Assembly: GCF_900100955.1 (NCBI RefSeq)
Contig: NZ_FNCC01000021.1
Coordinates: 1 to 64,000, forward strand
Direction of reading: 5' to 3'
Source: Lentzea fradiae
Lineage (GTDB): Bacteria; Actinomycetota; Actinomycetes; Mycobacteriales; Pseudonocardiaceae
DNA length: 64,000 nucleotides
Made by a program: the position numbers and the translations under genes. The notes beneath the pieces were generated by a model. That model was not told the DNA's origin, did no database searches, and was given only the letters and a program-made list of their open reading frames with translations. This document shows positions 1-64,000 of this stretch, one piece after another; position 1 is the first letter of the stretch; the number at the start of each line of letters is the position of its first letter.

Positions 1-279
1 GATCGCGCGCAGGATCAGCGGTGTCGCCGCGGTCAGGCGTTTGTGGTAGCCGGGCTGGTGCGGCAGGTACGGGAACAGGTGCCCGAGCCTGCCGTAGGCG
101 AAACGCAGCCAGTGGTGCTGCGACGGGAAGCCGAGCAGTACCTGGGCCACGGCCAGGCACAGCAACTCCGCGTCGGAGAGCTTCTTGCGCCGGCCGGGAC
201 GTCTGCGTTCGGGTGGTGTCAGGTGGTCATCGCAGAACACGTAAAGTGCAGTCAGGAGGGTGTCCAGATCGGTCGTCAC
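1..279 (-). CDS. IS982-family transposase, N-terminal part, cut by the window edge
   Basis: The reverse strand reads from a GTG at 279 into a protein that runs off the window. It begins VTTDLDTLLTALYVFCDD and continues through a basic stretch, then KKLSDAELLCLAVAQVLLGF and PYLPHQPGYHKRLTAA. This is the typical N-terminus of actinobacterial IS982-type transposases: a DDE enzyme that cuts and rejoins insertion-sequence ends. The catalytic DDE residues lie outside the window, so activity cannot be judged. I could not identify a terminal inverted repeat between 280 and 361. The family call rests on remembered similarity of the N-terminal block and was not searched. Confidence 0.72.
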   Translation of the reverse strand, partial: MTTDLDTLLTALYVFCDDHLTPPERRRPGRRKKLSDAELLCLAVAQVLLGFPSQHHWLRFAYGRLGHLFPYLPHQPGYHKRLTAATPLILRAI

Positions 280-361
280 AAACCTGATCTTGACACCCTC
301 CTCCTGCGTCTCAGGACCGCCTTCAGCTCAAGAGCCAAACGGAATCAATCATCTAGTGGCG

Positions 362-1258
362 TTATGCGACTGCCGGGGGTTCTGCCGCGAAGGTGTTGCA
401 GGCTGACGTCTTGTTCGTCTTGAAGCCCGCCTCCGCCCACTGGGCCTGGTTCGCCGCTGAGCCGTGGGCGTTGTTCTCGGGCTTTTCCTCGATGGCGTAG
501 CGGAAGTCTTCCTGGGCCTGCCTGGCCAGTTTGGCCGTAATGGAACCTCGGCCCGAGGCGCTGGCGAGGAACATGCCCGCGAAGCAGTTCGCCTGGAGCT
601 CGATCCGGCGGGACATCTCCAGGCCCGCCGGGGTGCGTTCGCCTGCTGCGGTGATCTTCAGGTCGGCTGCTCGCAGCAGACCCGTCAGGGCCTGGACGTG
701 GTGGCCGTACTCGTGGGCCAGCGTTGCCAGGTGGGTGGCCGGTGCGTCGCCTCCGCCGTTCTCGCGGAGGCGGGAGGTGGGCATGTAGATGGTGCGGTTG
801 CGGCCGCAGTAGTAGGCGACCGCGTGGTCTGACTCGGGGGCCGCACCGCAGGGGCCGTCCCGCAGTTCCGCCGAGGCGTCCAGGGTGGGCTTGTCGAACG
901 GGAGGTTCGCCGCTGTCAGGAGGGGACCCCAGGCCGTGTCCAGGCAGTCGGTGCCCGCCTGGTAGTAGGCGGCCAGCTGGGTGTCGCTCAGGCCGAAGGC
1001 CGGGAGGGCGCAGGTGACCTCGGCCAGGGAGGCGGGGGCCAGCAGGACCGGGTGGTCCGCCAGGCGGTAGACCGCTCGGGGGCGGATCGGGGTGGACGGG
1101 TCGGCCGAGGCCGGTGGGGCCGCGGGGCGGGAGCCCGCCAGGGCGTGACCCGTGACGAGTCTGGGGCGGCTCAGTTGACCGATTCCGAGGACGAAGGCGA
1201 CGACCAGCACGAAGACTGCCCCGAGGACCACCGGGTTGTTCTTGGCTGGTTGGGTCAC
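362..1258 (-). CDS. Neutral zinc metallopeptidase, short paralogue (YpfJ-like)
   Basis: This 298-residue protein has one N-terminal membrane anchor (about residues 9-27, VVLGAVFVLVVAFVLGIG) and an extracytoplasmic domain with the zinc-binding motif HEYGHHVQ, followed by RIELQANCFAGMFLA, in which the E is the expected third zinc ligand. Family knowledge: the YpfJ-type neutral zinc metallopeptidase family (PF04228) binds zinc through HExxH, but substrates are unknown. It is the last of three tandem minus-strand paralogues. Unlike the other two it lacks a proline-rich cytoplasmic leader, so it is either a reduced copy or differently localised. Conserved cysteines such as TDCLD, DGPCG and YYCGR suggest disulfides outside the membrane. 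It lies 12 bases after the stop of the next upstream paralogue, so co-transcription is likely. Confidence 0.85.
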   Translation of the reverse strand: MTQPAKNNPVVLGAVFVLVVAFVLGIGQLSRPRLVTGHALAGSRPAAPPASADPSTPIRPRAVYRLADHPVLLAPASLAEVTCALPAFGLSDTQLAAYYQAGTDCLDTAWGPLLTAANLPFDKPTLDASAELRDGPCGAAPESDHAVAYYCGRNRTIYMPTSRLRENGGGDAPATHLATLAHEYGHHVQALTGLLRAADLKITAAGERTPAGLEMSRRIELQANCFAGMFLASASGRGSITAKLARQAQEDFRYAIEEKPENNAHGSAANQAQWAEAGFKTNKTSACNTFAAEPPAVA

Positions 1259-1270
1259 GTTCGCCCCTTT

Positions 1271-2506
1271 CTAGGAGACCGATCCCGGGTCGGCTGCCCA
1301 GGTGTTGCAGTCCGACGCCTTGTTGGACCGGTAGCCGCGGTCCACCCAGGCCGCGTTGTTCTGCGGTGTTCCGTGGTCCTTCGTCGGGTAGATGTCGTAG
1401 TCGCCCCGGTTGCCCGCGTCGGACAGACCCACCCGGATGACGTCCATCGGCACCGCGCCGTGTGACAGCGGGGCCAGTGTCATCCCTCCGAAGCAGGTGG
1501 CTTGCAGCTCCATCCGGCGGTTCAGGTCGAGGCCCTTCGGAGTATCCCACCCTCCCGCGTCGTACTGCGCGCGGTCCGACGCCTTCAGCATGCCGGTGAG
1601 CCACTGGATGTGGTGGCCGTACTCGTGGGCGAGCTGGCCCAGGTACTTGCCGGGGTGGTTCGGGTTGTTCGGGTTGCGTTCGGCGGCGTAGGCGTTCGCC
1701 GTCCAGTAGATGCCGCCCTGGCAGTAGCGGGCTGTCTGGTCGGGGCGGACGGTGCCGCACGGGTACTGCAGCGTCTCGGTGACGATGTGCAGCTCCACCG
1801 GCTGGTACGGCAGGTTCGCCGCCTGGAGGGCGGGCTTCCACATGTTCTCGATGCACGGCAGCGCCGCGCGCAGGAAGCTGTCCTGGCCCGCCGGGGAGTA
1901 GTCCATGCCGGGCAGGGGGCAGCCGCTGATCGTGTTCGCGCCGATGTTCGGCTTCAGGAACGGGTGGTCGGCCAGCGCGTAGACGGCCTTCGGGCCCACC
2001 TGTGCCGGCTGCGAGGTCGGTGTGCGGGTCGTCGGCGTGCGGGACGGGGCCGCGCTCGTCGTCGCCGGGTCTTCCGCCGTCGTGGACGGGGTGAACGTCG
2101 GGCTGTGGGTCGTGTAGGCCGAGTAGCCCGCGTCCTCGACCTTGCGGTTCAGCGTGGCGGCGAAGACGCCGACTGCGCCTAAGCCGAGGAGGACGACTCC
2201 GCCGAGGACCAGGGCGATGATCGGGCCGTTGCGGCGGCGCGGTGGCATCGGCGGGTACTGGCCGTACGGGCCGTAGCCGTTCGGCTGGGGGCCCCAGTAC
2301 GGCTGGGGTGGCGGCATGACCTGGCCAGGTGGCGGGCCGTACTGGCCGTACTGCTGCGGGGGCGGGCCCTGCGGAGGACGGGCTTGGGGCGGGGGACCCT
2401 GGGGTGGCGGGCCCTGGGGCGGGCGCTGGCCGAGCGGTGCGGGCATCGGCGGGGGGCCGACCGGGCGTGGCGGTGGCCAGCTGCCCGGCGGCGGTGGTTG
2501 CGTCAT
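1271..2506 (-). CDS. Neutral zinc metallopeptidase with proline-rich N-terminus
   Basis: This is the middle member of three paralogues. I place the start at the ATG of MTQPPPPGSW, because a GGGGGG ribosome-binding run lies about ten bases upstream and the third paralogue begins identically; an in-frame ATG 15 codons earlier lacks support. The order is a Pro/Gly/Gln-rich cytoplasmic segment (about residues 1-95), one membrane helix (IIALVLGGVVLLGLGAVGVF), a Thr/Ser/Pro linker, and a peptidase domain with HEYGHHIQ and the downstream ligand block RRMELQATCFGGM. The zinc motif is intact, so activity is expected. Conserved cysteines fit an exported domain. The proline-rich segment could bind partners or simply be a disordered tether; its role is unknown. 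Confidence 0.87.
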   Translation of the reverse strand: MTQPPPPGSWPPPRPVGPPPMPAPLGQRPPQGPPPQGPPPQARPPQGPPPQQYGQYGPPPGQVMPPPQPYWGPQPNGYGPYGQYPPMPPRRRNGPIIALVLGGVVLLGLGAVGVFAATLNRKVEDAGYSAYTTHSPTFTPSTTAEDPATTSAAPSRTPTTRTPTSQPAQVGPKAVYALADHPFLKPNIGANTISGCPLPGMDYSPAGQDSFLRAALPCIENMWKPALQAANLPYQPVELHIVTETLQYPCGTVRPDQTARYCQGGIYWTANAYAAERNPNNPNHPGKYLGQLAHEYGHHIQWLTGMLKASDRAQYDAGGWDTPKGLDLNRRMELQATCFGGMTLAPLSHGAVPMDVIRVGLSDAGNRGDYDIYPTKDHGTPQNNAAWVDRGYRSNKASDCNTWAADPGSVS

Positions 2507-2633
2507 CGCCTGCGATCCCCCCATAGGTGAGCCTGGGTCGGGTACGAGCATATGCGGACCGAGATCGTGTGTCCCCCGACCGGGCTAACGCGCTCTGTCC
2601 TCGCAACTAGGACGTGCGGGCCGGGGGTCAGGT

Positions 2634-3893
2634 TCACGAGACGTCAGCGGGACTCGCCGACCAGGTGTTGCAGGCTTTGATGTTGTTCTGCCGGTGACCG
2701 TGCATGACCCAGCGCTCGTTGTTCGGCGCACTGCCGTGGTCCGGTGTCCGGTTGTAGTCGCCGCGCTGACTTGCGTCACGCAACCCGGTGTTCACGACGT
2801 CCATCGGGATGACGTTGTTGTGCGAGAACGGCGCGAGTGTCATGCCGCCCAGGCAGGTGGCCTGGAGCTCCAGCCTGCGGTTGAGCTCCAGGCCCTTGGC
2901 GGTGTCGAACCCGCCCGCGTCGTACTGGGCCTGGTCGGCGGCGCGCATCATGCCGGTCAGCCACTGGATGTGGTGGCCGTACTCGTGGCCGAGCTGGCCC
3001 AGGTAGACACCGGGGTGGCGGGTGCCGTTCTGCTCGTTCGCGTAGAACGAGCCCGGCCAGTAGATGACGCCGCGGCAGAACATCGCCGTCGCGTTCGCCT
3101 GCCGCGTGCCGCACGGGGTCTGCGTGCTGCCGGTGAACACCTGCAGCTCGACCGGCTGGTACGGCAGGTTCGCGGTCTTCAGCGCCGGCTGCCACGCCTT
3201 CTCGATGCACGGCAGCGCCGCCGCGAGAAACCGCTGCTCACCCGCGGGGCTGTACTCCATCGTCGGCAGCGGGCAGGACGCGAAGTCGTTCGCGCCGACG
3301 TTTGTCGCGAAGATCGGGTGGTCGGCGAGCTTGTAGACGGCCTTGGGTCCCACGGGGGTCGACTGCGTGCGCGACGACGACGGGCGCGTGGTGGTGGTAG
3401 TCGTCGTCGTGGCGGTGGTCGTGGTCATCGTCGGCCACGAGTAGGTGGGGCTGTGGGTCGTGTAGGCGGAGTAGCCCGTGTCCTTCACCTTGGTGTTCAG
3501 CGTCGCGGCGAAGACACCGACCGCGCCGAGACCGAGGATGACCACCCCGCCGAGCACGAGCGCGAGGATCGGGCCGTTGCTCCTGCGGCGCGGCGGCATC
3601 ATCGGGTACGGCTGCGGCGCGTACCCGTAGGGCTGCTGCGGGTGGCCCCACATCGGCTGCGGCGGCGGCATCACGGGACGCGGCGGCGGCATCACGGGAC
3701 GGGGTGGCGGCAGCGGGGCGTGGCCGGGCGGCGGGCCGTACGGGGGTGGGCCCATCGGGCGGTACGCGCCCGGCGGTGGTCCCTGGACGGGCCGCGGCGG
3801 CATCGGCGGGCCGTACGGCGGTGGTGCGGGCACAGGCGGCGGCCCCACCGGGCGTGGCGGAGGCCAGCCGCCCGGTGGCGGTGGTTGTGTCAT
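2634..3893 (-). CDS. Neutral zinc metallopeptidase with proline-rich N-terminus
   Basis: This is the first gene of the tandem set. The chosen ATG (MTQPPPPGGW) is preceded by GGGGGATT on the minus strand; an ATG 16 codons upstream is poorly supported. The proline-rich head is longer than in the middle paralogue and contains repeated PPPRPVMPP units. One membrane helix follows (ILALVLGGVVILGLGAVGVF), then a poly-threonine linker, then the metallopeptidase domain with HEYGHHIQ and RRLELQATCLGGM. The catalytic HExxH and the later glutamate are present. Protein similarity to the middle copy is high across the helix and peptidase domain, so the pair comes from a recent duplication. It is divergent from the DUF2207 gene, and the two starts are only about 50 bases apart. 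Confidence 0.87.
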   Translation of the reverse strand: MTQPPPPGGWPPPRPVGPPPVPAPPPYGPPMPPRPVQGPPPGAYRPMGPPPYGPPPGHAPLPPPRPVMPPPRPVMPPPQPMWGHPQQPYGYAPQPYPMMPPRRRSNGPILALVLGGVVILGLGAVGVFAATLNTKVKDTGYSAYTTHSPTYSWPTMTTTTATTTTTTTTRPSSSRTQSTPVGPKAVYKLADHPIFATNVGANDFASCPLPTMEYSPAGEQRFLAAALPCIEKAWQPALKTANLPYQPVELQVFTGSTQTPCGTRQANATAMFCRGVIYWPGSFYANEQNGTRHPGVYLGQLGHEYGHHIQWLTGMMRAADQAQYDAGGFDTAKGLELNRRLELQATCLGGMTLAPFSHNNVIPMDVVNTGLRDASQRGDYNRTPDHGSAPNNERWVMHGHRQNNIKACNTWSASPADVS

Positions 3894-3941
3894 CGCCGGG
3901 AATCCCCCAGATGGCGTCTGTTCGAATCTTCGCCGGAGCAT

Positions 3942-5591
3942 ATGAGGACTCCGCTATTGTCCGCAGCCGTGTCGAAGAACTGGGGAGCGGCGGTCCTCGT
4001 AGCCGCCGCACTGACGTCCGCGACGGTTCCCGGCGCGTTCGCGCAGCCGCTTCCCGGCACCGTCAGCACCGAGGTGCGGATGAAGCTGGAGCGCGACGCC
4101 CGGCTCACCGTCACCGAGACCGTCCACGTGCCCGACGGCACGACGGTGAAGCGGACAGTCCCCTTGCGACTGGCCGTCGGCAACGACCTGGAGCGCCAGT
4201 ACCAGGTCACCGACGCGAAGGTGGACGGCAAGGGCTCCGCGAACGTCAGCGGCGACGAGTTCACCGCCACCTTCGACGGCGGCGACGCCACCCTGACCTA
4301 CACCGTCGTCGGCGCGGTCGCCCCGGTCGGCGACGTGCTGGAGGTCCGCTGGCAGGTCGCGGGCGGCTGGGACACCGAGCTCGACAAGGTCGCCGTCTCG
4401 TTCTCCGCACCGGACTCCCCGACGTCGGTCAACTGCCTCGCGGGCCCGATCGGCTCGTCCCAGCCGTGCACGAGCGCGGACCTCGCGGACGGCAAGGGCG
4501 TGCGGGCGCAGGAGATCAAGCTCGCCGCCGGGGAACGGGTCGACGTCGCGATCGGACTGTCCGCGGGCGTCGTGCCGCCGAACGCCGTCGTGGTCGAGCA
4601 GTCCGGTCTCGCCGCCGCGTTCGCCCTGACCCCGGTCAGCGCCGTCGCGCTGGGCGGCCTGCTGGTGCTGCTGCTCGGCGGCGTCGTCCTGCTCTGGTAC
4701 CTGCGCGGCCGGGACGCGGCGGCGCTCGCGAGCGAGGTCGGCGCGGTCTCCGTGCTGGTCCGCGACCCCTCCGGCCGGGTCGCGTTCGCCTCCCCGGACG
4801 GCGTGCTGCCCGGCCAGGTCGGCACCGTCGTCGACGAGCACGTGGACGTCGTCGACGTCACCGCCACCATCATCGACCTCGCCGTTCGCAACTACCTGTG
4901 GATCAGGGAGCTGGACACCCACGACTGGCAGATCGTCCGCCGCAACCCCGCCGACGCCTCGCTGTCCGGGTACGAGCGGGCCGTCTACGAGGCGGTGCTG
5001 CCGCAGGGCGTGGACGCCGTGACGGTGTCCGAGCTGCGCGGACGGCAGGTGGACCTCGCGCGGGTGCGCGACGAGCTGTACGCCGACGTCGTGGAGAAGC
5101 GCTGGTTCGTGCGCAGGCCCGACGCCGAGCGCAGCCTGTTCTGGTGGGTGGGCATCGGGGTCGCCGTGCTCGGCCTGGTGGCGACGGTCGTGCTGGCCCT
5201 GACGGTCGGCAGCGCGCTGTTCGGCCTCGCGGTCGCGGTCGCCGGGGTGGCGCTCGCGTTCGGCGCGCGGTCGATGCCCGCCCGCACCAAGCGCGGCAGC
5301 GAGCTGCTGGTGCACGTCCGCGGCCTGCGCGGGTACCTCCACGGGGTGACACCCGACGACGTTCCCGAGAGCGACCGCGAGCTGGTGTTCTCCCGGTCGC
5401 TGCCGTACGCGGTGGTGCTCGGGGAGACCGAGCGCTGGCTCGCCGCGTTCGGCAGGCAGGACCTGTACTGGTACGGCAACTCCGAGCACGGCACGGACTT
5501 CCGGCGCAGCTTCCCGGCCTTCCTCGGGGCGCTCGACGGCGTGCTCGCCCAGGCGGGCCACCTCCGGTCGCTCCGGGCCCCGAACCCGTAG
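3942..5591 (+). CDS. DUF2207-domain membrane protein
   Basis: This protein of about 549 residues begins at an ATG with GGAG four bases upstream; a GTG nine codons later is an alternative start. It has a signal peptide (VLVAAALTSATVPGAFA), an extracytoplasmic beta-rich domain of about 200 residues containing RLTVTETVHVPDG, a membrane helix (ALGGLLVLLLGGVVLLWYL), a cytoplasmic domain with a winged-helix-like stretch (AVTVSELRGRQVDLARVRDEL), two further helices near residues 400-440, and a C-terminal tail ending FLGALDGVLAQAGHLRSL. This order is that of predicted DUF2207 membrane proteins, whose function is not known. Ten bases separate its stop from the M16 peptidase gene, so it probably heads that transcription unit. 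Confidence 0.8.
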   Translation: MRTPLLSAAVSKNWGAAVLVAAALTSATVPGAFAQPLPGTVSTEVRMKLERDARLTVTETVHVPDGTTVKRTVPLRLAVGNDLERQYQVTDAKVDGKGSANVSGDEFTATFDGGDATLTYTVVGAVAPVGDVLEVRWQVAGGWDTELDKVAVSFSAPDSPTSVNCLAGPIGSSQPCTSADLADGKGVRAQEIKLAAGERVDVAIGLSAGVVPPNAVVVEQSGLAAAFALTPVSAVALGGLLVLLLGGVVLLWYLRGRDAAALASEVGAVSVLVRDPSGRVAFASPDGVLPGQVGTVVDEHVDVVDVTATIIDLAVRNYLWIRELDTHDWQIVRRNPADASLSGYERAVYEAVLPQGVDAVTVSELRGRQVDLARVRDELYADVVEKRWFVRRPDAERSLFWWVGIGVAVLGLVATVVLALTVGSALFGLAVAVAGVALAFGARSMPARTKRGSELLVHVRGLRGYLHGVTPDDVPESDRELVFSRSLPYAVVLGETERWLAAFGRQDLYWYGNSEHGTDFRRSFPAFLGALDGVLAQAGHLRSLRAPNP

Positions 5592-5601
5592 GCTTGCTCC
5601 C

Positions 5602-6885
5602 ATGGCCTCACCCGAACTGCACAGGTTCACGCTGCCCAACGGCCTGCGGGTGGTGCTCGCCCCCGACGCCAGCGCACCGGTCGTCGGCGTCAGCGTGCAC
5701 TACGACGTCGGCTTCCGTTCCGAGCCGGAGGGGCGCACCGGGTTCGCGCACCTCTTCGAGCACCTGATGTTCCAGGGCAGCGAGAGCCTGGAGAAGCTGG
5801 CCCACTTCCGGCACGTGCAGTCGTCGGGCGGCACGTTCAACGGGTCGACGCACCCCGACTACACCGACTACTACCAGGTGCTGCCGAGCGCGGCGCTGGA
5901 GCGGGCGCTGTTCCTCGAGGCCGACCGGATGCGCGCGCCGAAGCTCACCGAGGAGAACCTCCGCAACCAGATCGACGTGGTGAAGGAGGAGATCCGGCTC
6001 AACGTGCTGAACCGCCCGTACGGCGGGTTCCCCTGGATCCTGCTGCCGCCGGTGCTGTTCAAGACGTTCGCCAACGCGCACAACGGCTACGGCGACTTCG
6101 TCGACCTGGAGAGCGCCACGGTCGACGACTGCGCGGAGTTCTTCGACACGTACTACTCGCCGTCCAACGCGGTGCTCACCGTCGCGGGCGACCTCGACGT
6201 CGAGCGCACCAAGGCGTTGGTGGAGAAGCACTTCGGCGACGTGCCCGCCCGGCCGAAGCCGGAGCGCCCGTCGTTCGCCGAGCCCGCGCCGCAGGGTGAG
6301 GTCCGCCAGGAGCACGGCGACCCGCTGGCCCCGCTGCCCGCGATCGCGATCGGCTACCGCGTGCCGGACCCGGTCACCGACGTCGACGGCTACCTCGCCT
6401 ACCTGGTGCTCGCGGGCGTGCTGACCGACGGCGACGGCTCGCGCCTGCAGCAGCGGCTCGTGCACCGCGAGGGCATCGTGATCGACCTGAACGCGGGCTG
6501 CGGCCTGTTCGGCCCGCTCGAGGCGCGCGACCCCGACACGTTCAGCATCACCGCGATTCACTCGACCGAGGTCACGCCCGACCAGGTCATCACGGCCATC
6601 GACGAGGAACTGCAGAAGCTCGCGCAGGAGCCGCCGTCGGCCGAGGAGCTCGCGAAGGTCACCGCCCGCTGGGCGTCGACCATGCACAAGGAGCACGACC
6701 GGCTCACGAACCGCACGCTGGGCCTCGGCTCGGCGGAGCTGCTGTTCGGCCGCGCCGAGCTGATCTACGAACTGCCGGAGCGGATCGCGTCGGTGTCCGT
6801 CGACGAGGTGTCGGCCGCGGCCAAGGCGCTGCGCCCCGACTCCCGCGCCCTTCTTCTCGTCAAGCCCACCGGAGGAGCCCAGTGA
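5602..6885 (+). CDS. M16-family zinc peptidase, catalytic subunit
   Basis: This 427-residue protein carries the inverted zinc motif HLFEH (H50, E53, H54) of pitrilysin/insulinase peptidases, with the downstream acidic ligand region VVKEEIRLNV. Family knowledge: bacterial two-subunit M16B enzymes pair a catalytic subunit with a partner that lacks the zinc site but supplies substrate-binding residues. The next gene overlaps by four bases and is exactly such a partner, so a heterodimer is expected. It has no signal peptide and is probably cytoplasmic. The substrate is unknown; short peptides are the usual inference for this family. Confidence 0.9.
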   Translation: MASPELHRFTLPNGLRVVLAPDASAPVVGVSVHYDVGFRSEPEGRTGFAHLFEHLMFQGSESLEKLAHFRHVQSSGGTFNGSTHPDYTDYYQVLPSAALERALFLEADRMRAPKLTEENLRNQIDVVKEEIRLNVLNRPYGGFPWILLPPVLFKTFANAHNGYGDFVDLESATVDDCAEFFDTYYSPSNAVLTVAGDLDVERTKALVEKHFGDVPARPKPERPSFAEPAPQGEVRQEHGDPLAPLPAIAIGYRVPDPVTDVDGYLAYLVLAGVLTDGDGSRLQQRLVHREGIVIDLNAGCGLFGPLEARDPDTFSITAIHSTEVTPDQVITAIDEELQKLAQEPPSAEELAKVTARWASTMHKEHDRLTNRTLGLGSAELLFGRAELIYELPERIASVSVDEVSAAAKALRPDSRALLLVKPTGGAQ

Positions 6886-8276
6886 CCACCGCCTCGGCCA
6901 AGACCCACCGCACCGCCGAGGAGATCGGTCGCACCACCACCGGCCCGCGTCCGCTGCCGGAGCTGGGATCGCAGCGGGCACCCGCCGAGCTGTCCTCTGT
7001 GGACACCGTGCTGCCGAACGGCCTGCGGGTCATCGCGGTGCGCCGGTCGACCGTGCCGATGGTCGAGGTGCGGCTGCGCGTCCCGTTCGCCGACCCGGCC
7101 GGGTCCACCACCGGGTCGCTGCACGCGGCCGCGGCGGAGATCCTCGCGAACACCGTGCTGACCGGCACCGAGTCGCGGACGCGCGTGCAGATCGACACCG
7201 AGCTGGCGCTGGTCGGCGGCGAGCTCGACGCCGTCGTCGACCCGGAGCGGCTGAGCTTCACCGGTAACGCGCTGGCCACCGGCCTCGGCACAGTGCTCGA
7301 CGTGCTGCGCGACGTGCTGACCTCCGCCTCCTACCCGGCCGAGGAGGTCGAGCGCGAACGCGGCAGGCTGGTCGAGCGCATCACGCTCGCCCGCTCGCAG
7401 CCCAGCGTCATCGCCCGCGAGGCCCTGCAGAAGCTGCTGTACGGCGACCACCCGTACGCCAAGGAGATGCCGGAGGCCGACGAGGTCGCCGCCGTCTCCC
7501 GCGAGGACGTCGTGGCGTTGCACGCCAAGGCGTTGCTGCCGCGCGGCTCCGTGCTCGTGCTCGTCGGCGACGTCGAGCCGGCCGAGGCCGTCGCGCAGGT
7601 CGGCGAGGCGCTCGCGGCGTGGCAGGGCGAGGGCGAGGCCGTGCAGCTGCCGCCGCTGCCCCCGGTCAAGGGCGGCGACGTGCGGCTGGTGCACCGCGTC
7701 GGTGCCGTGCAGTCGCAGATCCGCCTCGCCGCGCAGGTCATCCCGCGCACCGACGAGCGCTACCCGGCGCTGCAGCTCGCGAACCTGGTCTACGGCGGGT
7801 TCTTCTCGTCGCGGCTCGTCGAGAACATCCGCGAGGACAAGGGCTACACCTACAGCGCCCGCTCGCACCCCGAGTTCACGATCCACGGCGCCACGCTGCT
7901 GATCGACGCGGACACGGCGTCGGACGTGACGGCGGCGGCACTGCTGGAGACCCGCTACGAGCTGGCGCGGATGGGCATGGTCCCGCCGTCGCAGTCCGAA
8001 GTGGACGTCGCGCGCAGCTACGCCGTGGGCACGCTGCTCACCTCGACGTCGTCGCAGTCGGGCCTGGCGTCGTTCCTCGTGAACCTCGTCGCGCTCGGCC
8101 TCGGCATCGACTACCTGGTGGAGCACCCGCAGCGGCTGCAGACCGTGACGCCGGAGCAGGTCGCCGCGGCGGCGCTGGAGTTCTTCGCGCCGGGCAACTT
8201 CACCGGTGTGCTCGTCGGTGACGCTGAGCAGCTCAAGCCGAAGCTGGCCGCGTTGGGCGGAGTCTCGTTCCAGTGA
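6882..8276 (+). CDS. M16-family peptidase, non-catalytic partner subunit
   Basis: Translation starts at a GTG that overlaps the TGA of the catalytic subunit (GTGA), indicating translational coupling. The 464-residue protein has the M16 fold but no HxxEH; the equivalent position reads SLHAAAAEILANT. It keeps the partner-subunit signature, with Arg and Tyr residues in FSSRLVENIREDKGYTYSAR that contact substrate in characterised heterodimers. It begins with about 40 extra residues rich in Thr and Ala. The absence of the zinc motif is normal for this subunit and is not decay. The downstream nudC start overlaps its stop in the same way. Confidence 0.88.
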   Translation: MTTASAKTHRTAEEIGRTTTGPRPLPELGSQRAPAELSSVDTVLPNGLRVIAVRRSTVPMVEVRLRVPFADPAGSTTGSLHAAAAEILANTVLTGTESRTRVQIDTELALVGGELDAVVDPERLSFTGNALATGLGTVLDVLRDVLTSASYPAEEVERERGRLVERITLARSQPSVIAREALQKLLYGDHPYAKEMPEADEVAAVSREDVVALHAKALLPRGSVLVLVGDVEPAEAVAQVGEALAAWQGEGEAVQLPPLPPVKGGDVRLVHRVGAVQSQIRLAAQVIPRTDERYPALQLANLVYGGFFSSRLVENIREDKGYTYSARSHPEFTIHGATLLIDADTASDVTAAALLETRYELARMGMVPPSQSEVDVARSYAVGTLLTSTSSQSGLASFLVNLVALGLGIDYLVEHPQRLQTVTPEQVAAAALEFFAPGNFTGVLVGDAEQLKPKLAALGGVSFQ

Positions 8277-9229
8277 GCTTCGACCTGCTCGGACTGCCCG
8301 CGCTGTCGCGGACGACGGTGGACCGCGGCGAGCCGTTGCGCGGCGACGACGAGAAGCTCGCCGCGCTCTGGCCCAAGGCGCGGATGCTCGTCGTGGACAC
8401 GCGCGGCCGCACCCTGGTCGCCGACCACGGCACGCGGGTGGTCGACCGTCCCGCCGCGGAGTTCGGCGACCAGCCGCCGGTGAACGCCGTCCTGCTCGGC
8501 GAGGAGGACGGCGTCGCGTACTTCGCCGTGCTCATGCCCGCCGAGGAGGGGGAGGCGCCGCCCGCCGGTCGCGCGTGGGGCCCGCCCGAGCTGACGACCG
8601 AACCGCAGTGGCTCGACCTGCGGCAGGCCGGTGCCACGCTGGACGACAGGTGGGCGGGGCTGTTCACGGCCGCCGCCGCGCTGTTCCAGTGGCACCGGCT
8701 CGGCAAGTACTGCGCGAAGTGCGGTGCCCGCACGGTGCTGGAGAAGTCCGGCTGGGCGTCGGTGTGCTCCGGCTGCGGCCGTGAGGAGTACCCGCGCACC
8801 GACGCGGCGGTGATCTGCCTGGTGCACGACGGCGCCGACCAGGTGCTGCTCGCCCGCGGCCCGGAGTGGCCGGAGGGCAGGTACTCGGTGCTCGCCGGGT
8901 TCGTCGAGGCTGGCGAGTCGCTGGAGGCGTGCGTGGCGCGGGAGGTCCTGGAGGAGGTCGGAGTCGTCGTCCGCGACATCCGCTACCTCGGGTCGCAGCC
9001 GTGGCCGTTCCCGCGGTCGTTGATGATCGGGTTCGAGGCGGTGGCCGACCCAGCGGAGCCGCTGCGGCTCGCGGAGGGCGAGATCGCCGAGGCGAAGTGG
9101 GTGCAGCGCGCCGACGTGCGCAAGGCGATCGAGGAGCCGGGCAGCGTGCCGGGTCTCGGGCTCGCCGGGGGCGCCTCGATCGCGTTCCGGATGTTGCAGA
9201 GCTGGTCGGGAGCGGGCCAGGGCGGCTGA
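8273..9229 (+). CDS. nudC: NAD(H) pyrophosphatase / NAD-capped RNA decapping Nudix hydrolase
   Basis: This 318-residue protein has an N-terminal NudC domain, a four-cysteine zinc ribbon (CAKC at about 147-150 and CSGC about 18 residues later), and a Nudix box beginning GFVEAGESLEACVAREVLEEVG at about 209, with the REVLEE catalytic glutamates. The diagnostic NudC motif SQPWPFPRS follows the box and separates NudC from other Nudix enzymes. It cleaves NADH to NMNH and AMP, and the family also removes NAD caps from RNA. It is the last gene of an overlapping run after the two M16 subunits; whether they share a role is unknown. The GTG start overlaps the upstream stop. Confidence 0.93.
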   Translation: MSFDLLGLPALSRTTVDRGEPLRGDDEKLAALWPKARMLVVDTRGRTLVADHGTRVVDRPAAEFGDQPPVNAVLLGEEDGVAYFAVLMPAEEGEAPPAGRAWGPPELTTEPQWLDLRQAGATLDDRWAGLFTAAAALFQWHRLGKYCAKCGARTVLEKSGWASVCSGCGREEYPRTDAAVICLVHDGADQVLLARGPEWPEGRYSVLAGFVEAGESLEACVAREVLEEVGVVVRDIRYLGSQPWPFPRSLMIGFEAVADPAEPLRLAEGEIAEAKWVQRADVRKAIEEPGSVPGLGLAGGASIAFRMLQSWSGAGQGG

Positions 9230-9239
9230 GCGTCGTCCG

Positions 9240-10256
9240 TCAGAGCAGGGACGGCAGCACGTGCTCCTCGGTGACGACGAGCCCGGTCGTGGCCATGACC
9301 CCGGCCAGGTCCGGGTCCCAGCTCGCCTCCGGCGGGCGCGTCCGCAGGGTCGGCAGCTCGACCCCGCGGGCGAGTGACGTCGCCACGGCCTCGCGGTAGT
9401 CGTCCGCCGACATCCGCCACGCCGTGCCGCCGGTCCAGGCGAGGACCTCGTTGGCGACGCGGATGCCGTCGGGCGTGAAGTCGTGGTGGCACCGCACCGT
9501 CTTGCCGTCGAGGTGGTGCTTCGCCTGAGGCGTCAGGCCGTCCGGGAGCACCATCACCGGCCCGGGCATGCCCGACTCCAGCAGCCGGGGACTGCGCACG
9601 ACGGTGATCTCCTGCGGCGCCCACGAGTCGTCGAGCGTCAGGTAGCCGTCCGACGTCAGCACCGGGTTGCCGTACGCGTCGGGCAGCACGCCCGAACGCT
9701 CCCAGTCGGTGCCGGCGAGCTGCAACGCCTTCTGCACGATCCTGGTCAGCGGCCGTCCGTCGTCGAGGCCGTTGCCCGCCAACGCGAACCGCGTCGTCCA
9801 CCGCCTCGGCTCCGGTGAGAGCCGCGCCAGGACCGCCGCGGCCTGGTTCGCGATCATCGGCAGCGCGGGCTGCGGGATCTTGCCGTACCGCCGCACGTGC
9901 TCGATCCACTCCGCGGCCCACGGCGCGTGCAGCAACCCGTGCTCGCGCAACGCGAACCTCAGCACCGCGTCGGCCGTCGACGCCTCCTGCGTGGTCGTCA
10001 GGGCGACGGGCCTGCCGTGCACGGCTTCCAGCACCTCGGGCAACGTGCTGCCGTGCGCGCGGACGTGCTCGTCCAGCCGTGCCAGCGAGATCTGCCTGCG
10101 GGCCGGGTGGGTGACCGGCTTGCGCAGCAGCTCGGCCAGCGCCACGGCGGTCTGCTCGTCCTCGACGCGGAAGCTGAACGCGGAGCGGCCACCGCCCTCC
10201 ACCGTCTCGCGGGCGAGGCGCCAGAACTCGGCCAGCTCGGGGCGGTCGAGGTTCAC
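9240..10256 (-). CDS. Wadjet-type JetD-like nuclease (TIGR02679 family, DUF2399-type Toprim)
   Basis: This is the last gene of a four-gene operon; its GTG overlaps the SMC gene's TGA. The 338-residue protein matches the TIGR02679 family that accompanies TIGR02677, 02678 and 02680. Its C-terminal half has the Toprim-like pattern expected of DUF2399, with EITVVRSPRLLES, VMVLPDGLT and then HHDFTPDGIRVANEVL, where the aspartate would bind metal. Family knowledge: in Wadjet systems the JetD subunit is a topoisomerase VI-like Toprim nuclease that cleaves plasmid DNA extruded by the SMC motor. The protein is somewhat shorter than the 400-odd residues I recall for the family, but the catalytic end is complete. 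Confidence 0.83.
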   Translation of the reverse strand: MNLDRPELAEFWRLARETVEGGGRSAFSFRVEDEQTAVALAELLRKPVTHPARRQISLARLDEHVRAHGSTLPEVLEAVHGRPVALTTTQEASTADAVLRFALREHGLLHAPWAAEWIEHVRRYGKIPQPALPMIANQAAAVLARLSPEPRRWTTRFALAGNGLDDGRPLTRIVQKALQLAGTDWERSGVLPDAYGNPVLTSDGYLTLDDSWAPQEITVVRSPRLLESGMPGPVMVLPDGLTPQAKHHLDGKTVRCHHDFTPDGIRVANEVLAWTGGTAWRMSADDYREAVATSLARGVELPTLRTRPPEASWDPDLAGVMATTGLVVTEEHVLPSLL

Positions 10257-13200
10257 GGGTCGACCCGGTCCAGCGCCGCGCCGTCCCACGTCGTCTGCGT
10301 GCACGCCACACCCCGCCCGTTCTTCGGCCGCAGCACGTCGTAGATGTGCATGCGCGGGATCTTGTCCGACACGCCCCACCCGCTCGGCCAGGTGATCACC
10401 CAGTCCATGTCGAGGTCGACCAGCAGGCCCAGCATTCGCGCGATCGTCGGGTCGTCCAGGCGCTCGAACGCCTCGTCGAGCAGCACCAGGCGCAGCGGGT
10501 CGAACTCGTCGCTCACCGCGTCGTAGAAGCTCGCCGCCGCCGCGAACAGCGTCACGTACGAGATCAGTCGGGTCTCGCCGGACGACAGCTGGCGCAGCCG
10601 CCGCTCGCGCGGGTTGCCGTCGGGGCCGGTGTCGGCGACCGTGACCGTGAACTGGTGCCACGTGCGGTAGTCGAGGGCGCGCGACAGGATCTCGGCGTAG
10701 CCGCCGGAGTGCGTGTCGCGCTCGTTCTCGATGCGTTCGGTGAAGACGCGGCGCAGCGTGGCGTCCTGCTCGGGCGTGCGTTCGCCGAACGGCAGGCGCA
10801 CCAGCGCGAGCGCCTGGCGTGTCTCGTCGTCCAGGGCGCCGGACGACTTCCAGGCCAGCTTCACGTGCACGCCCTGGCTGGACCTGGCCTGCGAGAGCAC
10901 CTCGTTCATCCGCTTGGTCAGGTCCTCGGCGACGGTGATCTGGCCGCGCAGCCACTCGGCGAGGTCGCGGATCAGGTAGTCGGCGAAGATGCCCTGGTAC
11001 TGCTCGTCGAGGAACCCGCGCTGCTCGGCGAGCTTCGTCGTGACCTGGCGGGCGGCGACGGCGACGGGCTTCGCGCCCTCCTCGCCGGTCACCGTCACGG
11101 TCAGCAGGCCCGCGTGCTGCTCCGCGACGATGTCGTGGCTGCCCGCCAGCGACGTCTGCAACGCCTGCAACTTGGCGATCACGGTCGCCTCGGTGCCGCC
11201 GCGCCGGTCGCCCGCCTCGGCGATCGCCTGGCGCACCAGCGCCTCCTCCGGCGGCTCCGGGAACGCCGCCGCCAGCAGACCGGGGGCGCGCACGGTCGCC
11301 TGGAAGTTCGCGGACGCGCGCGCCAGCGCCTCCTCGGCCTCACCGACCTGAGTGGAGTTGTTCTCCAGCAACGCTTCCAGCTTCGCCGCCTGCTCGCGTG
11401 CGGTCGTGATGCTCTCCCGCACGCCCTTGAGGTCCTCGCGCATCCTCTTGCGCGACTTCTCCAGCGACGTGAGCTGCTCGCTGATCTCCCTGGCCTCACC
11501 GCCGACCGCGTCCGTCAGCTCGGCGAGCGTGCCTGCCTGGGCCGCGTGGTCGACGCACCGGCTGTCGGCGTCGGCCTCGGCGGTCTGCCGGTCCGCGACG
11601 GCCTCGTGGTAGCGGTGCGAGGCGTCGGTGAGGTCGGAGATCGTGCCCTGGCACCGCCTGCGCACGGCGTCGCCGAGCAGGTCGGCCGTCCGCTGGGCCT
11701 CCCCGGCGGCGGCACGGGCCTGCCGGAGCGCCTCGGTGTCCGCGGGCAACCCGGCGTCACCGGCCTGCCTGGTCAGCTCGCTGCGTGCGGCTTCGAGCCG
11801 CGCGTTCGCGTTCTCCAGGGCCTCGCGCAGCTCGAACGTGCGTTGCTGAGCCCGTGCCGCGGACTCCTCGGCGGCCTGCAGACGGCTGTGCTTCGCGATC
11901 AGCTCGCCGTCGCCGGGGAACGCGGCGACGTGCGCCTCCCAGGTGGCGACGTGCTCGTGGGCGCGGGCCAGCTCGTCCTCGGCGGTGCCGAGCCGATCGC
12001 GCAGCTCCGCGAGCTCTTCCTCCAGGGCCGCGATCCGGCGGCCACGGGCCGCTTCCCGCGCACCGGCACCGATGAACTCGGCCTCCGGCTTGGTCCAGCG
12101 GCCGGTCAGCACGCCGGTGCGCCAGTCGCCGGTCGTCGTCATGTCGTCCAGCGACACGGCCCTCAGCAGGTCCGCGACGAACGACTCCGGCACCGGCGAG
12201 CCCTCCACGGCCGGCACCAGGAACTCGGCCAGCGAGCGCCCCTCGACGGCGGGCCTCGGCACGGCCAGCACGTCCTCCAGGTCCGCCTGCGCGGGCGCCA
12301 CCCACGCGTCCAGCAGACCGCTCGCCTGCAGCGCCGCCTCCAGGCCCGCCCGTTCGTCGTCGGTCAGCGACGGCGCGAAGTCCACCAGCCGGTAGAACGG
12401 CGCGCCGACGGACGGGTCGCGGTCCGCCGCCGTGTACTGGCCCGGCACCGGCACCCGTTCGGCGCCCGACCGCAGCCCGACCAGCTCCTCGTCCAGCGTG
12501 TCGAGGCGGGCGCGCAGCTCGGTGCGCTGCTGCGCGAACGCGTGCGCGGCGTCGCGGGCCGCCTGCACCAGCGGGCCGACCCACTCCCGTGCCGTCGCCC
12601 CGAGCTTCTTCGCCGCCGCCGGGTCCGCGGTCCGCGGCAGGTCCAGCGCACCGGACGGGCGTTCGTCGAGCAGCGGGCCGCTCGACGTCCACGCCTCGAC
12701 CTGCTCCAGCCACGCCTGCACGACCTCGGCCAGCTCCTGGGCCTCCTGGTTGCGCAACGACGTGGACTCGGTCGCGGTGAGCTGGGCGTCACGGGCCTTC
12801 TGCCGCAACGACTCCACCTCGCGCTGCTGCCCGTCGAGCGCCAGCGCCTGCTCGTGCAGCGCCAGGGCGAGCGCACCTCGTTGGCGTGCAAGGGAAGCGA
12901 TGCCCGCGGTCTGGTCGACGACGGACGTCAGCACGGCCAGCACGTCCTCGGTCGCCGCGGCGGGAGGCACGCGGCGTTCGATCGGCAGCGGCCCCGCCTC
13001 CGGATCCGGCTTGGCGCGCACGGCGTCCGTGGTGACCGTGGCCTCGGCGGGCGGGACCTGCGGCACCTCCGGCGCGAGGTCGGCGTCCATGCCCGCCAGG
13101 CGCAGGTTCTCGCGCAACGGTTCGCTCAGCGCGTCGGCTGCCTGGAGGTCCTCCGCGAGGCGCCGCAACAGCCGCAGCACGTTGTCGACCGCCGCGTCCT

Positions 13201-14281
13201 CCTGCGCGCGCTGCCGGTGCGCCGTCTCCAGCGCCGCGACAGCCGAGGAACGCATCTGCGCCACCAGGTTCTCGCGCGTCTTCAGGTCCTGGAGATCGCG
13301 GAACGCGGGCAGCTCCTTCAGCGCGGCGATCGTCTCCTCCGCCTGCTGCTCACCGGTCTCCATGTCGGTCAGCGCCTGCTCGGCCGCCGCCCGCTCCACC
13401 CGCGTGAGGTCCAGCTCCCGGGTGAGCTTCGCCTGCTCGCGGCGCAGCTTCGCCACCGACTTCTCGGCCGACTCCAGCCGGTCGGCCGCGCTGCGCAGCC
13501 CGCCGAACGCGTAGTCGCGGTAGGTCTTGAGGAACGTCGTCAGCGCGGTGTCCGCAGAGGACAGTCGCACGATGTTCTCGCGGATCGACTCCAGGTCGTC
13601 GAACGACGTCGCCAGCTGCTCGACCATCGCCTGGTCCAGCGGCGGCAGGGCGTCGGACAGGATCTGTTCTAGCTGCCCCTCCAGCACCTTCAGGCCGACG
13701 TCCGGGTTGCGCAGCGTCCGTTGCAGGTGCAGCAGGTCGCCGTAACGCGCGGCCGGGACGCCGTAGACCGTCTCGGCGACCTTCGCCCGGAACGCCGGTT
13801 CCTCGAACATGCAGTCCGCGCCGATCAGGTCCCGCAGCTGCGCCGGGCCGTGCGGCACTCGTTCCGGGCCCGCGAGCTGCAGCTCCGTGCCGACGCGCAA
13901 CGGCGTGACGAACCGCCACGAGTCCGTGATCGCCTGCGAGGTCTTCGACGCCTTCACACCGATTCCGCACGTCAGGTACTCGTTGCCGGAGTGGTCGGCG
14001 GCCTCGCGGATCAGCTCGACCCACGCGTAGCCGATGCGGTTCGGGCCGCCGTCGTAGTCGTCCAGCATCAGCCGCCGCAGGCTGACCGTGTCGAAGCCCT
14101 TCGAGCCCAGCTGGCGCAGGTCGCCGTCCAGGCACAGCGGCAGCAGCAGCTCCAGCGTGCGGGACTTGCCGGAGCCGTTGGTGCCCTGGAAGATCGCGCG
14201 GCCACCGGAGAAGTCGAACGTCTGCTCGGTGTACTGCCAGATGTTGACAACGCCGCCGCGGTGCAGCCGCCACCTGCTCAT
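10253..14281 (-). CDS. Wadjet-type JetC-like SMC ATPase (TIGR02680 family)
   Basis: This 1342-residue SMC-like ATPase starts at the ATG of MSRWRLHRGG, overlapping the previous stop by ATGA. It has a Walker A at G33-S40 (GTNGSGKS), a long heptad-rich coiled-coil region from about 230 to 1050, the ABC signature LSSGE near 1250, and the Walker B/D-loop LVLLDEAFERLDD. Family knowledge: TIGR02680 proteins are the motor of a Wadjet-type complex that extrudes loops of circular DNA. The same DNA read antisense is open for 1108 codons, an artefact of GC-rich codon use. Both nucleotide-binding halves are intact, so the protein is expected to be functional. Confidence 0.9.
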   Translation of the reverse strand: MSRWRLHRGGVVNIWQYTEQTFDFSGGRAIFQGTNGSGKSRTLELLLPLCLDGDLRQLGSKGFDTVSLRRLMLDDYDGGPNRIGYAWVELIREAADHSGNEYLTCGIGVKASKTSQAITDSWRFVTPLRVGTELQLAGPERVPHGPAQLRDLIGADCMFEEPAFRAKVAETVYGVPAARYGDLLHLQRTLRNPDVGLKVLEGQLEQILSDALPPLDQAMVEQLATSFDDLESIRENIVRLSSADTALTTFLKTYRDYAFGGLRSAADRLESAEKSVAKLRREQAKLTRELDLTRVERAAAEQALTDMETGEQQAEETIAALKELPAFRDLQDLKTRENLVAQMRSSAVAALETAHRQRAQEDAAVDNVLRLLRRLAEDLQAADALSEPLRENLRLAGMDADLAPEVPQVPPAEATVTTDAVRAKPDPEAGPLPIERRVPPAAATEDVLAVLTSVVDQTAGIASLARQRGALALALHEQALALDGQQREVESLRQKARDAQLTATESTSLRNQEAQELAEVVQAWLEQVEAWTSSGPLLDERPSGALDLPRTADPAAAKKLGATAREWVGPLVQAARDAAHAFAQQRTELRARLDTLDEELVGLRSGAERVPVPGQYTAADRDPSVGAPFYRLVDFAPSLTDDERAGLEAALQASGLLDAWVAPAQADLEDVLAVPRPAVEGRSLAEFLVPAVEGSPVPESFVADLLRAVSLDDMTTTGDWRTGVLTGRWTKPEAEFIGAGAREAARGRRIAALEEELAELRDRLGTAEDELARAHEHVATWEAHVAAFPGDGELIAKHSRLQAAEESAARAQQRTFELREALENANARLEAARSELTRQAGDAGLPADTEALRQARAAAGEAQRTADLLGDAVRRRCQGTISDLTDASHRYHEAVADRQTAEADADSRCVDHAAQAGTLAELTDAVGGEAREISEQLTSLEKSRKRMREDLKGVRESITTAREQAAKLEALLENNSTQVGEAEEALARASANFQATVRAPGLLAAAFPEPPEEALVRQAIAEAGDRRGGTEATVIAKLQALQTSLAGSHDIVAEQHAGLLTVTVTGEEGAKPVAVAARQVTTKLAEQRGFLDEQYQGIFADYLIRDLAEWLRGQITVAEDLTKRMNEVLSQARSSQGVHVKLAWKSSGALDDETRQALALVRLPFGERTPEQDATLRRVFTERIENERDTHSGGYAEILSRALDYRTWHQFTVTVADTGPDGNPRERRLRQLSSGETRLISYVTLFAAAASFYDAVSDEFDPLRLVLLDEAFERLDDPTIARMLGLLVDLDMDWVITWPSGWGVSDKIPRMHIYDVLRPKNGRGVACTQTTWDGAALDRVDP

Positions 14282-15474
14282 GACACGTTCTCCTCGTCGA
14301 ACAGGGACCAGCTCGGCAGCTCGGGCACCACGACGGGTTCCGGTTGCTGTTCTCGTTCCGGGTCGCCGTCCGGGGACGGCAGCCAGCGGTGCGCGGCGGC
14401 GCTGACGGACCACGTGCCGTCGTCCTCCGGCCGCGCCAGACCCATGCGGCGCAACAGTTCCGTCACCTCGGCGACCAATCGGCCGAGGTCGTCGGTGAAC
14501 TGCTTCGACCACGCGGCGGGGTAGTCCTCGACCAGCCTGGCGCAGACCTCGCGCAGCCGTTCGACCGTGACGACGTGCCGGGCGGGCGGGTTCTCGTCGT
14601 CGCTGCCGACCAGCTCGGGCAGTGCCAGCAACGCGATCCGCGCGACCGTCGAGACGCCCGGGAACGACAGGTCCGTCAGGAAGTCCTCGGGGTCCGCGGC
14701 CAGCACGCCCTCGACGCGGCACTCGGTGTGCAGGCCGAACGCCTGCTCCAGCAACGCCGTCTCCTTGCGCTGGTTGCGCCGCAACCAGTCCGCCTGCTCG
14801 TCCGGCAGGTCCGCGTAGAGCACCAGCGGCGTCTCGACCAGCTTGCGCCGCACGGCGTGCTCGATGCCGCGCGGACCGGGCCGTGCCGCCAGCTCGACCA
14901 GGTGGGCGGGGCTGCGCGCCTCGCCGAGCGGACCGGTGACGAGCTGGCCCAGCAGGTCGGTGTCGATCGTGATCAGCGCTTCCTGCGGCACCACGTCCTG
15001 CGCCACCGAACCTTCGGTCTCCTGAAGCACGCCCAGGGAGACGAGGTGACGCAGCGCCGCGGTGAGGGCCCGGCGCTCGACCACGTCGTCCGGCGCGTCG
15101 ATGCCCGCCTCCGCCGCCGCGGACCGGATGTCGGCGACCAGCCTGCTCAGCAGCGTCTGGCGGCCGGTGCCGGTGAGTACCGCGAGCGTGAGCGCGAGGT
15201 AGGCGTAGGCGCGCGGGGACAGCGTGAGCACGCCGCGGGTGTCGTCGTGGCCGGGACCGGACTTGTACAGGCGCGCGAACCGGCGCTCGACCACCAGCCG
15301 GTAGCCGAGCAGGCCCGCGAACATGTCCTGCAATGTCGCCCGGTGCCGGTAGACGAGGCTGAGCAGCTCGCCGTCCGGGCCGTCGGCGCGCAGCATCGGC
15401 CTGCGCAGCAACGTGCGCGCGCACCGCACCACGTTGGCGGCGTCGATCTCGGAGAGGTTGTCGAGGTGGTTCAT
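14278..15474 (-). CDS. Wadjet-type accessory subunit, TIGR02678 family (DUF2398)
   Basis: This 398-residue protein begins MNHLDNLSEIDAANVVRCAR and overlaps the SMC gene by four bases downstream and the TIGR02677 gene by four bases upstream. Its predicted winged-helix-rich composition and the block LLGYRLVVERRFARLYK are typical of the DUF2398/TIGR02678 family. In related MukBEF, MksBEF and JetABC complexes the equivalent subunit is a kite (MukE-like) protein that bridges the kleisin and SMC heads. That role is inferred from operon position and family, not from visible catalytic motifs; none is expected. Confidence 0.83.
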   Translation of the reverse strand: MNHLDNLSEIDAANVVRCARTLLRRPMLRADGPDGELLSLVYRHRATLQDMFAGLLGYRLVVERRFARLYKSGPGHDDTRGVLTLSPRAYAYLALTLAVLTGTGRQTLLSRLVADIRSAAAEAGIDAPDDVVERRALTAALRHLVSLGVLQETEGSVAQDVVPQEALITIDTDLLGQLVTGPLGEARSPAHLVELAARPGPRGIEHAVRRKLVETPLVLYADLPDEQADWLRRNQRKETALLEQAFGLHTECRVEGVLAADPEDFLTDLSFPGVSTVARIALLALPELVGSDDENPPARHVVTVERLREVCARLVEDYPAAWSKQFTDDLGRLVAEVTELLRRMGLARPEDDGTWSVSAAAHRWLPSPDGDPEREQQPEPVVVPELPSWSLFDEENVS

Positions 15475-16943
15475 CGCTTGAGGGCCACCGTCGCGTCGTG
15501 CAGCGTGAGCGTCCCGGCGGCGGACTTGATCTTAGTCGTGGTGCCGTGGGCGACCTCCAGCCGGAGCCCGCGCACCGGGTCGCTGGCCGACCCGCTGTCC
15601 CGCGGCGAGTCGCGCTGCGCCATCGCGAGCGTCAGCAGCTCGCAGAAGACCTCCAGCGCGCCGTGCGTCAGCGTCGTGTTCTCCAGGTTCCCGGCGGCCT
15701 TCGTCAGCTCCGCGACGTGCCGCGCGCGGATCTCGTCCGCCTCACGGGCCTCCGCGAGCAGAGACTGCTCCATCATCGGGTCGTCGAGGATGCGCGACGG
15801 CCTGCCCCGCGCCCCACGGTCGCCCCTCGTGCGCACCGACACCGTGACGTCGCAGACCGGTCCGTCGCGCCACGGCGTGCGCTCGTTGTCCGAGTCGTGC
15901 TCCGGCGCGGGGGAGAGGTGGCGGGCGGAGTACAGCCCGAACGCCGACGCGTAGATCTCGTGCGCCTCCGCGCGCGTCGCGTTGTCGAACCAGCCCGCGA
16001 GCTTGAGCAGCTCGGCGCGGCGGCCCGGCAGCAACCCGCCGCCGGACGTCGCCCGCTTCACGCTGGCGAGCAGGCTGCCGATCGCACGGGCCGTCGCCTC
16101 GCGCAACGCCGTGACCTGGCTCGGGCGGCCCGGACGGTCCACGAACCAGTCCGTCAGCTCCTGCCAGTCCTCCGGCGTGCGGCCCCGTGCCCGTTCGACG
16201 TTGTGCCCGAGATCGGTGCCCAGCAGCCGCAGCAGCTCGCCGCGCGCCTTCGCGAGCCCGGCCAGCGCCGCCGCGATCGGCGGCGTGTACTTGAGAACGT
16301 CCTCGACCACCCGCTGGATGTACTCGACCAGCAGGTTCCGGAAACCCGCGATCTCGTCCGGCGCGAGGTGGTTCCGCGTGACGACCTGGCCGAGGTAGGC
16401 GTAGAAGTCGCGGACCGTCGCCGCCAGCTCGGCGTGCTGGAGGAACAGCGTCGTGACGCGTTCGGCCAGCAGCTCCCTGGTCTTGTCGCCCTCGTTCAGC
16501 AGCGCCACGCTGAGCGACCCGCCCAGCTCGTTCAGGCCCCGTTCGATCGCGGGCAGCAGCTCGCGGGACACCTCGCGGGCGCCCTCCGGCACCCGCAGCA
16601 GCTCGTCCACGTCGCGCTGCACCCGGACCGCGAGCTTCGACACCTGGTAGCGCACGCTGCCGTGCTGGAACTCGGCGATGCTCGCCGCCACCACCTCGCG
16701 CCGGCCCTGGACCAGGTTGCCCCACTCGACCAGCTGCTTGAGGCGGTTGATGACGTTCTCGATGCGCGACTCGCCCTGCTCGACGCGGCCCTCGCGCTCC
16801 TGCCCGGCCAGCGCCCCGGCGACCTCGCCCGCGGACAGGTCGGCGAGCAGCGTGGAGGTGAACAGCCGCATGATCGCCAGGTACGTGCGCTGGTGATCGC
16901 GCGCGTCCAGATAGGCGTACAACTTCAGCCGCTTGTGCTCCAC
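15471..16943 (-). CDS. Wadjet-type kleisin-like subunit, TIGR02677 family (DUF2397)
   Basis: This is the first gene of the operon, 490 residues, beginning MEHKRLKLYAYLDARDHQRTY. It has helical, winged-helix-like ends and a central helical region, consistent with the kleisin (MukF/JetA-like) subunit that closes an SMC ring; the family name DUF2397/TIGR02677 is recognised from the N-terminal block and from its three partners. It is divergent from cobD with about 70 bases between starts, so the operon promoter must lie there. Four overlapping genes in fixed order make this a complete system. I believe this gene set is classified as Wadjet type III, but the type number is from memory. Confidence 0.84.
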   Translation of the reverse strand: MEHKRLKLYAYLDARDHQRTYLAIMRLFTSTLLADLSAGEVAGALAGQEREGRVEQGESRIENVINRLKQLVEWGNLVQGRREVVAASIAEFQHGSVRYQVSKLAVRVQRDVDELLRVPEGAREVSRELLPAIERGLNELGGSLSVALLNEGDKTRELLAERVTTLFLQHAELAATVRDFYAYLGQVVTRNHLAPDEIAGFRNLLVEYIQRVVEDVLKYTPPIAAALAGLAKARGELLRLLGTDLGHNVERARGRTPEDWQELTDWFVDRPGRPSQVTALREATARAIGSLLASVKRATSGGGLLPGRRAELLKLAGWFDNATRAEAHEIYASAFGLYSARHLSPAPEHDSDNERTPWRDGPVCDVTVSVRTRGDRGARGRPSRILDDPMMEQSLLAEAREADEIRARHVAELTKAAGNLENTTLTHGALEVFCELLTLAMAQRDSPRDSGSASDPVRGLRLEVAHGTTTKIKSAAGTLTLHDATVALKR

Positions 16944-17015
16944 GACCGGCCACCCTAATGCGCACCCCCGACAGTCGCGGCGCTACCGTGCCGTGGACGA
17001 GCTGGGGAGGGTGTC

Positions 17016-17948
17016 GTGGGTGCTGGGCGCGCGTTGGGGTTGTTGCTGGGCGTGGCAGCGGACGCGGTCTTCGGTGATCCACGCCGGTTTCACCCGGTAG
17101 CGGCATTCGGCAGCACCGCGGCGGCCCTGGAGAAGCGCCTGCACGCCGACTCGAAGGCCGCCGGCACCGTCTACACGGCCGTGCTGGTCGGCGGCACCGT
17201 GGCCGCGGGCGTCGCCGCCGAACGCTTCGCCAAGCGTCACTGGCTGCTGGAGACCCTCACCACCGCCGCCGCGACCTGGACCGTCCTGGGCGGCAACTCG
17301 CTGGCGTCCGAGGGCACGTCGATGGGCCGCGAGCTGGCGGAGGGCGACATCGAGGCCGCCCGCACCCGCCTGCCGTCCCTGTGCGGCCGGGACGCCTCCC
17401 GCCTGGACACCCTCGGCCTCGCGCGGGCCACCGTCGAGTCCGTGGCCGAGAACACCTCCGACGCCGTCGTGGCCCCGCTGTTCTGGGGCGCCGTCGCCGG
17501 CGTGCCCGGCCTGCTCGGCTACCGCGCCGCCAACACCCTCGACGCGATGGTCGGCCACAAGTCGCCCCGGCACCTGAAGTTCGGCTGGGCCTCCGCCCGC
17601 CTCGACGACCTGCTGAACCTGCTCCCGGCCCGCCTCGCCGCCCTGCTCACCGTCGGCGGAGCCCCCGTCGTCGGCGGCTCGGCCACCCAGGCCCTGGAGA
17701 CGTGGCGCCGTGACGCCGCGGCCCACCCGTCACCCAACGCGGGCCAGGTCGAAGCCGCGTTCGCCGGCGCACTGGAGATCCGCCTCGGCGGCCGCACCGT
17801 CTACGCCCACGGCGTGGAAGAACGCCCCGTCATGGGCCACGGCCGCAACCCGGACTCAGGTCACGTGACGCGAGCCGTGGAGCTGTCCCGCGTCGTCGGC
17901 TTCGGCGCGGGCCTCGTCAGCGCCTTCATCGCCGTCCTCCGCAAGTAG
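17016..17948 (+). CDS. cobD: Cobalamin biosynthesis protein CobD/CbiB
   Basis: This 310-residue membrane enzyme performs the amide coupling of adenosylcobyric acid with aminopropanol (or its phosphate) in late vitamin B12 synthesis. Recognisable blocks are DAVFGDPRRFHPVAAFG at the N-terminus, ESVAENTSDAVVAPLFWG, and the long conserved stretch NTLDAMVGHKSPRHLKFGWA followed by RLDDLLNLLPARL. Several hydrophobic segments fit a polytopic protein. A GTG start is used, and another GTG two codons upstream is possible. Its 3' end overlaps the convergent SURF1 gene by 93 bases. I saw no cobalamin-riboswitch-like structure in the short 5' gap. A cobC-type gene lies 3 kb away. Confidence 0.93.
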   Translation: MGAGRALGLLLGVAADAVFGDPRRFHPVAAFGSTAAALEKRLHADSKAAGTVYTAVLVGGTVAAGVAAERFAKRHWLLETLTTAAATWTVLGGNSLASEGTSMGRELAEGDIEAARTRLPSLCGRDASRLDTLGLARATVESVAENTSDAVVAPLFWGAVAGVPGLLGYRAANTLDAMVGHKSPRHLKFGWASARLDDLLNLLPARLAALLTVGGAPVVGGSATQALETWRRDAAAHPSPNAGQVEAAFAGALEIRLGGRTVYAHGVEERPVMGHGRNPDSGHVTRAVELSRVVGFGAGLVSAFIAVLRK

Positions 17949-18680
17949 CTCGGCGATCGACTTCTTGCGCTTCTTCGTGCCGCTCTCGTGCAGCACGCCA
18001 CCCGGCCGCGCCTCACGGATCGTGAAGTACAACCACCCGCCCACGGCCATCACGCCGAACGCGATCCACTGCAACGCGTAGGAGAAGTACGGCCCCGACT
18101 CAAGACGCGGCAGCGGCAGTACGTCGAGCGCCCCCGGCTGGTCCTCGATCAGCTGGAAGTACCCCGGCTGAATACCCGGCCCGACCGCGTCGTTGTTGAT
18201 CGAGTAGATCTGCCTGCGCCCGTCCTGGTCGAACGCGGGGGTGGCGTTGGACTCGTTCCCCCTGGCCAGCCCGATGACGGTGACCTCACCGGTGGGGGGC
18301 GCCGCGAAGTCCGGCGGCTTGATCCCGTTGACCGGCCGCACGTACCCGCGGTCCACGAGCACCCGCTGCCCGGTCGACGTCTCGAACGGCGTGATGACCT
18401 CGAACGCGGCCTCGCCCTGCACGGTCCGCAGCCGCGCCAACGCCTCCAGTTCGGGCAGGTAGCGGCCCTTGAGCTCGACCTTCTGCCACTCGGCGTGCTG
18501 GCCGCCGTACGCGGCGGGGTCGCTCTTCAGCGACTCGGTGATGGCGGAGTTCTGCGCCTGGCGCTCGTCGTTGCGGCCGAACTGCCACGGGGACAGCAGG
18601 TAGACGCAGACCCCGGCGAAGACCCAGACGGCCAGGGTCAGCGCCAGCCAACCCGGCTTGAGGAGGAACTTGAACCGCAC
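17856..18680 (-). CDS. SURF1-family membrane protein
   Basis: This 274-residue protein has an N-terminal helix (WLALTLAVWVFAGVCVYLL), an exported central domain with LVDRGYVRPVNG and YFSYALQWIAFG, and a C-terminal helix (AFGVMAVGGWLYFTI), the two-helix topology of SURF1/Shy1. Family knowledge: SURF1 helps assemble haem-copper cytochrome c oxidase. The C-terminal tail after the second helix is extended, charged and lysine/acid rich (KKRKKSIAELLAEDGDEGAD) and lies in the cytoplasm; this tail is the part that overlaps cobD antisense. Its place next to cobD and a tyrosine phosphatase matches mycobacterial gene order. Confidence 0.9.
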   Translation of the reverse strand: MRFKFLLKPGWLALTLAVWVFAGVCVYLLSPWQFGRNDERQAQNSAITESLKSDPAAYGGQHAEWQKVELKGRYLPELEALARLRTVQGEAAFEVITPFETSTGQRVLVDRGYVRPVNGIKPPDFAAPPTGEVTVIGLARGNESNATPAFDQDGRRQIYSINNDAVGPGIQPGYFQLIEDQPGALDVLPLPRLESGPYFSYALQWIAFGVMAVGGWLYFTIREARPGGVLHESGTKKRKKSIAELLAEDGDEGADEARAEADDAGQLHGSRHVT

Positions 18681-18845
18681 GTCACCACGGTAGATGCGTG
18701 AGCCGCGCCTCGCGGCACTGGGTCACGCCGCGGCGTTCGCGAGTGGTCCCGGCTCGGTCGACGGGTTTCGGTGCCGGTCCCGCTCACGGACGGGTCGACC
18801 GCGATGTGCCCTTCGTCGTGTCGCGCTCTGAAATTCGGACTCAGG

Positions 18846-19292
18846 TCAGTCCTGCGTGAGCGCCGACAGTTCGTCGGCAGCACGCCGCCGCCGTTGGTCG
18901 TCTGTGCGCATGTACTCCACCAGCGACACCGCCTTGATGCGACGGTGCTTACCCACCTTGCGGTACTCGATCTCGCCTGCTTCCAGCAGACCGATCAGGT
19001 AGGGACGTGACACGTTCAACATGTCCGCGGCCTGCTGCGTGGTCAGCTCGGCGTCTGCGGGCACCACCGACACACCATGCCCGGCAGCCATGTACGCGAG
19101 GATCTGGGCGAAGAGTTCGACCGCCGCGCGCGGGAGCACCAGCACGTCGTCGTTCTCCTCGACGCGAACGCGGACATCGCCCTCGTCGTCGTGATGACTT
19201 TGCAGGTACGTCTTGACCCGCGTCATCGCAGCGCGCGCTGTGACGACGTCGTCATCGTCAGGTTGAACGGCTTGCAGTGCTGCCGATCCCAT
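18846..19292 (-). CDS. Excisionase-type helix-turn-helix protein, orphan antitoxin candidate
   Basis: This 148-residue protein has an N-terminal dimer-like region and a MerR/excisionase helix-turn-helix (LTTQQAADMLNVSRPYLIGLLEAGEIEYRKVG) followed by the basic wing KHRRIKAVSLVEYM. Family knowledge: proteins of this form (VQPDDDDVVTARAAM near the start) are common in Actinobacteria and usually sit directly upstream of a PIN-domain toxin as a VapB-like antitoxin. Here the next 165 bases contain no PIN start and then comes SURF1 on the same strand, so the toxin is absent. The start ATG has an excellent GGAAGGGAGGGC ribosome site. Repeated GGATAATTCGGATAG upstream may be its own operator. Confidence 0.82.
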   Translation of the reverse strand: MGSAALQAVQPDDDDVVTARAAMTRVKTYLQSHHDDEGDVRVRVEENDDVLVLPRAAVELFAQILAYMAAGHGVSVVPADAELTTQQAADMLNVSRPYLIGLLEAGEIEYRKVGKHRRIKAVSLVEYMRTDDQRRRRAADELSALTQD

Positions 19293-19375
19293 CGAGCTGC
19301 CCTCCCTTCCGCTATCCGAATTATCCGCAGCATTCGAAACAAACGCAACGCGCTATCGGGTGAGCTGGAACCGGG

Positions 19376-20092
19376 TCATGAACCCCGCAGCGCCTCCCTG
19401 GCAGCGGCCTGAGCCTCCAACCGGTACCCACCCCCGAACAACACGGCGTGCACGAGCAGCGGGAACAGCTGGTGCAGCCGCACCCGCCGCTCCCACCCGT
19501 CGGCCAGCGGCGCGACCTCCCGGTAAGCGCCCAGCACGTGGTCGAGGAACGGGCAGCCGAAGAGCCGGAGCATCGCGAGGTCGGACTCGCGGTGCCCGCC
19601 GTGCGCGGCCGGGTCGATCAGCCACACCTGGCCGTCCGCGCCCCACAGCACGTTGCCGCTCCACAGGTCGCCGTGCAGCCGTGCGGGAGGCTCCGCGGGT
19701 CCGGCCAGCTCGCCGATCCGCGCGCACACCTCGGAGACGTCGATGCCCGCCTGGCGCGCGTAGGGCTCGATGCGCTGTGACGCGAACCACGACGGCCACT
19801 CGGGCGCCGGCTCGTTGAGCATCGGGGCGGCACCGATCGTCGCCTCACGGGGACCGCCCGGCGGAGGTGCGCCGAACGCCTCGGCGCCCGCCAGGTGCAG
19901 TGCGGCCAGGCGGCGGCCGAAGGTCACGGCCGCCTGAAGATCCGGCGAGCCGGCCGGGACCTCGTCGATCACCAGCCGGCCGCCGTCCGCGCTGTGCACG
20001 CGCGGCACCGGCGGGCCGCCCTCGACGGCGATCCAGCGCAACCCGGCGGCCTCCGCGGCGGTGGCGGACGGCGACTGGACTTTCGTCCTCAA
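19376..20092 (-). CDS. Fructosamine/ketosamine-kinase-like protein
   Basis: This is a short kinase-fold protein of about 238 residues. It has AAEAAGLRWIAVEGGPPVP, then the APH-type catalytic loop LHGDLWSGNVLWG, and the metal-binding stretch IDPAAHGGHRESDLAML; all are diagnostic of the fructosamine kinase family, which phosphorylates sugar adducts on protein amino groups to trigger their removal. I favour the TTG that overlaps the upstream phosphatase stop (TTGA); a GTG six codons earlier (20110) is possible. The N-lobe lacks the first beta strands seen in longer homologues, as in other actinobacterial members. Coupling to a phosphatase gene suggests a joint role in modification turnover, which is an inference. 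Confidence 0.85.
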   Translation of the reverse strand: MRTKVQSPSATAAEAAGLRWIAVEGGPPVPRVHSADGGRLVIDEVPAGSPDLQAAVTFGRRLAALHLAGAEAFGAPPPGGPREATIGAAPMLNEPAPEWPSWFASQRIEPYARQAGIDVSEVCARIGELAGPAEPPARLHGDLWSGNVLWGADGQVWLIDPAAHGGHRESDLAMLRLFGCPFLDHVLGAYREVAPLADGWERRVRLHQLFPLLVHAVLFGGGYRLEAQAAAREALRGS

Positions 20093-20541
20093 AGCCGCTC
20101 GCGGACCCACGCGACCAGTCCCGGCATCGCCGCTTCGACCATGGTCAAGACCTCGGTGAAGCCCTCGGTACCCCCGTAATAGGGGTCCGGTACATCCGTT
20201 CCGTCGGCATCCGGGTCGAACGAACGGAGCAGTCTCACCCGGTCGGGACCGATCATCCTCCGCAACGCCCGCGCGTGCCCTGAATCGAGCGCTACCAGCA
20301 GATCTGCGCCCAAATGCCGCTCGGAGACCTGTGCCGCAACGTGGTCGGTCGGATACCCGTTGTCCGCCAACGACTTCAGCGCGCGCGGATCAGCGGGGTC
20401 GCCGGCGTGCCAGCCACCCGTTCCGGCACTGGACACCTCGACCCGGGACGACAATCCTTCCCGCGACAGCCACTCCCGGAACACCAATGCCGCGACGGGG
20501 GACCGGCAGATGTTGCCGGTGCAGACGAACGAGACGTGCAT
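20089..20541 (-). CDS. Low-molecular-weight protein-tyrosine phosphatase
   Basis: This phosphatase of about 150 residues starts at the ATG of MHVSFVCTGNICRSP, 18 codons inside the longest reading frame, because a GGGGTG ribosome site precedes it and the P-loop must be near the N-terminus. The active-site loop C7-x5-R13 (CTGNICRS) is intact and the general acid is the Asp of VPDPYYGG. It hydrolyses phosphotyrosine via a cysteinyl-phosphate intermediate. The gene corresponds in position to mycobacterial ptpA (next to the SURF1 and cobC genes), but it lacks evidence for secretion. It ends inside the fructosamine-kinase-like gene start. Confidence 0.93.
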   Translation of the reverse strand: MHVSFVCTGNICRSPVAALVFREWLSREGLSSRVEVSSAGTGGWHAGDPADPRALKSLADNGYPTDHVAAQVSERHLGADLLVALDSGHARALRRMIGPDRVRLLRSFDPDADGTDVPDPYYGGTEGFTEVLTMVEAAMPGLVAWVRERL

Positions 20542-20627
20542 GACACCCCAGCCTAGGCGGTGCCGCCGCACGGTAACGATCAACCGCTGTCGCAAGATGT
20601 ACGGACAAACGACCTGGAGGCCGCCCC

Positions 20628-20834
20628 ATGCAGACTGGTACCGACGTGCCCCCGCAGCGGGAGATCATCGGGTGCACCGACGCCCTTGGGCGCCGTCGTG
20701 CGTTCGAGGTGTACCTCAACGAGAAGGGGCGGATCTGCTTCCGGACCCCGCCCGGTGAGTCCGCGCAGCTCGACGCGTTCCAGCTGGACGAGCTGATCAG
20801 CCACCTCACCGAGCTCCGCCGCTACATGCAGTGA
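20628..20834 (+). CDS. Small conserved-type protein of unknown function
   Basis: This 68-residue protein has a clear GGAGG ribosome site before its ATG and actinobacterial codon use. It reads as a compact soluble domain with EVYLNEKGRICFRTPPG followed by an amphipathic C-terminal helix FQLDELISHLTELRRYM. I recognise no domain or catalytic residue. It lies between divergent lmwptp and the cobC-type gene, 49 bases upstream of the latter, so it may lead that operon. A real gene is likely from the ribosome site, but its function is unknown. Confidence 0.7.
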   Translation: MQTGTDVPPQREIIGCTDALGRRRAFEVYLNEKGRICFRTPPGESAQLDAFQLDELISHLTELRRYMQ

Positions 20835-20883
20835 CGTGGTGCTGAGCTGGTCGCCCCGGGAGGACGAACTAGTATCTCGGGCG

Positions 20884-21879
20884 ATGACCAGCCCAGATCT
20901 GCGCCACCACGGTGACGTCGACGCCGCACCCGGCCTCGCCGACTTCGCCGTCAACGTGCGGGTGCCGCACCCGCCCGCTTGGCTGCGTGACCGGCTGGCC
21001 GCGGCGCTCGACGGGCTCGGCCGCTACCCCTCGGGACAGGCGGAGGAGCGGGCCCGTGCGGCCGTCGCACGCCGGCACGGGCGCTCGCCGGACGAGGTCC
21101 TGCTGCTCAACGGCGCCGCCGAGGGCTTCGCGCTGCTGCCGAAGCTCGCGCCCCGCTGTGCCGCGATCGTCCACCCCGGCTTCACCGAGCCGGAGGTGGC
21201 GTTCCGCGACGCCGGAATCCCGGTCGAGCACGTGCTGCTCTCCAGCGACTTCCGGTTGCGCGACGTGCAGCACGACGCCGACCTGGTCGTCATCGGCAAC
21301 CCCACGAACCCGACGTCCGTGCTGCACGAGGCCGCCGCGCTCAAGGCGCTGCCCGGCAGGCTCGTCGTCGACGAGGCGTTCATGGACGCCGTCCCCGGCG
21401 AGCCCGAGTCCCTCGCGCACGACCCGGACGTGCTCGTGCTGCGCAGCCTCACCAAGACGTGGGGCCTCGCCGGTCTGCGCGCCGGCTACCTCCTCGGCGA
21501 CCCCGAGACCCTCGCGCGGCTGGCGCACGGCCGTCCTCATTGGCCGGTGGGCAGCCTCACGCTGGAGGCCATCACCGCGTGCTGCGAGCCGGAGGCCCTG
21601 GCCGACTCCGCGCGGTTCGCGCTGGAAGGCGCCGAGCACGCCGCGTTCGCCGTGGCGGCACTGGGAGATCTCGTCGTCGTGCCGCCGAAGGGGCCGTACC
21701 TGCTGGTCCGGGTTCCGCGCGGCACGAGGGAAGCGTTGCGGGACAAGGGGATCGCGGCGCGCCGGTGCGACACCTTCCCCGGGCTCGACGACACGTACCT
21801 GCGCGTGGCGATCCGTCCGCCGGAGGAGTTCGCCCTGTTCGTGGACGCGCTGCGGGTAGTGATGGAGGAACTGGCGTGA
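20884..21879 (+). CDS. cobC: CobC-type PLP aminotransferase (threonine-phosphate decarboxylase-like)
   Basis: This 331-residue fold-type I PLP enzyme belongs to the histidinol-phosphate aminotransferase / L-threonine-O-3-phosphate decarboxylase group. PLP-lysine is K191 in [16 protein letters not shown]; the cofactor aspartate region is [10 protein letters not shown] and the phosphate-binding arginine follows the lysine. The N-terminus ([20 protein letters not shown]) is that of cobalamin-linked CobC proteins, where decarboxylation of threonine phosphate yields aminopropanol phosphate for the B12 nucleotide loop. I start at an ATG 16 codons inside the longest frame because it begins just before this conserved block. 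Nif3 overlaps its stop by GTGA. Confidence 0.85.
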
Positions 21880-22703
21880 AGCTCGCCGACGTGGTCGCGG
21901 TCCTGGAGGACGCGTACCCGCCGAAGACCGCCGAGAGCTGGGACGCGGTCGGCCTGGTGTGCGGTGACCCCGAGGAGGAGGTCACGCGCGTGCTGGTGTG
22001 CGTCGACCCGACGTCGTCCACAGTGGACGAAGCCGTCGAGTCCGGCGCCCAGCTCCTGCTCGCCCATCACCCGCTGCTGCTGCGCGGCGTCAACGGAGTC
22101 CCCGCCGACGACCCCAAGGGCGCGCTGGTCCACAAGCTCATCCGCAACCGCTCCGCCCTGTACTGCGCCCACACCAACGCCGACTCGGCCCTGCCCGGCG
22201 TCTCCGACGCACTGGCCCGTGCGATCGGCCTCACCGTCACCGGCCCGCTCGACCCGGCGGAGCCGTCCGCGGACACCGGCCTCGGCCGCGTCGGCGAACT
22301 TCCCGAAGCCGAACCGCTGCGGGTCTTCGCCCAGCGCGTCGCCGCCGCCCTGCCCGCCACCGTGCAGGGCGTCCGCGCGGCAGGCGACCCGGAACGCCTG
22401 GTCAAGCGCGTCGCGGTGTGCGGGGGAGCGGGCGACAGCTTCCTGGGCGCGGTCACGCGCGCCGGCGTCGACGTCTACGTGACGGCCGACCTGCGCCACC
22501 ACCCGGCGAGCGAGCACATCGAGTCCGGCGGCCCGGCGTTGGTCGACGTGGCGCACTGGGCCAGTGAGTGGCCGTGGTGCGAGCAGGCGGCGGAAATCCT
22601 GCGCACCGCGTTCGGCGGTAGGGTCGACGTACTCGTCTCCACTCGCCGGACCGACCCGTGGACCGTAGGCGCGACGAGCCCAGCAGCAGGAGGACATGCG
22701 TGA
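21876..22703 (+). CDS. Nif3-like dinuclear metal-centre protein
   Basis: This 275-residue protein of the NIF3/YbgI family, which forms toroidal hexamers with a two-metal site, has metal ligands in [12 protein letters not shown] and AHTNADSA near the N-terminus and in the C-terminal [10 protein letters not shown]. The GTG start overlaps the stop of the cobC-type gene and its own stop overlaps the next GTG, so it is the middle of a tightly coupled trio. The family's biochemical role is not settled; GTP cyclohydrolase I-like and hydrolase functions have been proposed. In M. tuberculosis the same order occurs (Rv2231c, Rv2230c, Rv2229c). Confidence 0.92.
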
Positions 22704-23434
22704 AAGCCGACCCCGCAGTGCAGCGCAGGCTGCTCGACCTGGCCGCGGTCGACGCCGAACTGGCGCGTGTCACGCACCGGCGCCGCACGCTGCCGGAGAT
22801 CGCCGAGATCGCCGAGGCGGAGCAGCTCGTCCGCGCGAAGCAGGACGCGCTGGTCGCCGTCGAGACGACCCTCGGCGACCTCGACCGCGACGTGAAGCGC
22901 CAGGAAACCGAGATCGACCAGGTTCGCGCCCGCGGCGACCGCGACCGCAAGCTGATGCAGTCCGGCTCCGTCGGCGCCAAGCAGCTCACCGACCTGGAGC
23001 ACGAGCTGGCCACCATCCAGCGCCGCCAGGGCATCCTGGAGGACGACCTGCTGGAGCTCATGGAACGCCGCGAAGCCGTCGAGGCGGACGTCTCCTTCGC
23101 CCGCGTCGAGCTCGACAAGGCCCGCGCCGCCCTGGAGGAGGCCGCCGCCCGCCGTGACACCGCGCTGGCCGACCTCGAGACCACCGAGACCCGCCGCGCC
23201 GCCGACCGCTCGGTGATGGCGAAGGGCTTCCCGGACGACCTGCTGAAGCTCTACGACCGCCAGCGCGAGCAGCGCGGCATCGGCGCGGCCGTCTTCCAGT
23301 CCCGCAGCTGCGGCGCCTGCCGCATCGAGCTCGACCGCGGCGCGGTGTCGAAGCTGAAGGAGGCGGCGCCCGACGAGGTCGTGCGCTGCGACGAGTGCGG
23401 CGCGATCCTGGTCCGCGTGAGCGAGCAGAGCTGA
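22700..23434 (+). CDS. Coiled-coil C4 zinc-ribbon protein (Rv2229c-like)
   Basis: This 244-residue protein has a long antiparallel coiled coil (about residues 10-170) followed by a C-terminal zinc ribbon with [11 protein letters not shown] and [11 protein letters not shown] supplying four cysteines. Family knowledge: these proteins are predicted nucleic-acid-binding and conserved next to nif3 and the RNase H/CobC-like fusion in Actinobacteria; their precise role is unknown. A GTG start overlaps the Nif3 stop. In this genome its usual downstream partner, the RNase H fusion, lies 37.6 kb away beyond the mobile region, so the operon has been split. Confidence 0.9.
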
Positions 23435-23486
23435 ACCCGTTCCGGCGTCCACACAGGACTCCTCCGGCGTTGCTTGCGGGGTCGTC

Positions 23487-23711
23487 GTGAGAGTGGACGT
23501 GCGGCAGGTCCTGGACCCCTCGCGGCAGATCGTCGCGTTCAGGTGCGACGCCGGAGCGGCGACCGCCCGGTGGTCGGGGGAGAGTCCCACTCAGCTGGGC
23601 ATCGCCACCGCCGGGATCGAGATCCCAGAAGAGGTCTCGGCGTGGACAGTCCTCCCACCAGGCGATACCGGGTGTGCTGGAACCACACGCCGAGGTCTGT
23701 CTCGGTCCTGA
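23487..23711 (+). CDS. Possible small protein, perhaps truncated
   Basis: A GTG start opens a 74-residue frame beginning VRVDVRQVLDPSRQIVAFRCD. The first 35 residues look like a real beta-rich protein, but the second half (TVLPPGDTGCAGTTRRGL) is low quality, and the frame may be broken near 23640. There is no recognisable domain. The opposite strand at the same place also lacks a convincing gene. It follows the zinc-ribbon gene by 52 bases. I keep it as a weak or decayed gene candidate. Confidence 0.33.
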   Translation: MRVDVRQVLDPSRQIVAFRCDAGAATARWSGESPTQLGIATAGIEIPEEVSAWTVLPPGDTGCAGTTRRGLSRS

Positions 23712-23726
23712 GGTCCAGCTCCCCCG

Positions 23727-23967
23727 TCATCTGACGGCCTCCAGCCAGGGCACGTTGTCGGGTGGCCGGTTCCGGATGGGGCTGGGGGTGTCGGGGCCGC
23801 ACCACGACGGCCCCCGGGCCCGGTCGCCGAACGAGGTCACCGGCGTGAGCGGCTCCGGCACCCGGAACGGCAGACCGGCGGAGGCCAGCTGCCGCAACAC
23901 CTCCACGCGCCGCGGCATCGACGCGGCGGCGATCTCCACGAGTTCCGGCGCCACACCCGTCCTTCCG
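23727..23967 (-). pseudogene. Fragment of an aminoglycoside-phosphotransferase-family protein
   Basis: Immediately after the dehydrogenase stop, the minus strand reads VAPELVEIAAASMPRRVEVL and then GLPFRVPEPLTPVTSF, which resembles the N-lobe of actinobacterial APH-type phosphotransferases. After about 60 residues the similarity ends and the frame degenerates to its stop; the catalytic HGDLxxxN loop is not seen anywhere downstream. A GGAAGGACGG ribosome-like site precedes the GTG, so it was once the second gene of the dehydrogenase operon. This call rests on remembered similarity over a short stretch. Confidence 0.42.
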
Positions 23968-24873
23968 TCAGATCGTGACGACGATCTTGCCCTGCGTCCG
24001 GCCCAGCTCGGACTCCCGGTGCGCCTCCGCGATCTTCTCCAACGGGTACGTCGCGGCGATGTGCGGCGTGTACCCACCCCGCGCCCCGAGCGCGGCACCT
24101 TCGGCAAGCGCGGCCGAGCTGGTCTCGGCGTAGTAGTGGCGAACACCGAGCGCGGCGGCCCGTTCCGCATCGGCAACCGTGACAACGCGGTCCGCACCAC
24201 CGGCAATCGCGACAAGATCGGCAAGCGACCCGGACGCAGCCGTGTCGAGCACCGCGTCCACACCAGCGGGCGCGAGCTGACGAACCCGCTCACCCAGCCC
24301 GTCGCCATAGGTGGTCGGCAACGCCCCCAACCCGCGCAGGTAGTCGTGCTTGCCCGTACTCGCCGTGCCGATCACCGTGGCACCACGCGCAACAGCCAGA
24401 CACACCGCCGCACTACCCACGCCACCAGCCGCACCTTCAACGAGCAGCGTGCGTCCAGCCAACTCCCCAAGCGCATCAAGCGCCCGCACGGCCGTGTCGA
24501 CAGCCAGTCCAGCGCCAGCGGCCTGCTCCAAGCTCCACGCGTCGGGCACCACCGCCCAAGCCGCGAGGACCGCGTACTCAGCGGACGCCCCGAACAGCCC
24601 GCCAAGCCCGAAGAGCCGATCACCGACAGTGACCCCCGTGACGTTCTCCCCGACCTCATCCACCACCCCTGCCGCGTCCCGTCCAGGGATCGCCGGGAAC
24701 TCGACGGGGAACGACGCACGGGCAACCCCCGAGCGCAGCTTCCAGTCGACCGGGTTGACGCTGGCCGCCCTGACCTGCACCCGGATCTCGTCCGGACCCG
24801 CGTGCGGTTCCGGGACGTCCTCGACCACGAGCACCTCCGCCGTGCCGTAGTCGTGGTAGCGCGCTGCACGCAT
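23968..24873 (-). CDS. Zinc-type alcohol dehydrogenase / quinone oxidoreductase (MDR family)
   Basis: This 301-residue medium-chain dehydrogenase/reductase has the GroES-like entry segment (AASVNPVDWKLRSG), the GRDAAGVVDEVG block, and a Rossmann motif LVEGAAGGVGSAAV for NADPH. It has no cysteine-rich structural zinc loop and no Cys/His catalytic zinc set, so it belongs with the zinc-free NADPH:quinone oxidoreductases that reduce quinones or enones. A GAGGAG ribosome site precedes the ATG. It is divergent from a MarR regulator with operator-like repeats between them, so expression is probably derepressed by a MarR ligand such as an electrophile. Confidence 0.9.
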   Translation of the reverse strand: MRAARYHDYGTAEVLVVEDVPEPHAGPDEIRVQVRAASVNPVDWKLRSGVARASFPVEFPAIPGRDAAGVVDEVGENVTGVTVGDRLFGLGGLFGASAEYAVLAAWAVVPDAWSLEQAAGAGLAVDTAVRALDALGELAGRTLLVEGAAGGVGSAAVCLAVARGATVIGTASTGKHDYLRGLGALPTTYGDGLGERVRQLAPAGVDAVLDTAASGSLADLVAIAGGADRVVTVADAERAAALGVRHYYAETSSAALAEGAALGARGGYTPHIAATYPLEKIAEAHRESELGRTQGKIVVTI

Positions 24874-24892
24874 GGAAGCTCCTCAGGTAGAT

Positions 24893-24968
24893 AGTTTCTG
24901 TGGAAAGTAACTTAGAGTGGATTACTTTCCGCAGCAAGTGTCTCCTGAGTCACTTTCCGTGGAAAGTG
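24893..24968. promoter_or_regulatory. MarR-type operator repeats in a divergent promoter
   Basis: The 117-base gap between the dehydrogenase and MarR starts holds three related sites. One is a near-perfect palindrome, CACTTTCC-GT-GGAAAGTG (24951-24968), one is TTTCTGTGGAAAGTAACT around 24894-24911, and one is a half-like TTACTTTCCGCAG at 24922-24934. MarR dimers commonly bind such 16-20-base palindromes overlapping divergent promoters. The third site lies immediately upstream of the marR start, which suggests autorepression. Confidence 0.7.
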
Positions 24969-24990
24969 TTCGGGTGGTACCTTCGCGTCC

Positions 24991-25455
24991 GTGGACGGAG
25001 AGCTCGACCAGGCCGAGGCGCAGACGTGGGAGTCGGTGCTGTCCGTCCTGCTCTGGCTTCCCGCGGCGCTGGAGGGACGGCTCAAGCAGCACGGCCTGAG
25101 CCACTACGAGTTCCTGATCCTCTGGTGCCTGTCGCACCACACAGACCGCACCCACACCATGAGCTCACTGGCCGAACTGTCCCGCGTCACGCCGTCACAC
25201 CTGTCGCGCATTGCCTCCCGCCTGGAGAAGCACGGCTGGTTCGTACGCGAGTCCGACCCGTCCGACACCCGCTACACGATCGCCTCACTGACCCCGGCGG
25301 GCCTGGAGAAGTACCGCGAGGCGGCGCCCAGCTACTACGCGGCGCTGCGCGAGCACCTGTTCAGCCGGCTCACCGAGCAGCAGGTGGAACAACTCGGCGG
25401 CATCACCGCACTCGTCGCGCAGTCCCTCGACCCCCGAGCCGGCTACCCGAGATAG
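24991..25455 (+). CDS. MarR-family transcriptional regulator
   Basis: This 154-residue winged-helix regulator has an N-terminal dimerisation helix, then LSHYEFLILWCLSHH, the recognition helix region MSSLAELSRVTPSHLSRIASRLEKHG, and the wing ESDPSDTRYTIASLTPAG. It uses a GTG start. It probably represses the divergent dehydrogenase and itself through the palindromes in the intergenic gap, and a small aromatic or oxidative ligand would release it. The ligand cannot be told from sequence. Its last codons overlap the convergent HNH gene by 13 bases. Confidence 0.92.
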   Translation: MDGELDQAEAQTWESVLSVLLWLPAALEGRLKQHGLSHYEFLILWCLSHHTDRTHTMSSLAELSRVTPSHLSRIASRLEKHGWFVRESDPSDTRYTIASLTPAGLEKYREAAPSYYAALREHLFSRLTEQQVEQLGGITALVAQSLDPRAGYPR

Positions 25456-26645
25456 ACGTTCGCGCGGTGCCACTCGAAGTACGGCTCCGACTGGCCGTCG
25501 TGCGCCCCGCACCGACGTCCGTCCAGGTCGCTCAAGTGATCACGCAGCCGCCCGCGAAGCTCTTCCTCGAACCGTGAACGGACATGTCCCGTGCCGTCCA
25601 CGGTGACATACCCGGTCTCGAACAGGCTGTCGCAACCGAACGTGCAGGCCAGCATCGCCACGTTCGTCAGGTCGTTGCGCTCGGCCTCGCTGCACAGCGA
25701 CCGCTTCTTGATGTGCGCCGCGACGAGGAAGTTCCCCGGAAAGTCGTGCCCGCACAGGTCGCACGGCGCGCTGGTCCGCCCGCGCAGCAACAACCTCCGC
25801 AGCTCGGCCTGCTCCTTGCGGATCTTGACCAACGCGATGCCGTCGGACTCGGGGAACTCGCGGACGTGCGGCGGAAACTCCACGTCCTGCAGTGAGACCG
25901 TCGCGGGCCGGAGAGACGTGACCGTTCCGGGGATGGTCCGCAACACCGCCCCGACGAACGCCGAACGATGGCCGAGCTCTTCGACGTTGATGGGGACGGA
26001 GCGCCGGGCGTAGAGCTTCTCGACGCCGTTCTCGACATCCCTGACGTCGACCCACTGTCCTTCGGGGGAGCGGTCGGTGCTCACCAGAACCTGCTTGTGG
26101 TTGACCTCGATGATGGTGTTGACGCTGCCTTTCGCCGTCTTGATGGGGTCCCCGATGAGCGACCGCAGCAGAGTCACCGCGTCCGGCACCGCGCCGCGGT
26201 CTGCCGGTCGAGCCAGGTCGGCGGCCAGCCGGTCGGCGTCGTCGGCGGTGTAACCGGGGACGCGCAACCTGAGCCGGATCTGCTTGGTGGCGTTGCCGGA
26301 CGCGTTCCTGCCGATCTTGGCCTGCGCGCTGCCGAGCTTCGCCCGCAGGTCCCCGAAGCTGGGCACGGTCGCCAGCGCAACAGGAGTCTGGACGATCCTG
26401 CGCTCGGCCTCGGGCAGCTTCCTGGCGACGGCCGAGTCGACGACCCCGTCCTCCAGCACCGCGTCCAGGGCTCCCAGTCGGCGGAGCAGCAGCGTCAGAA
26501 CGAGGTTGTACTGGTGGTTGCGGGCGTGCGGGCTGTTGGTGACCTTGCCACCCGCGCTCTTCATGACCAACGCGAAGAGGCCACCCTCGGCTTCGATCTC
26601 GAACTCCGCGTTGAGCACGACGCCGTCGTCGCCAGTTGCGTGCAT
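25443..26645 (-). CDS. HNH endonuclease, possible modification-dependent restriction enzyme
   Basis: The C-terminal 100 residues form an HNH nuclease: CDLCGHDFPG (zinc knuckle), LVAAHIKKRS (catalytic His) and ERNDLTNVAMLACTFGCDSLFETG. The N-terminal 250 residues contain a domain with ALVMKSAGGKVTNSPHARNHQYN and RLRLRVPGYTADDADRLAADL that I do not recognise. The architecture of a large unknown reader domain followed by HNH is typical of type IV (ScoMcrA-like) restriction enzymes, which cut modified DNA; that role is an inference. The start is uncertain: I use the ATG of MHATGDDGVVLNAEF, with an in-frame GTG at 26753 as an alternative. No partner gene is adjacent. Confidence 0.72.
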   Translation of the reverse strand: MHATGDDGVVLNAEFEIEAEGGLFALVMKSAGGKVTNSPHARNHQYNLVLTLLLRRLGALDAVLEDGVVDSAVARKLPEAERRIVQTPVALATVPSFGDLRAKLGSAQAKIGRNASGNATKQIRLRLRVPGYTADDADRLAADLARPADRGAVPDAVTLLRSLIGDPIKTAKGSVNTIIEVNHKQVLVSTDRSPEGQWVDVRDVENGVEKLYARRSVPINVEELGHRSAFVGAVLRTIPGTVTSLRPATVSLQDVEFPPHVREFPESDGIALVKIRKEQAELRRLLLRGRTSAPCDLCGHDFPGNFLVAAHIKKRSLCSEAERNDLTNVAMLACTFGCDSLFETGYVTVDGTGHVRSRFEEELRGRLRDHLSDLDGRRCGAHDGQSEPYFEWHRANVYLG

Positions 26646-27141
26646 GCCTTGGACATCGACGCCTGCCGCGATCCAGTTACGGACCCGGCTCCGCGTTCGA
26701 TGTCGCCCGAACCAGTAGAGACAGGGCAGTGCGATCGGCGTGGGACTGATCACGTCCGTTCCGCCCGGCGCCCCCGAATCGCACAACTCCCCATTCCACC
26801 GAAACCCCTGCGGCGATCTGCGAGGTCTCAATTGGTTTTGCGATAAACCTTCCTCCGGCCTGCCATTTGAGACAATGTCGGGCAAAAGAGTTTGTCCATC
26901 GGACTCTTGATCGTGCCGCCGACAGGACTGTAAAACGTGAAGCGCGCCAAGATCCCGCAGGGCCAAGAGACTCTCGACGTCAGGCCGTGCAAAGGCGTCG
27001 CCTGCCGCGCGCTGAAAATTAGCGCGGAACGCGTTCGAAAATGTTCCATCGGTGTGAGCGGCTCTCTTCGGTCTGAGTCGTTCGGTCGCCATGCTCGCGT
27101 CCGGGAGGACGGAATGGGATTTCTGTGATGAGGCGACGCAC
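26646..27141. other. Divergent intergenic region, relatively AT-rich
   Basis: About 500 bases separate the HNH and MFS genes. The part from 26820 to 27120 is visibly richer in A and T than its surroundings. It contains frames on both strands (for example a 73-codon minus frame ending at 26828) that have no ribosome site or protein-like composition. It probably holds the promoters of both flanking genes; I found no convincing regulator site or RNA. Confidence 0.4.
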
Positions 27142-28674
27142 GTGAACACGGAGATCGAGAACGAGTCGGCCACCAGAATCCTCCCGATCCGGGGCGAACT
27201 CTTCGAAGACGTGGTGGCCACCACCCTGGTCAGCTACGGCGAAGCCGCCCTGCCCACGCGCCGTGCCGAGGCGTTGCTGGGCGGGGACGGGCTGGGGAAG
27301 CGCCGGTTCGGTGCGCGGCCGCGGCATCGGGCGGTCAGGCGCCGGTTCGCCCTGCTGGTGCTCTGCATGGGGTTCTGCCTGGTGCTGCTGGATTCCACGG
27401 CGGTCACCGTGGCGCTGCCCACGATGCAGACCGACCTTGGCAGCAGCCCCGGCGAACTGCAGTGGATCGTCGACTCCTACACGCTCGTGTTCGCCGCGTT
27501 CCTGCTCGGCGGCGGGGCCCTGACGGACAGGCTGGGGGCTCTCCGCGTCTACGTCGTGAGCATCGTCGTGTTCGCGATCAGCTCGGCGATGTGCGCGGTG
27601 GTGACGGACAACTGGCTGCTGATCACGGCCAGGGGCGTGCAGGGCATCGGTGCCGCGGGGATGATGCCCGCTTCGCTCGCGTTGCTGCGCTCGACTTTTC
27701 CCGAACCGGCGCAACGCGCTCGCGCGATCGGCATCTGGGGCGGCCTGGGAGGCGTCGCCGCGGCGCTCGGTCCGCTGCTGGGCGGAGTGCTGGTCACCAG
27801 TGCCGGGTGGCAGACGCTTTTCTGGATCAACGTCCCGCTCGGCGCGCTCACCGCGGTGCTGAGCTTCCGCAGCCTGCGGGAGACCGAAACGACACCGAGC
27901 GCCGGCTACGACGTCGTCGGCCAGCTCACGTCGTTCGCGGGTCTGGGCGCGCTCGTCGCGGGTGTGATCGAGCTGGGACACAACGAGCTCGTGTCGGGAG
28001 CGGCCCTGACCGGTGGCGGCCTCGCCCTGCTCCTGGCCTTCCTGCGCGTCGAACGACGGCATCCCGAACCGCTGCTCGCCACCGTTCTCGTGCGCGACCG
28101 CGGCCTGATCGGAACGGCCCTGACCGGTGCCGCGCTCAACTTCGGCCTCTACGGCATGTTCTTCCTCGTCACGCTGTACCTGCAGCAGGTGCTGCACCTC
28201 TCCCCGGTCCTCACCGGCCTGATGATCGCCGTCGTCGCGGCCGGCTCGATCTCCGGCTCGCTCTTCGCCGGCTGGTTCACGGCTCGCACGGGCCCGCTCC
28301 TGCCGATGATCGTCGGACTGCTGTGCGGGGCGGCCGGCTATCTGCACCTCTCCGGCACCCCGTCAGCGCTCCCGGAACTGGCCATCGCCCTCTTCGTGGT
28401 CGGGTTCGGCGTCGATGTGGGGCTTGCCGCCGCGACGGTGATGACACTTCGTCTCGCGCCTGCGGCTTTGGCGGGCGCGGCCACCGCTGTGCTGACGACG
28501 ATGCGTCAGATCGGCAGTGCGCTCGGGGTTGCCGTGTTCGGCGGGTTCGCGGCCGTGGCCGCTTCGCTGACGGAGGGCTTCTCCATGGCGATGATCACTG
28601 CTTGCGCGGTGTACGTGGGAGCGGCAGTGCTTACCTTGGTCAACCGGGTGGACACCACGGCTGGCCCCGCATAA
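27142..28674 (+). CDS. DHA2-type MFS drug exporter (EmrB/QacA-like)
   Basis: This polytopic transporter of about 510 residues has roughly fourteen hydrophobic segments. The first helix has LLDSTAVTVALPTMQTDL (motif D1), loop 2-3 has GGALTDRLGALRVYV (motif A) and helix 5 has GIWGGLGGVAAALGPLLGG (motif C), which mark proton-coupled drug:H+ antiporters of the DHA2 group. An unusual hydrophilic stretch of about 65 residues (ILPIRGELFEDVVATTLVS) precedes helix 1. I start at a GTG with GAGG upstream; a start 17 codons earlier is also open. Substrates are unknown. Its TAA lies just before the first att-like repeat, so it is the last chromosomal gene on this side. Confidence 0.88.
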   Translation: MNTEIENESATRILPIRGELFEDVVATTLVSYGEAALPTRRAEALLGGDGLGKRRFGARPRHRAVRRRFALLVLCMGFCLVLLDSTAVTVALPTMQTDLGSSPGELQWIVDSYTLVFAAFLLGGGALTDRLGALRVYVVSIVVFAISSAMCAVVTDNWLLITARGVQGIGAAGMMPASLALLRSTFPEPAQRARAIGIWGGLGGVAAALGPLLGGVLVTSAGWQTLFWINVPLGALTAVLSFRSLRETETTPSAGYDVVGQLTSFAGLGALVAGVIELGHNELVSGAALTGGGLALLLAFLRVERRHPEPLLATVLVRDRGLIGTALTGAALNFGLYGMFFLVTLYLQQVLHLSPVLTGLMIAVVAAGSISGSLFAGWFTARTGPLLPMIVGLLCGAAGYLHLSGTPSALPELAIALFVVGFGVDVGLAAATVMTLRLAPAALAGAATAVLTTMRQIGSALGVAVFGGFAAVAASLTEGFSMAMITACAVYVGAAVLTLVNRVDTTAGPA

Positions 28675-28733
28675 GCAAAACCCCCACGTTGCTGATGTCT
28701 CCATCAACCCCGTGGGGGTAGAAGTGTCCGAGG
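28673..28733. repeat. Left attachment-site copy A (tRNA-Leu 3' end plus terminator)
   Basis: The first 47 bases match 60813-60859 beside the tRNA with three differences, and both contain the inverted repeat ACCCCCAC/GTGGGGGT. Read on the minus strand it is an intrinsic terminator (stem then TTTTG) as expected downstream of the tRNA. After a short spacer comes GTGTCCGAGG (28724-28733), identical to the last bases of the tRNA-Leu gene as read on the plus strand. The tRNA terminator and tRNA end therefore occur twice, 32.1 kb apart, the mark of site-specific insertion into a tRNA 3' end. Confidence 0.85.
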
Positions 28734-28841
28734 ACGAAGTCGCACACTATTCACCCACGTAGCGCTTCCTGGTCCTAGGTAGGCTCACCTGACCCCGGTT
28801 GCCCACGGGGCCCGTCCTGCGATGGCCATGCGGGACGGGCC
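28725..28841. repeat. Element-side att arm, copy A, with hairpin
   Basis: Starting at the tRNA-derived core, 38 bases are identical to copy C at 45539 and differ at two positions from copy B at 34103. Similarity continues through CACCTG (about 28786) to a hairpin with a 9-bp stem, GGCCCGTCC (28809-28817) and GGACGGGCC (28833-28841). The arm is not coding on either strand. It most likely marks the left end of an inserted element. The following 220 bases to the PIN gene contain no feature I can name beyond a probable promoter. Confidence 0.82.
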
Positions 28842-29066
28842 TCGCATGCTGCTGCTGAATGCTTGAGCTGCGAAGACGTGCGTCGGGACGTCGGGACGTC
28901 GTGCAGATGAGCCGTCCCGATGACCTGTCGGCGTCTGTGAGAGGGTTGGCAGGCGAGACCTCACGGGACGGCTCTGCTGTCAGGAGGTGCCTCTCAGCAC
29001 TCGGGTCCACTCGGGTCCACATCGCACTTCTGTAACGTCTCAGCACCCAAGCTCGATCACGGAGCC

Positions 29067-30428
29067 ATGGCAGACGATGGTACGCAGGTCGATCGAGGTC
29101 TCTTCGAGGGATTTGAAGGATATCGGACTGTGGGGCGCGATGAGATCGCACGCGTACTCGCCGAAGGTCTAATCGTACCAGATGCCAATGTCTTGCTAAA
29201 CCTATACAGGTATACCGCGGATTCGAGGGCGAATCTCGTGAGTGTTCTTGAGAAGGTGTCCGCCCAGTTGTGGGTTCCGCATCAGGTTCTAGTCGAGTTC
29301 TGGCGAAATAGGGAATCTGTCATGAGGGATCCTGGGGATTCCGAAAAGACGATTGACGAACTCGAAGAACATAGTCGTAAGGCCGTCAATGCGCTCCAGG
29401 CCTGGTCTAATCGTGTTTCGCTGCCTATGGAAGTTGCAAAGAAACTTGTCGGCCACATTGAGGACGGGTTTGCTCAGGTCGCTGAGGAAATGCAGGCCCA
29501 TTCCGTCATGGTAACGGCAGATTTCAGTCGAGACACGTCCGACGACATGGTGTTGAAGTCGCTGGAGCCGATCCTTAAGGGGCGGGTTGGACCAGCGATG
29601 GAGGAGTCGCTTTACAAGAAGGCGGTCACGGAGGGCCTTCGCCGAGTTGCGGCTGAAGAGCCACCGGGATACAAGGATAAGAAGAAGGAAGGAGATCGCG
29701 CGGCAGGTGACTATCTTGTATGGGAGCAGATACTTCTTGAAGGGGAGAATCGTCAGAAGAGCGTTGTTCTGATCACTGCGGACACGAAAGAGGATTGGTG
29801 GAGAATGGAAGGAGGTGAGCGGAGAGGGCCGCGTATCGAGCTCGTGCAAGAGATGTACCGAAGGACGGGTCAGCGTTTTTTGATGCTTCGGCCAGCTCAA
29901 CTTCTACAGTACGGGCAGGACTTCTTTTCGGTAAGCACAAGCGACGAGGTAGTGCGCGACGTTGAATCGGTCGACATCGCTGTATCTCGCGCCAGCGAGA
30001 TACCCCCTGGTGGCGGATGGACGGTAGAAGGTCTAGGACTCCTCCTGGTCAGGCTGAACAGCGAGGCAATGGTGCAGGCTGACGTACTACGGGTTGCAGT
30101 GAAGCAGTCAGGGTTCGTGTCTCGCGAGCAAGTATATGAAATTGCAGGCTACTCACCAGAAAGAAGCTTGCGAGGATTTACGCGTCCCATAAACCGGCTC
30201 TCTCAGTTTGTCAAGAGTATGGACATGGCCGAAGTAGACGCGGTTGACGTGCTATGGGCGGTTTACAACGAGGATTCACCAGAGATTGGGTGGGCTGCAG
30301 GTTTTAGGGTCCATAGAGAGGTTCTTCCTCTGTTGAAGTTGGTGCCATCCTCGCTGCTTGAATGTGACTACATCACTAATGTCGAGTCCGCGAATGAGGG
30401 CTCTGACGAAAAAGAAGGTGAGCGGTAG
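29067..30428 (+). CDS. PIN-like ribonuclease-domain protein (PIN_8/DUF4935 type)
   Basis: This 453-residue protein has a PIN-like nuclease domain in the first 260 residues. Acidic metal-binding residues appear at D39 (IVPDANVLLNLYRY), in WVPHQVLVEFWRNR, in KKKEGDRAAGDYLVW, and in VLITADTKEDWW, the layout of the PIN_8/DUF4935 family. Residues from about 300 form a second, unrecognised domain with a helix-turn-helix-like VSREQVYEIAGYSPERSLRGF. The family is an RNase fold used in toxins and phage defence. GC content is much lower than in the chromosome, indicating transfer. Two genes follow, at one base and with an overlap, so a three-gene operon is likely. Confidence 0.78.
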   Translation: MADDGTQVDRGLFEGFEGYRTVGRDEIARVLAEGLIVPDANVLLNLYRYTADSRANLVSVLEKVSAQLWVPHQVLVEFWRNRESVMRDPGDSEKTIDELEEHSRKAVNALQAWSNRVSLPMEVAKKLVGHIEDGFAQVAEEMQAHSVMVTADFSRDTSDDMVLKSLEPILKGRVGPAMEESLYKKAVTEGLRRVAAEEPPGYKDKKKEGDRAAGDYLVWEQILLEGENRQKSVVLITADTKEDWWRMEGGERRGPRIELVQEMYRRTGQRFLMLRPAQLLQYGQDFFSVSTSDEVVRDVESVDIAVSRASEIPPGGGWTVEGLGLLLVRLNSEAMVQADVLRVAVKQSGFVSREQVYEIAGYSPERSLRGFTRPINRLSQFVKSMDMAEVDAVDVLWAVYNEDSPEIGWAAGFRVHREVLPLLKLVPSSLLECDYITNVESANEGSDEKEGER

Positions 30429-30429
30429 C

Positions 30430-30888
30430 GTGGATGCTCAAGCTGTGTTTAAAACCGACCAGGGGGCGCGTAGGGTGGCGGTCGTTATTCGGGCAGGTAT
30501 TCCTGCGAGTCATCAAGGGCGCGGGCAGGGTGAACCTATTTATCCGGATAGCGTAACCGACGTTGCAAAGCTACTCCGTCAAGAAGGCGTCGAAGTATCA
30601 TACGAGCACGATCGCGATCAGAGGAAGATTCTAAGTTTAAATAGTGCAGAGGTATGGATTCCAGTTCTTGCGTTCGTTACCGACGTTGGGGTGAACGTTC
30701 CGGCGAACATCGTCGCAACGATGATTGTAAACTATTTTGGCGGGCGTTCTCGTGCAGAAAAATCGGTTCTGCACGTCGAGTTCGAAGAGAGCACTCCGGA
30801 CGGATCGCAGCGAAAGTTTAATGCCAGCGGGCCCGGCGCTCTCGTCTTGGAAGCAATTGACAAGTTCGGCAGGCAAGAAGATGTCTGA
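30430..30888 (+). CDS. Unknown protein with a hydrophobic segment, second gene of the PIN operon
   Basis: This 152-residue protein begins at a GTG one base after the PIN stop with AAGGTGAG upstream; a longer frame starting inside the PIN gene is less likely. The N-terminal half (RVAVVIRAGIPASHQG, then VAKLLRQEGVEVSYEHDRD) looks like a small alpha/beta domain. A hydrophobic stretch (EVWIPVLAFVTDVGVNVPAN followed by IVATMIVNYF) could be one membrane segment. The C-terminus is beta-rich (LHVEFEES). I recognise no family. Its position between a PIN nuclease and a cysteine-rich protein suggests a dedicated partner, such as an inhibitor or a sensor. Confidence 0.65.
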   Translation: MDAQAVFKTDQGARRVAVVIRAGIPASHQGRGQGEPIYPDSVTDVAKLLRQEGVEVSYEHDRDQRKILSLNSAEVWIPVLAFVTDVGVNVPANIVATMIVNYFGGRSRAEKSVLHVEFEESTPDGSQRKFNASGPGALVLEAIDKFGRQEDV

Positions 30889-31501
30889 CACTGGGCAGCA
30901 GCTTCTCAGTGAAGGTAGAAGACTTTACGGAATTGCGCTGTGGCGGGCGCTGACAGGTGACAGCGGGGATTCGGCAAACAAAGATATCAGGCGGGCCATT
31001 GTCGCTCTCAGTAGCGCTATGAATTGGCTCGAAGGTTGGGATTCTGATGGGTTTGATCTGGCGCATCAGTTTCTTGATAAGAGCGGTGAGCTTGCTCGTC
31101 GAGAGTTTTCCGCTGGGTGTTGTTTTGACTTTAGGGACGATGCATATCACCAAGCGTGTCCGGTAGCGCTGGCGCACTCTCGTGTGGGAATGAGTGCCGG
31201 CTTTGTGATCAAGCAAAGTCACTGTTCGGTTTGTGGTAAGGATCCTGAGGAATGCGAACACATCTCAGGTCGCGTCTACGACGGAGAACGATGTTGTCGG
31301 GTGATAACCGAAGCTGAACTGCTCGAAGTTTCCTTGGTGGAGCGGCCGAATCAGCCTGATGCCAGGATTCACTCGTACACACTAACTAGATCTGAACTCT
31401 ATGCGAGTCTGGGAGAGGGTTTCGCGTGGGGCATGACGATTTCATGCGATCGCTGCCTAAATCCTTGCCGTGGGCTCAGCTATCCGATGCGTAATACTTG
31501 A
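30881..31501 (+). CDS. Cysteine-rich unknown protein, third gene of the PIN operon
   Basis: This 206-residue protein starts at an ATG eight bases before the end of the previous gene. It has a helical N-terminal half (AIVALSSAMNWLEGW and FLDKSGELARREF) and a zinc-binding-like C-terminal half with HCSVCGKDPEECEH, a CC pair in GERCCRVI, and a final CDRCLNPC. Two four-ligand metal knuckles are plausible. No known domain is recognised. The short overlap implies translational coupling to the other two genes. The AT-rich composition matches the operon and not the chromosome. Confidence 0.65.
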   Translation: MSDTGQQLLSEGRRLYGIALWRALTGDSGDSANKDIRRAIVALSSAMNWLEGWDSDGFDLAHQFLDKSGELARREFSAGCCFDFRDDAYHQACPVALAHSRVGMSAGFVIKQSHCSVCGKDPEECEHISGRVYDGERCCRVITEAELLEVSLVERPNQPDARIHSYTLTRSELYASLGEGFAWGMTISCDRCLNPCRGLSYPMRNT

Positions 31502-31639
31502 TGAGATGCGCGCACGTATCGATGCTTGGTTGAACATAGATCCGCATCAAGCGCTAAGTGTATTGCTTGCGCCGGGGGCGTCTTGTCGATCGTCTTAGTT
31601 CTTAGTCGTCAGGGCCTTGCGTCAGGTTGGCCGGCAAAG

Positions 31640-31790
31640 AGTGTTCTCCGTGAGGACGAGGTCGGTGAGCGCGCCCAGCGGTTCGTCGAGGTCGACTGAC
31701 GGGTCGCAGCAGTACATCTGGTAGGGATCGATGTGGTCGGCGTCCAGGCGCCGCAACGAGTCCTCGGCCGCGGTCGTGATTCGCGGCGGG
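31640..31790 (-). pseudogene. Internal fragment of an aldo/keto reductase
   Basis: The minus strand reads AAEDSLRRLDADHIDPYQMY, then a stretch with DPSVDLDEPLGALTDLVLTE, typical of the substrate/cofactor barrel of aldo/keto reductases (the usual form is EDSLRRLxxDYIDLYQxH). Only about 50 residues survive; neither the catalytic Tyr/Lys nor the NADP-binding end is present. GC content returns to chromosomal level here, unlike the PIN operon just before it, so this is debris of different origin inside segment 1. Confidence 0.65.
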
Positions 31791-31797
31791 ATGCACC

Positions 31798-32028
31798 GCG
31801 TTCGTTGGCCTGCTGTTAGGCGCGTACACCGACAACGGCTTGACCTACATCGGCCGCATCAGTGCCGGCTTCAAGGACAGCGAGCGAGTTGAACTCCGGT
31901 GGTGCCTTGCCGAGCGCAGCAAGACCCATCCGCCATTCGAGCGCCCTCTGACTCGCGAGGACGCCCGCGCCGTGCAGTGGACGCGGTCGGTGTTGGTCGG
32001 CCAAGGCCAGTCCCACGGTTGGCGTTGA
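31798..32028 (+). pseudogene. C-terminal fragment of an ATP-dependent DNA ligase
   Basis: The plus strand reads VGLLLGAYTDNGLTYIGRIS, then AGFKDSERVELRWCLAERSK and HPPFERPLTREDARAVQW, matching the OB-fold end of actinobacterial ATP-dependent (LigC/LigD-type) ligases. It ends with a stop at 32028. The nucleotidyl-transferase domain with the active lysine is absent. It abuts the aldo/keto reductase fragment on the opposite strand. From here to 32204 no gene is evident, although a short frame reads VDLVLACYNVGVGIKRMLDE. Confidence 0.65.
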
Positions 32029-32204
32029 CCGGCCGGTCGCCGCCTGCGACAGCCTGTGTGGCGCTGGCTTGGTCCCGACCGAGATGCAGGTGACGTGCGC
32101 CTGGATTCCCCGATGTCAGGTTGACCTGGTGCTGGCCTGCTACAACGTCGGCGTCGGGATAAAGCGCATGCTCGACGAGGTGCCGCGCGCCTAGCCTCAA
32201 CGGT

Positions 32205-32978
32205 GTGAGTGATGTGGACGAGGCCGTGGAGACGCCGGATTCCTTTGCTGGCTCGCTTGTTCAGCAGATGTTTGACCTGTGGATCACGCCGTACCTCAAC
32301 TCCGGTGAGTCGGGAATCGGTACCGACCAGGTCCGACAGGCGCTGATCGTGATGCCTCCCGGCGGCGAGGTCGAGGTATTGCTGAACGAACGGGCGACCG
32401 TGACCGCGAAGGTCAAGATGCGCCGCGACATCGCCGCTGGCGAGGAGGTGCTCGCGGAGGACATCGAAGAGATCAGCGACCTGCGGCCCTTCGATATCGA
32501 CCCGGCGGCGGGCTGGATGGCTTTCGCCGCCGTGCCGGGCCACGGGCACATCGTGACGTTCGACCTGCGCCGGGACAAGCCACGGGTGCGTGATCACGTG
32601 CTTCTTGCACGGGACTTCGTGGCCGCCGCGCGTGAGTCCGTCGCTGCGAGCCGACCAGGCCCCGCCGTGGAGGCGGCGTTCGCGGCCGCCGAGCTCGCGG
32701 TGAAGGCGATGCACCTGTTGCACGTCGTACCGATCCAGAAGCGGGCCTCACACGGAGCCCGCCTGACGTGGTTGAACTGGTACACGCGGCGGGACGGCAA
32801 CGGGTCGCCTGACTGGTACCCGGCGATGAAGCGGCTGGAAAGCCTGCGACCCGCTGCTCGGTACAGCGATGGAGGGACACTGCCGGATGCTGAGGAACTC
32901 GACGCCCTCCTTGACCAGGTTGCCGAACTCGTCGACCACGCCGCGGCGCACGGCGGCGTCGACGAGTCGGAGCAGTAG
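32205..32978 (+). CDS. Unknown protein with a HEPN-like helical C-terminal half
   Basis: This 257-residue protein begins at a GTG and has chromosomal-type codon use. The N-terminal half is beta-rich, with an EVLLNERATVTAKVKM stretch. The C-terminal half is helical (AVEAAFAAAELAVKAMHLLH and later ELDALLDQVAELVDHAAAHG) with a pattern of two long helices joined by a basic segment, reminiscent of HEPN or DUF-type nucleotidyltransferase partners, but I see no RxxxxH motif. The function is unknown. It stands alone between gene relics and the next att copy. Confidence 0.6.
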   Translation: MSDVDEAVETPDSFAGSLVQQMFDLWITPYLNSGESGIGTDQVRQALIVMPPGGEVEVLLNERATVTAKVKMRRDIAAGEEVLAEDIEEISDLRPFDIDPAAGWMAFAAVPGHGHIVTFDLRRDKPRVRDHVLLARDFVAAARESVAASRPGPAVEAAFAAAELAVKAMHLLHVVPIQKRASHGARLTWLNWYTRRDGNGSPDWYPAMKRLESLRPAARYSDGGTLPDAEELDALLDQVAELVDHAAAHGGVDESEQ

Positions 32979-33121
32979 CCTCGCACCGGTGAGGCAGGCT
33001 GGCCGCCGACCTCACGGACCGAAGCCGCACGTCAGCGCTACGACGAGCACAAGTGCAGTCGTGGATGCTCGATCGCGGCGAGTACGTCGACCTGTAGCCG
33101 TTGTGCCGGAGTACGGATTGG

Positions 33122-33541
33122 TCACGGCTTCGTAGCTCGCGGAAGGGCGTCGGAGTTGTTGCGGCTCCACGCCTTTGTCAGCGGTCCGCCGTCGCGGAGG
33201 TTCTTCGGCACGAACTCTGCCCGGTCTGGGTGCAGGCGCTCGATCGGTACCGGTTCCTGCGAGCGCCTGCGTGCGGGAGTTCGGCGTGGCCCGGGCTGCT
33301 GAGGCGTGTCCGACGCGGGTTTGCCTGAGCGGGCACGGTGCATCGTCGGGATCGGCCTGCCCAGCTTCAGCACCGCCGCCCGAGGCTTGGAGACCACCTG
33401 ACGGCACGGCTGATGGGCGACTGAGTAGCACACCGGGCACGACTTGTTGTTGCGCTGCAACGGGCCGGTGCGCGGGATCCGCACGATCGATCCGCCCATC
33501 GAGGCGCCGGTGTAGCCTTTCTTGCCACGAGGTCTCGCCAT
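33122..33541 (-). CDS. Possible small basic zinc-knuckle protein
   Basis: This 139-residue frame begins MARPRGKKGYTGASMGGSIV and carries a short knuckle CPVCYSVAHQPC near residue 36, then becomes basic and low in complexity. The N-terminal third resembles small phage or conjugative-element proteins that end in a Cys-x2-Cys knuckle; the rest is less convincing. A weak GAGAG lies upstream. It is the only plausible gene between 32979 and 33685. Confidence 0.42.
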   Translation of the reverse strand: MARPRGKKGYTGASMGGSIVRIPRTGPLQRNNKSCPVCYSVAHQPCRQVVSKPRAAVLKLGRPIPTMHRARSGKPASDTPQQPGPRRTPARRRSQEPVPIERLHPDRAEFVPKNLRDGGPLTKAWSRNNSDALPRATKP

Positions 33542-33858
33542 CGCCGCTCTCTGTCAGGATCCGGAGCCGTGCTGTCCGAGCTAGCGGACCGCGAACGAGC
33601 CCAGCTCGACGTTGATGTAGTCCTAGGGATGCGTACGAGAAGCGTAGACAAGCGGTTGCCGCCTACACGCCTATGCCGCGTGCCATTAACCCGTTAGTGG
33701 ACTTCCCTGCTCGTACAGGTCCCGGTCGTCGAGCATTAGCTCGTCGAGGTCGCCGGATGCCGGCGTGAGGTTGTAGCGCAGCGACTCGGGTCCTACACCG
33801 GTAGTGTCGGCCGCCGCGCGGTGCGGCTCGGGCTGGCCGGCGTCTGCGGCCTCTGAAG
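33542..33858. other. No clear gene
   Basis: The stretch before att copy B contains a minus-strand frame ending at 33686 whose last 30 residues (LRYNLTPASGDLDELMLDD) look protein-like, but upstream it runs into the repeat unit and has no credible start. It may be the tail of a destroyed gene. I see no promoter, RNA or repeat that I could defend. Confidence 0.35.
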
Positions 33859-34056
33859 GAATCCTGTGCATGCGCGCCCAGTGAGCCGGCCGTCCAGGAG
33901 TCGGCATTCGACCTGTTCCATGGCTGATTTGTAGTTGCTCTTCGCGGGCCCAGATAGCGGCCTGACGCTGCCCGAAATGATGTGGAACCTGCATTGCGTC
34001 GAGAGGTGTGCTCGATAGCGGGTCCGCGCGCCCAGCGGTTGACGCCATGAACGAAA

Positions 34057-34090
34057 AAGCGGATGAGGATTGAAGAATCCTCATCCGCTT
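34057..34090. terminator. Stem-loop before the att core, copy B
   Basis: The arms AAGCGGATGAGGATT (34057-34071) and AATCCTCATCCGCTT (34076-34090) pair perfectly over 15 bp around a GAAG loop, preceded by a run of A. It could terminate transcription in the minus direction, where the stem is followed by TTTTTCG. The equivalent stem in copy C differs by a compensated base pair (G34061-C34086 here, T-A there), so pairing has been conserved. Confidence 0.78.
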
Positions 34091-34180
34091 GATCAACTCC
34101 GATGTCCGAGGACGAAGTCGCACACTATTCAGCCATGTAGCTCTTCGTGGCCCTGTGTAGGCCACCTGGCCCGTTCGGCA

Positions 34181-34223
34181 CATGAGGCTCGTCCCACAGT
34201 GGTCACGCGGGACGGGCCTCATG
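34181..34223. terminator. Conserved hairpin after the att core, copy B
   Basis: The arms CATGAGGCTCGTCCC and GGGACGGGCCTCATG pair over 15 bp with one G-T wobble and a 13-base loop. The same hairpin occurs after cores A and C. It has no T-run on either side, so it may be a recombinase or regulator binding site, or an RNA element, and not a simple terminator. Confidence 0.6.
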
Positions 34224-34539
34224 CTGTGTTTGCTGGCAGCTACCAGCAAGTATCTGCACAATAGGGACGGGGGACAGCCTGATCCACATGTGTCCCTGGC
34301 GCGAGAGTCACGCTCCCAAGGCTGGCAGTTGAGGGTGGAGCTGAGGGGACAGCTGACTCTGTACTTGCCCTCGTTGCCGGATGCGGCGGTCGTCAGTCAG
34401 GCAAGACAGAACCGCTGATCACGGGACGGAGCGTCGGTCGCTTGTGGGCGATCGACAAGATTGTCGGGCTGCTCAGATGGGTTGTGGTCCGCTGTGCCAG
34501 CGCTGGAACCGCCCGTAATGGTCGGTGACCGGTCGCATG
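34224..34539. other. Gap after copy B, no clear gene
   Basis: About 315 bases between the att arm and the 3' end of the NB-ARC gene. Small frames are present on the plus strand but none has a ribosome site or recognisable product. I see nothing in it that can be named. Confidence 0.35.
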
Positions 34540-36981
34540 TCAGCCGTGACGGGGCGCCTTGACGCGGTTGAGTACGTCGAGGTCCATCAGAGTCTCTGGG
34601 TGATCCGGACCGAAGTGAGCGAGATCGAACTCGTATGCCTCGGTGGCAGCGGCGATGGCGCGGGCCCGCGCTCCGGTCGCGGAAAGCACGAGCGCCAGAT
34701 GAATGAGAACGGCCGAGATCATGTGGTTGGCCGGTGGTGGCTGCGCGCGGAAGAAGTCGGCGCAGTAGGTGAGATCGCGCAGTGCAGCGGGGTAGCGCTG
34801 TTGGTGAAGGCGCAAACGCCCTCTGACTGCGAGGACGTTCGCGTAGTTCTCGCTTCCCGCTCCGAAGGTGCTTTCAGCCGTCTCCACTGCCTCGTCAAGG
34901 AGCTCTTGCGCAAGCTGAAGCCTGTTCGCCCGGATCGCCGCGTCGGCGGTGGAGTGCAGAGACTCTACGAACCACCGGTCTGGCCGTCTGCCGTTCGACT
35001 GCTCTGCCCTGCGAATGTCGAGTAGGGCGACCTCGTGGCGCAGCCACGCCTCGGAATCGTCGACCGTCCTTGCGAGAAGAGCAGCCATCTGGAGCGCGGA
35101 TTGATGGACTGCCGCTGGAAGTCGGTAGGAGGTCAGCTGATCGAGAACCCAATCACTGCACGCTTGCGCCTCGGCGATCTCATTGATTGACAGGAAGATC
35201 CGCGTGCAAGTGTTGGCGAGGCTGACTCGGATATCGATCCGGTGTGGGCGGCGGCGTTCACGGTTAACGATGTCGAGCACATGCCTCGACAGGTCGTGCT
35301 CGCCCACCACGGACGCGATCTCACCCAGGAAACGAATCGAGGTGACGTAGTGGAAGATGTCACCGGCTTTGGCGCTGATCGCGAGGCACTCACTGCACCA
35401 GGCGAGGGCTTCCGACGCGTCGCCGTTCCGGAACGAGATGAGGGCCAGTGCGAGTCGCGCACGCACTTGGGGAACCCCGACGGTAGTCCGCGGAGGATTG
35501 GGGCCTGCGAAGATCGCCAGAACATGCCGGGCGAACTGGGCGGCGGTCCTGGATTCCTCTGTTCCACCGAGGACCGCGAGCCTCCGTGCGAGATGGACGC
35601 AAGACTCGATCACGGCGGTGCCGTGGTAACCGTGGCGAATCGCCGTCGAGGTGAGTTCGATCAAATGGCCGAGGCAAAGATCAGCATCCCTGTGGTCGTG
35701 GACTTCAGTGTGAACGTCTCCGATGCGCTCAGCGAACAGGCCAAAACCAATCTGCAGCCATGGCAGCGGGTTGCCAGCGCGTGCGCGGGCCACCATTGCC
35801 ACCAGTGGGTGGATCAGATATCCGTCACCAGTGGCTTTGATCAGTGATAGCTGCAGCAGTGCCGCGAAGGCACGGTCTCGTATGAGAGCGTTGTTCATCG
35901 CTCTCGCTTTGGACCAGGTGGCCAGCCGATGTTCTCCAAGGAACTTCTTCAGTCGCTTGTGCCATCGTGCTCGTCTCGCGCCGTATGTTCGCACGTAGGT
36001 CAGCGGGAACTCGCGTTCCAAGAACGAGGCCAGCAAGGGTTCGGCACCGAGATGCGCGAGGAGTGTCAGAATATCTCCTGCGGCAGGCTCGGTCGTCGTT
36101 GCCAATTCGATGTTCATCTCGATGGAGCGAATCGTGGTGCGGCGGTGTCCGCTGGCCTCACCTAGCCCAAGCGCGCCTGTTGGTTCCTTCGCGAGACGTG
36201 CGAGGAACGGACCGACGGATTGGGCTAGCACTCTGCAGTGGTGCGCTGCCTGCGTAAGTGCGAGCGGATGGTGGTGAAGCGCTGCAGCGAGAAGCGCGCG
36301 GTCGCCGTCCGGGCTGTCCGGCAATACCATCGCCAGGTATTCACTGCTTTCGTCGGCTGTCCAGTCGTCCAGTTCGACGTGCGTGTAGCCGTGGTCGAGG
36401 TATCGCACCGTGCTGGTGATCAGAATCCTGCATCCGACGCTTCTCGGCACGATTCCCCGCAGCGTGTCGGTGCTCGAAACGCCGTCGAAGATCAACAAGA
36501 TGTCCGATGACACAGGAAGCTCTGGAGTGACCGGCCCCGCGGCTGACATCACACTGTCGTCCATCAACGCACCTTGCTGCGAGGCGCCGGCCAGGCGACG
36601 AAGCTCTTCCAGCAGGGACGTTCGGCTCGACGCGTCGACGAAGACGGAAGTGACCGAGTCAGGAACTTCAGCGCCTAGCTGAGTGGCAACGCTCGTTTTG
36701 CCGCTGCCGGTCATGCCGTGAAGCACAACAGGCGCGGTGTCGCCTGCTTCTCCCAGCCTCAGCAAGCTCCGCAGGTGCTTCAGAACCTGCTTTCGTCCCA
36801 CGAAGAGCGGGTCAGGCTTCCATCGCGACGACTCGCTAGTCGTGCGTTGGTGACTGCTTGGATGATGATGCACATGGAAGTCGCCCTGCACCTGCCCGAT
36901 CTGTACCGCAGAGCCAAACACCGAGCCGGAGATCGTGTTGTTCGTCTGAGCTGATTCGTCGTCGGGCGATGTGGTCGGCAC
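34540..36981 (-). CDS. NB-ARC ATPase with C-terminal TPR-like repeats
   Basis: This protein of about 813 residues has an N-terminal tag typical of this group (TISGSVFGSAVQIGQVQGDF), then an NB-ARC/STAND ATPase. The entry is FVGRKQVLKHL, the Walker A is HGMTGSGKT at about 88-96, the Walker B is ILLIFDG, and the sensor region reads RILITSTVRY. A helical region and TPR-like repeats follow (for example YANVLAVRGRLRLHQQRY near the C-terminus). Family knowledge: such proteins act as regulators, or as phage sensors that oligomerise. The start is a GTG; the frame is open further upstream, but the tag and the divergent gene argue for this start. No effector domain is visible in the protein. Confidence 0.8.
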   Translation of the reverse strand: MPTTSPDDESAQTNNTISGSVFGSAVQIGQVQGDFHVHHHPSSHQRTTSESSRWKPDPLFVGRKQVLKHLRSLLRLGEAGDTAPVVLHGMTGSGKTSVATQLGAEVPDSVTSVFVDASSRTSLLEELRRLAGASQQGALMDDSVMSAAGPVTPELPVSSDILLIFDGVSSTDTLRGIVPRSVGCRILITSTVRYLDHGYTHVELDDWTADESSEYLAMVLPDSPDGDRALLAAALHHHPLALTQAAHHCRVLAQSVGPFLARLAKEPTGALGLGEASGHRRTTIRSIEMNIELATTTEPAAGDILTLLAHLGAEPLLASFLEREFPLTYVRTYGARRARWHKRLKKFLGEHRLATWSKARAMNNALIRDRAFAALLQLSLIKATGDGYLIHPLVAMVARARAGNPLPWLQIGFGLFAERIGDVHTEVHDHRDADLCLGHLIELTSTAIRHGYHGTAVIESCVHLARRLAVLGGTEESRTAAQFARHVLAIFAGPNPPRTTVGVPQVRARLALALISFRNGDASEALAWCSECLAISAKAGDIFHYVTSIRFLGEIASVVGEHDLSRHVLDIVNRERRRPHRIDIRVSLANTCTRIFLSINEIAEAQACSDWVLDQLTSYRLPAAVHQSALQMAALLARTVDDSEAWLRHEVALLDIRRAEQSNGRRPDRWFVESLHSTADAAIRANRLQLAQELLDEAVETAESTFGAGSENYANVLAVRGRLRLHQQRYPAALRDLTYCADFFRAQPPPANHMISAVLIHLALVLSATGARARAIAAATEAYEFDLAHFGPDHPETLMDLDVLNRVKAPRHG

Positions 36982-37066
36982 TCCCTTAGCTTGCCAGCGT
37001 GGCGCACGCTCGCGGGCTCGTTTGGTCGGGCTCCTGTCGTTCCAGGGTCGGCCTAAACTGGGCCGC

Positions 37067-38203
37067 GTGAGGTCGAGCTGGTTCGTCGTGTCGGAGGAAG
37101 ATCCGGCGTGGCCCTTGAACGGCGATCCGTGGTCACCCGACAGGTTCAGGGATGTCCTGCACATCGGTCGGCTGGAACTTGTTCGAGGCGCATCGCAGGC
37201 AGAGCCGAGCGACATCGACGCGGCGATGGACTTGGGCCGCCTCGCACACGGTGAGCTGGAGTCGTACGGCACGGACAGCAGCCAGACGCTCAGCGACGAC
37301 GAAATCTCAGCGGTTCTGAGGACGCTGCGGACGGTCCTCAAGCGCCTCGGGGTGCCGTTCAACCCGCCTTTCCGGGATTTCAAAGGATTTCATGGCTTCT
37401 GGAGTGCTCAGGGGATGAGTGGCTCCGGTGGCTGGGGAGCCCGCCGCGGCTACCTGAACGAACTGTTCAACCCGATCTTCGAACGGCTCGACGACCTGGA
37501 CGACAAGCAGCGCGGGCAAAAGGGCCTGCGCGCAACGGATGGTCAAATCCGCAACCTGATCTTCGCGTCCACCGGGCCGAAGCCGGACATCGTGTTGCGG
37601 GACGCGATCGACAACATCATCGAGGTCACCAGAAACGCCGAGCATTGCCTGTTCTACAACCGGCCCTTGGGTTCCTCGGGATTGACCTGGGGCCAGCTGT
37701 GTGACTGGTGGCGTGCCACGAACAGCCTCGGCGACTCCTCGCAACAGGATGTCGCGAGAAGTCTTTACAACCGGCTCGCGGCGTCGGTCAAGGACAACCC
37801 TGTCGAGTACACCCTGTTCCAGACCTACCGAGATCTCTACAAGTCTGAGCGGGGGGCTGATGTACCGGCACTTCTGCCGCAGGTCTACCTGCACTACGAC
37901 CCTTCGACGTGGAAACAACGGGGTGGCCGGCCCGGCGTGCTCGCCAGGGAGCGGATGGACTTCCTGCTGCTGCTTCCCAACGGCGGCCGAGTAGTGATCG
38001 AAGTCGACGGCAAGCAGCACTACGCGGAGGGCGACACCGCCTCGCCGCGGCTCTACTCGCTGATGGTTGCTGAGGACCGGAAGCTTCGGCTGCGCGGGTA
38101 CGAGGTCTACCGATTCGGCGGGTTCGAGCTGGGGCAGCCAGAGGCACCCGAAATGCTGCAGACCTTCTTCGTGGACCTGCTGAGCTTCGCGCAATGCACC
38201 TGA
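37067..38203 (+). CDS. Nuclease-domain protein with a Vsr/DUF559-like C-terminus
   Basis: This 378-residue protein ends in an endonuclease-like domain: RMDFLLLLPNGGRVVIEVDG (D and E of a PD-(D/E)xK site), KQHYAEG, then EDRKLRLRGYEVYRFGGFEL, the pattern of Vsr/DUF559-type nucleases. The N-terminal 200 residues contain LRTVLKRLGVPFNPPFRDFK and RGYLNELFNPIFERLDDLDD and resemble abortive-infection N-terminal modules, though I cannot name one. I use the GTG at 37067. A TAAACT -10-like box lies seven bases before it, as for a leaderless transcript. It is divergent from the NB-ARC gene, so the two are probably a sensor-effector pair (inference). Confidence 0.72.
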   Translation: MRSSWFVVSEEDPAWPLNGDPWSPDRFRDVLHIGRLELVRGASQAEPSDIDAAMDLGRLAHGELESYGTDSSQTLSDDEISAVLRTLRTVLKRLGVPFNPPFRDFKGFHGFWSAQGMSGSGGWGARRGYLNELFNPIFERLDDLDDKQRGQKGLRATDGQIRNLIFASTGPKPDIVLRDAIDNIIEVTRNAEHCLFYNRPLGSSGLTWGQLCDWWRATNSLGDSSQQDVARSLYNRLAASVKDNPVEYTLFQTYRDLYKSERGADVPALLPQVYLHYDPSTWKQRGGRPGVLARERMDFLLLLPNGGRVVIEVDGKQHYAEGDTASPRLYSLMVAEDRKLRLRGYEVYRFGGFELGQPEAPEMLQTFFVDLLSFAQCT

Positions 38204-38270
38204 TCCGACCGTGTTTCACGAGTAGGGGATGGTCAAGATCTGTAGATGCCAGTTCCTAGGCGCGTGGAAA

Positions 38271-40040
38271 CTAGTCGAGCCCGTGGACCATCCGTGCTCG
38301 CGAGTGCACTACGGTGATGGCTTGACGCAGGAGACGACGGTGATAGTCGGCGGCATCTACTGCGTCGTTGCTCAGCAGCCTGGCGCCCATGCCAATGATG
38401 TGTGCGCTGCCGATGCAGGCCACGTCTAGGGTCAGGGCGAGCATCTCGGGACTAAGCTCGTTTCCGTGCCAAATTCCGTTACGGAAGCGCACCGTGTGCA
38501 GCTGACCGATAGGTGTACTGTGCGTTATTTGGCTGAGCAGCGAGTATGCGACTTCCAGCCATCCCGGCTCCGGAAAGTTTGTGCCCAATGCTTTCAGCAT
38601 TTCGCCGATCTTGGGAATTGGCTTCCTGTTCTTCGCGATCTCGTCAATTGGGGTGTCAATGCGAATATTGCTGGGACGTGCGAAGATGCGCTGCGCATCA
38701 GCTTTGGGGACGCCACTCCCTCTTAGTGTATCGATTGTCTTTTTTTGGCGCGCGCGGAACTCGTCGAAGTACTGTTTTGCGCGCTCTTCGAATTCTTCTT
38801 GGATAGCCCCAGTTGAGTATCGCCACACCATGCGTGCCGCCTCTTCCAGTAGCATTCGGGCGGCGAAGACTGCGATTACCCCTGCCCCAGGCTGATCGTA
38901 GGTGTTCATGACTGCCGCAAGGTTGGAGTGTCCGCCGCCGTAAGCCAGCATGGCGTGGAGAGTCGGCTCTCCATAGTCCCAAGGCCTGATCATCAGAGAG
39001 CGAGTCAATCGGTGGTAGCCCTCTGCTGCCTTTGCTACACGATCGATCGACAAGATGTCAGGCATCAGATCGTCGGTGCCGAGAACAGCGCTCGGTCGCA
39101 GCAGGGCAGTTCGACGTTGGGGAGAGTTCTTCTTTTTTCCTTGCGGCAAGGGTCGACGTGCTGTGTCCAGTCTGTGAATCGGCACAGCAGCTGACGCAAC
39201 GTCTGCAGTGAGCTCGACAGCACGCGCTAGAAACGGCTGACGCGGCACGTCTGAAGGCCAGAGTTCCGGGACAGCTGCTGCATTGCCAAGCAATGCGGCG
39301 GTCGCGCCGGCTGCGGCCACCTGCATGAATAGCGCCTCGTGGTCGGCGCGCAGATCGTGCCCCGCTGCGCCGTGCTCGGTGACACTGCTCGACAGCCCGA
39401 GGTAGTTGCCATGGCCAGCGTGGGCCAGGACCATCACCGCACCAAGCAGTCCAGACATGTCCAGGAGGGTCCGCGTCCGGCGGAGTAGTTCTTCATGTTC
39501 GCCTGTATCGCCGATCACTGAAACGTTTTCCGTCCGGCGGGCCAAGAATTCGTCGATCAATTCTTGCTCGACAGGCATCGCTGGAGCGTCCAACCAGCTC
39601 AACGACTCTCCCGTCAAGTCGGCAACATCCGGCAGGGGCATGAGCCAGCGCGCCAGATTTGCACAGCTGGCGCCAGTGTCCTCAAGTAGGATGCACAGAC
39701 CATTGCGTTCCTCAAGCAGGTCTCCTAGTAGGGCGCGACGACGCTCGGGCAGTTCGCCGATCCACAGCCATTGGAGCCCGTCAACGAACAAGCTACGTGC
39801 GATCGCGCCGATCACCGAGCCGCCGAAGCCGGCTCCAATCATCGAGTCGGCGCAGGCATAGCGTTGACGAGCGGACATGAAGGCGAGCCCAGCTAGGAAG
39901 CGATCTCCCGATATGTCCAGGTGGTAGTCGATGGGCAGCTCGTCAAGGTGCAAACGCAAGGCGCGGGTTGCTCTACGCAACTTCAGTGTTTCGGGAGTAG
40001 CGACCTGCCCGTCGGGCCGTTCATCGTGGACCTCAGTCAC
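38271..40040 (-). CDS. Large helical protein of unknown function
   Basis: This 589-residue protein has a GTG start with GGAGG ten bases upstream. It is mainly helical, with no signal peptide. The C-terminal third contains EVAYSLLSQITHSTPIGQL and a DUF5677-like pattern of helices with conserved His and Tyr. The middle has MLAYGGGHSNLAAVMNTY and ARMLLEEAARMVWRYS. No catalytic motif is recognised. The composition is intermediate in GC. It lies convergent to the nuclease gene with 67 bases between stops. Defence association is suggested by neighbourhood only. Confidence 0.65.
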   Translation of the reverse strand: MTEVHDERPDGQVATPETLKLRRATRALRLHLDELPIDYHLDISGDRFLAGLAFMSARQRYACADSMIGAGFGGSVIGAIARSLFVDGLQWLWIGELPERRRALLGDLLEERNGLCILLEDTGASCANLARWLMPLPDVADLTGESLSWLDAPAMPVEQELIDEFLARRTENVSVIGDTGEHEELLRRTRTLLDMSGLLGAVMVLAHAGHGNYLGLSSSVTEHGAAGHDLRADHEALFMQVAAAGATAALLGNAAAVPELWPSDVPRQPFLARAVELTADVASAAVPIHRLDTARRPLPQGKKKNSPQRRTALLRPSAVLGTDDLMPDILSIDRVAKAAEGYHRLTRSLMIRPWDYGEPTLHAMLAYGGGHSNLAAVMNTYDQPGAGVIAVFAARMLLEEAARMVWRYSTGAIQEEFEERAKQYFDEFRARQKKTIDTLRGSGVPKADAQRIFARPSNIRIDTPIDEIAKNRKPIPKIGEMLKALGTNFPEPGWLEVAYSLLSQITHSTPIGQLHTVRFRNGIWHGNELSPEMLALTLDVACIGSAHIIGMGARLLSNDAVDAADYHRRLLRQAITVVHSRARMVHGLD

Positions 40041-40768
40041 CGCGCGCTTGCCTCCGTTCCATGGTTTCGTAGCTCCTCTCGGAGCGCCAGCACATCATCG
40101 TCCTCCTGCTATGGCTCGGATCCAACTGAAATTGAGGGCACCGAAGCCTGGCTGTCGTCTGCCTGCTTGACCTGGAGTGCGTCCAGGACATGTTCAATGA
40201 CGAGTTGCTGCGCACGGTCCGGCTCGGCCTGGTGATGTTCGGGCACCGCTACCTGGAACTGCTTTCCAGAATCAGCGACAACGGGCCGGGGTCGCCAGGG
40301 CGCTGACAGCGGACCGCCGGTGATGCTTGACGAACCGTCTGGAGCGTCGATGATGGTTGTCGAACGCCGCGAATTTGCTGGGGACGCCGTCACAGTGGCG
40401 GTCGGTGCTCGACCACGCGGTGCACTAGTCCGAGCACTTCGCCCAATCTTGTCGGCGGGGTCGCCGTGCCGAGTCGACAAGATCAAGGGGGATCGGCCGA
40501 GCTGGTCAGTCTCAGCAAGCGTGATCACGCGAGCGGTTCAGCTCTCGACGTGATCGCTCCCGATCATTGGAACCCGTGGAGCACTCCTAGGCTCGGGCTC
40601 GACCGCACGCCGCCCAGCGCGATCGTCGTCGGCCGTCGCGTGTGGTGACCACTCCCTGAATCGGCGGGTCCCGACCGGTATCCCGCCGACTGACCTCACT
40701 TGTGGAGACTGTGTTCGAGCGACTCTGGATAGGTCCTGACAGTCGAGGAACCCGAGATCGGCGGGTCG
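40041..40768. other. Gene-poor stretch with a probable small relic
   Basis: In the plus strand, about 40140-40308, a short frame reads VVCLLDLECVQDMFNDELLR and continues FGHRYLELLSRISDN before a stop. It is protein-like but has no start or ribosome site and is preceded by stops, so I take it as the tail of a lost gene. The minus strand across 40109-40528 is open for 139 codons but is less protein-like. The remainder up to the DUF6884 gene shows no feature. Confidence 0.35.
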
Positions 40769-41305
40769 ATGGCGAGAATTGTTTTTGTTGTCCCATGTGG
40801 AGCTGCGAAGCTGCCACATCCGGCGCATGCTCGTGAGCTCTACACCGGCTCAATGTTCCGATTTTGTCTTGCTGTGGCGGACGGGGAGGCTGATCTTGCT
40901 GCTGCCGCTGGGCACCACGTCACTGTGATGATCTTGTCAGCCAAGCATGGCTTGCTGGATCTGGATGCGCTCGTCGCCCCGTACGACCTGTCTATGAGAA
41001 GCCATGACGCAGTCGGGGCGACGGTGGTCGCAGAGCAGCTGATGGACGTGACACGGACGGAGCAGGCCGAGATCTACGCGTTCCTCCCGCAGACGTACCT
41101 GGCCCGGTTATGCCAGGCAAGTGAACTCCTAGGCCAACGCGGCGGACAGGTCTCGGTAATCGATCTCTACCAGGGTGCGCGTGGAATTGGTGATCAGCGG
41201 CGTGTGTTGTCGGAGCTGCGCCGCTCCCGATCCTCCTGTGTGTCCCAACCTCCGTGGCGACGTCGGTCCACCCGCGATAGGTCGAGCAACGGGGAGGCTG
41301 AATGA
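40769..41305 (+). CDS. DUF6884 (YaaA-like) protein
   Basis: This 178-residue protein begins MARIVFVVPCGAAKLPHPAH, with LYTGSMFRFCLAVADG and the conserved ILSAKHGLLDLDALVAPYDL, the hallmark of DUF6884, a relative of the YaaA family. The family's biochemical role is unknown; YaaA is a DNA-binding protein linked to oxidative stress. The last 30 residues are basic and low in complexity, so the reading frame may have lost its original end. It converges on a GIY-YIG gene with no base between the two stops. I recall DUF6884 domains occurring near GIY-YIG nucleases in other genomes. Confidence 0.72.
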   Translation: MARIVFVVPCGAAKLPHPAHARELYTGSMFRFCLAVADGEADLAAAAGHHVTVMILSAKHGLLDLDALVAPYDLSMRSHDAVGATVVAEQLMDVTRTEQAEIYAFLPQTYLARLCQASELLGQRGGQVSVIDLYQGARGIGDQRRVLSELRRSRSSCVSQPPWRRRSTRDRSSNGEAE

Positions 41306-41914
41306 CTAGACAATCGGTAGGTCGCGTGCGCGGCGCTTGTGTTCCGCACGAAGGGCCCTGAGCGAGGTGTAGTAGGCGCTGTGTGGGTTGTTGGCGATGT
41401 TGAGAGGCAGCACCTCTCTGCTGATGAGCTCGTCTTCTAGCTTCCACGGTTCGTCGTCGACCACGTACGCCACGCGTGCGTGGGCCGCCATCCACTCCGA
41501 CAGGAGAGCTTCGCCTGGCTGGGTGAACGTCAGCCGATCGCCGCGGCTGCCGACGCGGCGGAGTTCGATCCCCAGCTGCCCGGCCAGATGGCAGCCCAAG
41601 GTCAAGCGGAGCGTGGAGCCGTACGCGTTGCCCCGGAAGTGGTACCTGACGCGTTGCCGGAGGTGCTGCCTGCTCGGAGGCCGGCCGTTCAACGGCGGGA
41701 GCTTCGGTGCAATTCCGACGTAGAGCAGCGTGCCGAACGCTCCAGCAATGCAGCCCTGAGCGGGGACACCCGGTGGCAGTTCGTCGAAGTACCACGCGTA
41801 GACCCCAGGCCTGGCTGGGATGGCTGAATCGCGCGCCAGCACCTCGTCCCTCGAGTGCACCTGGCCTGGACTCAGCAACGGTCTTGAGCGCTCGCGGTAG
41901 GCGTCATCGTTCAA
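41306..41914 (-). CDS. GIY-YIG nuclease-domain protein
   Basis: This 202-residue protein starts at a TTG that overlaps the stop of the EVE gene (TTGA) with AAGGAG six bases upstream; the longer frame from 41974 is less likely. The GIY-YIG core is GVYAWYFDELPPG and TLLYVGIAPK, with a catalytic-type Arg in HLRQRVRYHFRGNAYGSTLR and a distal Glu near KLEDELISREVLPLNI. This is the fold of homing and repair nucleases. Its coupling to the EVE-nuclease gene suggests the two act together on DNA. Confidence 0.78.
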   Translation of the reverse strand: MNDDAYRERSRPLLSPGQVHSRDEVLARDSAIPARPGVYAWYFDELPPGVPAQGCIAGAFGTLLYVGIAPKLPPLNGRPPSRQHLRQRVRYHFRGNAYGSTLRLTLGCHLAGQLGIELRRVGSRGDRLTFTQPGEALLSEWMAAHARVAYVVDDEPWKLEDELISREVLPLNIANNPHSAYYTSLRALRAEHKRRARDLPIV

Positions 41915-43329
41915 CTGGAGCTCCTTGAGCGGTCTGCGGTGGCTCGCGTCGAGTGGAAGGTCCCGTCCTCGCAATAGATCAGTTCCATCCCCGTGGCCTT
42001 CAGCAGGTCGATCAGGCTCGGCGCCGGCTGGGCGGGAAGGAGAACCGCGAGGCGCGCGTCAGGTCGCAGGTGGTGCTGGTAGTCGAGGAGTTGGCCGATG
42101 GCCATGCGGACGTCCTGCCTGCTGGTGGACGCCTTGGCCTCGATGATCATCGTCTGCCGGTCGTCGAAGACGTCGCAGACGAGTTCCTCACCCGTGGGCA
42201 GCCTGCCCACGAGACAGCGCAACTCCCGTCCCAGGAACTCGCTGTACTGCTTGATCAGCCTCGCCTCGGGGTAGGTGACGGTGCGCGGTCCGCCGTTGTT
42301 GCTCGACGTCGTGTCCTCGGGAACGTCACCGACCGGCCGGGAGGTCAGTACGGTCTCGGAGTGGCGTGGGCGGTTCGTCCGGCCGCGGGCCGCGCTCGCT
42401 TCGAGCACGTGCCATTCGGCCGGAGTGAGCGGGAACGGGTTGGCGCCGCCGGGCATCCGCAGGATCCTCGCCCGCGCGAAGTCCGGGTTGGACTGGAGGC
42501 GCTGCTTGGTGATCGGTGCGTCGAACAGGTAGCGGTCGAAGCGCAGGTCGACAACGTCCGCCTCCGACGGCGGTTGCTCCTTCCAGTAGGAGTCGAAGTC
42601 GGTCGTGCGGTGGACCGGCGAGGTGATCTCTCCCAGTCCGTAGACGCCGGCGGCCGTGCCGGAGATCCAGAACGCGAAGCGGTCGCCGGGCCGCAGGTCC
42701 TGGTGGTGAATGGCGACCGTCCACCGGTCGAGTTCCATCGTGTTGTCCTGCCACCAGGCCCAGACGTCCCACACGGTCGGGTTGCACTGCAGGAGCCAGT
42801 ACCGCGGCGAGGCCTGTTCGGCGTGGAGGTCACCGAGGCGTGCGTGGCGGTCCGCGGGAATCAGCGTGATGCTGCGCAGCGGCGCGGACAGGCCCAGCGG
42901 TGTCAGCACGCGGCCGGCCGGGATCGCCGTCTCGTACTCGTGGACGTCGCCGAGCGCGACGATGTGCTCCCAGGTCGCGCCTTCCTCGTCCGCGCCCCAT
43001 ACGGCCCTCGCGACGTCCGCGTTGCGGAACACGTGCAGGATGGTGGCTTCGGCGAAGAAACCCATGTCGGCGTAGAAGAGGATCCGGTCGCCGGCTCGCC
43101 GGTTCCGCAGTGCGACGGCCTTGGCGTTGCCGGTCGAAGCGGTTGGGGTTGAGCCCCACAGCCTGACTGTCCCGTTCGGGAACAGCCGACTCAATGCGGG
43201 GAGGTCGTCGCCGAGCTCGGACGCGATGTCGGAGATCCGGACCCCGCGGCGGACGGACCGCTCGAAGTTCTGCGGCCCGTTGTGCCGCGAGCCGCCGCGG
43301 GGCTGCAGGACGAGCTGGGCGTTGGTCAT
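41911..43329 (-). CDS. EVE-domain reader fused to a PD-(D/E)xK nuclease
   Basis: This 472-residue protein has two EVE/ASCH-like domains in the first 290 residues (RRAGDRILFYADMGFFAEAT, then YWLLQCNPTVWDVWAWW and RPGDRFAFWISGTAAGVYG). A C-terminal nuclease segment has LVCDVFDDRQTMIIEAKAST, with Asp and the Glu-x-Lys pair of a PD-(D/E)xK site, followed by VRMAIGQLLDYQHHLR. EVE domains bind modified bases, so a reader-nuclease fusion fits a type IV, modification-dependent restriction enzyme. A TATCCT box seven bases before the ATG suggests a leaderless transcript. The helicase gene lies 43 bases upstream and the GIY-YIG gene overlaps downstream. Confidence 0.8.
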   Translation of the reverse strand: MTNAQLVLQPRGGSRHNGPQNFERSVRRGVRISDIASELGDDLPALSRLFPNGTVRLWGSTPTASTGNAKAVALRNRRAGDRILFYADMGFFAEATILHVFRNADVARAVWGADEEGATWEHIVALGDVHEYETAIPAGRVLTPLGLSAPLRSITLIPADRHARLGDLHAEQASPRYWLLQCNPTVWDVWAWWQDNTMELDRWTVAIHHQDLRPGDRFAFWISGTAAGVYGLGEITSPVHRTTDFDSYWKEQPPSEADVVDLRFDRYLFDAPITKQRLQSNPDFARARILRMPGGANPFPLTPAEWHVLEASAARGRTNRPRHSETVLTSRPVGDVPEDTTSSNNGGPRTVTYPEARLIKQYSEFLGRELRCLVGRLPTGEELVCDVFDDRQTMIIEAKASTSRQDVRMAIGQLLDYQHHLRPDARLAVLLPAQPAPSLIDLLKATGMELIYCEDGTFHSTRATADRSRSSS

Positions 43330-43372
43330 GATCACGAGGATAGGGATGGGCACCGACAATTTTCGGCGCGCG

Positions 43373-45244
43373 TCACCGGCCGAGCACTGCGCGCAGGTAG
43401 GCCTGGGTGTCGTTGTCGGTGGAGTACAGGCGACACCCTCTGGCTCCGCGGCTGGCCAGGACCCAGTAGGTGTTCGCCGCGAGCCGGAGATACTCGTCAG
43501 GGCTCACGTCCTTCATCGCCGGGTCGTGGCTGTACTCGGGGCGAGCCACCCAGCGGTCGCCACGGCGAACGAGGTCCGGTCCCATGATCACGCCGGCGTA
43601 GTCGTACTCGAGTCCCAGACAGGTGTAGATGCAGCCGACCTGGTTCTCGCCGCCGGCATCCGTGGCCCAGTACTCCTTGCGCGGCGCGAGAACCATCGCG
43701 CCGTCGCGGTGCGTGTCGAACGCGTTCCACGGCCGGACCCAGCTGCGCCGCGCGCCGGCCGGATCAGTCCAGCTGATCGACACGTCTGGAATCAGTGAGT
43801 GGCCGCGTGGCTTCTTCGTCCATGGCCAGCAGAAGCCTGCGGTGATCCGCGCGCTGTGGCCGCTGCGGACGTGCTCGTCGGCCCAGCGCGCCAGCTCGCC
43901 TGGGTCGGCCGCGATGCCGAGGTCGTAGTCGGTGCCGTGCGACTGGGGATGCGTCTGGTCGAACAGCAGCCCTTCGAGCCAGCGGAGGTAGGGCTGCGAG
44001 CCGCCGCACCGGAACTGGCTGGTCAGGTCGAACGAGGTGAACCGCGCGCCCAGGTGGTGAGCCTGCTGCTTCAGTTCTTCGACGGTGAAGCCCTCGCCGG
44101 GGTTGACGATCTGCCGTTCGTCGAGGAACAACACGACCACCGAGGTGCGGTCCAGCAGCCCTTCGACACACCGGTTTCCGCGCTTCATGCGCTGTGCCTC
44201 GTCGACGAGCAGAACTTCCCTTACCGTGGGCCGCTGCTTGCCCAGGTAGGTCTGCAGGTTGCCGAACAGGCCCTTGGCTGCGGGGTCGGCGGCTGCCCGT
44301 TCCAGTTGCCACCGCAGGGTTCCCGACGGGGTGAGGTAGCGGGCTTCGACCTCGCGGAACATTCTCGGGATATCGGCGAGCAGCCGTGCGGCGATGACTG
44401 TCTTGCCCGTGCCCGGCCCTCCCCGGACCACGATGAGATGCGATGACTTGCGTCGGTCGCGCACAGCCTTGCTGATCCTGCCGAGCACGTGCAGTTGTGC
44501 GTCCTGCTGGGCCCCGATGAGAGTGAAGGACGGCTGGCCTGCCAGAACCGCCGCCAGCCGGTCGAACACGCGTCCCGAGGGCGAATGCGGCGCCGCCAGA
44601 AACCGCGCGACCGCCTCGTCGCTCGGTGCGGCCAGGTCGTTCGACAGGAGCGCCTTGGCCAACGTCGCGGGGCTGGCGGTCTCCTCGACGTCGGCTCGGC
44701 CGAGCAACTCCACATCGCGGCTGCCCTCGCTCGTACGTACCGCGTCGCGGAGTTGTTCGACGGTCGCGGGTGGTGCGTTGTGCAACAGGGCGACGGCACG
44801 GAACTCGAGACCGAGCGCCCGATGGTCCAGCCAGTCAGCGAAGTAGGCGACGTACCCGGCAGCCTGGCGGCACGGGTGCGTGTACTCACGTCCCCTGACG
44901 GCGACCAGCAGCGCGTCGGCCCATTCACAGCTGTCCCACTGCTTCAGTTCGACGACGATCGCGGCAAGCCCGCCGTCCTCGCGCGCGCCCAGCAGCAGCG
45001 CGTCCACGCGTTGACCGGTCCTTGGCAGCTCGTACTCGAGGAACAGGCGCAAGTTGCCGAGCCCAGCCCGCGTCAGCGCGCCGAGCAGCTCGGGCCAGCT
45101 GTTGCGCCAACTCGCCTTCTCCGACTCGCTGAGCTCCTCGGCTCTTGTATGCTCGAACTCCGCGACACAACCTTCGATGAAGCCATCGAGTGACTCCTGC
45201 ATGGCGGTATGTGCACCGCTGACCGTTCCCCCGAAGACGTACAC
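43373..45244 (-). CDS. DUF2075-type helicase with N-terminal nuclease-like domain
   Basis: This 623-residue protein has a PD-(D/E)xK-like segment first: D81 in QRVDALLLG, then IVVELKQWD with E99 and K101. A superfamily 1-type motor follows, with Walker A GGPGTGKT at 275-282, Walker B EVLLVDEAQRMKRG, a further motif VVLFLDERQ, and a C-terminal CLGLEYDYAGVIMG block typical of DUF2075. Such nuclease-helicase fusions occur in defence islands and may unwind or move along foreign DNA. The start is uncertain: a GTG at 45244, or an ATG 14 codons later. It heads the three-gene minus-strand operon ending at 41306. Confidence 0.8.
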   Translation of the reverse strand: MYVFGGTVSGAHTAMQESLDGFIEGCVAEFEHTRAEELSESEKASWRNSWPELLGALTRAGLGNLRLFLEYELPRTGQRVDALLLGAREDGGLAAIVVELKQWDSCEWADALLVAVRGREYTHPCRQAAGYVAYFADWLDHRALGLEFRAVALLHNAPPATVEQLRDAVRTSEGSRDVELLGRADVEETASPATLAKALLSNDLAAPSDEAVARFLAAPHSPSGRVFDRLAAVLAGQPSFTLIGAQQDAQLHVLGRISKAVRDRRKSSHLIVVRGGPGTGKTVIAARLLADIPRMFREVEARYLTPSGTLRWQLERAAADPAAKGLFGNLQTYLGKQRPTVREVLLVDEAQRMKRGNRCVEGLLDRTSVVVLFLDERQIVNPGEGFTVEELKQQAHHLGARFTSFDLTSQFRCGGSQPYLRWLEGLLFDQTHPQSHGTDYDLGIAADPGELARWADEHVRSGHSARITAGFCWPWTKKPRGHSLIPDVSISWTDPAGARRSWVRPWNAFDTHRDGAMVLAPRKEYWATDAGGENQVGCIYTCLGLEYDYAGVIMGPDLVRRGDRWVARPEYSHDPAMKDVSPDEYLRLAANTYWVLASRGARGCRLYSTDNDTQAYLRAVLGR

Positions 45245-45494
45245 GATCTAGAGCTACCAGATCACCACAGTTCAAGCTCTGGCGGGACGGCCGAAGAATC
45301 CTGTGCATGCGCGCCCAGTGAGCCGGCCGTCCGGGAGTCGGCATTCAACCTGATCCATGGCTGGTTTGTGGTTGCTCTTCAGCGGGCTCAGATAGCGAGC
45401 TGACGCTGACCGAAATGACGTGGAACCGGCATTGCGTCGAGAGGTGTGCTCGATAGTGGGTCCACGCGCTCAGCGGTTGAGGCCATGAACGAAA

Positions 45495-45526
45495 AAGCTG
45501 ATGAGGATTAGGATCCTCATCAGCTT
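45495..45526. terminator. Stem-loop before the att core, copy C
   Basis: The arms AAGCTGATGAGGAT (45495-45508) and ATCCTCATCAGCTT (45513-45526) pair over 14 bp around TAGG. Relative to copy B, T45499-A45522 replaces G-C, a compensated change. This supports selection on the stem, and transcription termination in the minus direction (followed by TTTTTCG) is the simplest role. Confidence 0.78.
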
Positions 45527-45612
45527 GATCAACTCCGATGTCCGAGGACGAAGTCGCACACTATTCACCCACGTAGCCCTTTCGGGCCCTGAGTAGCCCA
45601 CCTGCCAGCTTC

Positions 45613-45661
45613 AGCCATGAGGCCCGTCCCGCGGTGGTCCCGCAGGACGGGCCTCATGGCT
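45613..45661. terminator. Conserved hairpin after the att core, copy C
   Basis: The arms AGCCATGAGGCCCGTCC and GGACGGGCCTCATGGCT pair perfectly over 17 bp with a 15-base loop. It is the longest of the three hairpins at this position. There is no adjacent T-run. It could be a binding site for a recombination accessory protein or a structured RNA; termination is less certain. Confidence 0.58.
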
Positions 45662-46172
45662 GAGTTCTACAGGTTCCCATAAGCGGAGACACCTCTTGCG
45701 AGGACATAGGACACCTGAGCGCAGCCCGTCCCATCCCGCACCGGCTGACGAGCGTCGAACGCCTCAAGCTCATGGGTCATGGGACAGGACAGCATCCTGC
45801 TACTTGCCAGTCGCATGCTGTCCAGCAGCAGGTTCAATACGGACGTACGTCCCTCTTGAGATCCGACACTCTGGCCGCGGGGATCTTGCTCCCTGGCCGT
45901 TAGTGCTGGCGGACCAATTGTCGGCGTGATCGGTGCACGTGGCCGTAACGATGGACCGGTGCTGTGGCGAAGTAGGAGGCAGAACGACAGATGGCGTACC
46001 GGCCAAGCAGAGGACGGAGGCTGATATATATCCGCTATCCGATGGAAGCAAGCCGCCAATCGGGTGATGAATGGAAACGTGATCGATCGAAGAGGGTGGC
46101 GGTGCAGGCTACGTCTTGGCGCCAAAACGCTTTGATCTAGTTAAGCAGTTTATGAAATGGGGTTAGGTCGCC
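45662..46172. other. Intergenic region upstream of the STAND ATPase gene
   Basis: About 510 bases without a credible gene; frames on the minus strand are low in quality. The last 150 bases become AT-rich (TTTGATCTAGTTAAGCAG) and probably hold the promoter of the ATPase gene. No operator or RNA could be recognised. Confidence 0.4.
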
Positions 46173-48962
46173 GTGCAGATAGCCTTCTTTGACTGTGATA
46201 ACGATGAGCTGACAAGTTATCGCAAAGGGCGTCTTTTTGAGCGCTTCACTGAGAGGCTTGTTGATCTGTGCGGGTACGAGCAGGTTGTACTGCGGGCGAA
46301 GCGGGCGAGTCTCGAATATGATATCGAGGCGGTTGCAAAGATGACCCTGCGCCAGCTAGACGGTGAGGCGAAGGCTCACGAGTCCTCAATCTCTGGCAAA
46401 GAAGTCAGTGCTTTCGTTGGAAAACTGATTCCCCTCGCTGTCACTAGGGGTGGGGTAGATGGGCTATTCATCTCGACATCACCGTTCACGCCAGATGGCG
46501 CCGACTATCTGCGGTCGCTTACCCCAGAAATCCTGACGGCGACCAAGATGACCATTAGAACGTTGGTCGGTCAAGAGATAATAGATTTTCTTTTCAAGAA
46601 CGGGGCTTGCGCATCTGAAAGCGCCATTCGTGCCAAAGTGCGCCTAGACACGCGCCTAGAGCCGCTCGACTCGTGGTATGTAATTGGAGAGCACGGCGAT
46701 GTCATAGTTGCATCTTGTGGGCCAAGCGCCGCCTCGGCGCCCACCAACTTCCTCGCGTACAGCACTGCCGGCGAGAGAACTGATCTGAGCGAGTCAGATG
46801 TCGCGCGGTTGAGGCTCCAAGTATCCGACCTTCAGAATCTTGTCTACTTTCGAGTGGGTGAGTCTACGGGTGAGACGGTTGAGCGTGCCAGTTTGCCGAG
46901 TGTGCTTGCCGGTGCCGGCTGGTTCGACTATAAGTTCCCTAGCCCTCCGGAATGCTTCATTGGTCGGACCGATCCGCTTGACGAGATAGTCGGCTACCTT
47001 AATAGGGTACGCGAGGAGGGCATCACTGCTCGGACGATTCAGGTCTTGAGTCGATCTGGCGTTGGAAAGAGTTCGCTCCTACTGAAGGTGGCGGCTTCCA
47101 AAGGTGCAATTGCTTCGGTGACAGTTGACGGGCGAAATCTGCTCACGCCTTCGGATCTTAGGCTTGTCGTATCCAGTCTGGTGAAAAGCCTAAACGATGC
47201 CTGTGAGTCGAGCCTAAATCCTCCGGTTAGACAGGAGGATATATCGGGAAAGCTCGGCGAAGTGGGCTCTCTAATTAAGGGGCGCAACGAGGTTGCGACG
47301 ATCCAGATTGACCAATTTGAGGCGTTGCTCTCCCGTCCGAGTGTGTTCCAGGGTGTTCTAGACTTGGTAGTGGAAACCACAGAGCGCACGCTCCCAATCG
47401 TGTGGATCATGGCGCGTAAGAACGACCTGGCTGCTACATACGATGAGGGCGCTGCCATTGACCTTGCCCGTCTTAATGAGCTTAGCTACTCGATCGAGTT
47501 GGATGACTTTTCGGTCGATGAGGAGAAGGCTCTTTTGAGTCGGCTCTCAACTGAGCTTGAGACCAAATTGTCACCTCAATTGACCGAGGCTATCCTCACC
47601 TTTTCCGCTGGGTTTCCATGGCTTCTGAAACGAGTCTGCGCACACATACTTGGAATGGCCAAGTCCGGTACGGACGTCAGTCAGCTGGCGCGGGGAGGAT
47701 TGCGCGCCGAGGATCTTTTCGATGAGGATCTTGCGGGGTTGGACGAGGCTGACAAAGCCCTGCTCAGAGTCTTTGCCGCGAACCTGCCAAATACTGCGGC
47801 TGAACTCAGCAGGCGTCTGGAGGGTGAGGTCAGCTTTCAGCGATTGACCGACAAGCTAAACGATTTCTTGGGACGGAAGCTTCTGCGACTTGCGGGAGAC
47901 GTTTACGATACATATAACGATGTCTTCAAGTCGTACCTGCTGACCAACCGGATACCTTTCCAGGCCCGCTACGTGTTCAGGGTTACCCCTGGCGCGGCGC
48001 TCGGGCTATTGACGACTATCTCCGATGAAGGACCTCTCGATGCGGCCACTTTTGCTAAACGTATCGGAGGCAACCCAACCGCTGTGTATAACAAACTTCG
48101 GGAGCTTCGGCTATTGGGGTTTATTGATCCGCAGCCTGGCAGGGTAGCGCTTTCGGCTGAGGCTACAGCTGCGATCGATTCAGAGCAGATTGGAGACTTC
48201 CTGCGAAAGGCACTCCGTGCTAATGCACTGGTTTCGCGGGTTCTGGATCTCGTTGCGAGCGAGGAAAAGGTAGATCTCGGCGCTGTCACTACGCTATTGC
48301 AGCGGGAGCTTCCTCACATCAGAGTTAACAGCACTACATGGGCTCAATACTCTAGTATTCTAGTGAACTGGCTCCGTTATGCCGGGATTATTGATGTTGA
48401 AGGTGACCTAATTAGGCAGCGTGAGTCCGCGTCGGACGAGATGCTGCTGCGGCGGGAGTTCAACCTTGGAAACTTTACTCCTGGAACTTTCGTTCCATCA
48501 ACAAGGCCGCCGAAAGTTAGGGAGCTTGTCGAGTTCTTGCGGAATGGCACAATGAATCGCTCCGAGGTGCGATCAAATTTCGGGTCAAAATATGCGGCTG
48601 CAGTTGTAAGAGATGCGCGAGCACTAAGCCTCGTGGAGGACGACGGTGATGTTGTGCGCCTGACGGCGCAAGGGCGGGCACTCGTGGCGAACGGTGCGGA
48701 GATCACTGACCGCGATATTGCGGTTCTGTGTCTATCGAAGCAGAATGTTGCCGCTCTTATTGATGCGGCATCTGCCGGTGCGCTTAGCAAGAACGATCAG
48801 CGTGAAGTATTGAGCCGATTTGGTTCGGCAAACTGGTCAGAGCAGACTTGGGGCTGGCGGGTTGGGATCATCACCTCGTGGGTGGTGGCAACGGGTCAAG
48901 CAAAGGGCGGTCGGATAGGGCTTCGAAGTGCCACTTCTGTCAGGGAGCGTGGGCAATCTTGA
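46173..48962 (+). CDS. STAND-type ATPase with Mrr-like nuclease N-terminus
   Basis: This 929-residue protein starts at a GTG. Its N-terminus resembles an Mrr-type restriction domain: RKGRLFERFTERLVDLCGY, D50 in LEYDIEAV and the E65-A-K67 catalytic triad, followed by HESSISGKEVSAFVGKL. From about 265 a STAND ATPase follows: CFIGRTDPLDEI, Walker A RSGVGKSSLL near 291-300 and Walker B TIQIDQFEALL. The C-terminal 350 residues are repeated winged-helix-like modules and not TPRs. Family knowledge: Avs-type antiphage proteins combine a STAND core with nuclease effectors, so a single-gene defence sensor/effector is likely, though the C-terminus is unlike the Avs proteins I recall. Strong AT enrichment indicates transfer. 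Confidence 0.77.
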   Translation: MQIAFFDCDNDELTSYRKGRLFERFTERLVDLCGYEQVVLRAKRASLEYDIEAVAKMTLRQLDGEAKAHESSISGKEVSAFVGKLIPLAVTRGGVDGLFISTSPFTPDGADYLRSLTPEILTATKMTIRTLVGQEIIDFLFKNGACASESAIRAKVRLDTRLEPLDSWYVIGEHGDVIVASCGPSAASAPTNFLAYSTAGERTDLSESDVARLRLQVSDLQNLVYFRVGESTGETVERASLPSVLAGAGWFDYKFPSPPECFIGRTDPLDEIVGYLNRVREEGITARTIQVLSRSGVGKSSLLLKVAASKGAIASVTVDGRNLLTPSDLRLVVSSLVKSLNDACESSLNPPVRQEDISGKLGEVGSLIKGRNEVATIQIDQFEALLSRPSVFQGVLDLVVETTERTLPIVWIMARKNDLAATYDEGAAIDLARLNELSYSIELDDFSVDEEKALLSRLSTELETKLSPQLTEAILTFSAGFPWLLKRVCAHILGMAKSGTDVSQLARGGLRAEDLFDEDLAGLDEADKALLRVFAANLPNTAAELSRRLEGEVSFQRLTDKLNDFLGRKLLRLAGDVYDTYNDVFKSYLLTNRIPFQARYVFRVTPGAALGLLTTISDEGPLDAATFAKRIGGNPTAVYNKLRELRLLGFIDPQPGRVALSAEATAAIDSEQIGDFLRKALRANALVSRVLDLVASEEKVDLGAVTTLLQRELPHIRVNSTTWAQYSSILVNWLRYAGIIDVEGDLIRQRESASDEMLLRREFNLGNFTPGTFVPSTRPPKVRELVEFLRNGTMNRSEVRSNFGSKYAAAVVRDARALSLVEDDGDVVRLTAQGRALVANGAEITDRDIAVLCLSKQNVAALIDAASAGALSKNDQREVLSRFGSANWSEQTWGWRVGIITSWVVATGQAKGGRIGLRSATSVRERGQS

Positions 48963-48972
48963 GCGGGCACGA

Positions 48973-49815
48973 CTAGATTTCTGCGGCGGTCTTGGCGACT
49001 AGTTCCAGCGAGTTGCCTTCGTCGAGCGCTAACGTCCGTAGTGCCGCGAATCGTTCCGCAACCTGCTCGATTAGGGCGTGGTTTTCGACGTACTCGGAAC
49101 GTAGGAATGTTTCCGTGTACACCACGTCGTTGTGCTGTAGATGCGGAAAGCTCAGCCACGTGAAGGGGCAACTCAACGCGGGATGGGCCCCAGCCGAGTA
49201 CGGCACCACCCGAAGGCTCACCTCTGGCAGCTCGCTCACCTCCATGAGATGAAGCAGTTGTGCCTTCATCACGCGTCTGCCGCCTACTGCCTGGCGCAGC
49301 ACTGCTTCCAGGAACACTGCCTCGACGACAAGGGGGTCGTCGCCGCTTGAACGGGTTGCCCATGACTCCCTGACGCGCGAGAGCTGTGCGGCTTTGGCAG
49401 GCTCGTCTCTCTGCGTCGTTGCCGTGGTGTAGTCGGCGAGCTGGAAGATGGTCGGTACCGTGTCTGTGGCGAATGTCCGCAGCCGTGTCGCATCGGCGAT
49501 CAGACGCGGGAAGTCCTCAGCCGGGTCGAAGATGGCTGCTTGAGGCTGCCGGAGCGCTCTTAGATCCGCGGCGTGCTGTGCCTGCGACATAACGAACTGC
49601 CACTCAGGTGTGGGCACCTTGTAGACATAGCCCAGCGCCATGATGTCGACGGCCGCGGAGGGCTGTATCGCGTTCTCCATCATGGACAGCTTGGCGCTGC
49701 TGAAACCGACGAGTTCGCCTGCTTCGACGAGGCTGAGGTCGCGCTCGTCTCGCCACATGGCCAGCTTCCGTCCGACGGCGCGTTCGAGGGCAGTAGCTCG
49801 GAAGTCCTTAGGCAT
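48973..49815 (-). CDS. Helix-turn-helix regulator with DUF5753
   Basis: This 280-residue protein has an XRE-type helix-turn-helix at about 15-70 (LSLVEAGELVGFSSAKLSMM) and a C-terminal DUF5753 domain containing RVVPYSAGAHPALSCPFTWLSF and DVVYTETF. Family knowledge: such proteins are abundant in Streptomyces and relatives, often paired with a small DUF397 protein (Scr1-type systems). No DUF397 partner is adjacent. Two consecutive genes of this type follow one another here, probably co-transcribed with two small genes upstream. Targets are unknown. Confidence 0.85.
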   Translation of the reverse strand: MPKDFRATALERAVGRKLAMWRDERDLSLVEAGELVGFSSAKLSMMENAIQPSAAVDIMALGYVYKVPTPEWQFVMSQAQHAADLRALRQPQAAIFDPAEDFPRLIADATRLRTFATDTVPTIFQLADYTTATTQRDEPAKAAQLSRVRESWATRSSGDDPLVVEAVFLEAVLRQAVGGRRVMKAQLLHLMEVSELPEVSLRVVPYSAGAHPALSCPFTWLSFPHLQHNDVVYTETFLRSEYVENHALIEQVAERFAALRTLALDEGNSLELVAKTAAEI

Positions 49816-49878
49816 GAGGAGATCGACGCCTCACGATCACTCTGCTCGCTCTCATCTCGGTGGCGAAGCGCTGGTCGC

Positions 49879-50778
49879 CTACAGCGGCGGAAAGGGCTCG
49901 TCCTCGTCTTCGCGGATCTCGTCCTCGGCTCCGTCGGACTCCTGGAGGCGCACGCATCGGCGGGAGATCCACTTCTGCGACTGGTCCTCGTCGAGGCTGA
50001 TCTCGTCGAGTGCTTGGACGACCGCCGCATAGCCTTCGACCGCGTGTTCCTCTTCGACGAAGAGGCTGGAGTTCTCGGTCGTGGTCCAGATCAGCGGCTG
50101 GTACTTCGGGAACGTGAGCTGCGTGAACGGTCCAGCCATACCTGCATGCGCACCGGCTGCCGCGGGCACGATCAAGATCCTGATCTTCTTCCAGTTCGCC
50201 ATGCGCATGAGGTGTTGGAGCTGGGCGATGTGCTTATTACGCCCACCGACCTGGAGTTCAAGGGCGAACTCGTGGGCGTAGAACGTGCAGTCGAGACCGT
50301 TGCGGAGCAGCTCCTGCATCTCATGCAACGCACGCACCCGCTCGTCCAACTCGGTCGTCGGCACGGTCGCTGAAGCGGCCAACACCGCACGCGCGTAGTC
50401 AGCTGTCCGGAGGAGATCCGGGACCGCGTGAGGGTGCCAGCTGATCAGGGTCTTCGCCGCGGCAAGGTTGGTGCGGGCGGTGTGTGATTGGACCGGTGCG
50501 CACTTGCCGTACGGCTGCCACCAGCCGTTCAGCTCGGTAGCGGGGGAGAGGCTGAGCAGGAACTCGCGCTCGGGCTCGGGGACTCGGCAGATGCCGAGCA
50601 CCACCGCGAGCTCCAGCAAGGTGAACCCTCCCTTGCCGTTCACCATGTCCGAGACCTTGGCCTCATGCCGGCCCAGCAGGTCGGCGAGCTGTCGGGAGGT
50701 CATGCCCGCTTGCGCGATGGCCGCTCGCAACCTCTCGCCGAACTCACGCCCGCGCGCGGTGGAGTACCTCTTCGGCAT
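49879..50778 (-). CDS. Helix-turn-helix regulator with DUF5753
   Basis: This 299-residue protein starts at the ATG of MPKRYSTARGREFGE; a longer open frame upstream is ignored because a GGGAATC ribosome site precedes this ATG. Its helix-turn-helix is MTSRQLADLLGRHEAKVSDMV and its DUF5753 part has RILIVPAAAGAHAGMAGPFT. It is only distantly similar to the following regulator gene, so the two are not a recent duplication. An acidic tail (AEDEIREDEDEPF) ends the protein. It probably regulates the conjugative module or a neighbouring promoter. Confidence 0.86.
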   Translation of the reverse strand: MPKRYSTARGREFGERLRAAIAQAGMTSRQLADLLGRHEAKVSDMVNGKGGFTLLELAVVLGICRVPEPEREFLLSLSPATELNGWWQPYGKCAPVQSHTARTNLAAAKTLISWHPHAVPDLLRTADYARAVLAASATVPTTELDERVRALHEMQELLRNGLDCTFYAHEFALELQVGGRNKHIAQLQHLMRMANWKKIRILIVPAAAGAHAGMAGPFTQLTFPKYQPLIWTTTENSSLFVEEEHAVEGYAAVVQALDEISLDEDQSQKWISRRCVRLQESDGAEDEIREDEDEPFPPL

Positions 50779-50827
50779 GTTCTGATTCCCTGCTCTGGTG
50801 CGAAGAACGTGATGAGAAGGTCGGCTG

Positions 50828-51001
50828 CTACTTGGTCTCGGCCCAGTTGGGCTGTTCGTCCTCGCCGTGGTTGATGGGCGCTTCGTCGAGTGCCTTCTCG
50901 TTGAGCTGGTTGTCGCGTCGCTGTGACAGCAGCTCTGTGCGCTGCTCGTTGGTGAGGGACAACCACGCTTCGCCATACGCCTCGGCTGGGAGGTCGTTCA
51001 T
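50828..51001 (-). CDS. Small acidic protein of unknown function
   Basis: This 57-residue protein starts at the ATG of MNDLPAEAYGEAWLSL with GGGGGTG eight bases upstream. It is hydrophilic and acidic (HGEDEQPNWAETK at the end) with one amphipathic helix region LTNEQRTELLSQR. It sits between a tiny membrane protein gene and the DUF5753 regulator genes on the same strand, so it is part of a minus-strand operon. No family is recognised. Confidence 0.62.
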   Translation of the reverse strand: MNDLPAEAYGEAWLSLTNEQRTELLSQRRDNQLNEKALDEAPINHGEDEQPNWAETK

Positions 51002-51015
51002 CCGAGCACCCCCGC

Positions 51016-51141
51016 CTATTGGTGATGTCTTAGGTGCCGACGGCGCGCGGCTGCTCGCTGCCACCAGTCGAAGTGGTCGCCGATGACCCACGTCCATGTC
51101 GCCCCTGCCACGAGGCCGAGCGCGACCGTGAGCGCGGTCAT
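51016..51141 (-). CDS. Tiny membrane protein
   Basis: This 41-residue frame begins MTALTVALGLVAGATWTWVI, a clear single membrane helix, and ends in a basic tail (RRRHLRHHQ). The ATG is preceded by AAAGGAGCC, a near-perfect ribosome site. It is the first gene of the minus-strand run 51141 to 48973. Tiny membrane proteins of this form are common in actinobacterial conjugative elements. Role unknown. Confidence 0.6.
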   Translation of the reverse strand: MTALTVALGLVAGATWTWVIGDHFDWWQRAAARRRHLRHHQ

Positions 51142-51253
51142 GGCGGCTCCTTTCCTGCGGCGCGTGCGTTGGGTGTCCGGTGACGTGTTTGAGGCGGACG
51201 CGGAGTCCTCACGTCACCGGACGGTCTGACGGCTGCGGAGCAGGCATGTCAGA

Positions 51254-51274
51254 CTGAAATCAAGATTTCATCAG
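51254..51274. promoter_or_regulatory. Palindromic operator TGAAATC-AA-GATTTCA
   Basis: The inverted repeat CTGAAATC-AA-GATTTCATCAG lies in the 204-base divergent gap between the tiny membrane gene and the 516-residue regulator gene. The half-site TGAAATC recurs twice (as GCTGAAATC) at 55418 and 55438 in another divergent promoter of the same element, so it is probably the target of one of the element's helix-turn-helix proteins. Confidence 0.65.
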
Positions 51275-51345
51275 CGCTCGATCAGCGGTACGGCCTGTGG
51301 GTGACCTGGGACGACCTGCTGCGACCTGGCGAGCTAGGAGGGGCG

Positions 51346-52896
51346 ATGCGGACGTTTCGCACCGTGCTTGAGCAGCGGATATGGGAACGTCGGCAGACGC
51401 TGGAGGAGTTTGTCCAGGAAGCGGAGCTGTATGCGCGAGAGCATCGGGAGCCTGGAACGCTCGGGCTTCGGCACCTTCAGCGGCTTGTCGCTGGGCGTCG
51501 GTCGGCTGGCGAGTCTCTTGGTCAGGTGAAGGCCAGTACCGCGCGGTTGCTGGAGAGCATGCTCGGGTCGCCGGTCGAGGAGTTGTTGTCTCCGCCGATG
51601 GAGCGCGGTCCTGCGGCCAGTGACGTTGGCGCGTCGATTCATCAAGGCGTGATGGGTGCGTTCGAGTGGCTGGATGATGCGGCTGGTTGGGCCAAGGGGT
51701 CGGCCGTCGCGAAGGTCGGTGCCGGGTTGAAGCTCGCCGACATCGGTGCGCTCCAGGGCCAACGTGCGCAGCGGAGCCGGATCGGCCGACGTCAGGTCGC
51801 GGACGCGGTGAGGCGGTACTACCGAACTGGTGACACGTTCGGCGTCCGTGGTCCGGGCTTGGATGTTCGGACGAGCGTGTTCACACGGCCGGAATGGAGT
51901 GACCTTGGGCTACCGCTCGACGCGGACAACGAGCGGCTGACGCTCGTGCAACGAGCCGGAGCGGCATGCGTGTTGGACGCCGATTGCGCGGAGGCGGCTG
52001 CCCAGCGGCTCGTGACGTCTGCGGCACTTGGCGTGCGGTTCGCGAACCTGCCGCTGTACCGACTGGCGGAGATCGACGTCAGCGCCGAGGGCATCGGCGG
52101 GACTGTCGACGTGGGGAGTTTTGTGGAGTACGCGCTGACGATGGACCTGCTCGAAGCGGAGTTGGCGGATTCGGTGACGAGCGGTTCTGGTGCGCTGCAC
52201 CCGTTGCGAGACAGGTACTTGCCGGACATGGAAGCTGTGCTCGATGTCGCCGGACGGGTCTGTGCGGGTGGGGTTCTGTCGCTGGTGGCGATTGCGCGGC
52301 CAGCGGACCCGTTCCGTGGCGCTGCTGACTACGCGTTGATCGTGCAGACGCGGTCAGACCAGGTGGTGAACGCCGCTGGGAGGCTGGCTGTCATCCCGAA
52401 GGGCTTTCACCAGCCGCTCACCGATCCTCGCGCTGATGCCCGGGTCGGTGCCACTCTACGGCGGGAGCTGGAGGAAGAGTTGTTCGGACGAGGCGACGTG
52501 GACACGACTGCAGGTGCAGCGCGGGCGGCGGCGCCGATGCATCCTGGTCGCTGGTCAGCGCCGATGAGGTGGCTGGAGGATGAGCCGGACCGGATGCGGA
52601 TGGAGTGCACCGGGTTCGGGCTGAACCTCGTGAGCGGCAACTACGAGTTCGCCACGCTCGTGGTGATCGAGGACGAGGAGTTCTGGCCGCAGTTCGGCGG
52701 GCAGCTCGAGGCGAACTGGGAGGCGTCCGGGTTGACGTTGTACTCAAGCCTGGACGGCGAACTCATCACGGACCTGGTGCAACAGGAGGCTTGGAGCAAC
52801 GAGGGGTTGTTCGCATTGCTCCAAGGGCTCCGGCGACTGCGTGAGATCGGCGGCTCGCGGGTGGGCCTGCCGAGCTTCGAGCGGTCAGGTCTGTGA
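51346..52896 (+). CDS. Putative regulator with degenerate Nudix-like C-terminal domain
   Basis: This 516-residue protein starts at the ATG preceded by AGGAGGGG; the upstream GTG is rejected. The N-terminus (EQRIWERRQTLEEFVQEAELY) looks like a helix-turn-helix or dimer module. The large C-terminal part, including AVIPKGFHQPLTDPRADARV and TLRRELEEELFG, resembles a Nudix box whose glycine is replaced by Phe, so hydrolase activity is doubtful. A paralogue of the same length lies at 53232 on the opposite strand. Large proteins of this type next to a cupin are recurrent in Streptomyces elements; their function is unknown to me. Confidence 0.7.
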   Translation: MRTFRTVLEQRIWERRQTLEEFVQEAELYAREHREPGTLGLRHLQRLVAGRRSAGESLGQVKASTARLLESMLGSPVEELLSPPMERGPAASDVGASIHQGVMGAFEWLDDAAGWAKGSAVAKVGAGLKLADIGALQGQRAQRSRIGRRQVADAVRRYYRTGDTFGVRGPGLDVRTSVFTRPEWSDLGLPLDADNERLTLVQRAGAACVLDADCAEAAAQRLVTSAALGVRFANLPLYRLAEIDVSAEGIGGTVDVGSFVEYALTMDLLEAELADSVTSGSGALHPLRDRYLPDMEAVLDVAGRVCAGGVLSLVAIARPADPFRGAADYALIVQTRSDQVVNAAGRLAVIPKGFHQPLTDPRADARVGATLRRELEEELFGRGDVDTTAGAARAAAPMHPGRWSAPMRWLEDEPDRMRMECTGFGLNLVSGNYEFATLVVIEDEEFWPQFGGQLEANWEASGLTLYSSLDGELITDLVQQEAWSNEGLFALLQGLRRLREIGGSRVGLPSFERSGL

Positions 52897-53235
52897 CGGC
52901 CAGCGGACGGTCATGACGACGGAGTCCGCGAGGGCTTCCCACGAGTGGTCGACGCCCGGACCCCACATGATGTAGTCGCCCTGGCGGCTCATGGTCTTGC
53001 TGCCGTCTGTGGTGTCCACGCGGAAGTTGCCTTCTACCAACAGAACCAGCGTCGTGCGCTGGTCGTCAGCGGTCCACTCCGGACGCTTGTCGCCGGCCGG
53101 GTGGAGTCCCCACTTCACTTCGACGTCCTTCTGGGAGCGGACGCCGACCGATGGGTCGATGAAGTGTCCGACTAGCCAGCCGCGGGTCTCCGTCGTGTCG
53201 TCTGCGGCGTTTCCGGCTTGCCAGTTGGCGGTCAC
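52885..53235 (-). CDS. Cupin-fold small protein
   Basis: This 116-residue protein starts at a GTG overlapping the stop of the regulator paralogue (GTGA), with GGGAG upstream. It has the beta-barrel signature of small cupins: VEVKWGLHPAGDKRPEW, LVLLVEGNFRVDT, GDYIMWGPGVDHSWEAL. The metal-binding His set of classical cupins is incomplete. It is translationally coupled to the regulator, so it probably binds a ligand or interacts with it. It overlaps the convergent regulator gene end by 12 bases. Confidence 0.75.
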   Translation of the reverse strand: MTANWQAGNAADDTTETRGWLVGHFIDPSVGVRSQKDVEVKWGLHPAGDKRPEWTADDQRTTLVLLVEGNFRVDTTDGSKTMSRQGDYIMWGPGVDHSWEALADSVVMTVRWPSQT

Positions 53236-54797
53236 TCGATCTCCCATTCGATCCAGGGCAGGTCCACGCGGTCGCCACCGATCTCGCGGAGGCGTCGTAG
53301 GCCCTGTAGAAGGGCGAACAGCCCTTCGTTGCTCCAAGCTACATCGTGGATGAGTTCCTCCAGCAGCTCCGCGTCACGGCTGGAGTACTGGTGCAGGCGC
53401 GACGCTTCCCAGTTCGCTTGAACCTCGCCGCCAAAGCGGTTCCAGAACTCCTCGTCCTCGATGACGATCAGGCTGGCGAACTCGAAGTTGCCGCTTACGA
53501 GGTTGAGTCCGAAGCCTGTGCACTCCATGCGGAGACGGCCGGGTTCGGCCAGCAGCCAGCGCATCGGCTCGGACAGCCGACTTGGGTGCATCGGGTCTGC
53601 GTGGCGCTGTTCGCTCATCGTGTTGTCGATGTCGTCGCGTCCGAACAGCTCTTCTTCGATCTCGCGGCGGAGGGTCGCGCCTACCTGTGTGTCGGCGCGG
53701 AAGTCGGTGAGCGGCTGGTGGAAGCCCTTCGGAATGACCGCCAAACGGCGCGCGGCGTTGATCACGTGACCTGAGCGTTCCTGAATCAGCAGCAGGTAGT
53801 CCGGCTCACCGCGGAATGCGTCCGCTGGGCGGGCGATGGCGGTGAGTGCGAGGGCTCCACCTGCGCAGAGCCGGTTGCCGACGTTCAGCACGGCTGAGAG
53901 GTCGGGCAGGTACGCGTTGCGCATCGGGAGTGAGCTGGCATCCGCCGGCTTGTCGGTGGTGAGCGCGTCGATCAGCTCACCTTCGAGCAGGTCCATCGTC
54001 ACCACGTAGCCAACGAAGTCGGTCACGCCCACGGCGCCCGCGAGCTGGTGCTTCTGCATGTCCACGTCGAGCAGCCGGAACAGCGGCATGTTCACCATGC
54101 GGTTGCCCAGAGCCAGGGCTTCGGCCAGCCGTTGTGCTGCGCGGTCTGCGCCCGCCTCGTCAATGGTGATGTTGTCGCCTGGGGTCACTCCGGCGAGCTT
54201 CAGCTTGTCGTGCTTGGGGAACAGCGGGCAGTCGAGATCGAGCCAGTCCGGGTGAGTCAGCACCGTTGTGGAGGCGGTCGTGTCCGGGCCGAACGCCGCG
54301 GTGTAGCGGCCGTGGCCGGTGGTTGTGGTGCCGTAGTAGTCCGCGAGTGCGCGGACCGTGTCGCGCTGGTTCACGCTGCTGCGCCGCACGCCGCGGTCGT
54401 GCAGGTCGCGGATGTCGAGGGCGACGAGACGCGCGGCGACCTCGCGGCGAGCGGTGCCGGGGTCCCAGCCGGTGTGGGCGTCGAGCCAGTTCAGAGCCGC
54501 GACGATCGTGGGGTCTGCGGTGAGCCGTCGTTCGGCGTCTTCGGCCGCGCCTGCCGGGAGGTCGAGTGGGCCGCCGCTGATCAGCTTGGTGAAGCGGGCC
54601 TTGACGTCGTCGGGAGCCTGCTCCAGCGCGGTGTCGAGGATGCCCTTCATATCCCCGCGAGGCTTCGTGTCCGGCTTCTGGTGCCACGAGGCGACCGTAC
54701 GAACGCCGATACCCAGGCGCTCGGCGAACGCTTCGTGAGTCAGACGCATTGCGCTCTGCAGGGCACTTGCCGTTTCGCCGGTCCAGTCGATGCTCAT
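53232..54797 (-). CDS. Paralogous regulator with helix-turn-helix and Nudix-like domain
   Basis: This 521-residue protein starts at the ATG of MSIDWTGETASALQSAMRLT with GGGGGTAG upstream. It has an XRE-like helix-turn-helix (THEAFAERLGIGVRTVASWHQ) and then the same roughly 430-residue region as the 51346 gene, including VIPKGFHQPLTDFRADTQVG and TLRREIEEELFGRDD. The paralogue at 51346 has lost or diverged in the helix-turn-helix. Direct ATGCAT repeats lie upstream of the start and may be its operator. It is coupled to the cupin gene. Confidence 0.75.
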   Translation of the reverse strand: MSIDWTGETASALQSAMRLTHEAFAERLGIGVRTVASWHQKPDTKPRGDMKGILDTALEQAPDDVKARFTKLISGGPLDLPAGAAEDAERRLTADPTIVAALNWLDAHTGWDPGTARREVAARLVALDIRDLHDRGVRRSSVNQRDTVRALADYYGTTTTGHGRYTAAFGPDTTASTTVLTHPDWLDLDCPLFPKHDKLKLAGVTPGDNITIDEAGADRAAQRLAEALALGNRMVNMPLFRLLDVDMQKHQLAGAVGVTDFVGYVVTMDLLEGELIDALTTDKPADASSLPMRNAYLPDLSAVLNVGNRLCAGGALALTAIARPADAFRGEPDYLLLIQERSGHVINAARRLAVIPKGFHQPLTDFRADTQVGATLRREIEEELFGRDDIDNTMSEQRHADPMHPSRLSEPMRWLLAEPGRLRMECTGFGLNLVSGNFEFASLIVIEDEEFWNRFGGEVQANWEASRLHQYSSRDAELLEELIHDVAWSNEGLFALLQGLRRLREIGGDRVDLPWIEWEIE

Positions 54798-54835
54798 GGT
54801 TGCGCTACCCCCGGAGCGCAGAACTTGCATTGAAC

Positions 54836-54852
54836 ATGCATCGCTCATGCAT
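54836..54852. promoter_or_regulatory. Direct ATGCAT repeats upstream of the helix-turn-helix/Nudix-like gene
   Basis: Two copies of ATGCAT (54836-54841 and 54847-54852) are spaced 11 bases start to start, one helical turn, 40 to 55 bases upstream of the regulator start on the minus strand. This is a plausible autoregulatory site for its helix-turn-helix. No direct evidence of binding exists in the sequence. Confidence 0.45.
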
Positions 54853-54925
54853 GGGTTTACACGGCGCTGCGCGCTGGAATTGGTGCATGGAAATCAAGCC
54901 GCTCAACCAGCAGAAACGCACCGCA

Positions 54926-55432
54926 CTACCGGTTCTCTCGAACTTGCTTCGCTACCGACGCGAGGTCCGACTTCAGATCGTCCAGGCGCTCCGTGATGTC
55001 GATCAGGCGCTGTTCGACACTGTCCAAACGCGACCAAAGCGAGTCGCCGGGGTCGGTGATCGGCTCGTCTCGCTCGGGCGGGCGACGGCCGTGCAGCACG
55101 GCGTCGAGGTGCTGCGGGTGCCAACCCATGGCTGTAGACAAGGACTCCAGCGTCCGCGGCCCCCGCCGGCGCTCCACTGTGTGGTGCTGGATCTCGCGGA
55201 CGATCGCCTGCGAGACGTTCGAACGCTCCGCGAGCTCGCGTTGACGCCAGCCGAGCTCGTGCACGCGCTCGTTGATCGCTCTGGCGACTGCCGCCCAATC
55301 CTCCGACACGTATTCCTCCGCGCTCCGCCTCAGCGCTGAGATTAGCCGCTTTTCGTTCTTCGGTGACGTGACACGGCGCATTCCGCGCTGTGTGCGATCA
55401 AACGCGCCTTCATGTGCGCTGAAATCAATCAT
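54926..55432 (-). CDS. XRE-family regulator with coiled-coil tail
   Basis: This 168-residue protein has a Cro/cI-type helix-turn-helix (RQRELAERSNVSQAIVREIQ) and a C-terminal heptad segment (LDSVEQRLIDITERLDDLKS) that would dimerise it. The start is the first ATG, which overlaps a TGAAATC repeat; an ATG 17 codons later is also possible. It is divergent from the small excisionase-like gene, so it likely represses the transfer operon and itself through the TGAAATC repeats, in the manner of the Pra/KorA-type regulators of actinomycete elements. Confidence 0.82.
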   Translation of the reverse strand: MIDFSAHEGAFDRTQRGMRRVTSPKNEKRLISALRRSAEEYVSEDWAAVARAINERVHELGWRQRELAERSNVSQAIVREIQHHTVERRRGPRTLESLSTAMGWHPQHLDAVLHGRRPPERDEPITDPGDSLWSRLDSVEQRLIDITERLDDLKSDLASVAKQVRENR

Positions 55433-55446
55433 TTAGAGCTGAAATC
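55418..55446. promoter_or_regulatory. Direct repeats GCTGAAATC in a divergent promoter
   Basis: GCTGAAATC occurs at 55418-55426 and 55438-55446, 20 bases start to start, on both sides of the ATG of the XRE gene and 31 bases before the excisionase-like start. The half-site equals that in the palindrome at 51254. Together they indicate a shared repressor controlling both divergent promoters of the element. Confidence 0.6.
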
Positions 55447-55476
55447 GTCAGCTCGTTCATTGAAGGGCCTATTCCT

Positions 55477-55665
55477 ATGCGTACTTCTGTGTCTTCTGTT
55501 CACACCATCCGCGAGACCGCTTGGGTGCTCGGTGTCAGCCAGGGCGTCGTCTTCCGGGCGATCCGGCTCGGGCTCCTGACCGCCGAGCGCCAGTACGGAC
55601 GTCTCGTCATCCCGAACAGCTCGCTGCGGCGACTGCTCTCGGAGCCGGGGGTGCCTCGTGACTGA
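55477..55665 (+). CDS. Small excisionase-like helix-turn-helix protein
   Basis: This 62-residue protein has a MerR/Xis-type helix-turn-helix (TIRETAWVLGVSQGVVFRAI) and a short wing YGRLVIPNSSL. It is the first gene of a plus-strand operon of eight tightly spaced genes ending with the serine recombinase. In conjugative elements such proteins act as recombination directionality factors or as regulators. With a serine recombinase, a directionality factor need not look like Xis, so this is only a candidate. It overlaps the WhiB-like gene by eight bases. Confidence 0.78.
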   Translation: MRTSVSSVHTIRETAWVLGVSQGVVFRAIRLGLLTAERQYGRLVIPNSSLRRLLSEPGVPRD

Positions 55666-55996
55666 TCTGCGGCTGGTCGGCGTCGCCTGGTCGCTGGACC
55701 ACCTGCGATGGGTGCCGACCGATGAGTTGACCGACGTCGTTGAGCACGACGGGCTGTGCATGTGGGCGTTCACGGGCGAGCCGCCGTGGGCGGACGAGGA
55801 ACTGACCGATCAGGAGTTGGCCGAGCGGCAGTGCTCGGGGTGCCCCGTTCGGGACGAGTGCTTGGAGTTGGAGTTGCGCACGGCCGGCGCTGAGACGGTC
55901 GGGGTGTGGGGAGCGCTGCCGGAGGACGAGCGGCGCGAGGTGCATCGGCACTGGCTCCAGCGCGGTGAACGGGCCGAGAGGGGGCCGCGTTCATGA
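55658..55996 (+). CDS. WhiB-family iron-sulfur regulator
   Basis: This 112-residue protein has the four-cysteine cluster motif of WhiB: one Cys in HDGLCMWAF, then CSGC and a final Cys in RDECLELELR, followed by the turn GVWGALPEDER that contacts sigma-A. Family knowledge: WhiB-like proteins bind a [4Fe-4S] cluster and modulate transcription in Actinobacteria and their phages. It overlaps both neighbours by a few bases. It may tie element activation to redox or host status. Confidence 0.88.
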   Translation: MTDLRLVGVAWSLDHLRWVPTDELTDVVEHDGLCMWAFTGEPPWADEELTDQELAERQCSGCPVRDECLELELRTAGAETVGVWGALPEDERREVHRHWLQRGERAERGPRS

Positions 55997-56325
55997 ACGC
56001 CATCAGCGTCACGCCTACTCAGATGCTGGCCGCAGTCGGTGTCCTCTTGGTTCTGGTGTTGGTCTGGCGGGCTGGCTCTCGTCGGGCGAAGGCTGCGGCG
56101 AACGCGGCGCGGACGAGCGTTCGGCTGATGTCGCTCGGTGGCCGCGTGGTCGTGAACGCCGTGCTGATCGTGATCGTTCAGTGGGTGGTCGTGACGCACG
56201 GCGGGAACGGCTGGTTGTTGTTCGCGGTGCTCGGAGTACCGGCGTTGCTCGCGTCCTACACGCTCACGAAGGCGCTCACGGTGACCACGTACGAGCCTCG
56301 CGGCCGTGGTGGTGATCGGAAGTGA
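55993..56325 (+). CDS. Small two-helix membrane protein
   Basis: This 110-residue protein has a first helix near the N-terminus (MLAAVGVLLVLVLVW), then a basic loop, then two close hydrophobic segments (VVVNAVLIVIVQWVVV, LLFAVLGVPALLASYTL). It ends in a basic tail. It overlaps WhiB by four bases (ATGA) and the next gene by four. Small membrane proteins at this position in actinomycete conjugative elements are usually called Spd-like spread proteins; no conserved motif proves that here. Confidence 0.72.
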   Translation: MNAISVTPTQMLAAVGVLLVLVLVWRAGSRRAKAAANAARTSVRLMSLGGRVVVNAVLIVIVQWVVVTHGGNGWLLFAVLGVPALLASYTLTKALTVTTYEPRGRGGDRK

Positions 56326-56915
56326 GCGAGCCGATCGAGCGGGTTGCTGTGCAGGTGGACCGGTTGTGCTGGACCGGGATCTTGCTCGGGCTCGCGTTCA
56401 CAATGACCAATGTTCAGCAGTTCGCGGCGGCCGGTGCCGCGGTGTGGTCGTTGGCTTGGTTTGCGGCCTGGTTGTTGGACCCGATGGTGTCGCTGGTGCT
56501 GCTGGCGATCCTCCGTGCCGAGCAGGTGACTGCTCGGCACGGAGTGCGGCTCGGGGGATGGGTGCGGGCCGCGAAGTGGTTCACGCTCGGGGCCACGTAC
56601 GTCATGAACACGTGGAGTGCGTTCGTGGCCGGGTCTGCGGCACTCGTGGTGTTGCACTCGGTGCCGCCGCTCGTCGTGTTCGTCGCCGCGGAGGCGGTGA
56701 CGGAGCTGCGGGACAAGCTCGGGACCGCTGCGGGTGCCACAGTGGAGGACGTGGCACCCGCTCCGCGGACGTCGTTCGCGGAGTACCTGGCGGTGGCTCG
56801 CAAGGCTCGGAAGTCGAGCGCCAAGGTTTCGCCGGCGTGGGTTCGTGAGGTCACGGGGTGCTCGCGCGGGCTGTCTTCGAAGCTGGCTGCGGAGCTGAAC
56901 GGGGACCAGCCATGA
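56322..56915 (+). CDS. Membrane protein, DUF2637/SpdB-like
   Basis: This 197-residue protein has three to four membrane helices (ILLGLAFTMTNVQQFA; VWSLAWFAAWLLDPMVSLV; LVVLHSVPPLVVFVAAEAV) and a cytoplasmic helical tail ending VTGCSRGLSSKLAAEL. The DP dipeptide after helix 2 is typical of DUF2637 proteins found beside the tra gene of actinomycete integrative elements. It starts at a GTG and its stop overlaps the translocase start. It probably helps transfer or spread of the element within mycelium (inference). Confidence 0.72.
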   Translation: MSEPIERVAVQVDRLCWTGILLGLAFTMTNVQQFAAAGAAVWSLAWFAAWLLDPMVSLVLLAILRAEQVTARHGVRLGGWVRAAKWFTLGATYVMNTWSAFVAGSAALVVLHSVPPLVVFVAAEAVTELRDKLGTAAGATVEDVAPAPRTSFAEYLAVARKARKSSAKVSPAWVREVTGCSRGLSSKLAAELNGDQP

Positions 56916-58990
56916 GCGGGGAGCTGGTGCCTGCCGAGCAGGTTTTCGAAGGGGAGCTGGTCGACGAGCGTGCGGCGCTCGTGCGGCGGATCGAGACGAC
57001 CTGGCGCTACTCGCGGGTGGTGCCTGCGGCGCTCAAGTCTCGGGAGGCGTTGAAGCTCGCCGCGAGGGATGCGCTCGCCTGGGTGCTTCGCGCTCCTCTT
57101 CGGTGTGCGAGTGCCGTTGGTCGTGGCCTGGTGGTTGCGGCGCGCGGCTGGCGCAACTGGGTTCGGGTCCGGGACTACCGCGACGCTGCCGAGCAGTCGG
57201 AGAAGCTGGCGGACAAGTTTGTTGAGATCCGCGCGCTGACGCTGTTCCGATGGAAGGTCACCGGCACGGTGTTGCTCGCGGGCGGTGCGGTGATCACGGT
57301 GGCGTGGGTGCTCTACGGCGACCTCGTGTTGTGGAGCGTTGGAGGCGTCAGCGCGGCCGTGCTGGCCATCGTCGGACGGGCGAAGGACGGCTCACCAGGA
57401 CGAAAGGCAGTGCTCGCCGGACCGCGCACGCTGACTTGGACGATGGACTCTCAGGTGCTGGTCGACGCGTTCCGGGACGCCAAGCTGATCGGGAAGGACG
57501 AGACGTTGCGCCTGGTCGAGCGTGCGTCTCGGCAGGGCGCTGGTTGGGCGATCACCGTGGACCTGCCTGCCACCCGCAAGGCGGCCGACGTCGTGAAGCA
57601 CCGGGAGGACCTGGCGTCGGCGCTCGCAGTGGACGAGATCCAGCTCAGTGTCGAGCGCGTGCGCGGCAACGGTGGTCACGCCGGTCGTGTGGCGATGTGG
57701 GTGGCCGATGAGGACCCGTACGCCTCACCACCGATCCGCACGCCCTTGCTCACGGTCGAACGTTGGGACGCGTGGCGACCGGTGCCCTTTGGCACGGACG
57801 CTCGCGGACGGCGGATAGACCTGCCGTTGGTGTGGACGTCAGTGCTGATTGGTGCGATTCCGCGGCAGGGCAAGACGATGGCCGAGCGGTTGGCTGCAGC
57901 GGGGCTCATCCTCGATCCACACGCGCGGCTGTACGTCGCCGACTTCAAGAACGGGAAGGACTGGCAGGCCGCGGAGCAGGTCGCACACCGGTTCATGGCC
58001 GGCGACGACAGCGAGCACGTCTTGGCGTTCCTGGACTGGCTCGTTGAGCTGGTCGCGGACGTTCAGCGGCGGTATCGGCGGATGCAGGACCTGGACGACG
58101 TCACGTGTCCCGAGTCGAAGGTGACTCCGGCGATGTCCCGTGATCCGTCGCTGGACATGCCGATCACGGCGCTGATCGTCGACGAGGTACACATTGCACT
58201 AGAGGATCGCACTCCTGTTGTGGTGCAAGGGAAGAAGCTCACCGCAGGAGAGCAGATTGGCGAGCTGCTGACGTGGCTCGCGAAGAAGGCGCCCGCGGCT
58301 GGCCTGGTGCTGGTGCTCGCTACGCAGCGGCCGGACAGCAACACGATTCCGTCGAAGTTGCGGGCTGTGCTCGGGTCGCGGTTCGCGCTGCGGGTCATGG
58401 ATTGGCGGGACAGCAACATCGTGCTCGGGGAACAGATGAACACCCGCGGGTACGACAGCAGCCGGTTGCTCCCATCGCACAAGGGCGTCGGCATCCTGCG
58501 GCCGGACGGAGAGACACAGGCCGGGGCCGATGTGCTCGCACTGACCGTGCGGACGTTCTACATGCCCAACGAGGACTGGCGGGCGATCTGCGAACGCGGC
58601 CGGGCGCTCCGCGAGGCTGAAGGCACGCTGACCGGGCAAGCCGCTGGTCAGGACACGCCGCTGCTCCACCGCGCGGAGGTCGTGCGGGAGATCGACGGGC
58701 CGAGCCGGGACGAGATCGAGCTACCGGAGCCGTTGGCCGCGGTCGTGGACTACCTCGGTGACGGACTGGACGAGCGGGAGTTCGTGCCCACGGCCGAGCT
58801 GGTGGATGCGCTGAACGTCGAGCCGACGACGTTCGGGAAGGACATGGGCGATCTCGGGTGCAGGCCCACGCGGCAGTACGTCCAGGAAGACGAGGGCACG
58901 CGGCGGGTCCGGGGCTATCTGACCGCGGACATCCGGGCTGCGATTGTTGAAATCGGCTCGTCGCACATACCCGACGTGGACCAGCTATGA
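56912..58990 (+). CDS. FtsK/SpoIIIE-type conjugal DNA translocase (TraB-like)
   Basis: This 692-residue protein has N-terminal helices (FRWKVTGTVLLAGGAVITVA, LVLWSVGGVSAAVLAIVG) and an FtsK-type motor. Walker A is GAIPRQGKT around 315-323, Walker B is ALIVDEVHIAL, and the arginine-finger region is LATQRPDSNTIPSKLRAVLG. The C-terminus has a winged-helix-like block (FVPTAELVDALNVEPTTFGK) that would recognise a clt-like repeat. Family knowledge: TraB translocases move double-stranded DNA between actinomycete cells without a relaxase. The ATG overlaps the previous stop (ATGA). It identifies the segment as an actinomycete integrative and conjugative element. Confidence 0.9.
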   Translation: MSGELVPAEQVFEGELVDERAALVRRIETTWRYSRVVPAALKSREALKLAARDALAWVLRAPLRCASAVGRGLVVAARGWRNWVRVRDYRDAAEQSEKLADKFVEIRALTLFRWKVTGTVLLAGGAVITVAWVLYGDLVLWSVGGVSAAVLAIVGRAKDGSPGRKAVLAGPRTLTWTMDSQVLVDAFRDAKLIGKDETLRLVERASRQGAGWAITVDLPATRKAADVVKHREDLASALAVDEIQLSVERVRGNGGHAGRVAMWVADEDPYASPPIRTPLLTVERWDAWRPVPFGTDARGRRIDLPLVWTSVLIGAIPRQGKTMAERLAAAGLILDPHARLYVADFKNGKDWQAAEQVAHRFMAGDDSEHVLAFLDWLVELVADVQRRYRRMQDLDDVTCPESKVTPAMSRDPSLDMPITALIVDEVHIALEDRTPVVVQGKKLTAGEQIGELLTWLAKKAPAAGLVLVLATQRPDSNTIPSKLRAVLGSRFALRVMDWRDSNIVLGEQMNTRGYDSSRLLPSHKGVGILRPDGETQAGADVLALTVRTFYMPNEDWRAICERGRALREAEGTLTGQAAGQDTPLLHRAEVVREIDGPSRDEIELPEPLAAVVDYLGDGLDEREFVPTAELVDALNVEPTTFGKDMGDLGCRPTRQYVQEDEGTRRVRGYLTADIRAAIVEIGSSHIPDVDQL

Positions 58991-59142
58991 CCGGTGAAGA
59001 TCCGGACTGCGGAGAGCTAAAGGTCAACCTTCCGGCGGAGCTACCTGTTCTCACCAGGCGAGTAAGCCGCATACTGCTAGACATCCTGTTCGAGTTGAGC
59101 GAGGTGGAGGCCCTGGACGGGGTCTCCGGGAGGGAGGTGTGA
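58987..59142 (+). CDS. Small protein between tra and recombinase
   Basis: This 51-residue protein starts at an ATG overlapping the translocase stop (ATGA) and ends at a TGA that overlaps the recombinase ATG. It contains an amphipathic helix (PVLTRRVSRILLDILFELSE) flanked by acidic segments. No motif is known. Such overlaps on both sides mean it is almost certainly translated. It could be an accessory directionality factor for the serine recombinase, because many such factors are small unrelated proteins; this is speculative. Confidence 0.68.
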   Translation: MTGEDPDCGELKVNLPAELPVLTRRVSRILLDILFELSEVEALDGVSGREV

Positions 59143-60890
59143 TGACTGTTGAAATCAGCCGGGACCCGTGGGCGACGCTCGATGACCTGTGGGGTATCGA
59201 GGTCAGCGAGGTCGTGGAAGACGGCATCGGGCCGGTAGCGGGCTACGGCAGGTGCTCGACGGAGGACAATCAGGACCCGGAGACGTCCCGCGGCTGGCAG
59301 TTCGGCAACGCGGAGAAGTTCGTCGGGCCGCTGGGTGGTCGGATCGTGGAGGAGTTCTTCGACGTCGGGAAGTCGCGGTCTGTGCCCTGGGAGCGGCGGG
59401 ACGAGGCGTCACGGCTACTGGCAGCGTTGAAGAACCCGCATCGCGGTTGGAATGCCGTTGTCGTGGGGGAAGGGACGAGGTGTTGGTTCGGCAACCAGTT
59501 CTCGTTGATTGCTCCGCGGTTCGAGGCGTACGGCGTTGACCTTTGGGTGCCGGAGTTGGGTGGGAAGTACGACCCGCGTAATCCGTCGCACAAGATGCTG
59601 ATGAGCGTGCTCGGGGGCATGAGCGAGTCCGAGCGTCAGCACGTGCAGGCTCGTGTTCGGGCCGCGATGGACACGCAGGTGCTCAACGAGGGTCGTCACC
59701 AGGGCGGACGAGCGCCGTACGGGTACGTCACGGTGGACGGCGGGCCGCACCCGAACCCGCGCAAGTCGGCGGAGGGCTACCGGCTGCGCGTGCTTGCGAT
59801 CGACGACGAGTCCGCATGGGTCGTCCAGCGCATCTTTGCCGAGTACTTGAGCGGCATGGGCGACCGGGCGATTGCCAACGGACTCAACCGCGACCGGATT
59901 CCGTGTCCGTCCGCGCGACGGCCGGATCAGAACAAGCATCGGCCCGGAGACGGCTGGCAGGGCAGCACGGTGCGGGCGATCGTGGAGAACCCTCGCTACA
60001 CCGGTTATGCCTTCTTCGGACGCTCCACGAAGTACGAGACGCTGCTCGATCCCGACGACGTCTCTGCTGGTCACGTCGTGAGGTTCCGCAAGGCCAGTCC
60101 AGACAGGGTGGTCCGGTCGCGTAATCCGGCGCATCCGAAGATCGTGGAGATCGAGGACTTCACGGCCGCTCAGCTACTGCGGAAGTCGAAGGGAAGCTTG
60201 CGGAGCGCGCGCAAGACGGAGCGGTCCGGGCGTGCGCTGAAACACCGCTACCTGTTCCGCGGTCGTATCCGGTGCGACATCTGCGGGCGGAAGATGGAGG
60301 GCAGCCCACGCAAGAAGGCGATGTATTACCGGTGTCCGGCGCGGACATTGGCTCCGGGATCTCCTGTGCTCGATTCGCATCCTGGCGCGGTCTATTTGAG
60401 AGAGGACGCCCTTCAGGACGCCGTTAACGGCTGGCTGGGGCACGTCTTCGATCGGAAGAACCGGGATCGGACCGTCGCTGCGTTGATGGATTCGCAGGAG
60501 CCGGTGATCCAGATCGGTCGTGATGCGGCGAAGAAGCGGCTCGCTGAGGCGGAAGCAAAGCTGACCAGGTTCCAGAACGCCATCATGGCCGGCGTGGACC
60601 CTGCGGCGCTGGTCGAGGCGATCAACGAGGCACAGGCCGAGAGGCTCGCGTCACGAGCGGCCCTCGACAACGTCCCAGCACCGGTGGAGGTGGACGTCGC
60701 AGAGATCTATGCGGCGATCGACTCGATTGGGGACGTCAGCGCCGCGCTGAGAGGCAGTGCGCCGACGAGACTGGAAGAGCTGTACGAAGCGATAGACCTG
60801 CAAGTCCGGTACAAGCAAAACCCCCACGAAGCTGATGTTTCCATCAACCCCGTGGGGGTGAATAACGCTGGTGTCCGAGGGGGGACTTGA
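59142..60890 (+). CDS. Large serine recombinase (integrase)
   Basis: This 582-residue protein has a catalytic serine S39 in VAGYGRCSTEDNQ, with resolvase-domain arginines in EEFFDVGKSRSVPWERR. A recombinase domain follows (APYGYVTV; YLSGMGDRAIANGLN; NPRYTGYAFFG), then a zinc ribbon (RCDICGRKM and YYRCPAR), and a coiled coil around RLAEAEAKLTRFQNAIM. About 30 residues precede the first strand, which is unusual. The final codons read through the tRNA terminator and into the tRNA gene, so the C-terminus is set by the host site. It would integrate and excise the element at the tRNA-Leu core. GGGAGG precedes the ATG. Confidence 0.92.
   Translation: MTVEISRDPWATLDDLWGIEVSEVVEDGIGPVAGYGRCSTEDNQDPETSRGWQFGNAEKFVGPLGGRIVEEFFDVGKSRSVPWERRDEASRLLAALKNPHRGWNAVVVGEGTRCWFGNQFSLIAPRFEAYGVDLWVPELGGKYDPRNPSHKMLMSVLGGMSESERQHVQARVRAAMDTQVLNEGRHQGGRAPYGYVTVDGGPHPNPRKSAEGYRLRVLAIDDESAWVVQRIFAEYLSGMGDRAIANGLNRDRIPCPSARRPDQNKHRPGDGWQGSTVRAIVENPRYTGYAFFGRSTKYETLLDPDDVSAGHVVRFRKASPDRVVRSRNPAHPKIVEIEDFTAAQLLRKSKGSLRSARKTERSGRALKHRYLFRGRIRCDICGRKMEGSPRKKAMYYRCPARTLAPGSPVLDSHPGAVYLREDALQDAVNGWLGHVFDRKNRDRTVAALMDSQEPVIQIGRDAAKKRLAEAEAKLTRFQNAIMAGVDPAALVEAINEAQAERLASRAALDNVPAPVEVDVAEIYAAIDSIGDVSAALRGSAPTRLEELYEAIDLQVRYKQNPHEADVSINPVGVNNAGVRGGT
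60813..60880. repeat. Right attachment site inside the recombinase end and tRNA
   Basis: This matches copy A (28673-28733) across 47 bases with three differences, then an 11-base instead of a 4-base spacer, then GTGTCCGAGG, which is the 3' end of the tRNA read on the plus strand. The inverted repeat ACCCCCAC/GTGGGGGT acts as the tRNA terminator on the minus strand. The recombinase reading frame passes through the whole site. Confidence 0.85.
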
Positions 60891-60954
60891 ACCCCCACCC
60901 CCTTGCGGGGACTAGCACCTCAAGCTAGCGCGTCTGCCATTCCGCCACCCAGAC
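60869..60954 (-). tRNA. tRNA-Leu(GAG)
   Basis: The minus strand folds as a class II tRNA. The acceptor 5' strand GTCTGGG pairs with CTCGGAC, the D-arm region is GGCGGAATGGCAGACGC, the anticodon stem-loop GCTAG-CTTGAGG-TGCTAG has anticodon GAG, and there is a long variable arm CCCCGCAAGGGG and a TTCAAGT loop. It ends with an encoded CCA. It serves as the integration site: its last nine bases recur at three positions to the left. Confidence 0.95.
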
Positions 60955-61014
60955 TTACGGGGAACAGCATACAGGCCCCCGGGAGGGCCCCGAACGCGGG
61001 GTTACGATCGCCCG

Positions 61015-62103
61015 GTGAAGGTCATCGTCGAGGCCGACGGCGGGTCGCGGGGCAACCCCGGGCCTGCCGGATACGGCGCGGTCGTCCGGGACAAGCTCAG
61101 TGGCGAGACGCTGGCCGAGCGCAAGGGGGCGATCGGGGTCGCCACCAACAACGTCGCCGAGTACCAGGGGCTCATCGCGGGGCTGCGGGCCGCGCGGGAG
61201 CTGGGGGCGGAGACCGTCGACGTGCGGATGGACTCCAAGCTCGTCGTCGAGCAGATGGCCGGGCGGTGGAAGATCAAGCACCCCTCGATGCAGCCTCTCG
61301 CGAAAGAGGCGCAGGGGTTGGTGCGGTCGTTCGCGAAGGTCAGCTTCGAGTGGATTCCGCGGGAGCGGAACCGGCAGGCCGACCGGCTGGCCAACGAAGC
61401 CATGGACGGGGACGAGCCGAAGCAGGCCGGGGAGACCGAGCCGAGCCGGGCCGAGGGGGACAAGCAGCCGCACTGGAGCGGGGCGACGGGGGAGCCGACG
61501 CGGCTGGTCCTGTTGCGGCACGGGCAGACCGCCCTGTCGGTCGAACGCCGGTACTCGGGCCGGGGTGACCACCCGTTGACGGAGCTGGGGCTGGAGCAGG
61601 CTGAACGGGCCGCGGCGCGGCTGTCCAAGATGGACGGCATCGACGCGGTGATCTCGTCGCCTCTCCAGCGGGCGGCGCAGACGGCGCGGAAGCTGGCCGA
61701 CAAGCTCGGCCTCGACGTGGTCACGCACCAGGGGTTGATCGAGACCGACTTCGGGACGTGGGAGGGGCTGACGTTCGCCGAGGCGGCGGAGCGGGACCCG
61801 GAGGTGCACCGGCGGTGGCTTGGTGACACGAGTGTGCGGCCGCCGGGTGGGGAGAGCTTCGACGAGGTGCACGCTCGGGTGCGGAAGGCGCGGACCGACA
61901 TCATCGCCCGGTACGGCGGCAAGACGTTGGTGCTGGTCAGTCATGTCACGCCGATCAAGACGCTGTTGCGGCAGGCGTTGGACGTGGGGCCGCAGTTCCT
62001 GTTCCGGATGCACCTCGACCTGACGGGGGTGTCGGTCGCCGAGTTCTACCCCGACGGGCACGCGTCGGTGAAGCTCGTCAACGACACGTCACACCTCAGC
62101 TGA
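61015..62103 (+). CDS. Bifunctional RNase HI / CobC-like phosphatase
   Basis: This 362-residue fusion has an N-terminal RNase HI domain with the acidic residues D8 (VEADGGSRGNPGPAGYG), E in NNVAEYQGL, D in DVRMDSKLVVEQM and D in NRQADRLANEA. The C-terminal histidine phosphatase domain has the RHGQT motif (LVLLRHGQTALSVERR) and HVTPIKTLL. Family knowledge: in M. tuberculosis the corresponding Rv2228c removes RNA from RNA:DNA hybrids and also has alpha-ribazole phosphatase-like activity in B12 synthesis. It starts at a GTG. It is the expected next gene after the zinc-ribbon protein, from which the mobile region separates it. Confidence 0.93.
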   Translation: MKVIVEADGGSRGNPGPAGYGAVVRDKLSGETLAERKGAIGVATNNVAEYQGLIAGLRAARELGAETVDVRMDSKLVVEQMAGRWKIKHPSMQPLAKEAQGLVRSFAKVSFEWIPRERNRQADRLANEAMDGDEPKQAGETEPSRAEGDKQPHWSGATGEPTRLVLLRHGQTALSVERRYSGRGDHPLTELGLEQAERAAARLSKMDGIDAVISSPLQRAAQTARKLADKLGLDVVTHQGLIETDFGTWEGLTFAEAAERDPEVHRRWLGDTSVRPPGGESFDEVHARVRKARTDIIARYGGKTLVLVSHVTPIKTLLRQALDVGPQFLFRMHLDLTGVSVAEFYPDGHASVKLVNDTSHLS

Positions 62104-62617
62104 CCTTCCGCAGGCGCGGGGTCAGGGCCAGCAGCAGGCGTTCGGCGGCGGCGTCGAGCAGTGCTCGTGCTTGCGGGGTGTCGATGTCCTGGTCCAGCAC
62201 GAACTCGCCGCGGACGACGTGGTCCGCGCCCTTCGCGGCGAGCAGGGGGTGCAGGGCGTAGTCCATCGCGACGAGGAAGCCCTGGCTGCCGCCGGTCGCG
62301 AGGGGGAGGACGGCGCGGCCGCGCAGGGCCTTCTTCGGCAGGAGGTCGAGCAGGGCCTTCACCAGGCCGCTGTAGGCCGCGCGGTAGACGGGGGAGGCGA
62401 CGACGACGCCGTCGGCGGACAGGACGCTGCTCACGGCCTGGGCGATCTCCGGGTCGCGGAGGTCCTCGGTGAGCAGGGACAACGTCGGCAGGGCGCGCAC
62501 GTCGAGCAGCGTCACGTGGTGGCCGGCGGTCCTGAGGACCTCCGTCAGGTGGGCCACGACGAGGCCGGTGGGCGCGGACGGGGACGGGGCTCCGGAGATG
62601 ATCAGCAGGTCGGACAC
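62096..62617 (-). CDS. NADPH-dependent FMN reductase (SsuE-like)
   Basis: This 173-residue flavodoxin-fold protein begins MSDLLIISGAPSPSAPTGLV, with VVVASPVYRAAYSGLVKALLD in the FMN-binding region and LPLATGGSQGFLVAMDYAL. It is the SsuE type that supplies reduced FMN to an alkanesulfonate monooxygenase for sulfur scavenging. A 20-codon leader with adjacent cysteines precedes it, as in sulfur-regulated actinobacterial genes. It converges on the RNase H fusion with 8 bases of overlap. No ssuD is present in the window. Confidence 0.87.
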   Translation of the reverse strand: MSDLLIISGAPSPSAPTGLVVAHLTEVLRTAGHHVTLLDVRALPTLSLLTEDLRDPEIAQAVSSVLSADGVVVASPVYRAAYSGLVKALLDLLPKKALRGRAVLPLATGGSQGFLVAMDYALHPLLAAKGADHVVRGEFVLDQDIDTPQARALLDAAAERLLLALTPRLRKVS

Positions 62618-62654
62618 GGGGCTGCTCCCTGAGGTCGCTATGGGTGGCGGGCGC

Positions 62655-62717
62655 TCAGCGGGGGCAACACAGGCTGGCTGCCACGCGGCCGTAGTCGACG
62701 TGGCGACGTCGTGTCAT
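62655..62717 (-). CDS. Cysteine-containing leader peptide upstream of the FMN reductase
   Basis: This 20-codon frame reads MTRRRHVDYGRVAASLCCPR. The form TRRxHVD...RVAASLC is that of the leader peptides found before sulfur-assimilation genes in Actinobacteria. A pair of Cys codons near the end would stall ribosomes when charged tRNA-Cys is scarce and alter expression of the gene downstream, in analogy with cysteine attenuators described in mycobacteria. It ends 38 bases before the reductase start. Confidence 0.75.
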   Translation of the reverse strand: MTRRRHVDYGRVAASLCCPR

Positions 62718-62785
62718 GACTGAAGAGTCAACCAACGTCCGCACCGGTGGACAACAGCGTCCAGACGCTGGGATATCCTGGGGGC

Positions 62786-63175
62786 GCGGATGAGTCGGCA
62801 GGGCGGCCGCGGCGGGTCACACCGCCGAGGAAAGTCCGGACTCCACAGGGCAGGGTGGTTGCTAACGGCAACCAGGGGTGACCCTCGGGACAGTGCCACA
62901 GAGAACAGACCGCCTCGGCGCGAGCCGAGGTAAGGGTGAAACGGTGGTGTAAGAGACCACCAGCGCCCCAGGTGACTGGGGCGGCTAGGTAAACCCCACC
63001 CGGAGCAAGGCCAAGAGGGCACCGCGAGGTGCCTGCGTGAGCGTTCGAGGGCGGCCCGTCCGATGCTCACGGGTAGGCCGCTAGAGCCTGTCGGCGACGG
63101 CAGGCCCAGATGGATGGTCGCCGCGCGGGAGGAGTTCCCGCGAACAGGATCCGGCTTACATGCCGGCTCATCCGC
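62786..63175 (+). ncRNA. rnpB: RNase P RNA
   Basis: This is a bacterial type A RNase P RNA of about 390 bases. The P1 helix pairs GCGGATGAG at the start with CTCATCCGC at the end. Universally conserved regions are GAGGAAAGTCCGGACTCC near the 5' end and ACAGTGCCACAGAGAACAGA, and AGAGGGCACCGCGAGGTGCC and GAACAGGATCCGGCTTACA near the 3' end. A TATCCT box lies 7-12 bases upstream. It is the catalytic RNA that matures tRNA 5' ends. Antisense open frames over this region are artefacts. Confidence 0.96.
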
Positions 63176-63191
63176 CTGTATGCATGGTGAC

Positions 63192-64000
63192 GTGCTCTCT
63201 CACCTGGAATGCGCCCGTTGCGGCCGCGAACACGATGCCGACGCCGTCCAGAACCTCTGCCACGAGTGCTCGTCGCCGCTGCTGGCCCGCTACGACCTGA
63301 CGAAGGTGGGCAGGCCCACGGCCGAGAACAGCCTGTGGCGCTACCGCGACGTCCTGCCGGTGCGCGAGCCGGACCCGGCGTTCAGCCTCGGCGAGGGCAT
63401 GACGCCGCTCATCGCACTCCCGGCGCTCAGCCGGGCACTCGACGCGCGGGTGCTCATGAAGGACGAGTCGCTCGTCCCGACGGGGTCGTTCAAGGCGCGT
63501 GGTGCGGCGGTCGGGGTGGCGCGGGCCAGGGAGCTGGGGGTCGAGGGCATCAAGATGCCGACGAACGGCAACGCGGGTGCCGCCTGGGCCCTGTACGCGG
63601 TGCGGGCCGGGTTGCGCAGCGTGATCGCCATGCCGGAGGACGCGCCGCTGATCACCCGAGAGGAGGTCCTGGCCAGTGGCGCGGAGCTGCGGGTCGTGCC
63701 GGGCACCATCGCCGACGCCGGGAAGGCGCTCGCGGACGTCGGCCTCTTCGACGCCTCGACGTTGCGCGAGCCGTATCGGATCGAAGGCAAGAAGACGATG
63801 GGTTACGAGATCGCCGAGCAGCTCGGCTGGCGCGTGCCGGACGTGATCGTCTACCCGACCGGCGGCGGGGTCGGGCTCATCGGCATCCACAAGGCGCTGC
63901 ACGAGATGCGCGAGCTCGGCTGGATCGACGGGAAGCTGCCGCGGCTGGTCGCGGTGCAGTCCACCGGGTGCGCGCCGATCGTCCGGGCTTTCGAGCAGAA
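63192..64000 (+). CDS. Threonine synthase, N-terminal part, cut by the window edge
   Basis: This PLP-dependent enzyme converts O-phosphohomoserine to threonine. An N-terminal zinc-finger-like segment (LECARCGREH and LCHECSSPL) is followed by SLGEGMTPL, the PLP lysine in LVPTGSFKARGA, the phosphate loop PTNGNAGAAWALY, and PTGGGVGLIG. The frame is open to the window end (about 269 codons), so the C-terminus is missing. I prefer the GTG of VLSHLECARC; an in-frame ATG four codons earlier (63180) is also possible. The start lies only 5-17 bases after the RNase P RNA, so the two may share transcription. Confidence 0.92.
   Translation, partial: MLSHLECARCGREHDADAVQNLCHECSSPLLARYDLTKVGRPTAENSLWRYRDVLPVREPDPAFSLGEGMTPLIALPALSRALDARVLMKDESLVPTGSFKARGAAVGVARARELGVEGIKMPTNGNAGAAWALYAVRAGLRSVIAMPEDAPLITREEVLASGAELRVVPGTIADAGKALADVGLFDASTLREPYRIEGKKTMGYEIAEQLGWRVPDVIVYPTGGGVGLIGIHKALHEMRELGWIDGKLPRLVAVQSTGCAPIVRAFEQ

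Follow-up and report, generated by a model that had tools for sequence, protein, structure and literature searches.

In the soil actinomycete Lentzea fradiae, the 64,000-nucleotide stretch of DNA analysed here (the window) probably holds an accretion array of serine-integrase elements that is anchored at a tRNA-Leu(GAG) gene, with two of its units, i.e., those with an alpha left end and a delta right end, being non-autonomous and spreading mainly in cis. This suggests that a neighbouring mobile element helps strains to exchange these blocks of probable anti-phage genes. The question so addressed is how defence systems without mobility genes move from strain to strain. As the boundaries of the units, a likely crossover dinucleotide, and a candidate helper enzyme are defined to the base, neighbour-driven movement of the cassettes, whether alone or as a train, becomes directly testable.

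Organization of the Array

The features of the window are as follows, with strand given where relevant.

22700–23434, +: chromosomal left flank, Zn-ribbon/coiled-coil gene (Pfam CT398_CC, Zn_ribbon_9), presumably Rv2229c-like
23435–28724: unit 0, older part of the island (372-aa gene, MarR gene, HNH/mREase_IV-like gene, MFS transporter gene)
28666–28719: shortened stretch resembling an alpha-type recombinase end, closing unit 0, probably a relic
28725–28844, +: junction A, opening unit 1 with core and alpha left arm
28725–34102: unit 1, 5.4 kb, alpha left end and delta right end, without recombinase
29067–30428: unit 1, PIN_8 protein
32205–32978: unit 1, HEPN protein
33122–33541, −: unit 1, 139-aa gene
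33859–34102: unit 1, delta right end, with a terminator-like hairpin aimed at tRNA transcripts
34103–34220, +: junction B, opening unit 2 with core and alpha left arm
34103–45538: unit 2, 11.4 kb, alpha/delta, without recombinase
34540–37383: unit 2, ATPase-TPR protein
37022–38203: unit 2, 393-aa protein
38271–40040: unit 2, 589-aa protein
40769–41305: unit 2, DUF6884 protein
41306–41914: unit 2, GIY-YIG_2 protein
41911–43353: unit 2, EVE protein
43373–45244: unit 2, Schlafen-type helicase
45296–45538: unit 2, delta right end, matching the unit 1 end at 92% identity
45539–45655, +: junction C, opening unit 3 with core and alpha left arm
45539–60871: unit 3, 15.3 kb, alpha/alpha, AICE-like (DUF5753 regulators, WhiB, FtsK/TraB-like gene, recombinase)
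46173–48962: unit 3, Mrr/STAND-like gene
56912–58990, +: FtsK/SpoIIIE-type (TraB-like) transfer gene (PF01580, phrog_1358)
59142–60890, +: large serine recombinase (PF00239, PF07508, PF13408)
60806–60871: alpha right end, i.e., recombinase 3' end plus tRNA-directed terminator-like hairpin
60869–60954, −: tRNA-Leu(GAG), integration target, with core at 60872–60880
61015–62103, +: chromosomal right flank, RNase H/phosphatase gene

The 9-base core, TGTCCGAGG, which by sequence is the 3' end of the tRNA, was located by a scan of the window on the plus strand at all four of the positions that an earlier note on this DNA had listed (28725, 34103, 45539, and 60872). Taken alone, the core is without significance, a mean of 1.1 copies being expected and four or more copies occurring in 4 of 100 shuffles. 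The 8.5-Mb genome has exactly three copies of the 29-mer that joins core and arm, all of them inside the island and with up to three mismatches allowed, and its reversed control under the same conditions gave 0 matches. Similarity among the three junctions reaches about 120 bases (88% identity of the 60-base blocks of B and C to that of A), with A and C identical over about 39 bases as counted from the core start and B showing two differences there; the 38 bases claimed earlier were thus right to within one base. The hairpin 3' of each arm likewise is real (z of −2.9, −5.6, and −9.6). To the left of the core, B and C have about 250 bases in common, at 92% identity, which the earlier note had overlooked. 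The right end on the tRNA side is unlike these, consisting instead of the recombinase gene's 3' end, and a stretch of 47–54 bases resembling that end lies to the left of A. Rfam, at gathering threshold, found nothing over 28000–61200 besides the tRNA.

Empty and Occupied Sites

At a second tRNA-Leu locus the flank directly meets the tRNA both in the window's own genome and in six other Lentzea. In three others (G231, G242, and G249) the same flank, which is 72–90% identical over aligned pieces up to the core, leads into core plus alpha arm, and in G231 the tRNA plus right flank is found 49.9 kb further on. Because seven Lentzea thus are empty while three others go from flank to core plus arm, the arm is an insertion junction. 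The flank queries ended at the core, so that those alignments stop there by construction; the break itself was read directly from the empty and occupied sites. Together with the half-site symmetry described below, these sites uphold the suggested insertion at the tRNA-Leu 3' end by elements of a serine recombinase family, and the separateness of the units is supported too.

Attachment-Site Anatomy

The two arms of an element form inverted half-sites centred on GG, which is the last two bases of the core. Across nine elements with both ends (six alpha, one beta, and two gamma, the recombinase being truncated or broken in two of them, G249 and G244), 79 of 81 positions match in this register, i.e., at offset 0, versus at most 36 of 81 at others. 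The half-sites mirror one another at +16 to +24 from GG, in three specificities, with that interval having been picked after inspection of the alpha elements. Large serine integrase att sites consist of inverted half-sites around a 2-bp crossover, and the arm pair around GG is, as read from the sequence, att anatomy of this kind, with GG likely the crossover dinucleotide.

The outer ends, that is, A and the tRNA side, bear matching alpha half-sites. Units 1 and 2 have left half-sites identical to alpha, and their delta right half-site agrees with the alpha motif at just 5 of 9 positions (a comparison that took three of seven delta units, the others having altered cores or a different left end) and so is not the motif of the resident recombinase. 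The notion that one recombinase moves each cassette in trans stays hypothetical.

Unit 3 and Its Recombinase

Unit 3 possesses a site-specific integrase, as do AICEs, the reading frame of which runs across the att core to a stop codon within the tRNA gene. It possesses as well an FtsK/TraB-type translocase (PF01580, 25.2 bits versus a cut-off of 24, as scored with the gene start at 56858 rather than 56912), with the TraB model NF041214 scoring below its cut-off. No match to a replication initiator (RepSA, RepAM, or Prim-Pol) was seen with Pfam, NCBIfam, or PHROGs among the scanned unit 3 proteins, some small ORFs being outside that scan; the proteins of 414 and 521 aa have no assignment. As an AICE-typical replication gene thus was not recognised among scanned proteins, the unit is described here as AICE-like only.

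Of 24 Lentzea genomes, three have an intact recombinase at 98% identity or more, and these three are among the four known to have alpha/delta units. The fourth, L. aerocolonigenes, has an alpha/delta unit, yet nothing closely related to the recombinase (best, 39%). Compared with plasmids, the recombinase gave 43 records, every one below 60% identity, and the alpha arm gave 0 matches in IMG/VR viral contigs.

Delta-Ended Cassettes

Units 1 and 2 are alike only at their ends, with an alpha half-site on the left and an end of a separate type, delta, on the right. Seven such recombinase-less units were found: L. alba C6 (two) and C7, L. aerocolonigenes C50, L. nigeriaca C17, and units 1 and 2. A genome-wide profile search placed neither PF07508 nor PF00589 inside any of the seven, which bears out the reported absence of a recombinase from segments 1 and 2, and the ORFs scanned in those two units (some small ORFs aside) gave no match to tra genes. 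CIMEs are recognised by att flanks related to those of a neighbour, by having neither recombinase nor transfer genes, and by moving along with that neighbour; units 1 and 2, as candidate CIMEs, display identical alpha left half-sites, an att-like right end, and, among ORFs scanned, neither kind of gene.

The cassettes recur, with delta-ended units in three other Lentzea genomes carrying mostly unrelated cargo, among it Dpd, CBASS plus DISARM genes, and E1/E2/JAB genes. Just one near full-length gene is in common among the seven, that for the 393-aa protein, which is found in two of them. It is 96% identical to the L. alba copy, with two chromosomal stretches at 82–87%, and that 96% identity implies recent transfer. 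PADLOC, as applied to part of the cassette proteins (the 1029-aa protein of the Dpd unit being left out), gave strong matches to described systems in three of the seven cassettes, one of them by E1/E2/JAB genes only; the other four hold defence candidates by single domains or weak matches. The delta end is present in six genomes, though for delta ends in G234 and G248 the left partner is unseen or unclear, and beta and gamma types adjoin delta-like ends in G235 and G248. Genes of segment 1 are also present elsewhere (L212–L215), with no core within the 2.4–4.3 kb examined.

Mechanism and Alternatives

By sequence, att-like half-sites centred on GG bound each unit. Unit 3, with matching alpha half-sites and its own recombinase, is an AICE-like element and the candidate helper. 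Units 1 and 2 are members of a small group of non-autonomous cassettes in Lentzea, defence-rich and differing in cargo, each with an alpha left half-site plus a conserved delta end with tRNA terminator-like hairpin. In the proposed mechanism, cassettes presumably joined the array via site-specific recombination at the tRNA. Their spread would be mainly in cis, with the alpha recombinase joining half-site A to the tRNA-side half-site, thereby excising units 1 to 3 together as one circle. Should the delta half-site be tolerated by the recombinase, single cassettes may move in trans as well. Counting against this mechanism, the sequences compared showed neither an excised circle nor two strains that differ by a single cassette; the divergent delta half-site, the lack of a close recombinase relative in L. 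aerocolonigenes, and the segment 1 genes present elsewhere also speak against it. A bolder proposal, offered tentatively, is that delta cassettes are dedicated non-autonomous defence carriers, combining a helper's half-site with a conserved right end of their own, which comprises a half-site and a tRNA terminator, and inserted and excised singly by alpha-type recombinases. If that is true, then the beta and gamma recombinases of G235 and G248 perhaps also are helpers of delta cassettes, and the tRNA-Leu locus would be an exchangeable rack of anti-phage systems.

Cassettes could instead be exchanged by homologous recombination over their shared ends (about 120 bp left and 250 bp right), without a recombinase, which seems unlikely. 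The end homology does span 100–250 bp, and the G231 C7 cassette resembles unit 2 in one gene plus the right end (92–96%) with a different left part. First units nevertheless begin exactly at native tRNA flanks, and the left half-site (columns 10–29) is 100% identical in 10 of 10 copies whereas the adjacent arm (columns 34–60) averages 76%, a conservation that is partly ascertainment as arms were found mainly by a 29-base pattern with three mismatches allowed. That comparison covers 10 of the 12 alpha arms of the genus, with G244 and G247 omitted (two mismatches each to the 29-mer) and with arm-like matches at G231 C7:43698 and G239 C3:21719 lying outside of it; a base is missing from the core of alba7_1, so that the figure for core columns is distorted there.

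Similarly doubtful is a reading of units 1 and 2 as decay products fixed in place, that is, once-autonomous elements which lost their recombinase and are now immobile. The shortened recombinase-end-like stretch left of A, the HEPN gene with its frame broken versus one relative, and the mutated delta cores of some relatives would all fit. Against this stand the delta end's presence in six genomes with differing cargo, the 96% identity to L. alba, and an autonomous delta element not having been found among 24 Lentzea genomes. Left arms with the delta motif at two or fewer mismatches numbered 13 in those genomes versus 4 for a reversed control, none at 0 or 1, and at three or fewer there were at least 168 versus at least 93. 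These matches were rejected as an autonomous delta element, several being one near-identical sequence recurring across genomes, and they look like a conserved sequence unrelated to unit ends.

Less likely still is a single 32-kb integrative element, A to tRNA, with internal left-arm copies, units that were never inserted separately, and the defence region as ordinary variable cargo: its outer alpha half-sites match, such that the whole block could leave together, and defence-type cargo adjoins the left arm within unit 3 as well, but junctions of delta right end, core, and alpha arm recur with different cargo in G231, native tRNA flanks in G242 and G231 lead immediately into alpha/delta units, and one such unit in G229 ends at a tRNA-like sequence and is not followed on the right by a recombinase unit.

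Relation to Known Systems

SCC and SCCmec composite islands employ large serine recombinases and have cassettes in tandem at one gene, some without ccr. The Lentzea array differs in having a tRNA as target and no ccr gene by model cut-off (NCBIfam CcrB/CcrC models, 21.6 and 15.2 bits versus 900). Also similar are the Dehalococcoides ssrA islands, which are tandem and bounded by a short repeat of an RNA gene's 3' end. The gene of their serine recombinase, which is CcrB-like, overlaps att with its 3' end; of 31 islands, 15 lack an integration module, accretion with cis-mobilisation has been proposed as possible for them, and their cargo includes two putative CRISPR modules (PMC3146451). They differ in target (tmRNA rather than tRNA) and in their mainly reductive dehalogenase cargo, and a hybrid end marking integrase-less units, as in Lentzea, is not described for them in the portions of that source drawn upon (PMC3146451).

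For Streptomyces AICEs and DAICEs, accretion, integrase-less units, and cis-mobilisation have been published (PMC9513070), as have Mycobacterium AICEs that use a serine recombinase and lie in tRNA-Leu (PMC3218068). These resemble the Lentzea array in being actinomycete elements that stack at tRNAs, in that a helper may mobilise defective elements in cis, and in some phage-resistance cargo (PMC9513070, PMC3218068). DAICEs are defined by a retained traB (PMC9513070), whereas units 1 and 2 yielded neither tra nor int genes. CALINs, i.e., integrase-less integron cassette arrays, likewise are helper-dependent cargo between recombination sites (PMC11389934); their recombinase chemistry differs, and the Lentzea units are multi-gene, at 5–24 kb. 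Tandem accretion with cis-mobilisable, integrase-less units therefore is already known, and novelty was to that extent overstated in the earlier note. In open-licence PMC text, preprints being outside that scope, neither a cassette family that combines defence-rich cargo with a hybrid att end nor a comparable array of defence cassettes was found among the papers listed.

Left Limit of the Island

The island includes 23435–28724 because the Zn-ribbon gene ending at 23434 directly adjoins the RNase H gene in one relative (locus L045). The MFS gene was rejected as a conserved chromosomal flank, its best relative being at 44%. The hairpin left of A, at first read as a host tRNA terminator, is now favoured as a relic of a recombinase end, probably though not certainly, since it matches the recombinase 3' ends of unit 3, G231, G249, G242, and G251; a similar hairpin (88% over 60 bases) lies beside the RNase H-locus tRNA of G246, a genome in which a relative of the recombinase was not found. 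With the HEPN gene broken in unit 1, that shortened stretch hints that the left side is oldest, as had been surmised. The HNH/mREase_IV-like gene of unit 0, itself identified by weak matches, has homologues that adjoin the tRNA in G229, G232, G240, and G250.

Island borders and tandem units

An RNase H/phosphatase gene lies beside the tRNA-Leu(GAG) gene in 23 of 24 Lentzea genomes, the window's own counted, the exception being G247, where the RNase H/phosphatase gene has no such tRNA gene next to it and is directly adjoined by a Zn-ribbon gene. In the window these flanks are found at 23434 (Zn-ribbon gene) and 61015 (RNase H/phosphatase gene), and the island therefore extends from 23435 to 60868. 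It is divided by a core, TGTCCGAGG, which is the 3' end of the minus-strand tRNA-Leu(GAG) gene:

23435-28724: unit 0, ending at core A
28725-34102: unit 1, starting with core A
34103-45538: unit 2, starting with core B
45539-60871: unit 3, starting with core C, AICE-like, with a recombinase
60872: fourth core, within the tRNA gene (minus strand)

The 29-base combination of core plus arm occurs exactly three times in the 8.5-Mb genome, which, with the fourth core in the tRNA gene, bears out the tandem att-like copies that had been described from the sequence alone. Many of the 24 Lentzea genomes possess two or more near-identical tRNA-Leu genes, several of them island-occupied, and in one (G234, locus L129) the flank of a second tRNA-Leu locus adjoins the tRNA of the RNase H locus, which suggests recombination between the two. 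Left of the island, at 362-3671, are three genes in tandem that contain repeated blocks (74-80% identity at the DNA level).

The arm as insertion junction

At the second tRNA-Leu locus, the flank leads directly to the tRNA in seven genomes, including the window's own, and the same flank in G231 (L. alba), G242 (L. nigeriaca), and G249 (L. albidocapillata subsp. violacea) leads to the core plus the alpha arm, with empty and occupied flanks aligning as far as the core, over approximately 500-1500 bp. The G231 tRNA, with the flank on its right, reappears 49.9 kb further on. The alpha arm is thereby proven to be an insertion junction. Insertion at tRNA-Leu consequently stands, i.e., given these seven empty versus three occupied loci the arm is not a dispersed repeat unrelated to tRNA-Leu.

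Unit ends and half-site geometry

The alpha left arm is found to the right of cores A, B, and C, its copies agreeing at about 80% of positions over 120 bp. Cores B and C both have, on their left, a common right end of about 250 bp (92%), designated delta. The tRNA core has a different right end on its left, formed by the recombinase gene's 3' end. Judged by these ends, units 1 and 2 are alpha/delta and unit 3 is alpha/alpha. Left of core A is a stretch of 47-54 bases which resembles the recombinase 3' end, shortened next to the core, such that an alpha relic probably closes unit 0. That this stretch is instead a host terminator has some support from one relative (G246), yet is the less likely reading. 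Along with the right ends of units 1 to 3, this putative relic possesses strong terminator-like hairpins (z -5.6 to -6.7); as these face tRNA transcripts, each unit seems to resupply a terminator as well as the 3' end of the tRNA.

Large serine integrases use att sites with inverted half-sites around a centre, and the elements here are built in that way. With positions counted outward from the point between the two Gs that end the core, both sides of alpha elements have TATTCACCC at +16 to +24; in beta elements this interval holds TAA..ACAC-like sequences, and in gamma elements TATCCCTAC or nearly so. Across nine elements with both ends (six of them alpha, on which the +16 to +24 interval was picked, and two with damaged recombinases), 79 of 81 positions agree in the exact mirror register versus 36 of 81 in the best other register. 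GG thus placed would be the crossover dinucleotide. The delta right half-site matches alpha at only 5 of 9 positions (15/27 over three units, which are non-independent copies, versus 13/27 in the second-best register), and therefore is not the same half-site as alpha.

Recombinase-less units and their cargo

Of 390 genomes of the family (Pseudonocardiaceae), and allowing up to 3 mismatches, 14 have the alpha arm and 6, each of them a Lentzea, have the delta end. An alpha arm with core (L139) also was seen outside of the family searched, in Rhodococcus rhodnii. Within the family, the search that the earlier note had proposed for all actinobacterial genomes finds the arm elsewhere, and delta-ended units in other Lentzea carry mostly other cargo. 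Seven such units, from four genomes, were examined.

Delta-ended units without recombinase (region coordinates for relatives)
Window 28725-34102: unit 1
Window 34103-45538: unit 2
G231 contig C6 24073-29384
G231 contig C6 29376-51520: left arm of another type, decayed core
G231 contig C7 14078-19450
G229 (L. aerocolonigenes) contig C50 26761-50989 (L087-L088)
G242 contig C17 20334-24840

Whole-genome searches of the four genomes gave zero matches to PF07508 or PF00589 inside any of the seven, upholding the earlier description of units 1 and 2 as lacking a recombinase. Described defence systems are strongly matched in three of the seven, the G242 unit by its E1-like, E2-like, and JAB genes only. 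One G231 unit carries DpdD, E, F, J, and K plus a weak DpdG, and within the single 24-kb G229 unit are found together a CBASS cyclase, E1-E2, two SAVED effectors, DISARM-like DrmA/DrmB, and a NERD helicase. Domains or weak matches make the remaining four defence candidates: unit 1 (PIN_8, HEPN), unit 2 (ATPase-TPR, GIY-YIG, EVE, DUF6884 matching PDC-M57A, and a Schlafen-type helicase matching PDC-S41), another G231 unit (NB-ARC-TPR), and the G231 C7 unit (KAP NTPase, and weak matches to QatA and PDC-S20).

Among proteins of at least 70 aa, as called in this analysis, the sole near full-length gene common to cassettes encodes a 393-aa protein (37022-38203 in unit 2, and G231 C7). A stretch of 84 aa from the unit 2 helicase also recurs in a G231 C6 unit (63%), and likeness at the domain level is seen within a pair of ThiF proteins (31%) and within a pair of helicases (33%). 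The 393-aa protein matches nothing in Pfam, NCBIfam, or PADLOC; its C-terminus is nuclease-like by eye.

Movement, age, and precedents

The DNA itself shows where the elements insert, where units begin and end, how the half-sites are arranged, and that the cassettes lack recombinases. Since the gene for the 393-aa protein shares 96% identity with its L. alba copy, versus 82-87% for two chromosomal stretches, cassette material by this comparison moved after the species split. Units probably accreted site-specifically at the tRNA side, and units 1 to 3 would be excised together, as one alpha half lies at core A and the other at the tRNA junction; single cassettes could move if the recombinase accepts delta. 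Homologous exchange through the ends that units share is a real alternative route by which cargo may be swapped. The proposed age order, left side oldest, is only suggested, the signs being the recombinase-end-like stretch before core A and the unit 1 HEPN gene, the frame of which is broken against one relative.

This kind of system, an accretion array, is already known, so that part of the claimed novelty falls away; the published literature searched gave no example of a defence-rich cassette family that shares a conserved hybrid end. The closest known system is the ssrA islands of Dehalococcoides (PMC3146451), which are tandem and have a CcrB-type serine recombinase whose 3' end lies across att, with 15 of 31 islands lacking an integration module and proposed to be cis-mobilisable. 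Actinomycete precedents are AICE/DAICE accretion at tRNA-Arg (PMC9513070) and serine AICEs in tRNA-Leu (PMC3218068).

The unit 3 recombinase

G231 and G242, whose unit 3 backbones are 89-92% identical, each encode a 98% relative of the alpha recombinase (59142-60890). Truncated relatives (89-96%) are found in G249, G232, G241, and G244, other near full-length relatives are at most 72%, and short fragments elsewhere reach 88%. The recombinase is intact in three genomes, all among the four known holders of alpha/delta units, an overlap with a chance of 4/2024 (by hand, uncorrected for kinship); G229 has an alpha/delta unit and no alpha recombinase.

The recombinase frame runs across the att core, with its stop codon inside the tRNA gene. 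Joining to the left arm in silico lengthens the frame by 8-25 residues (unit 3, alba6_iii, G042, G220, G235, G251, and G248), with the result that the integrated and circular forms would encode different protein tails. A similar frame change is reported for dsiB of Dehalococcoides (PMC3146451). Two inverted, unassigned genes of unit 3, 51652-52896 and 53232-54797, are paralogues (53-56% identity across elements), and are candidates for a replication function, for which no match was recognised among the proteins scanned from this unit.
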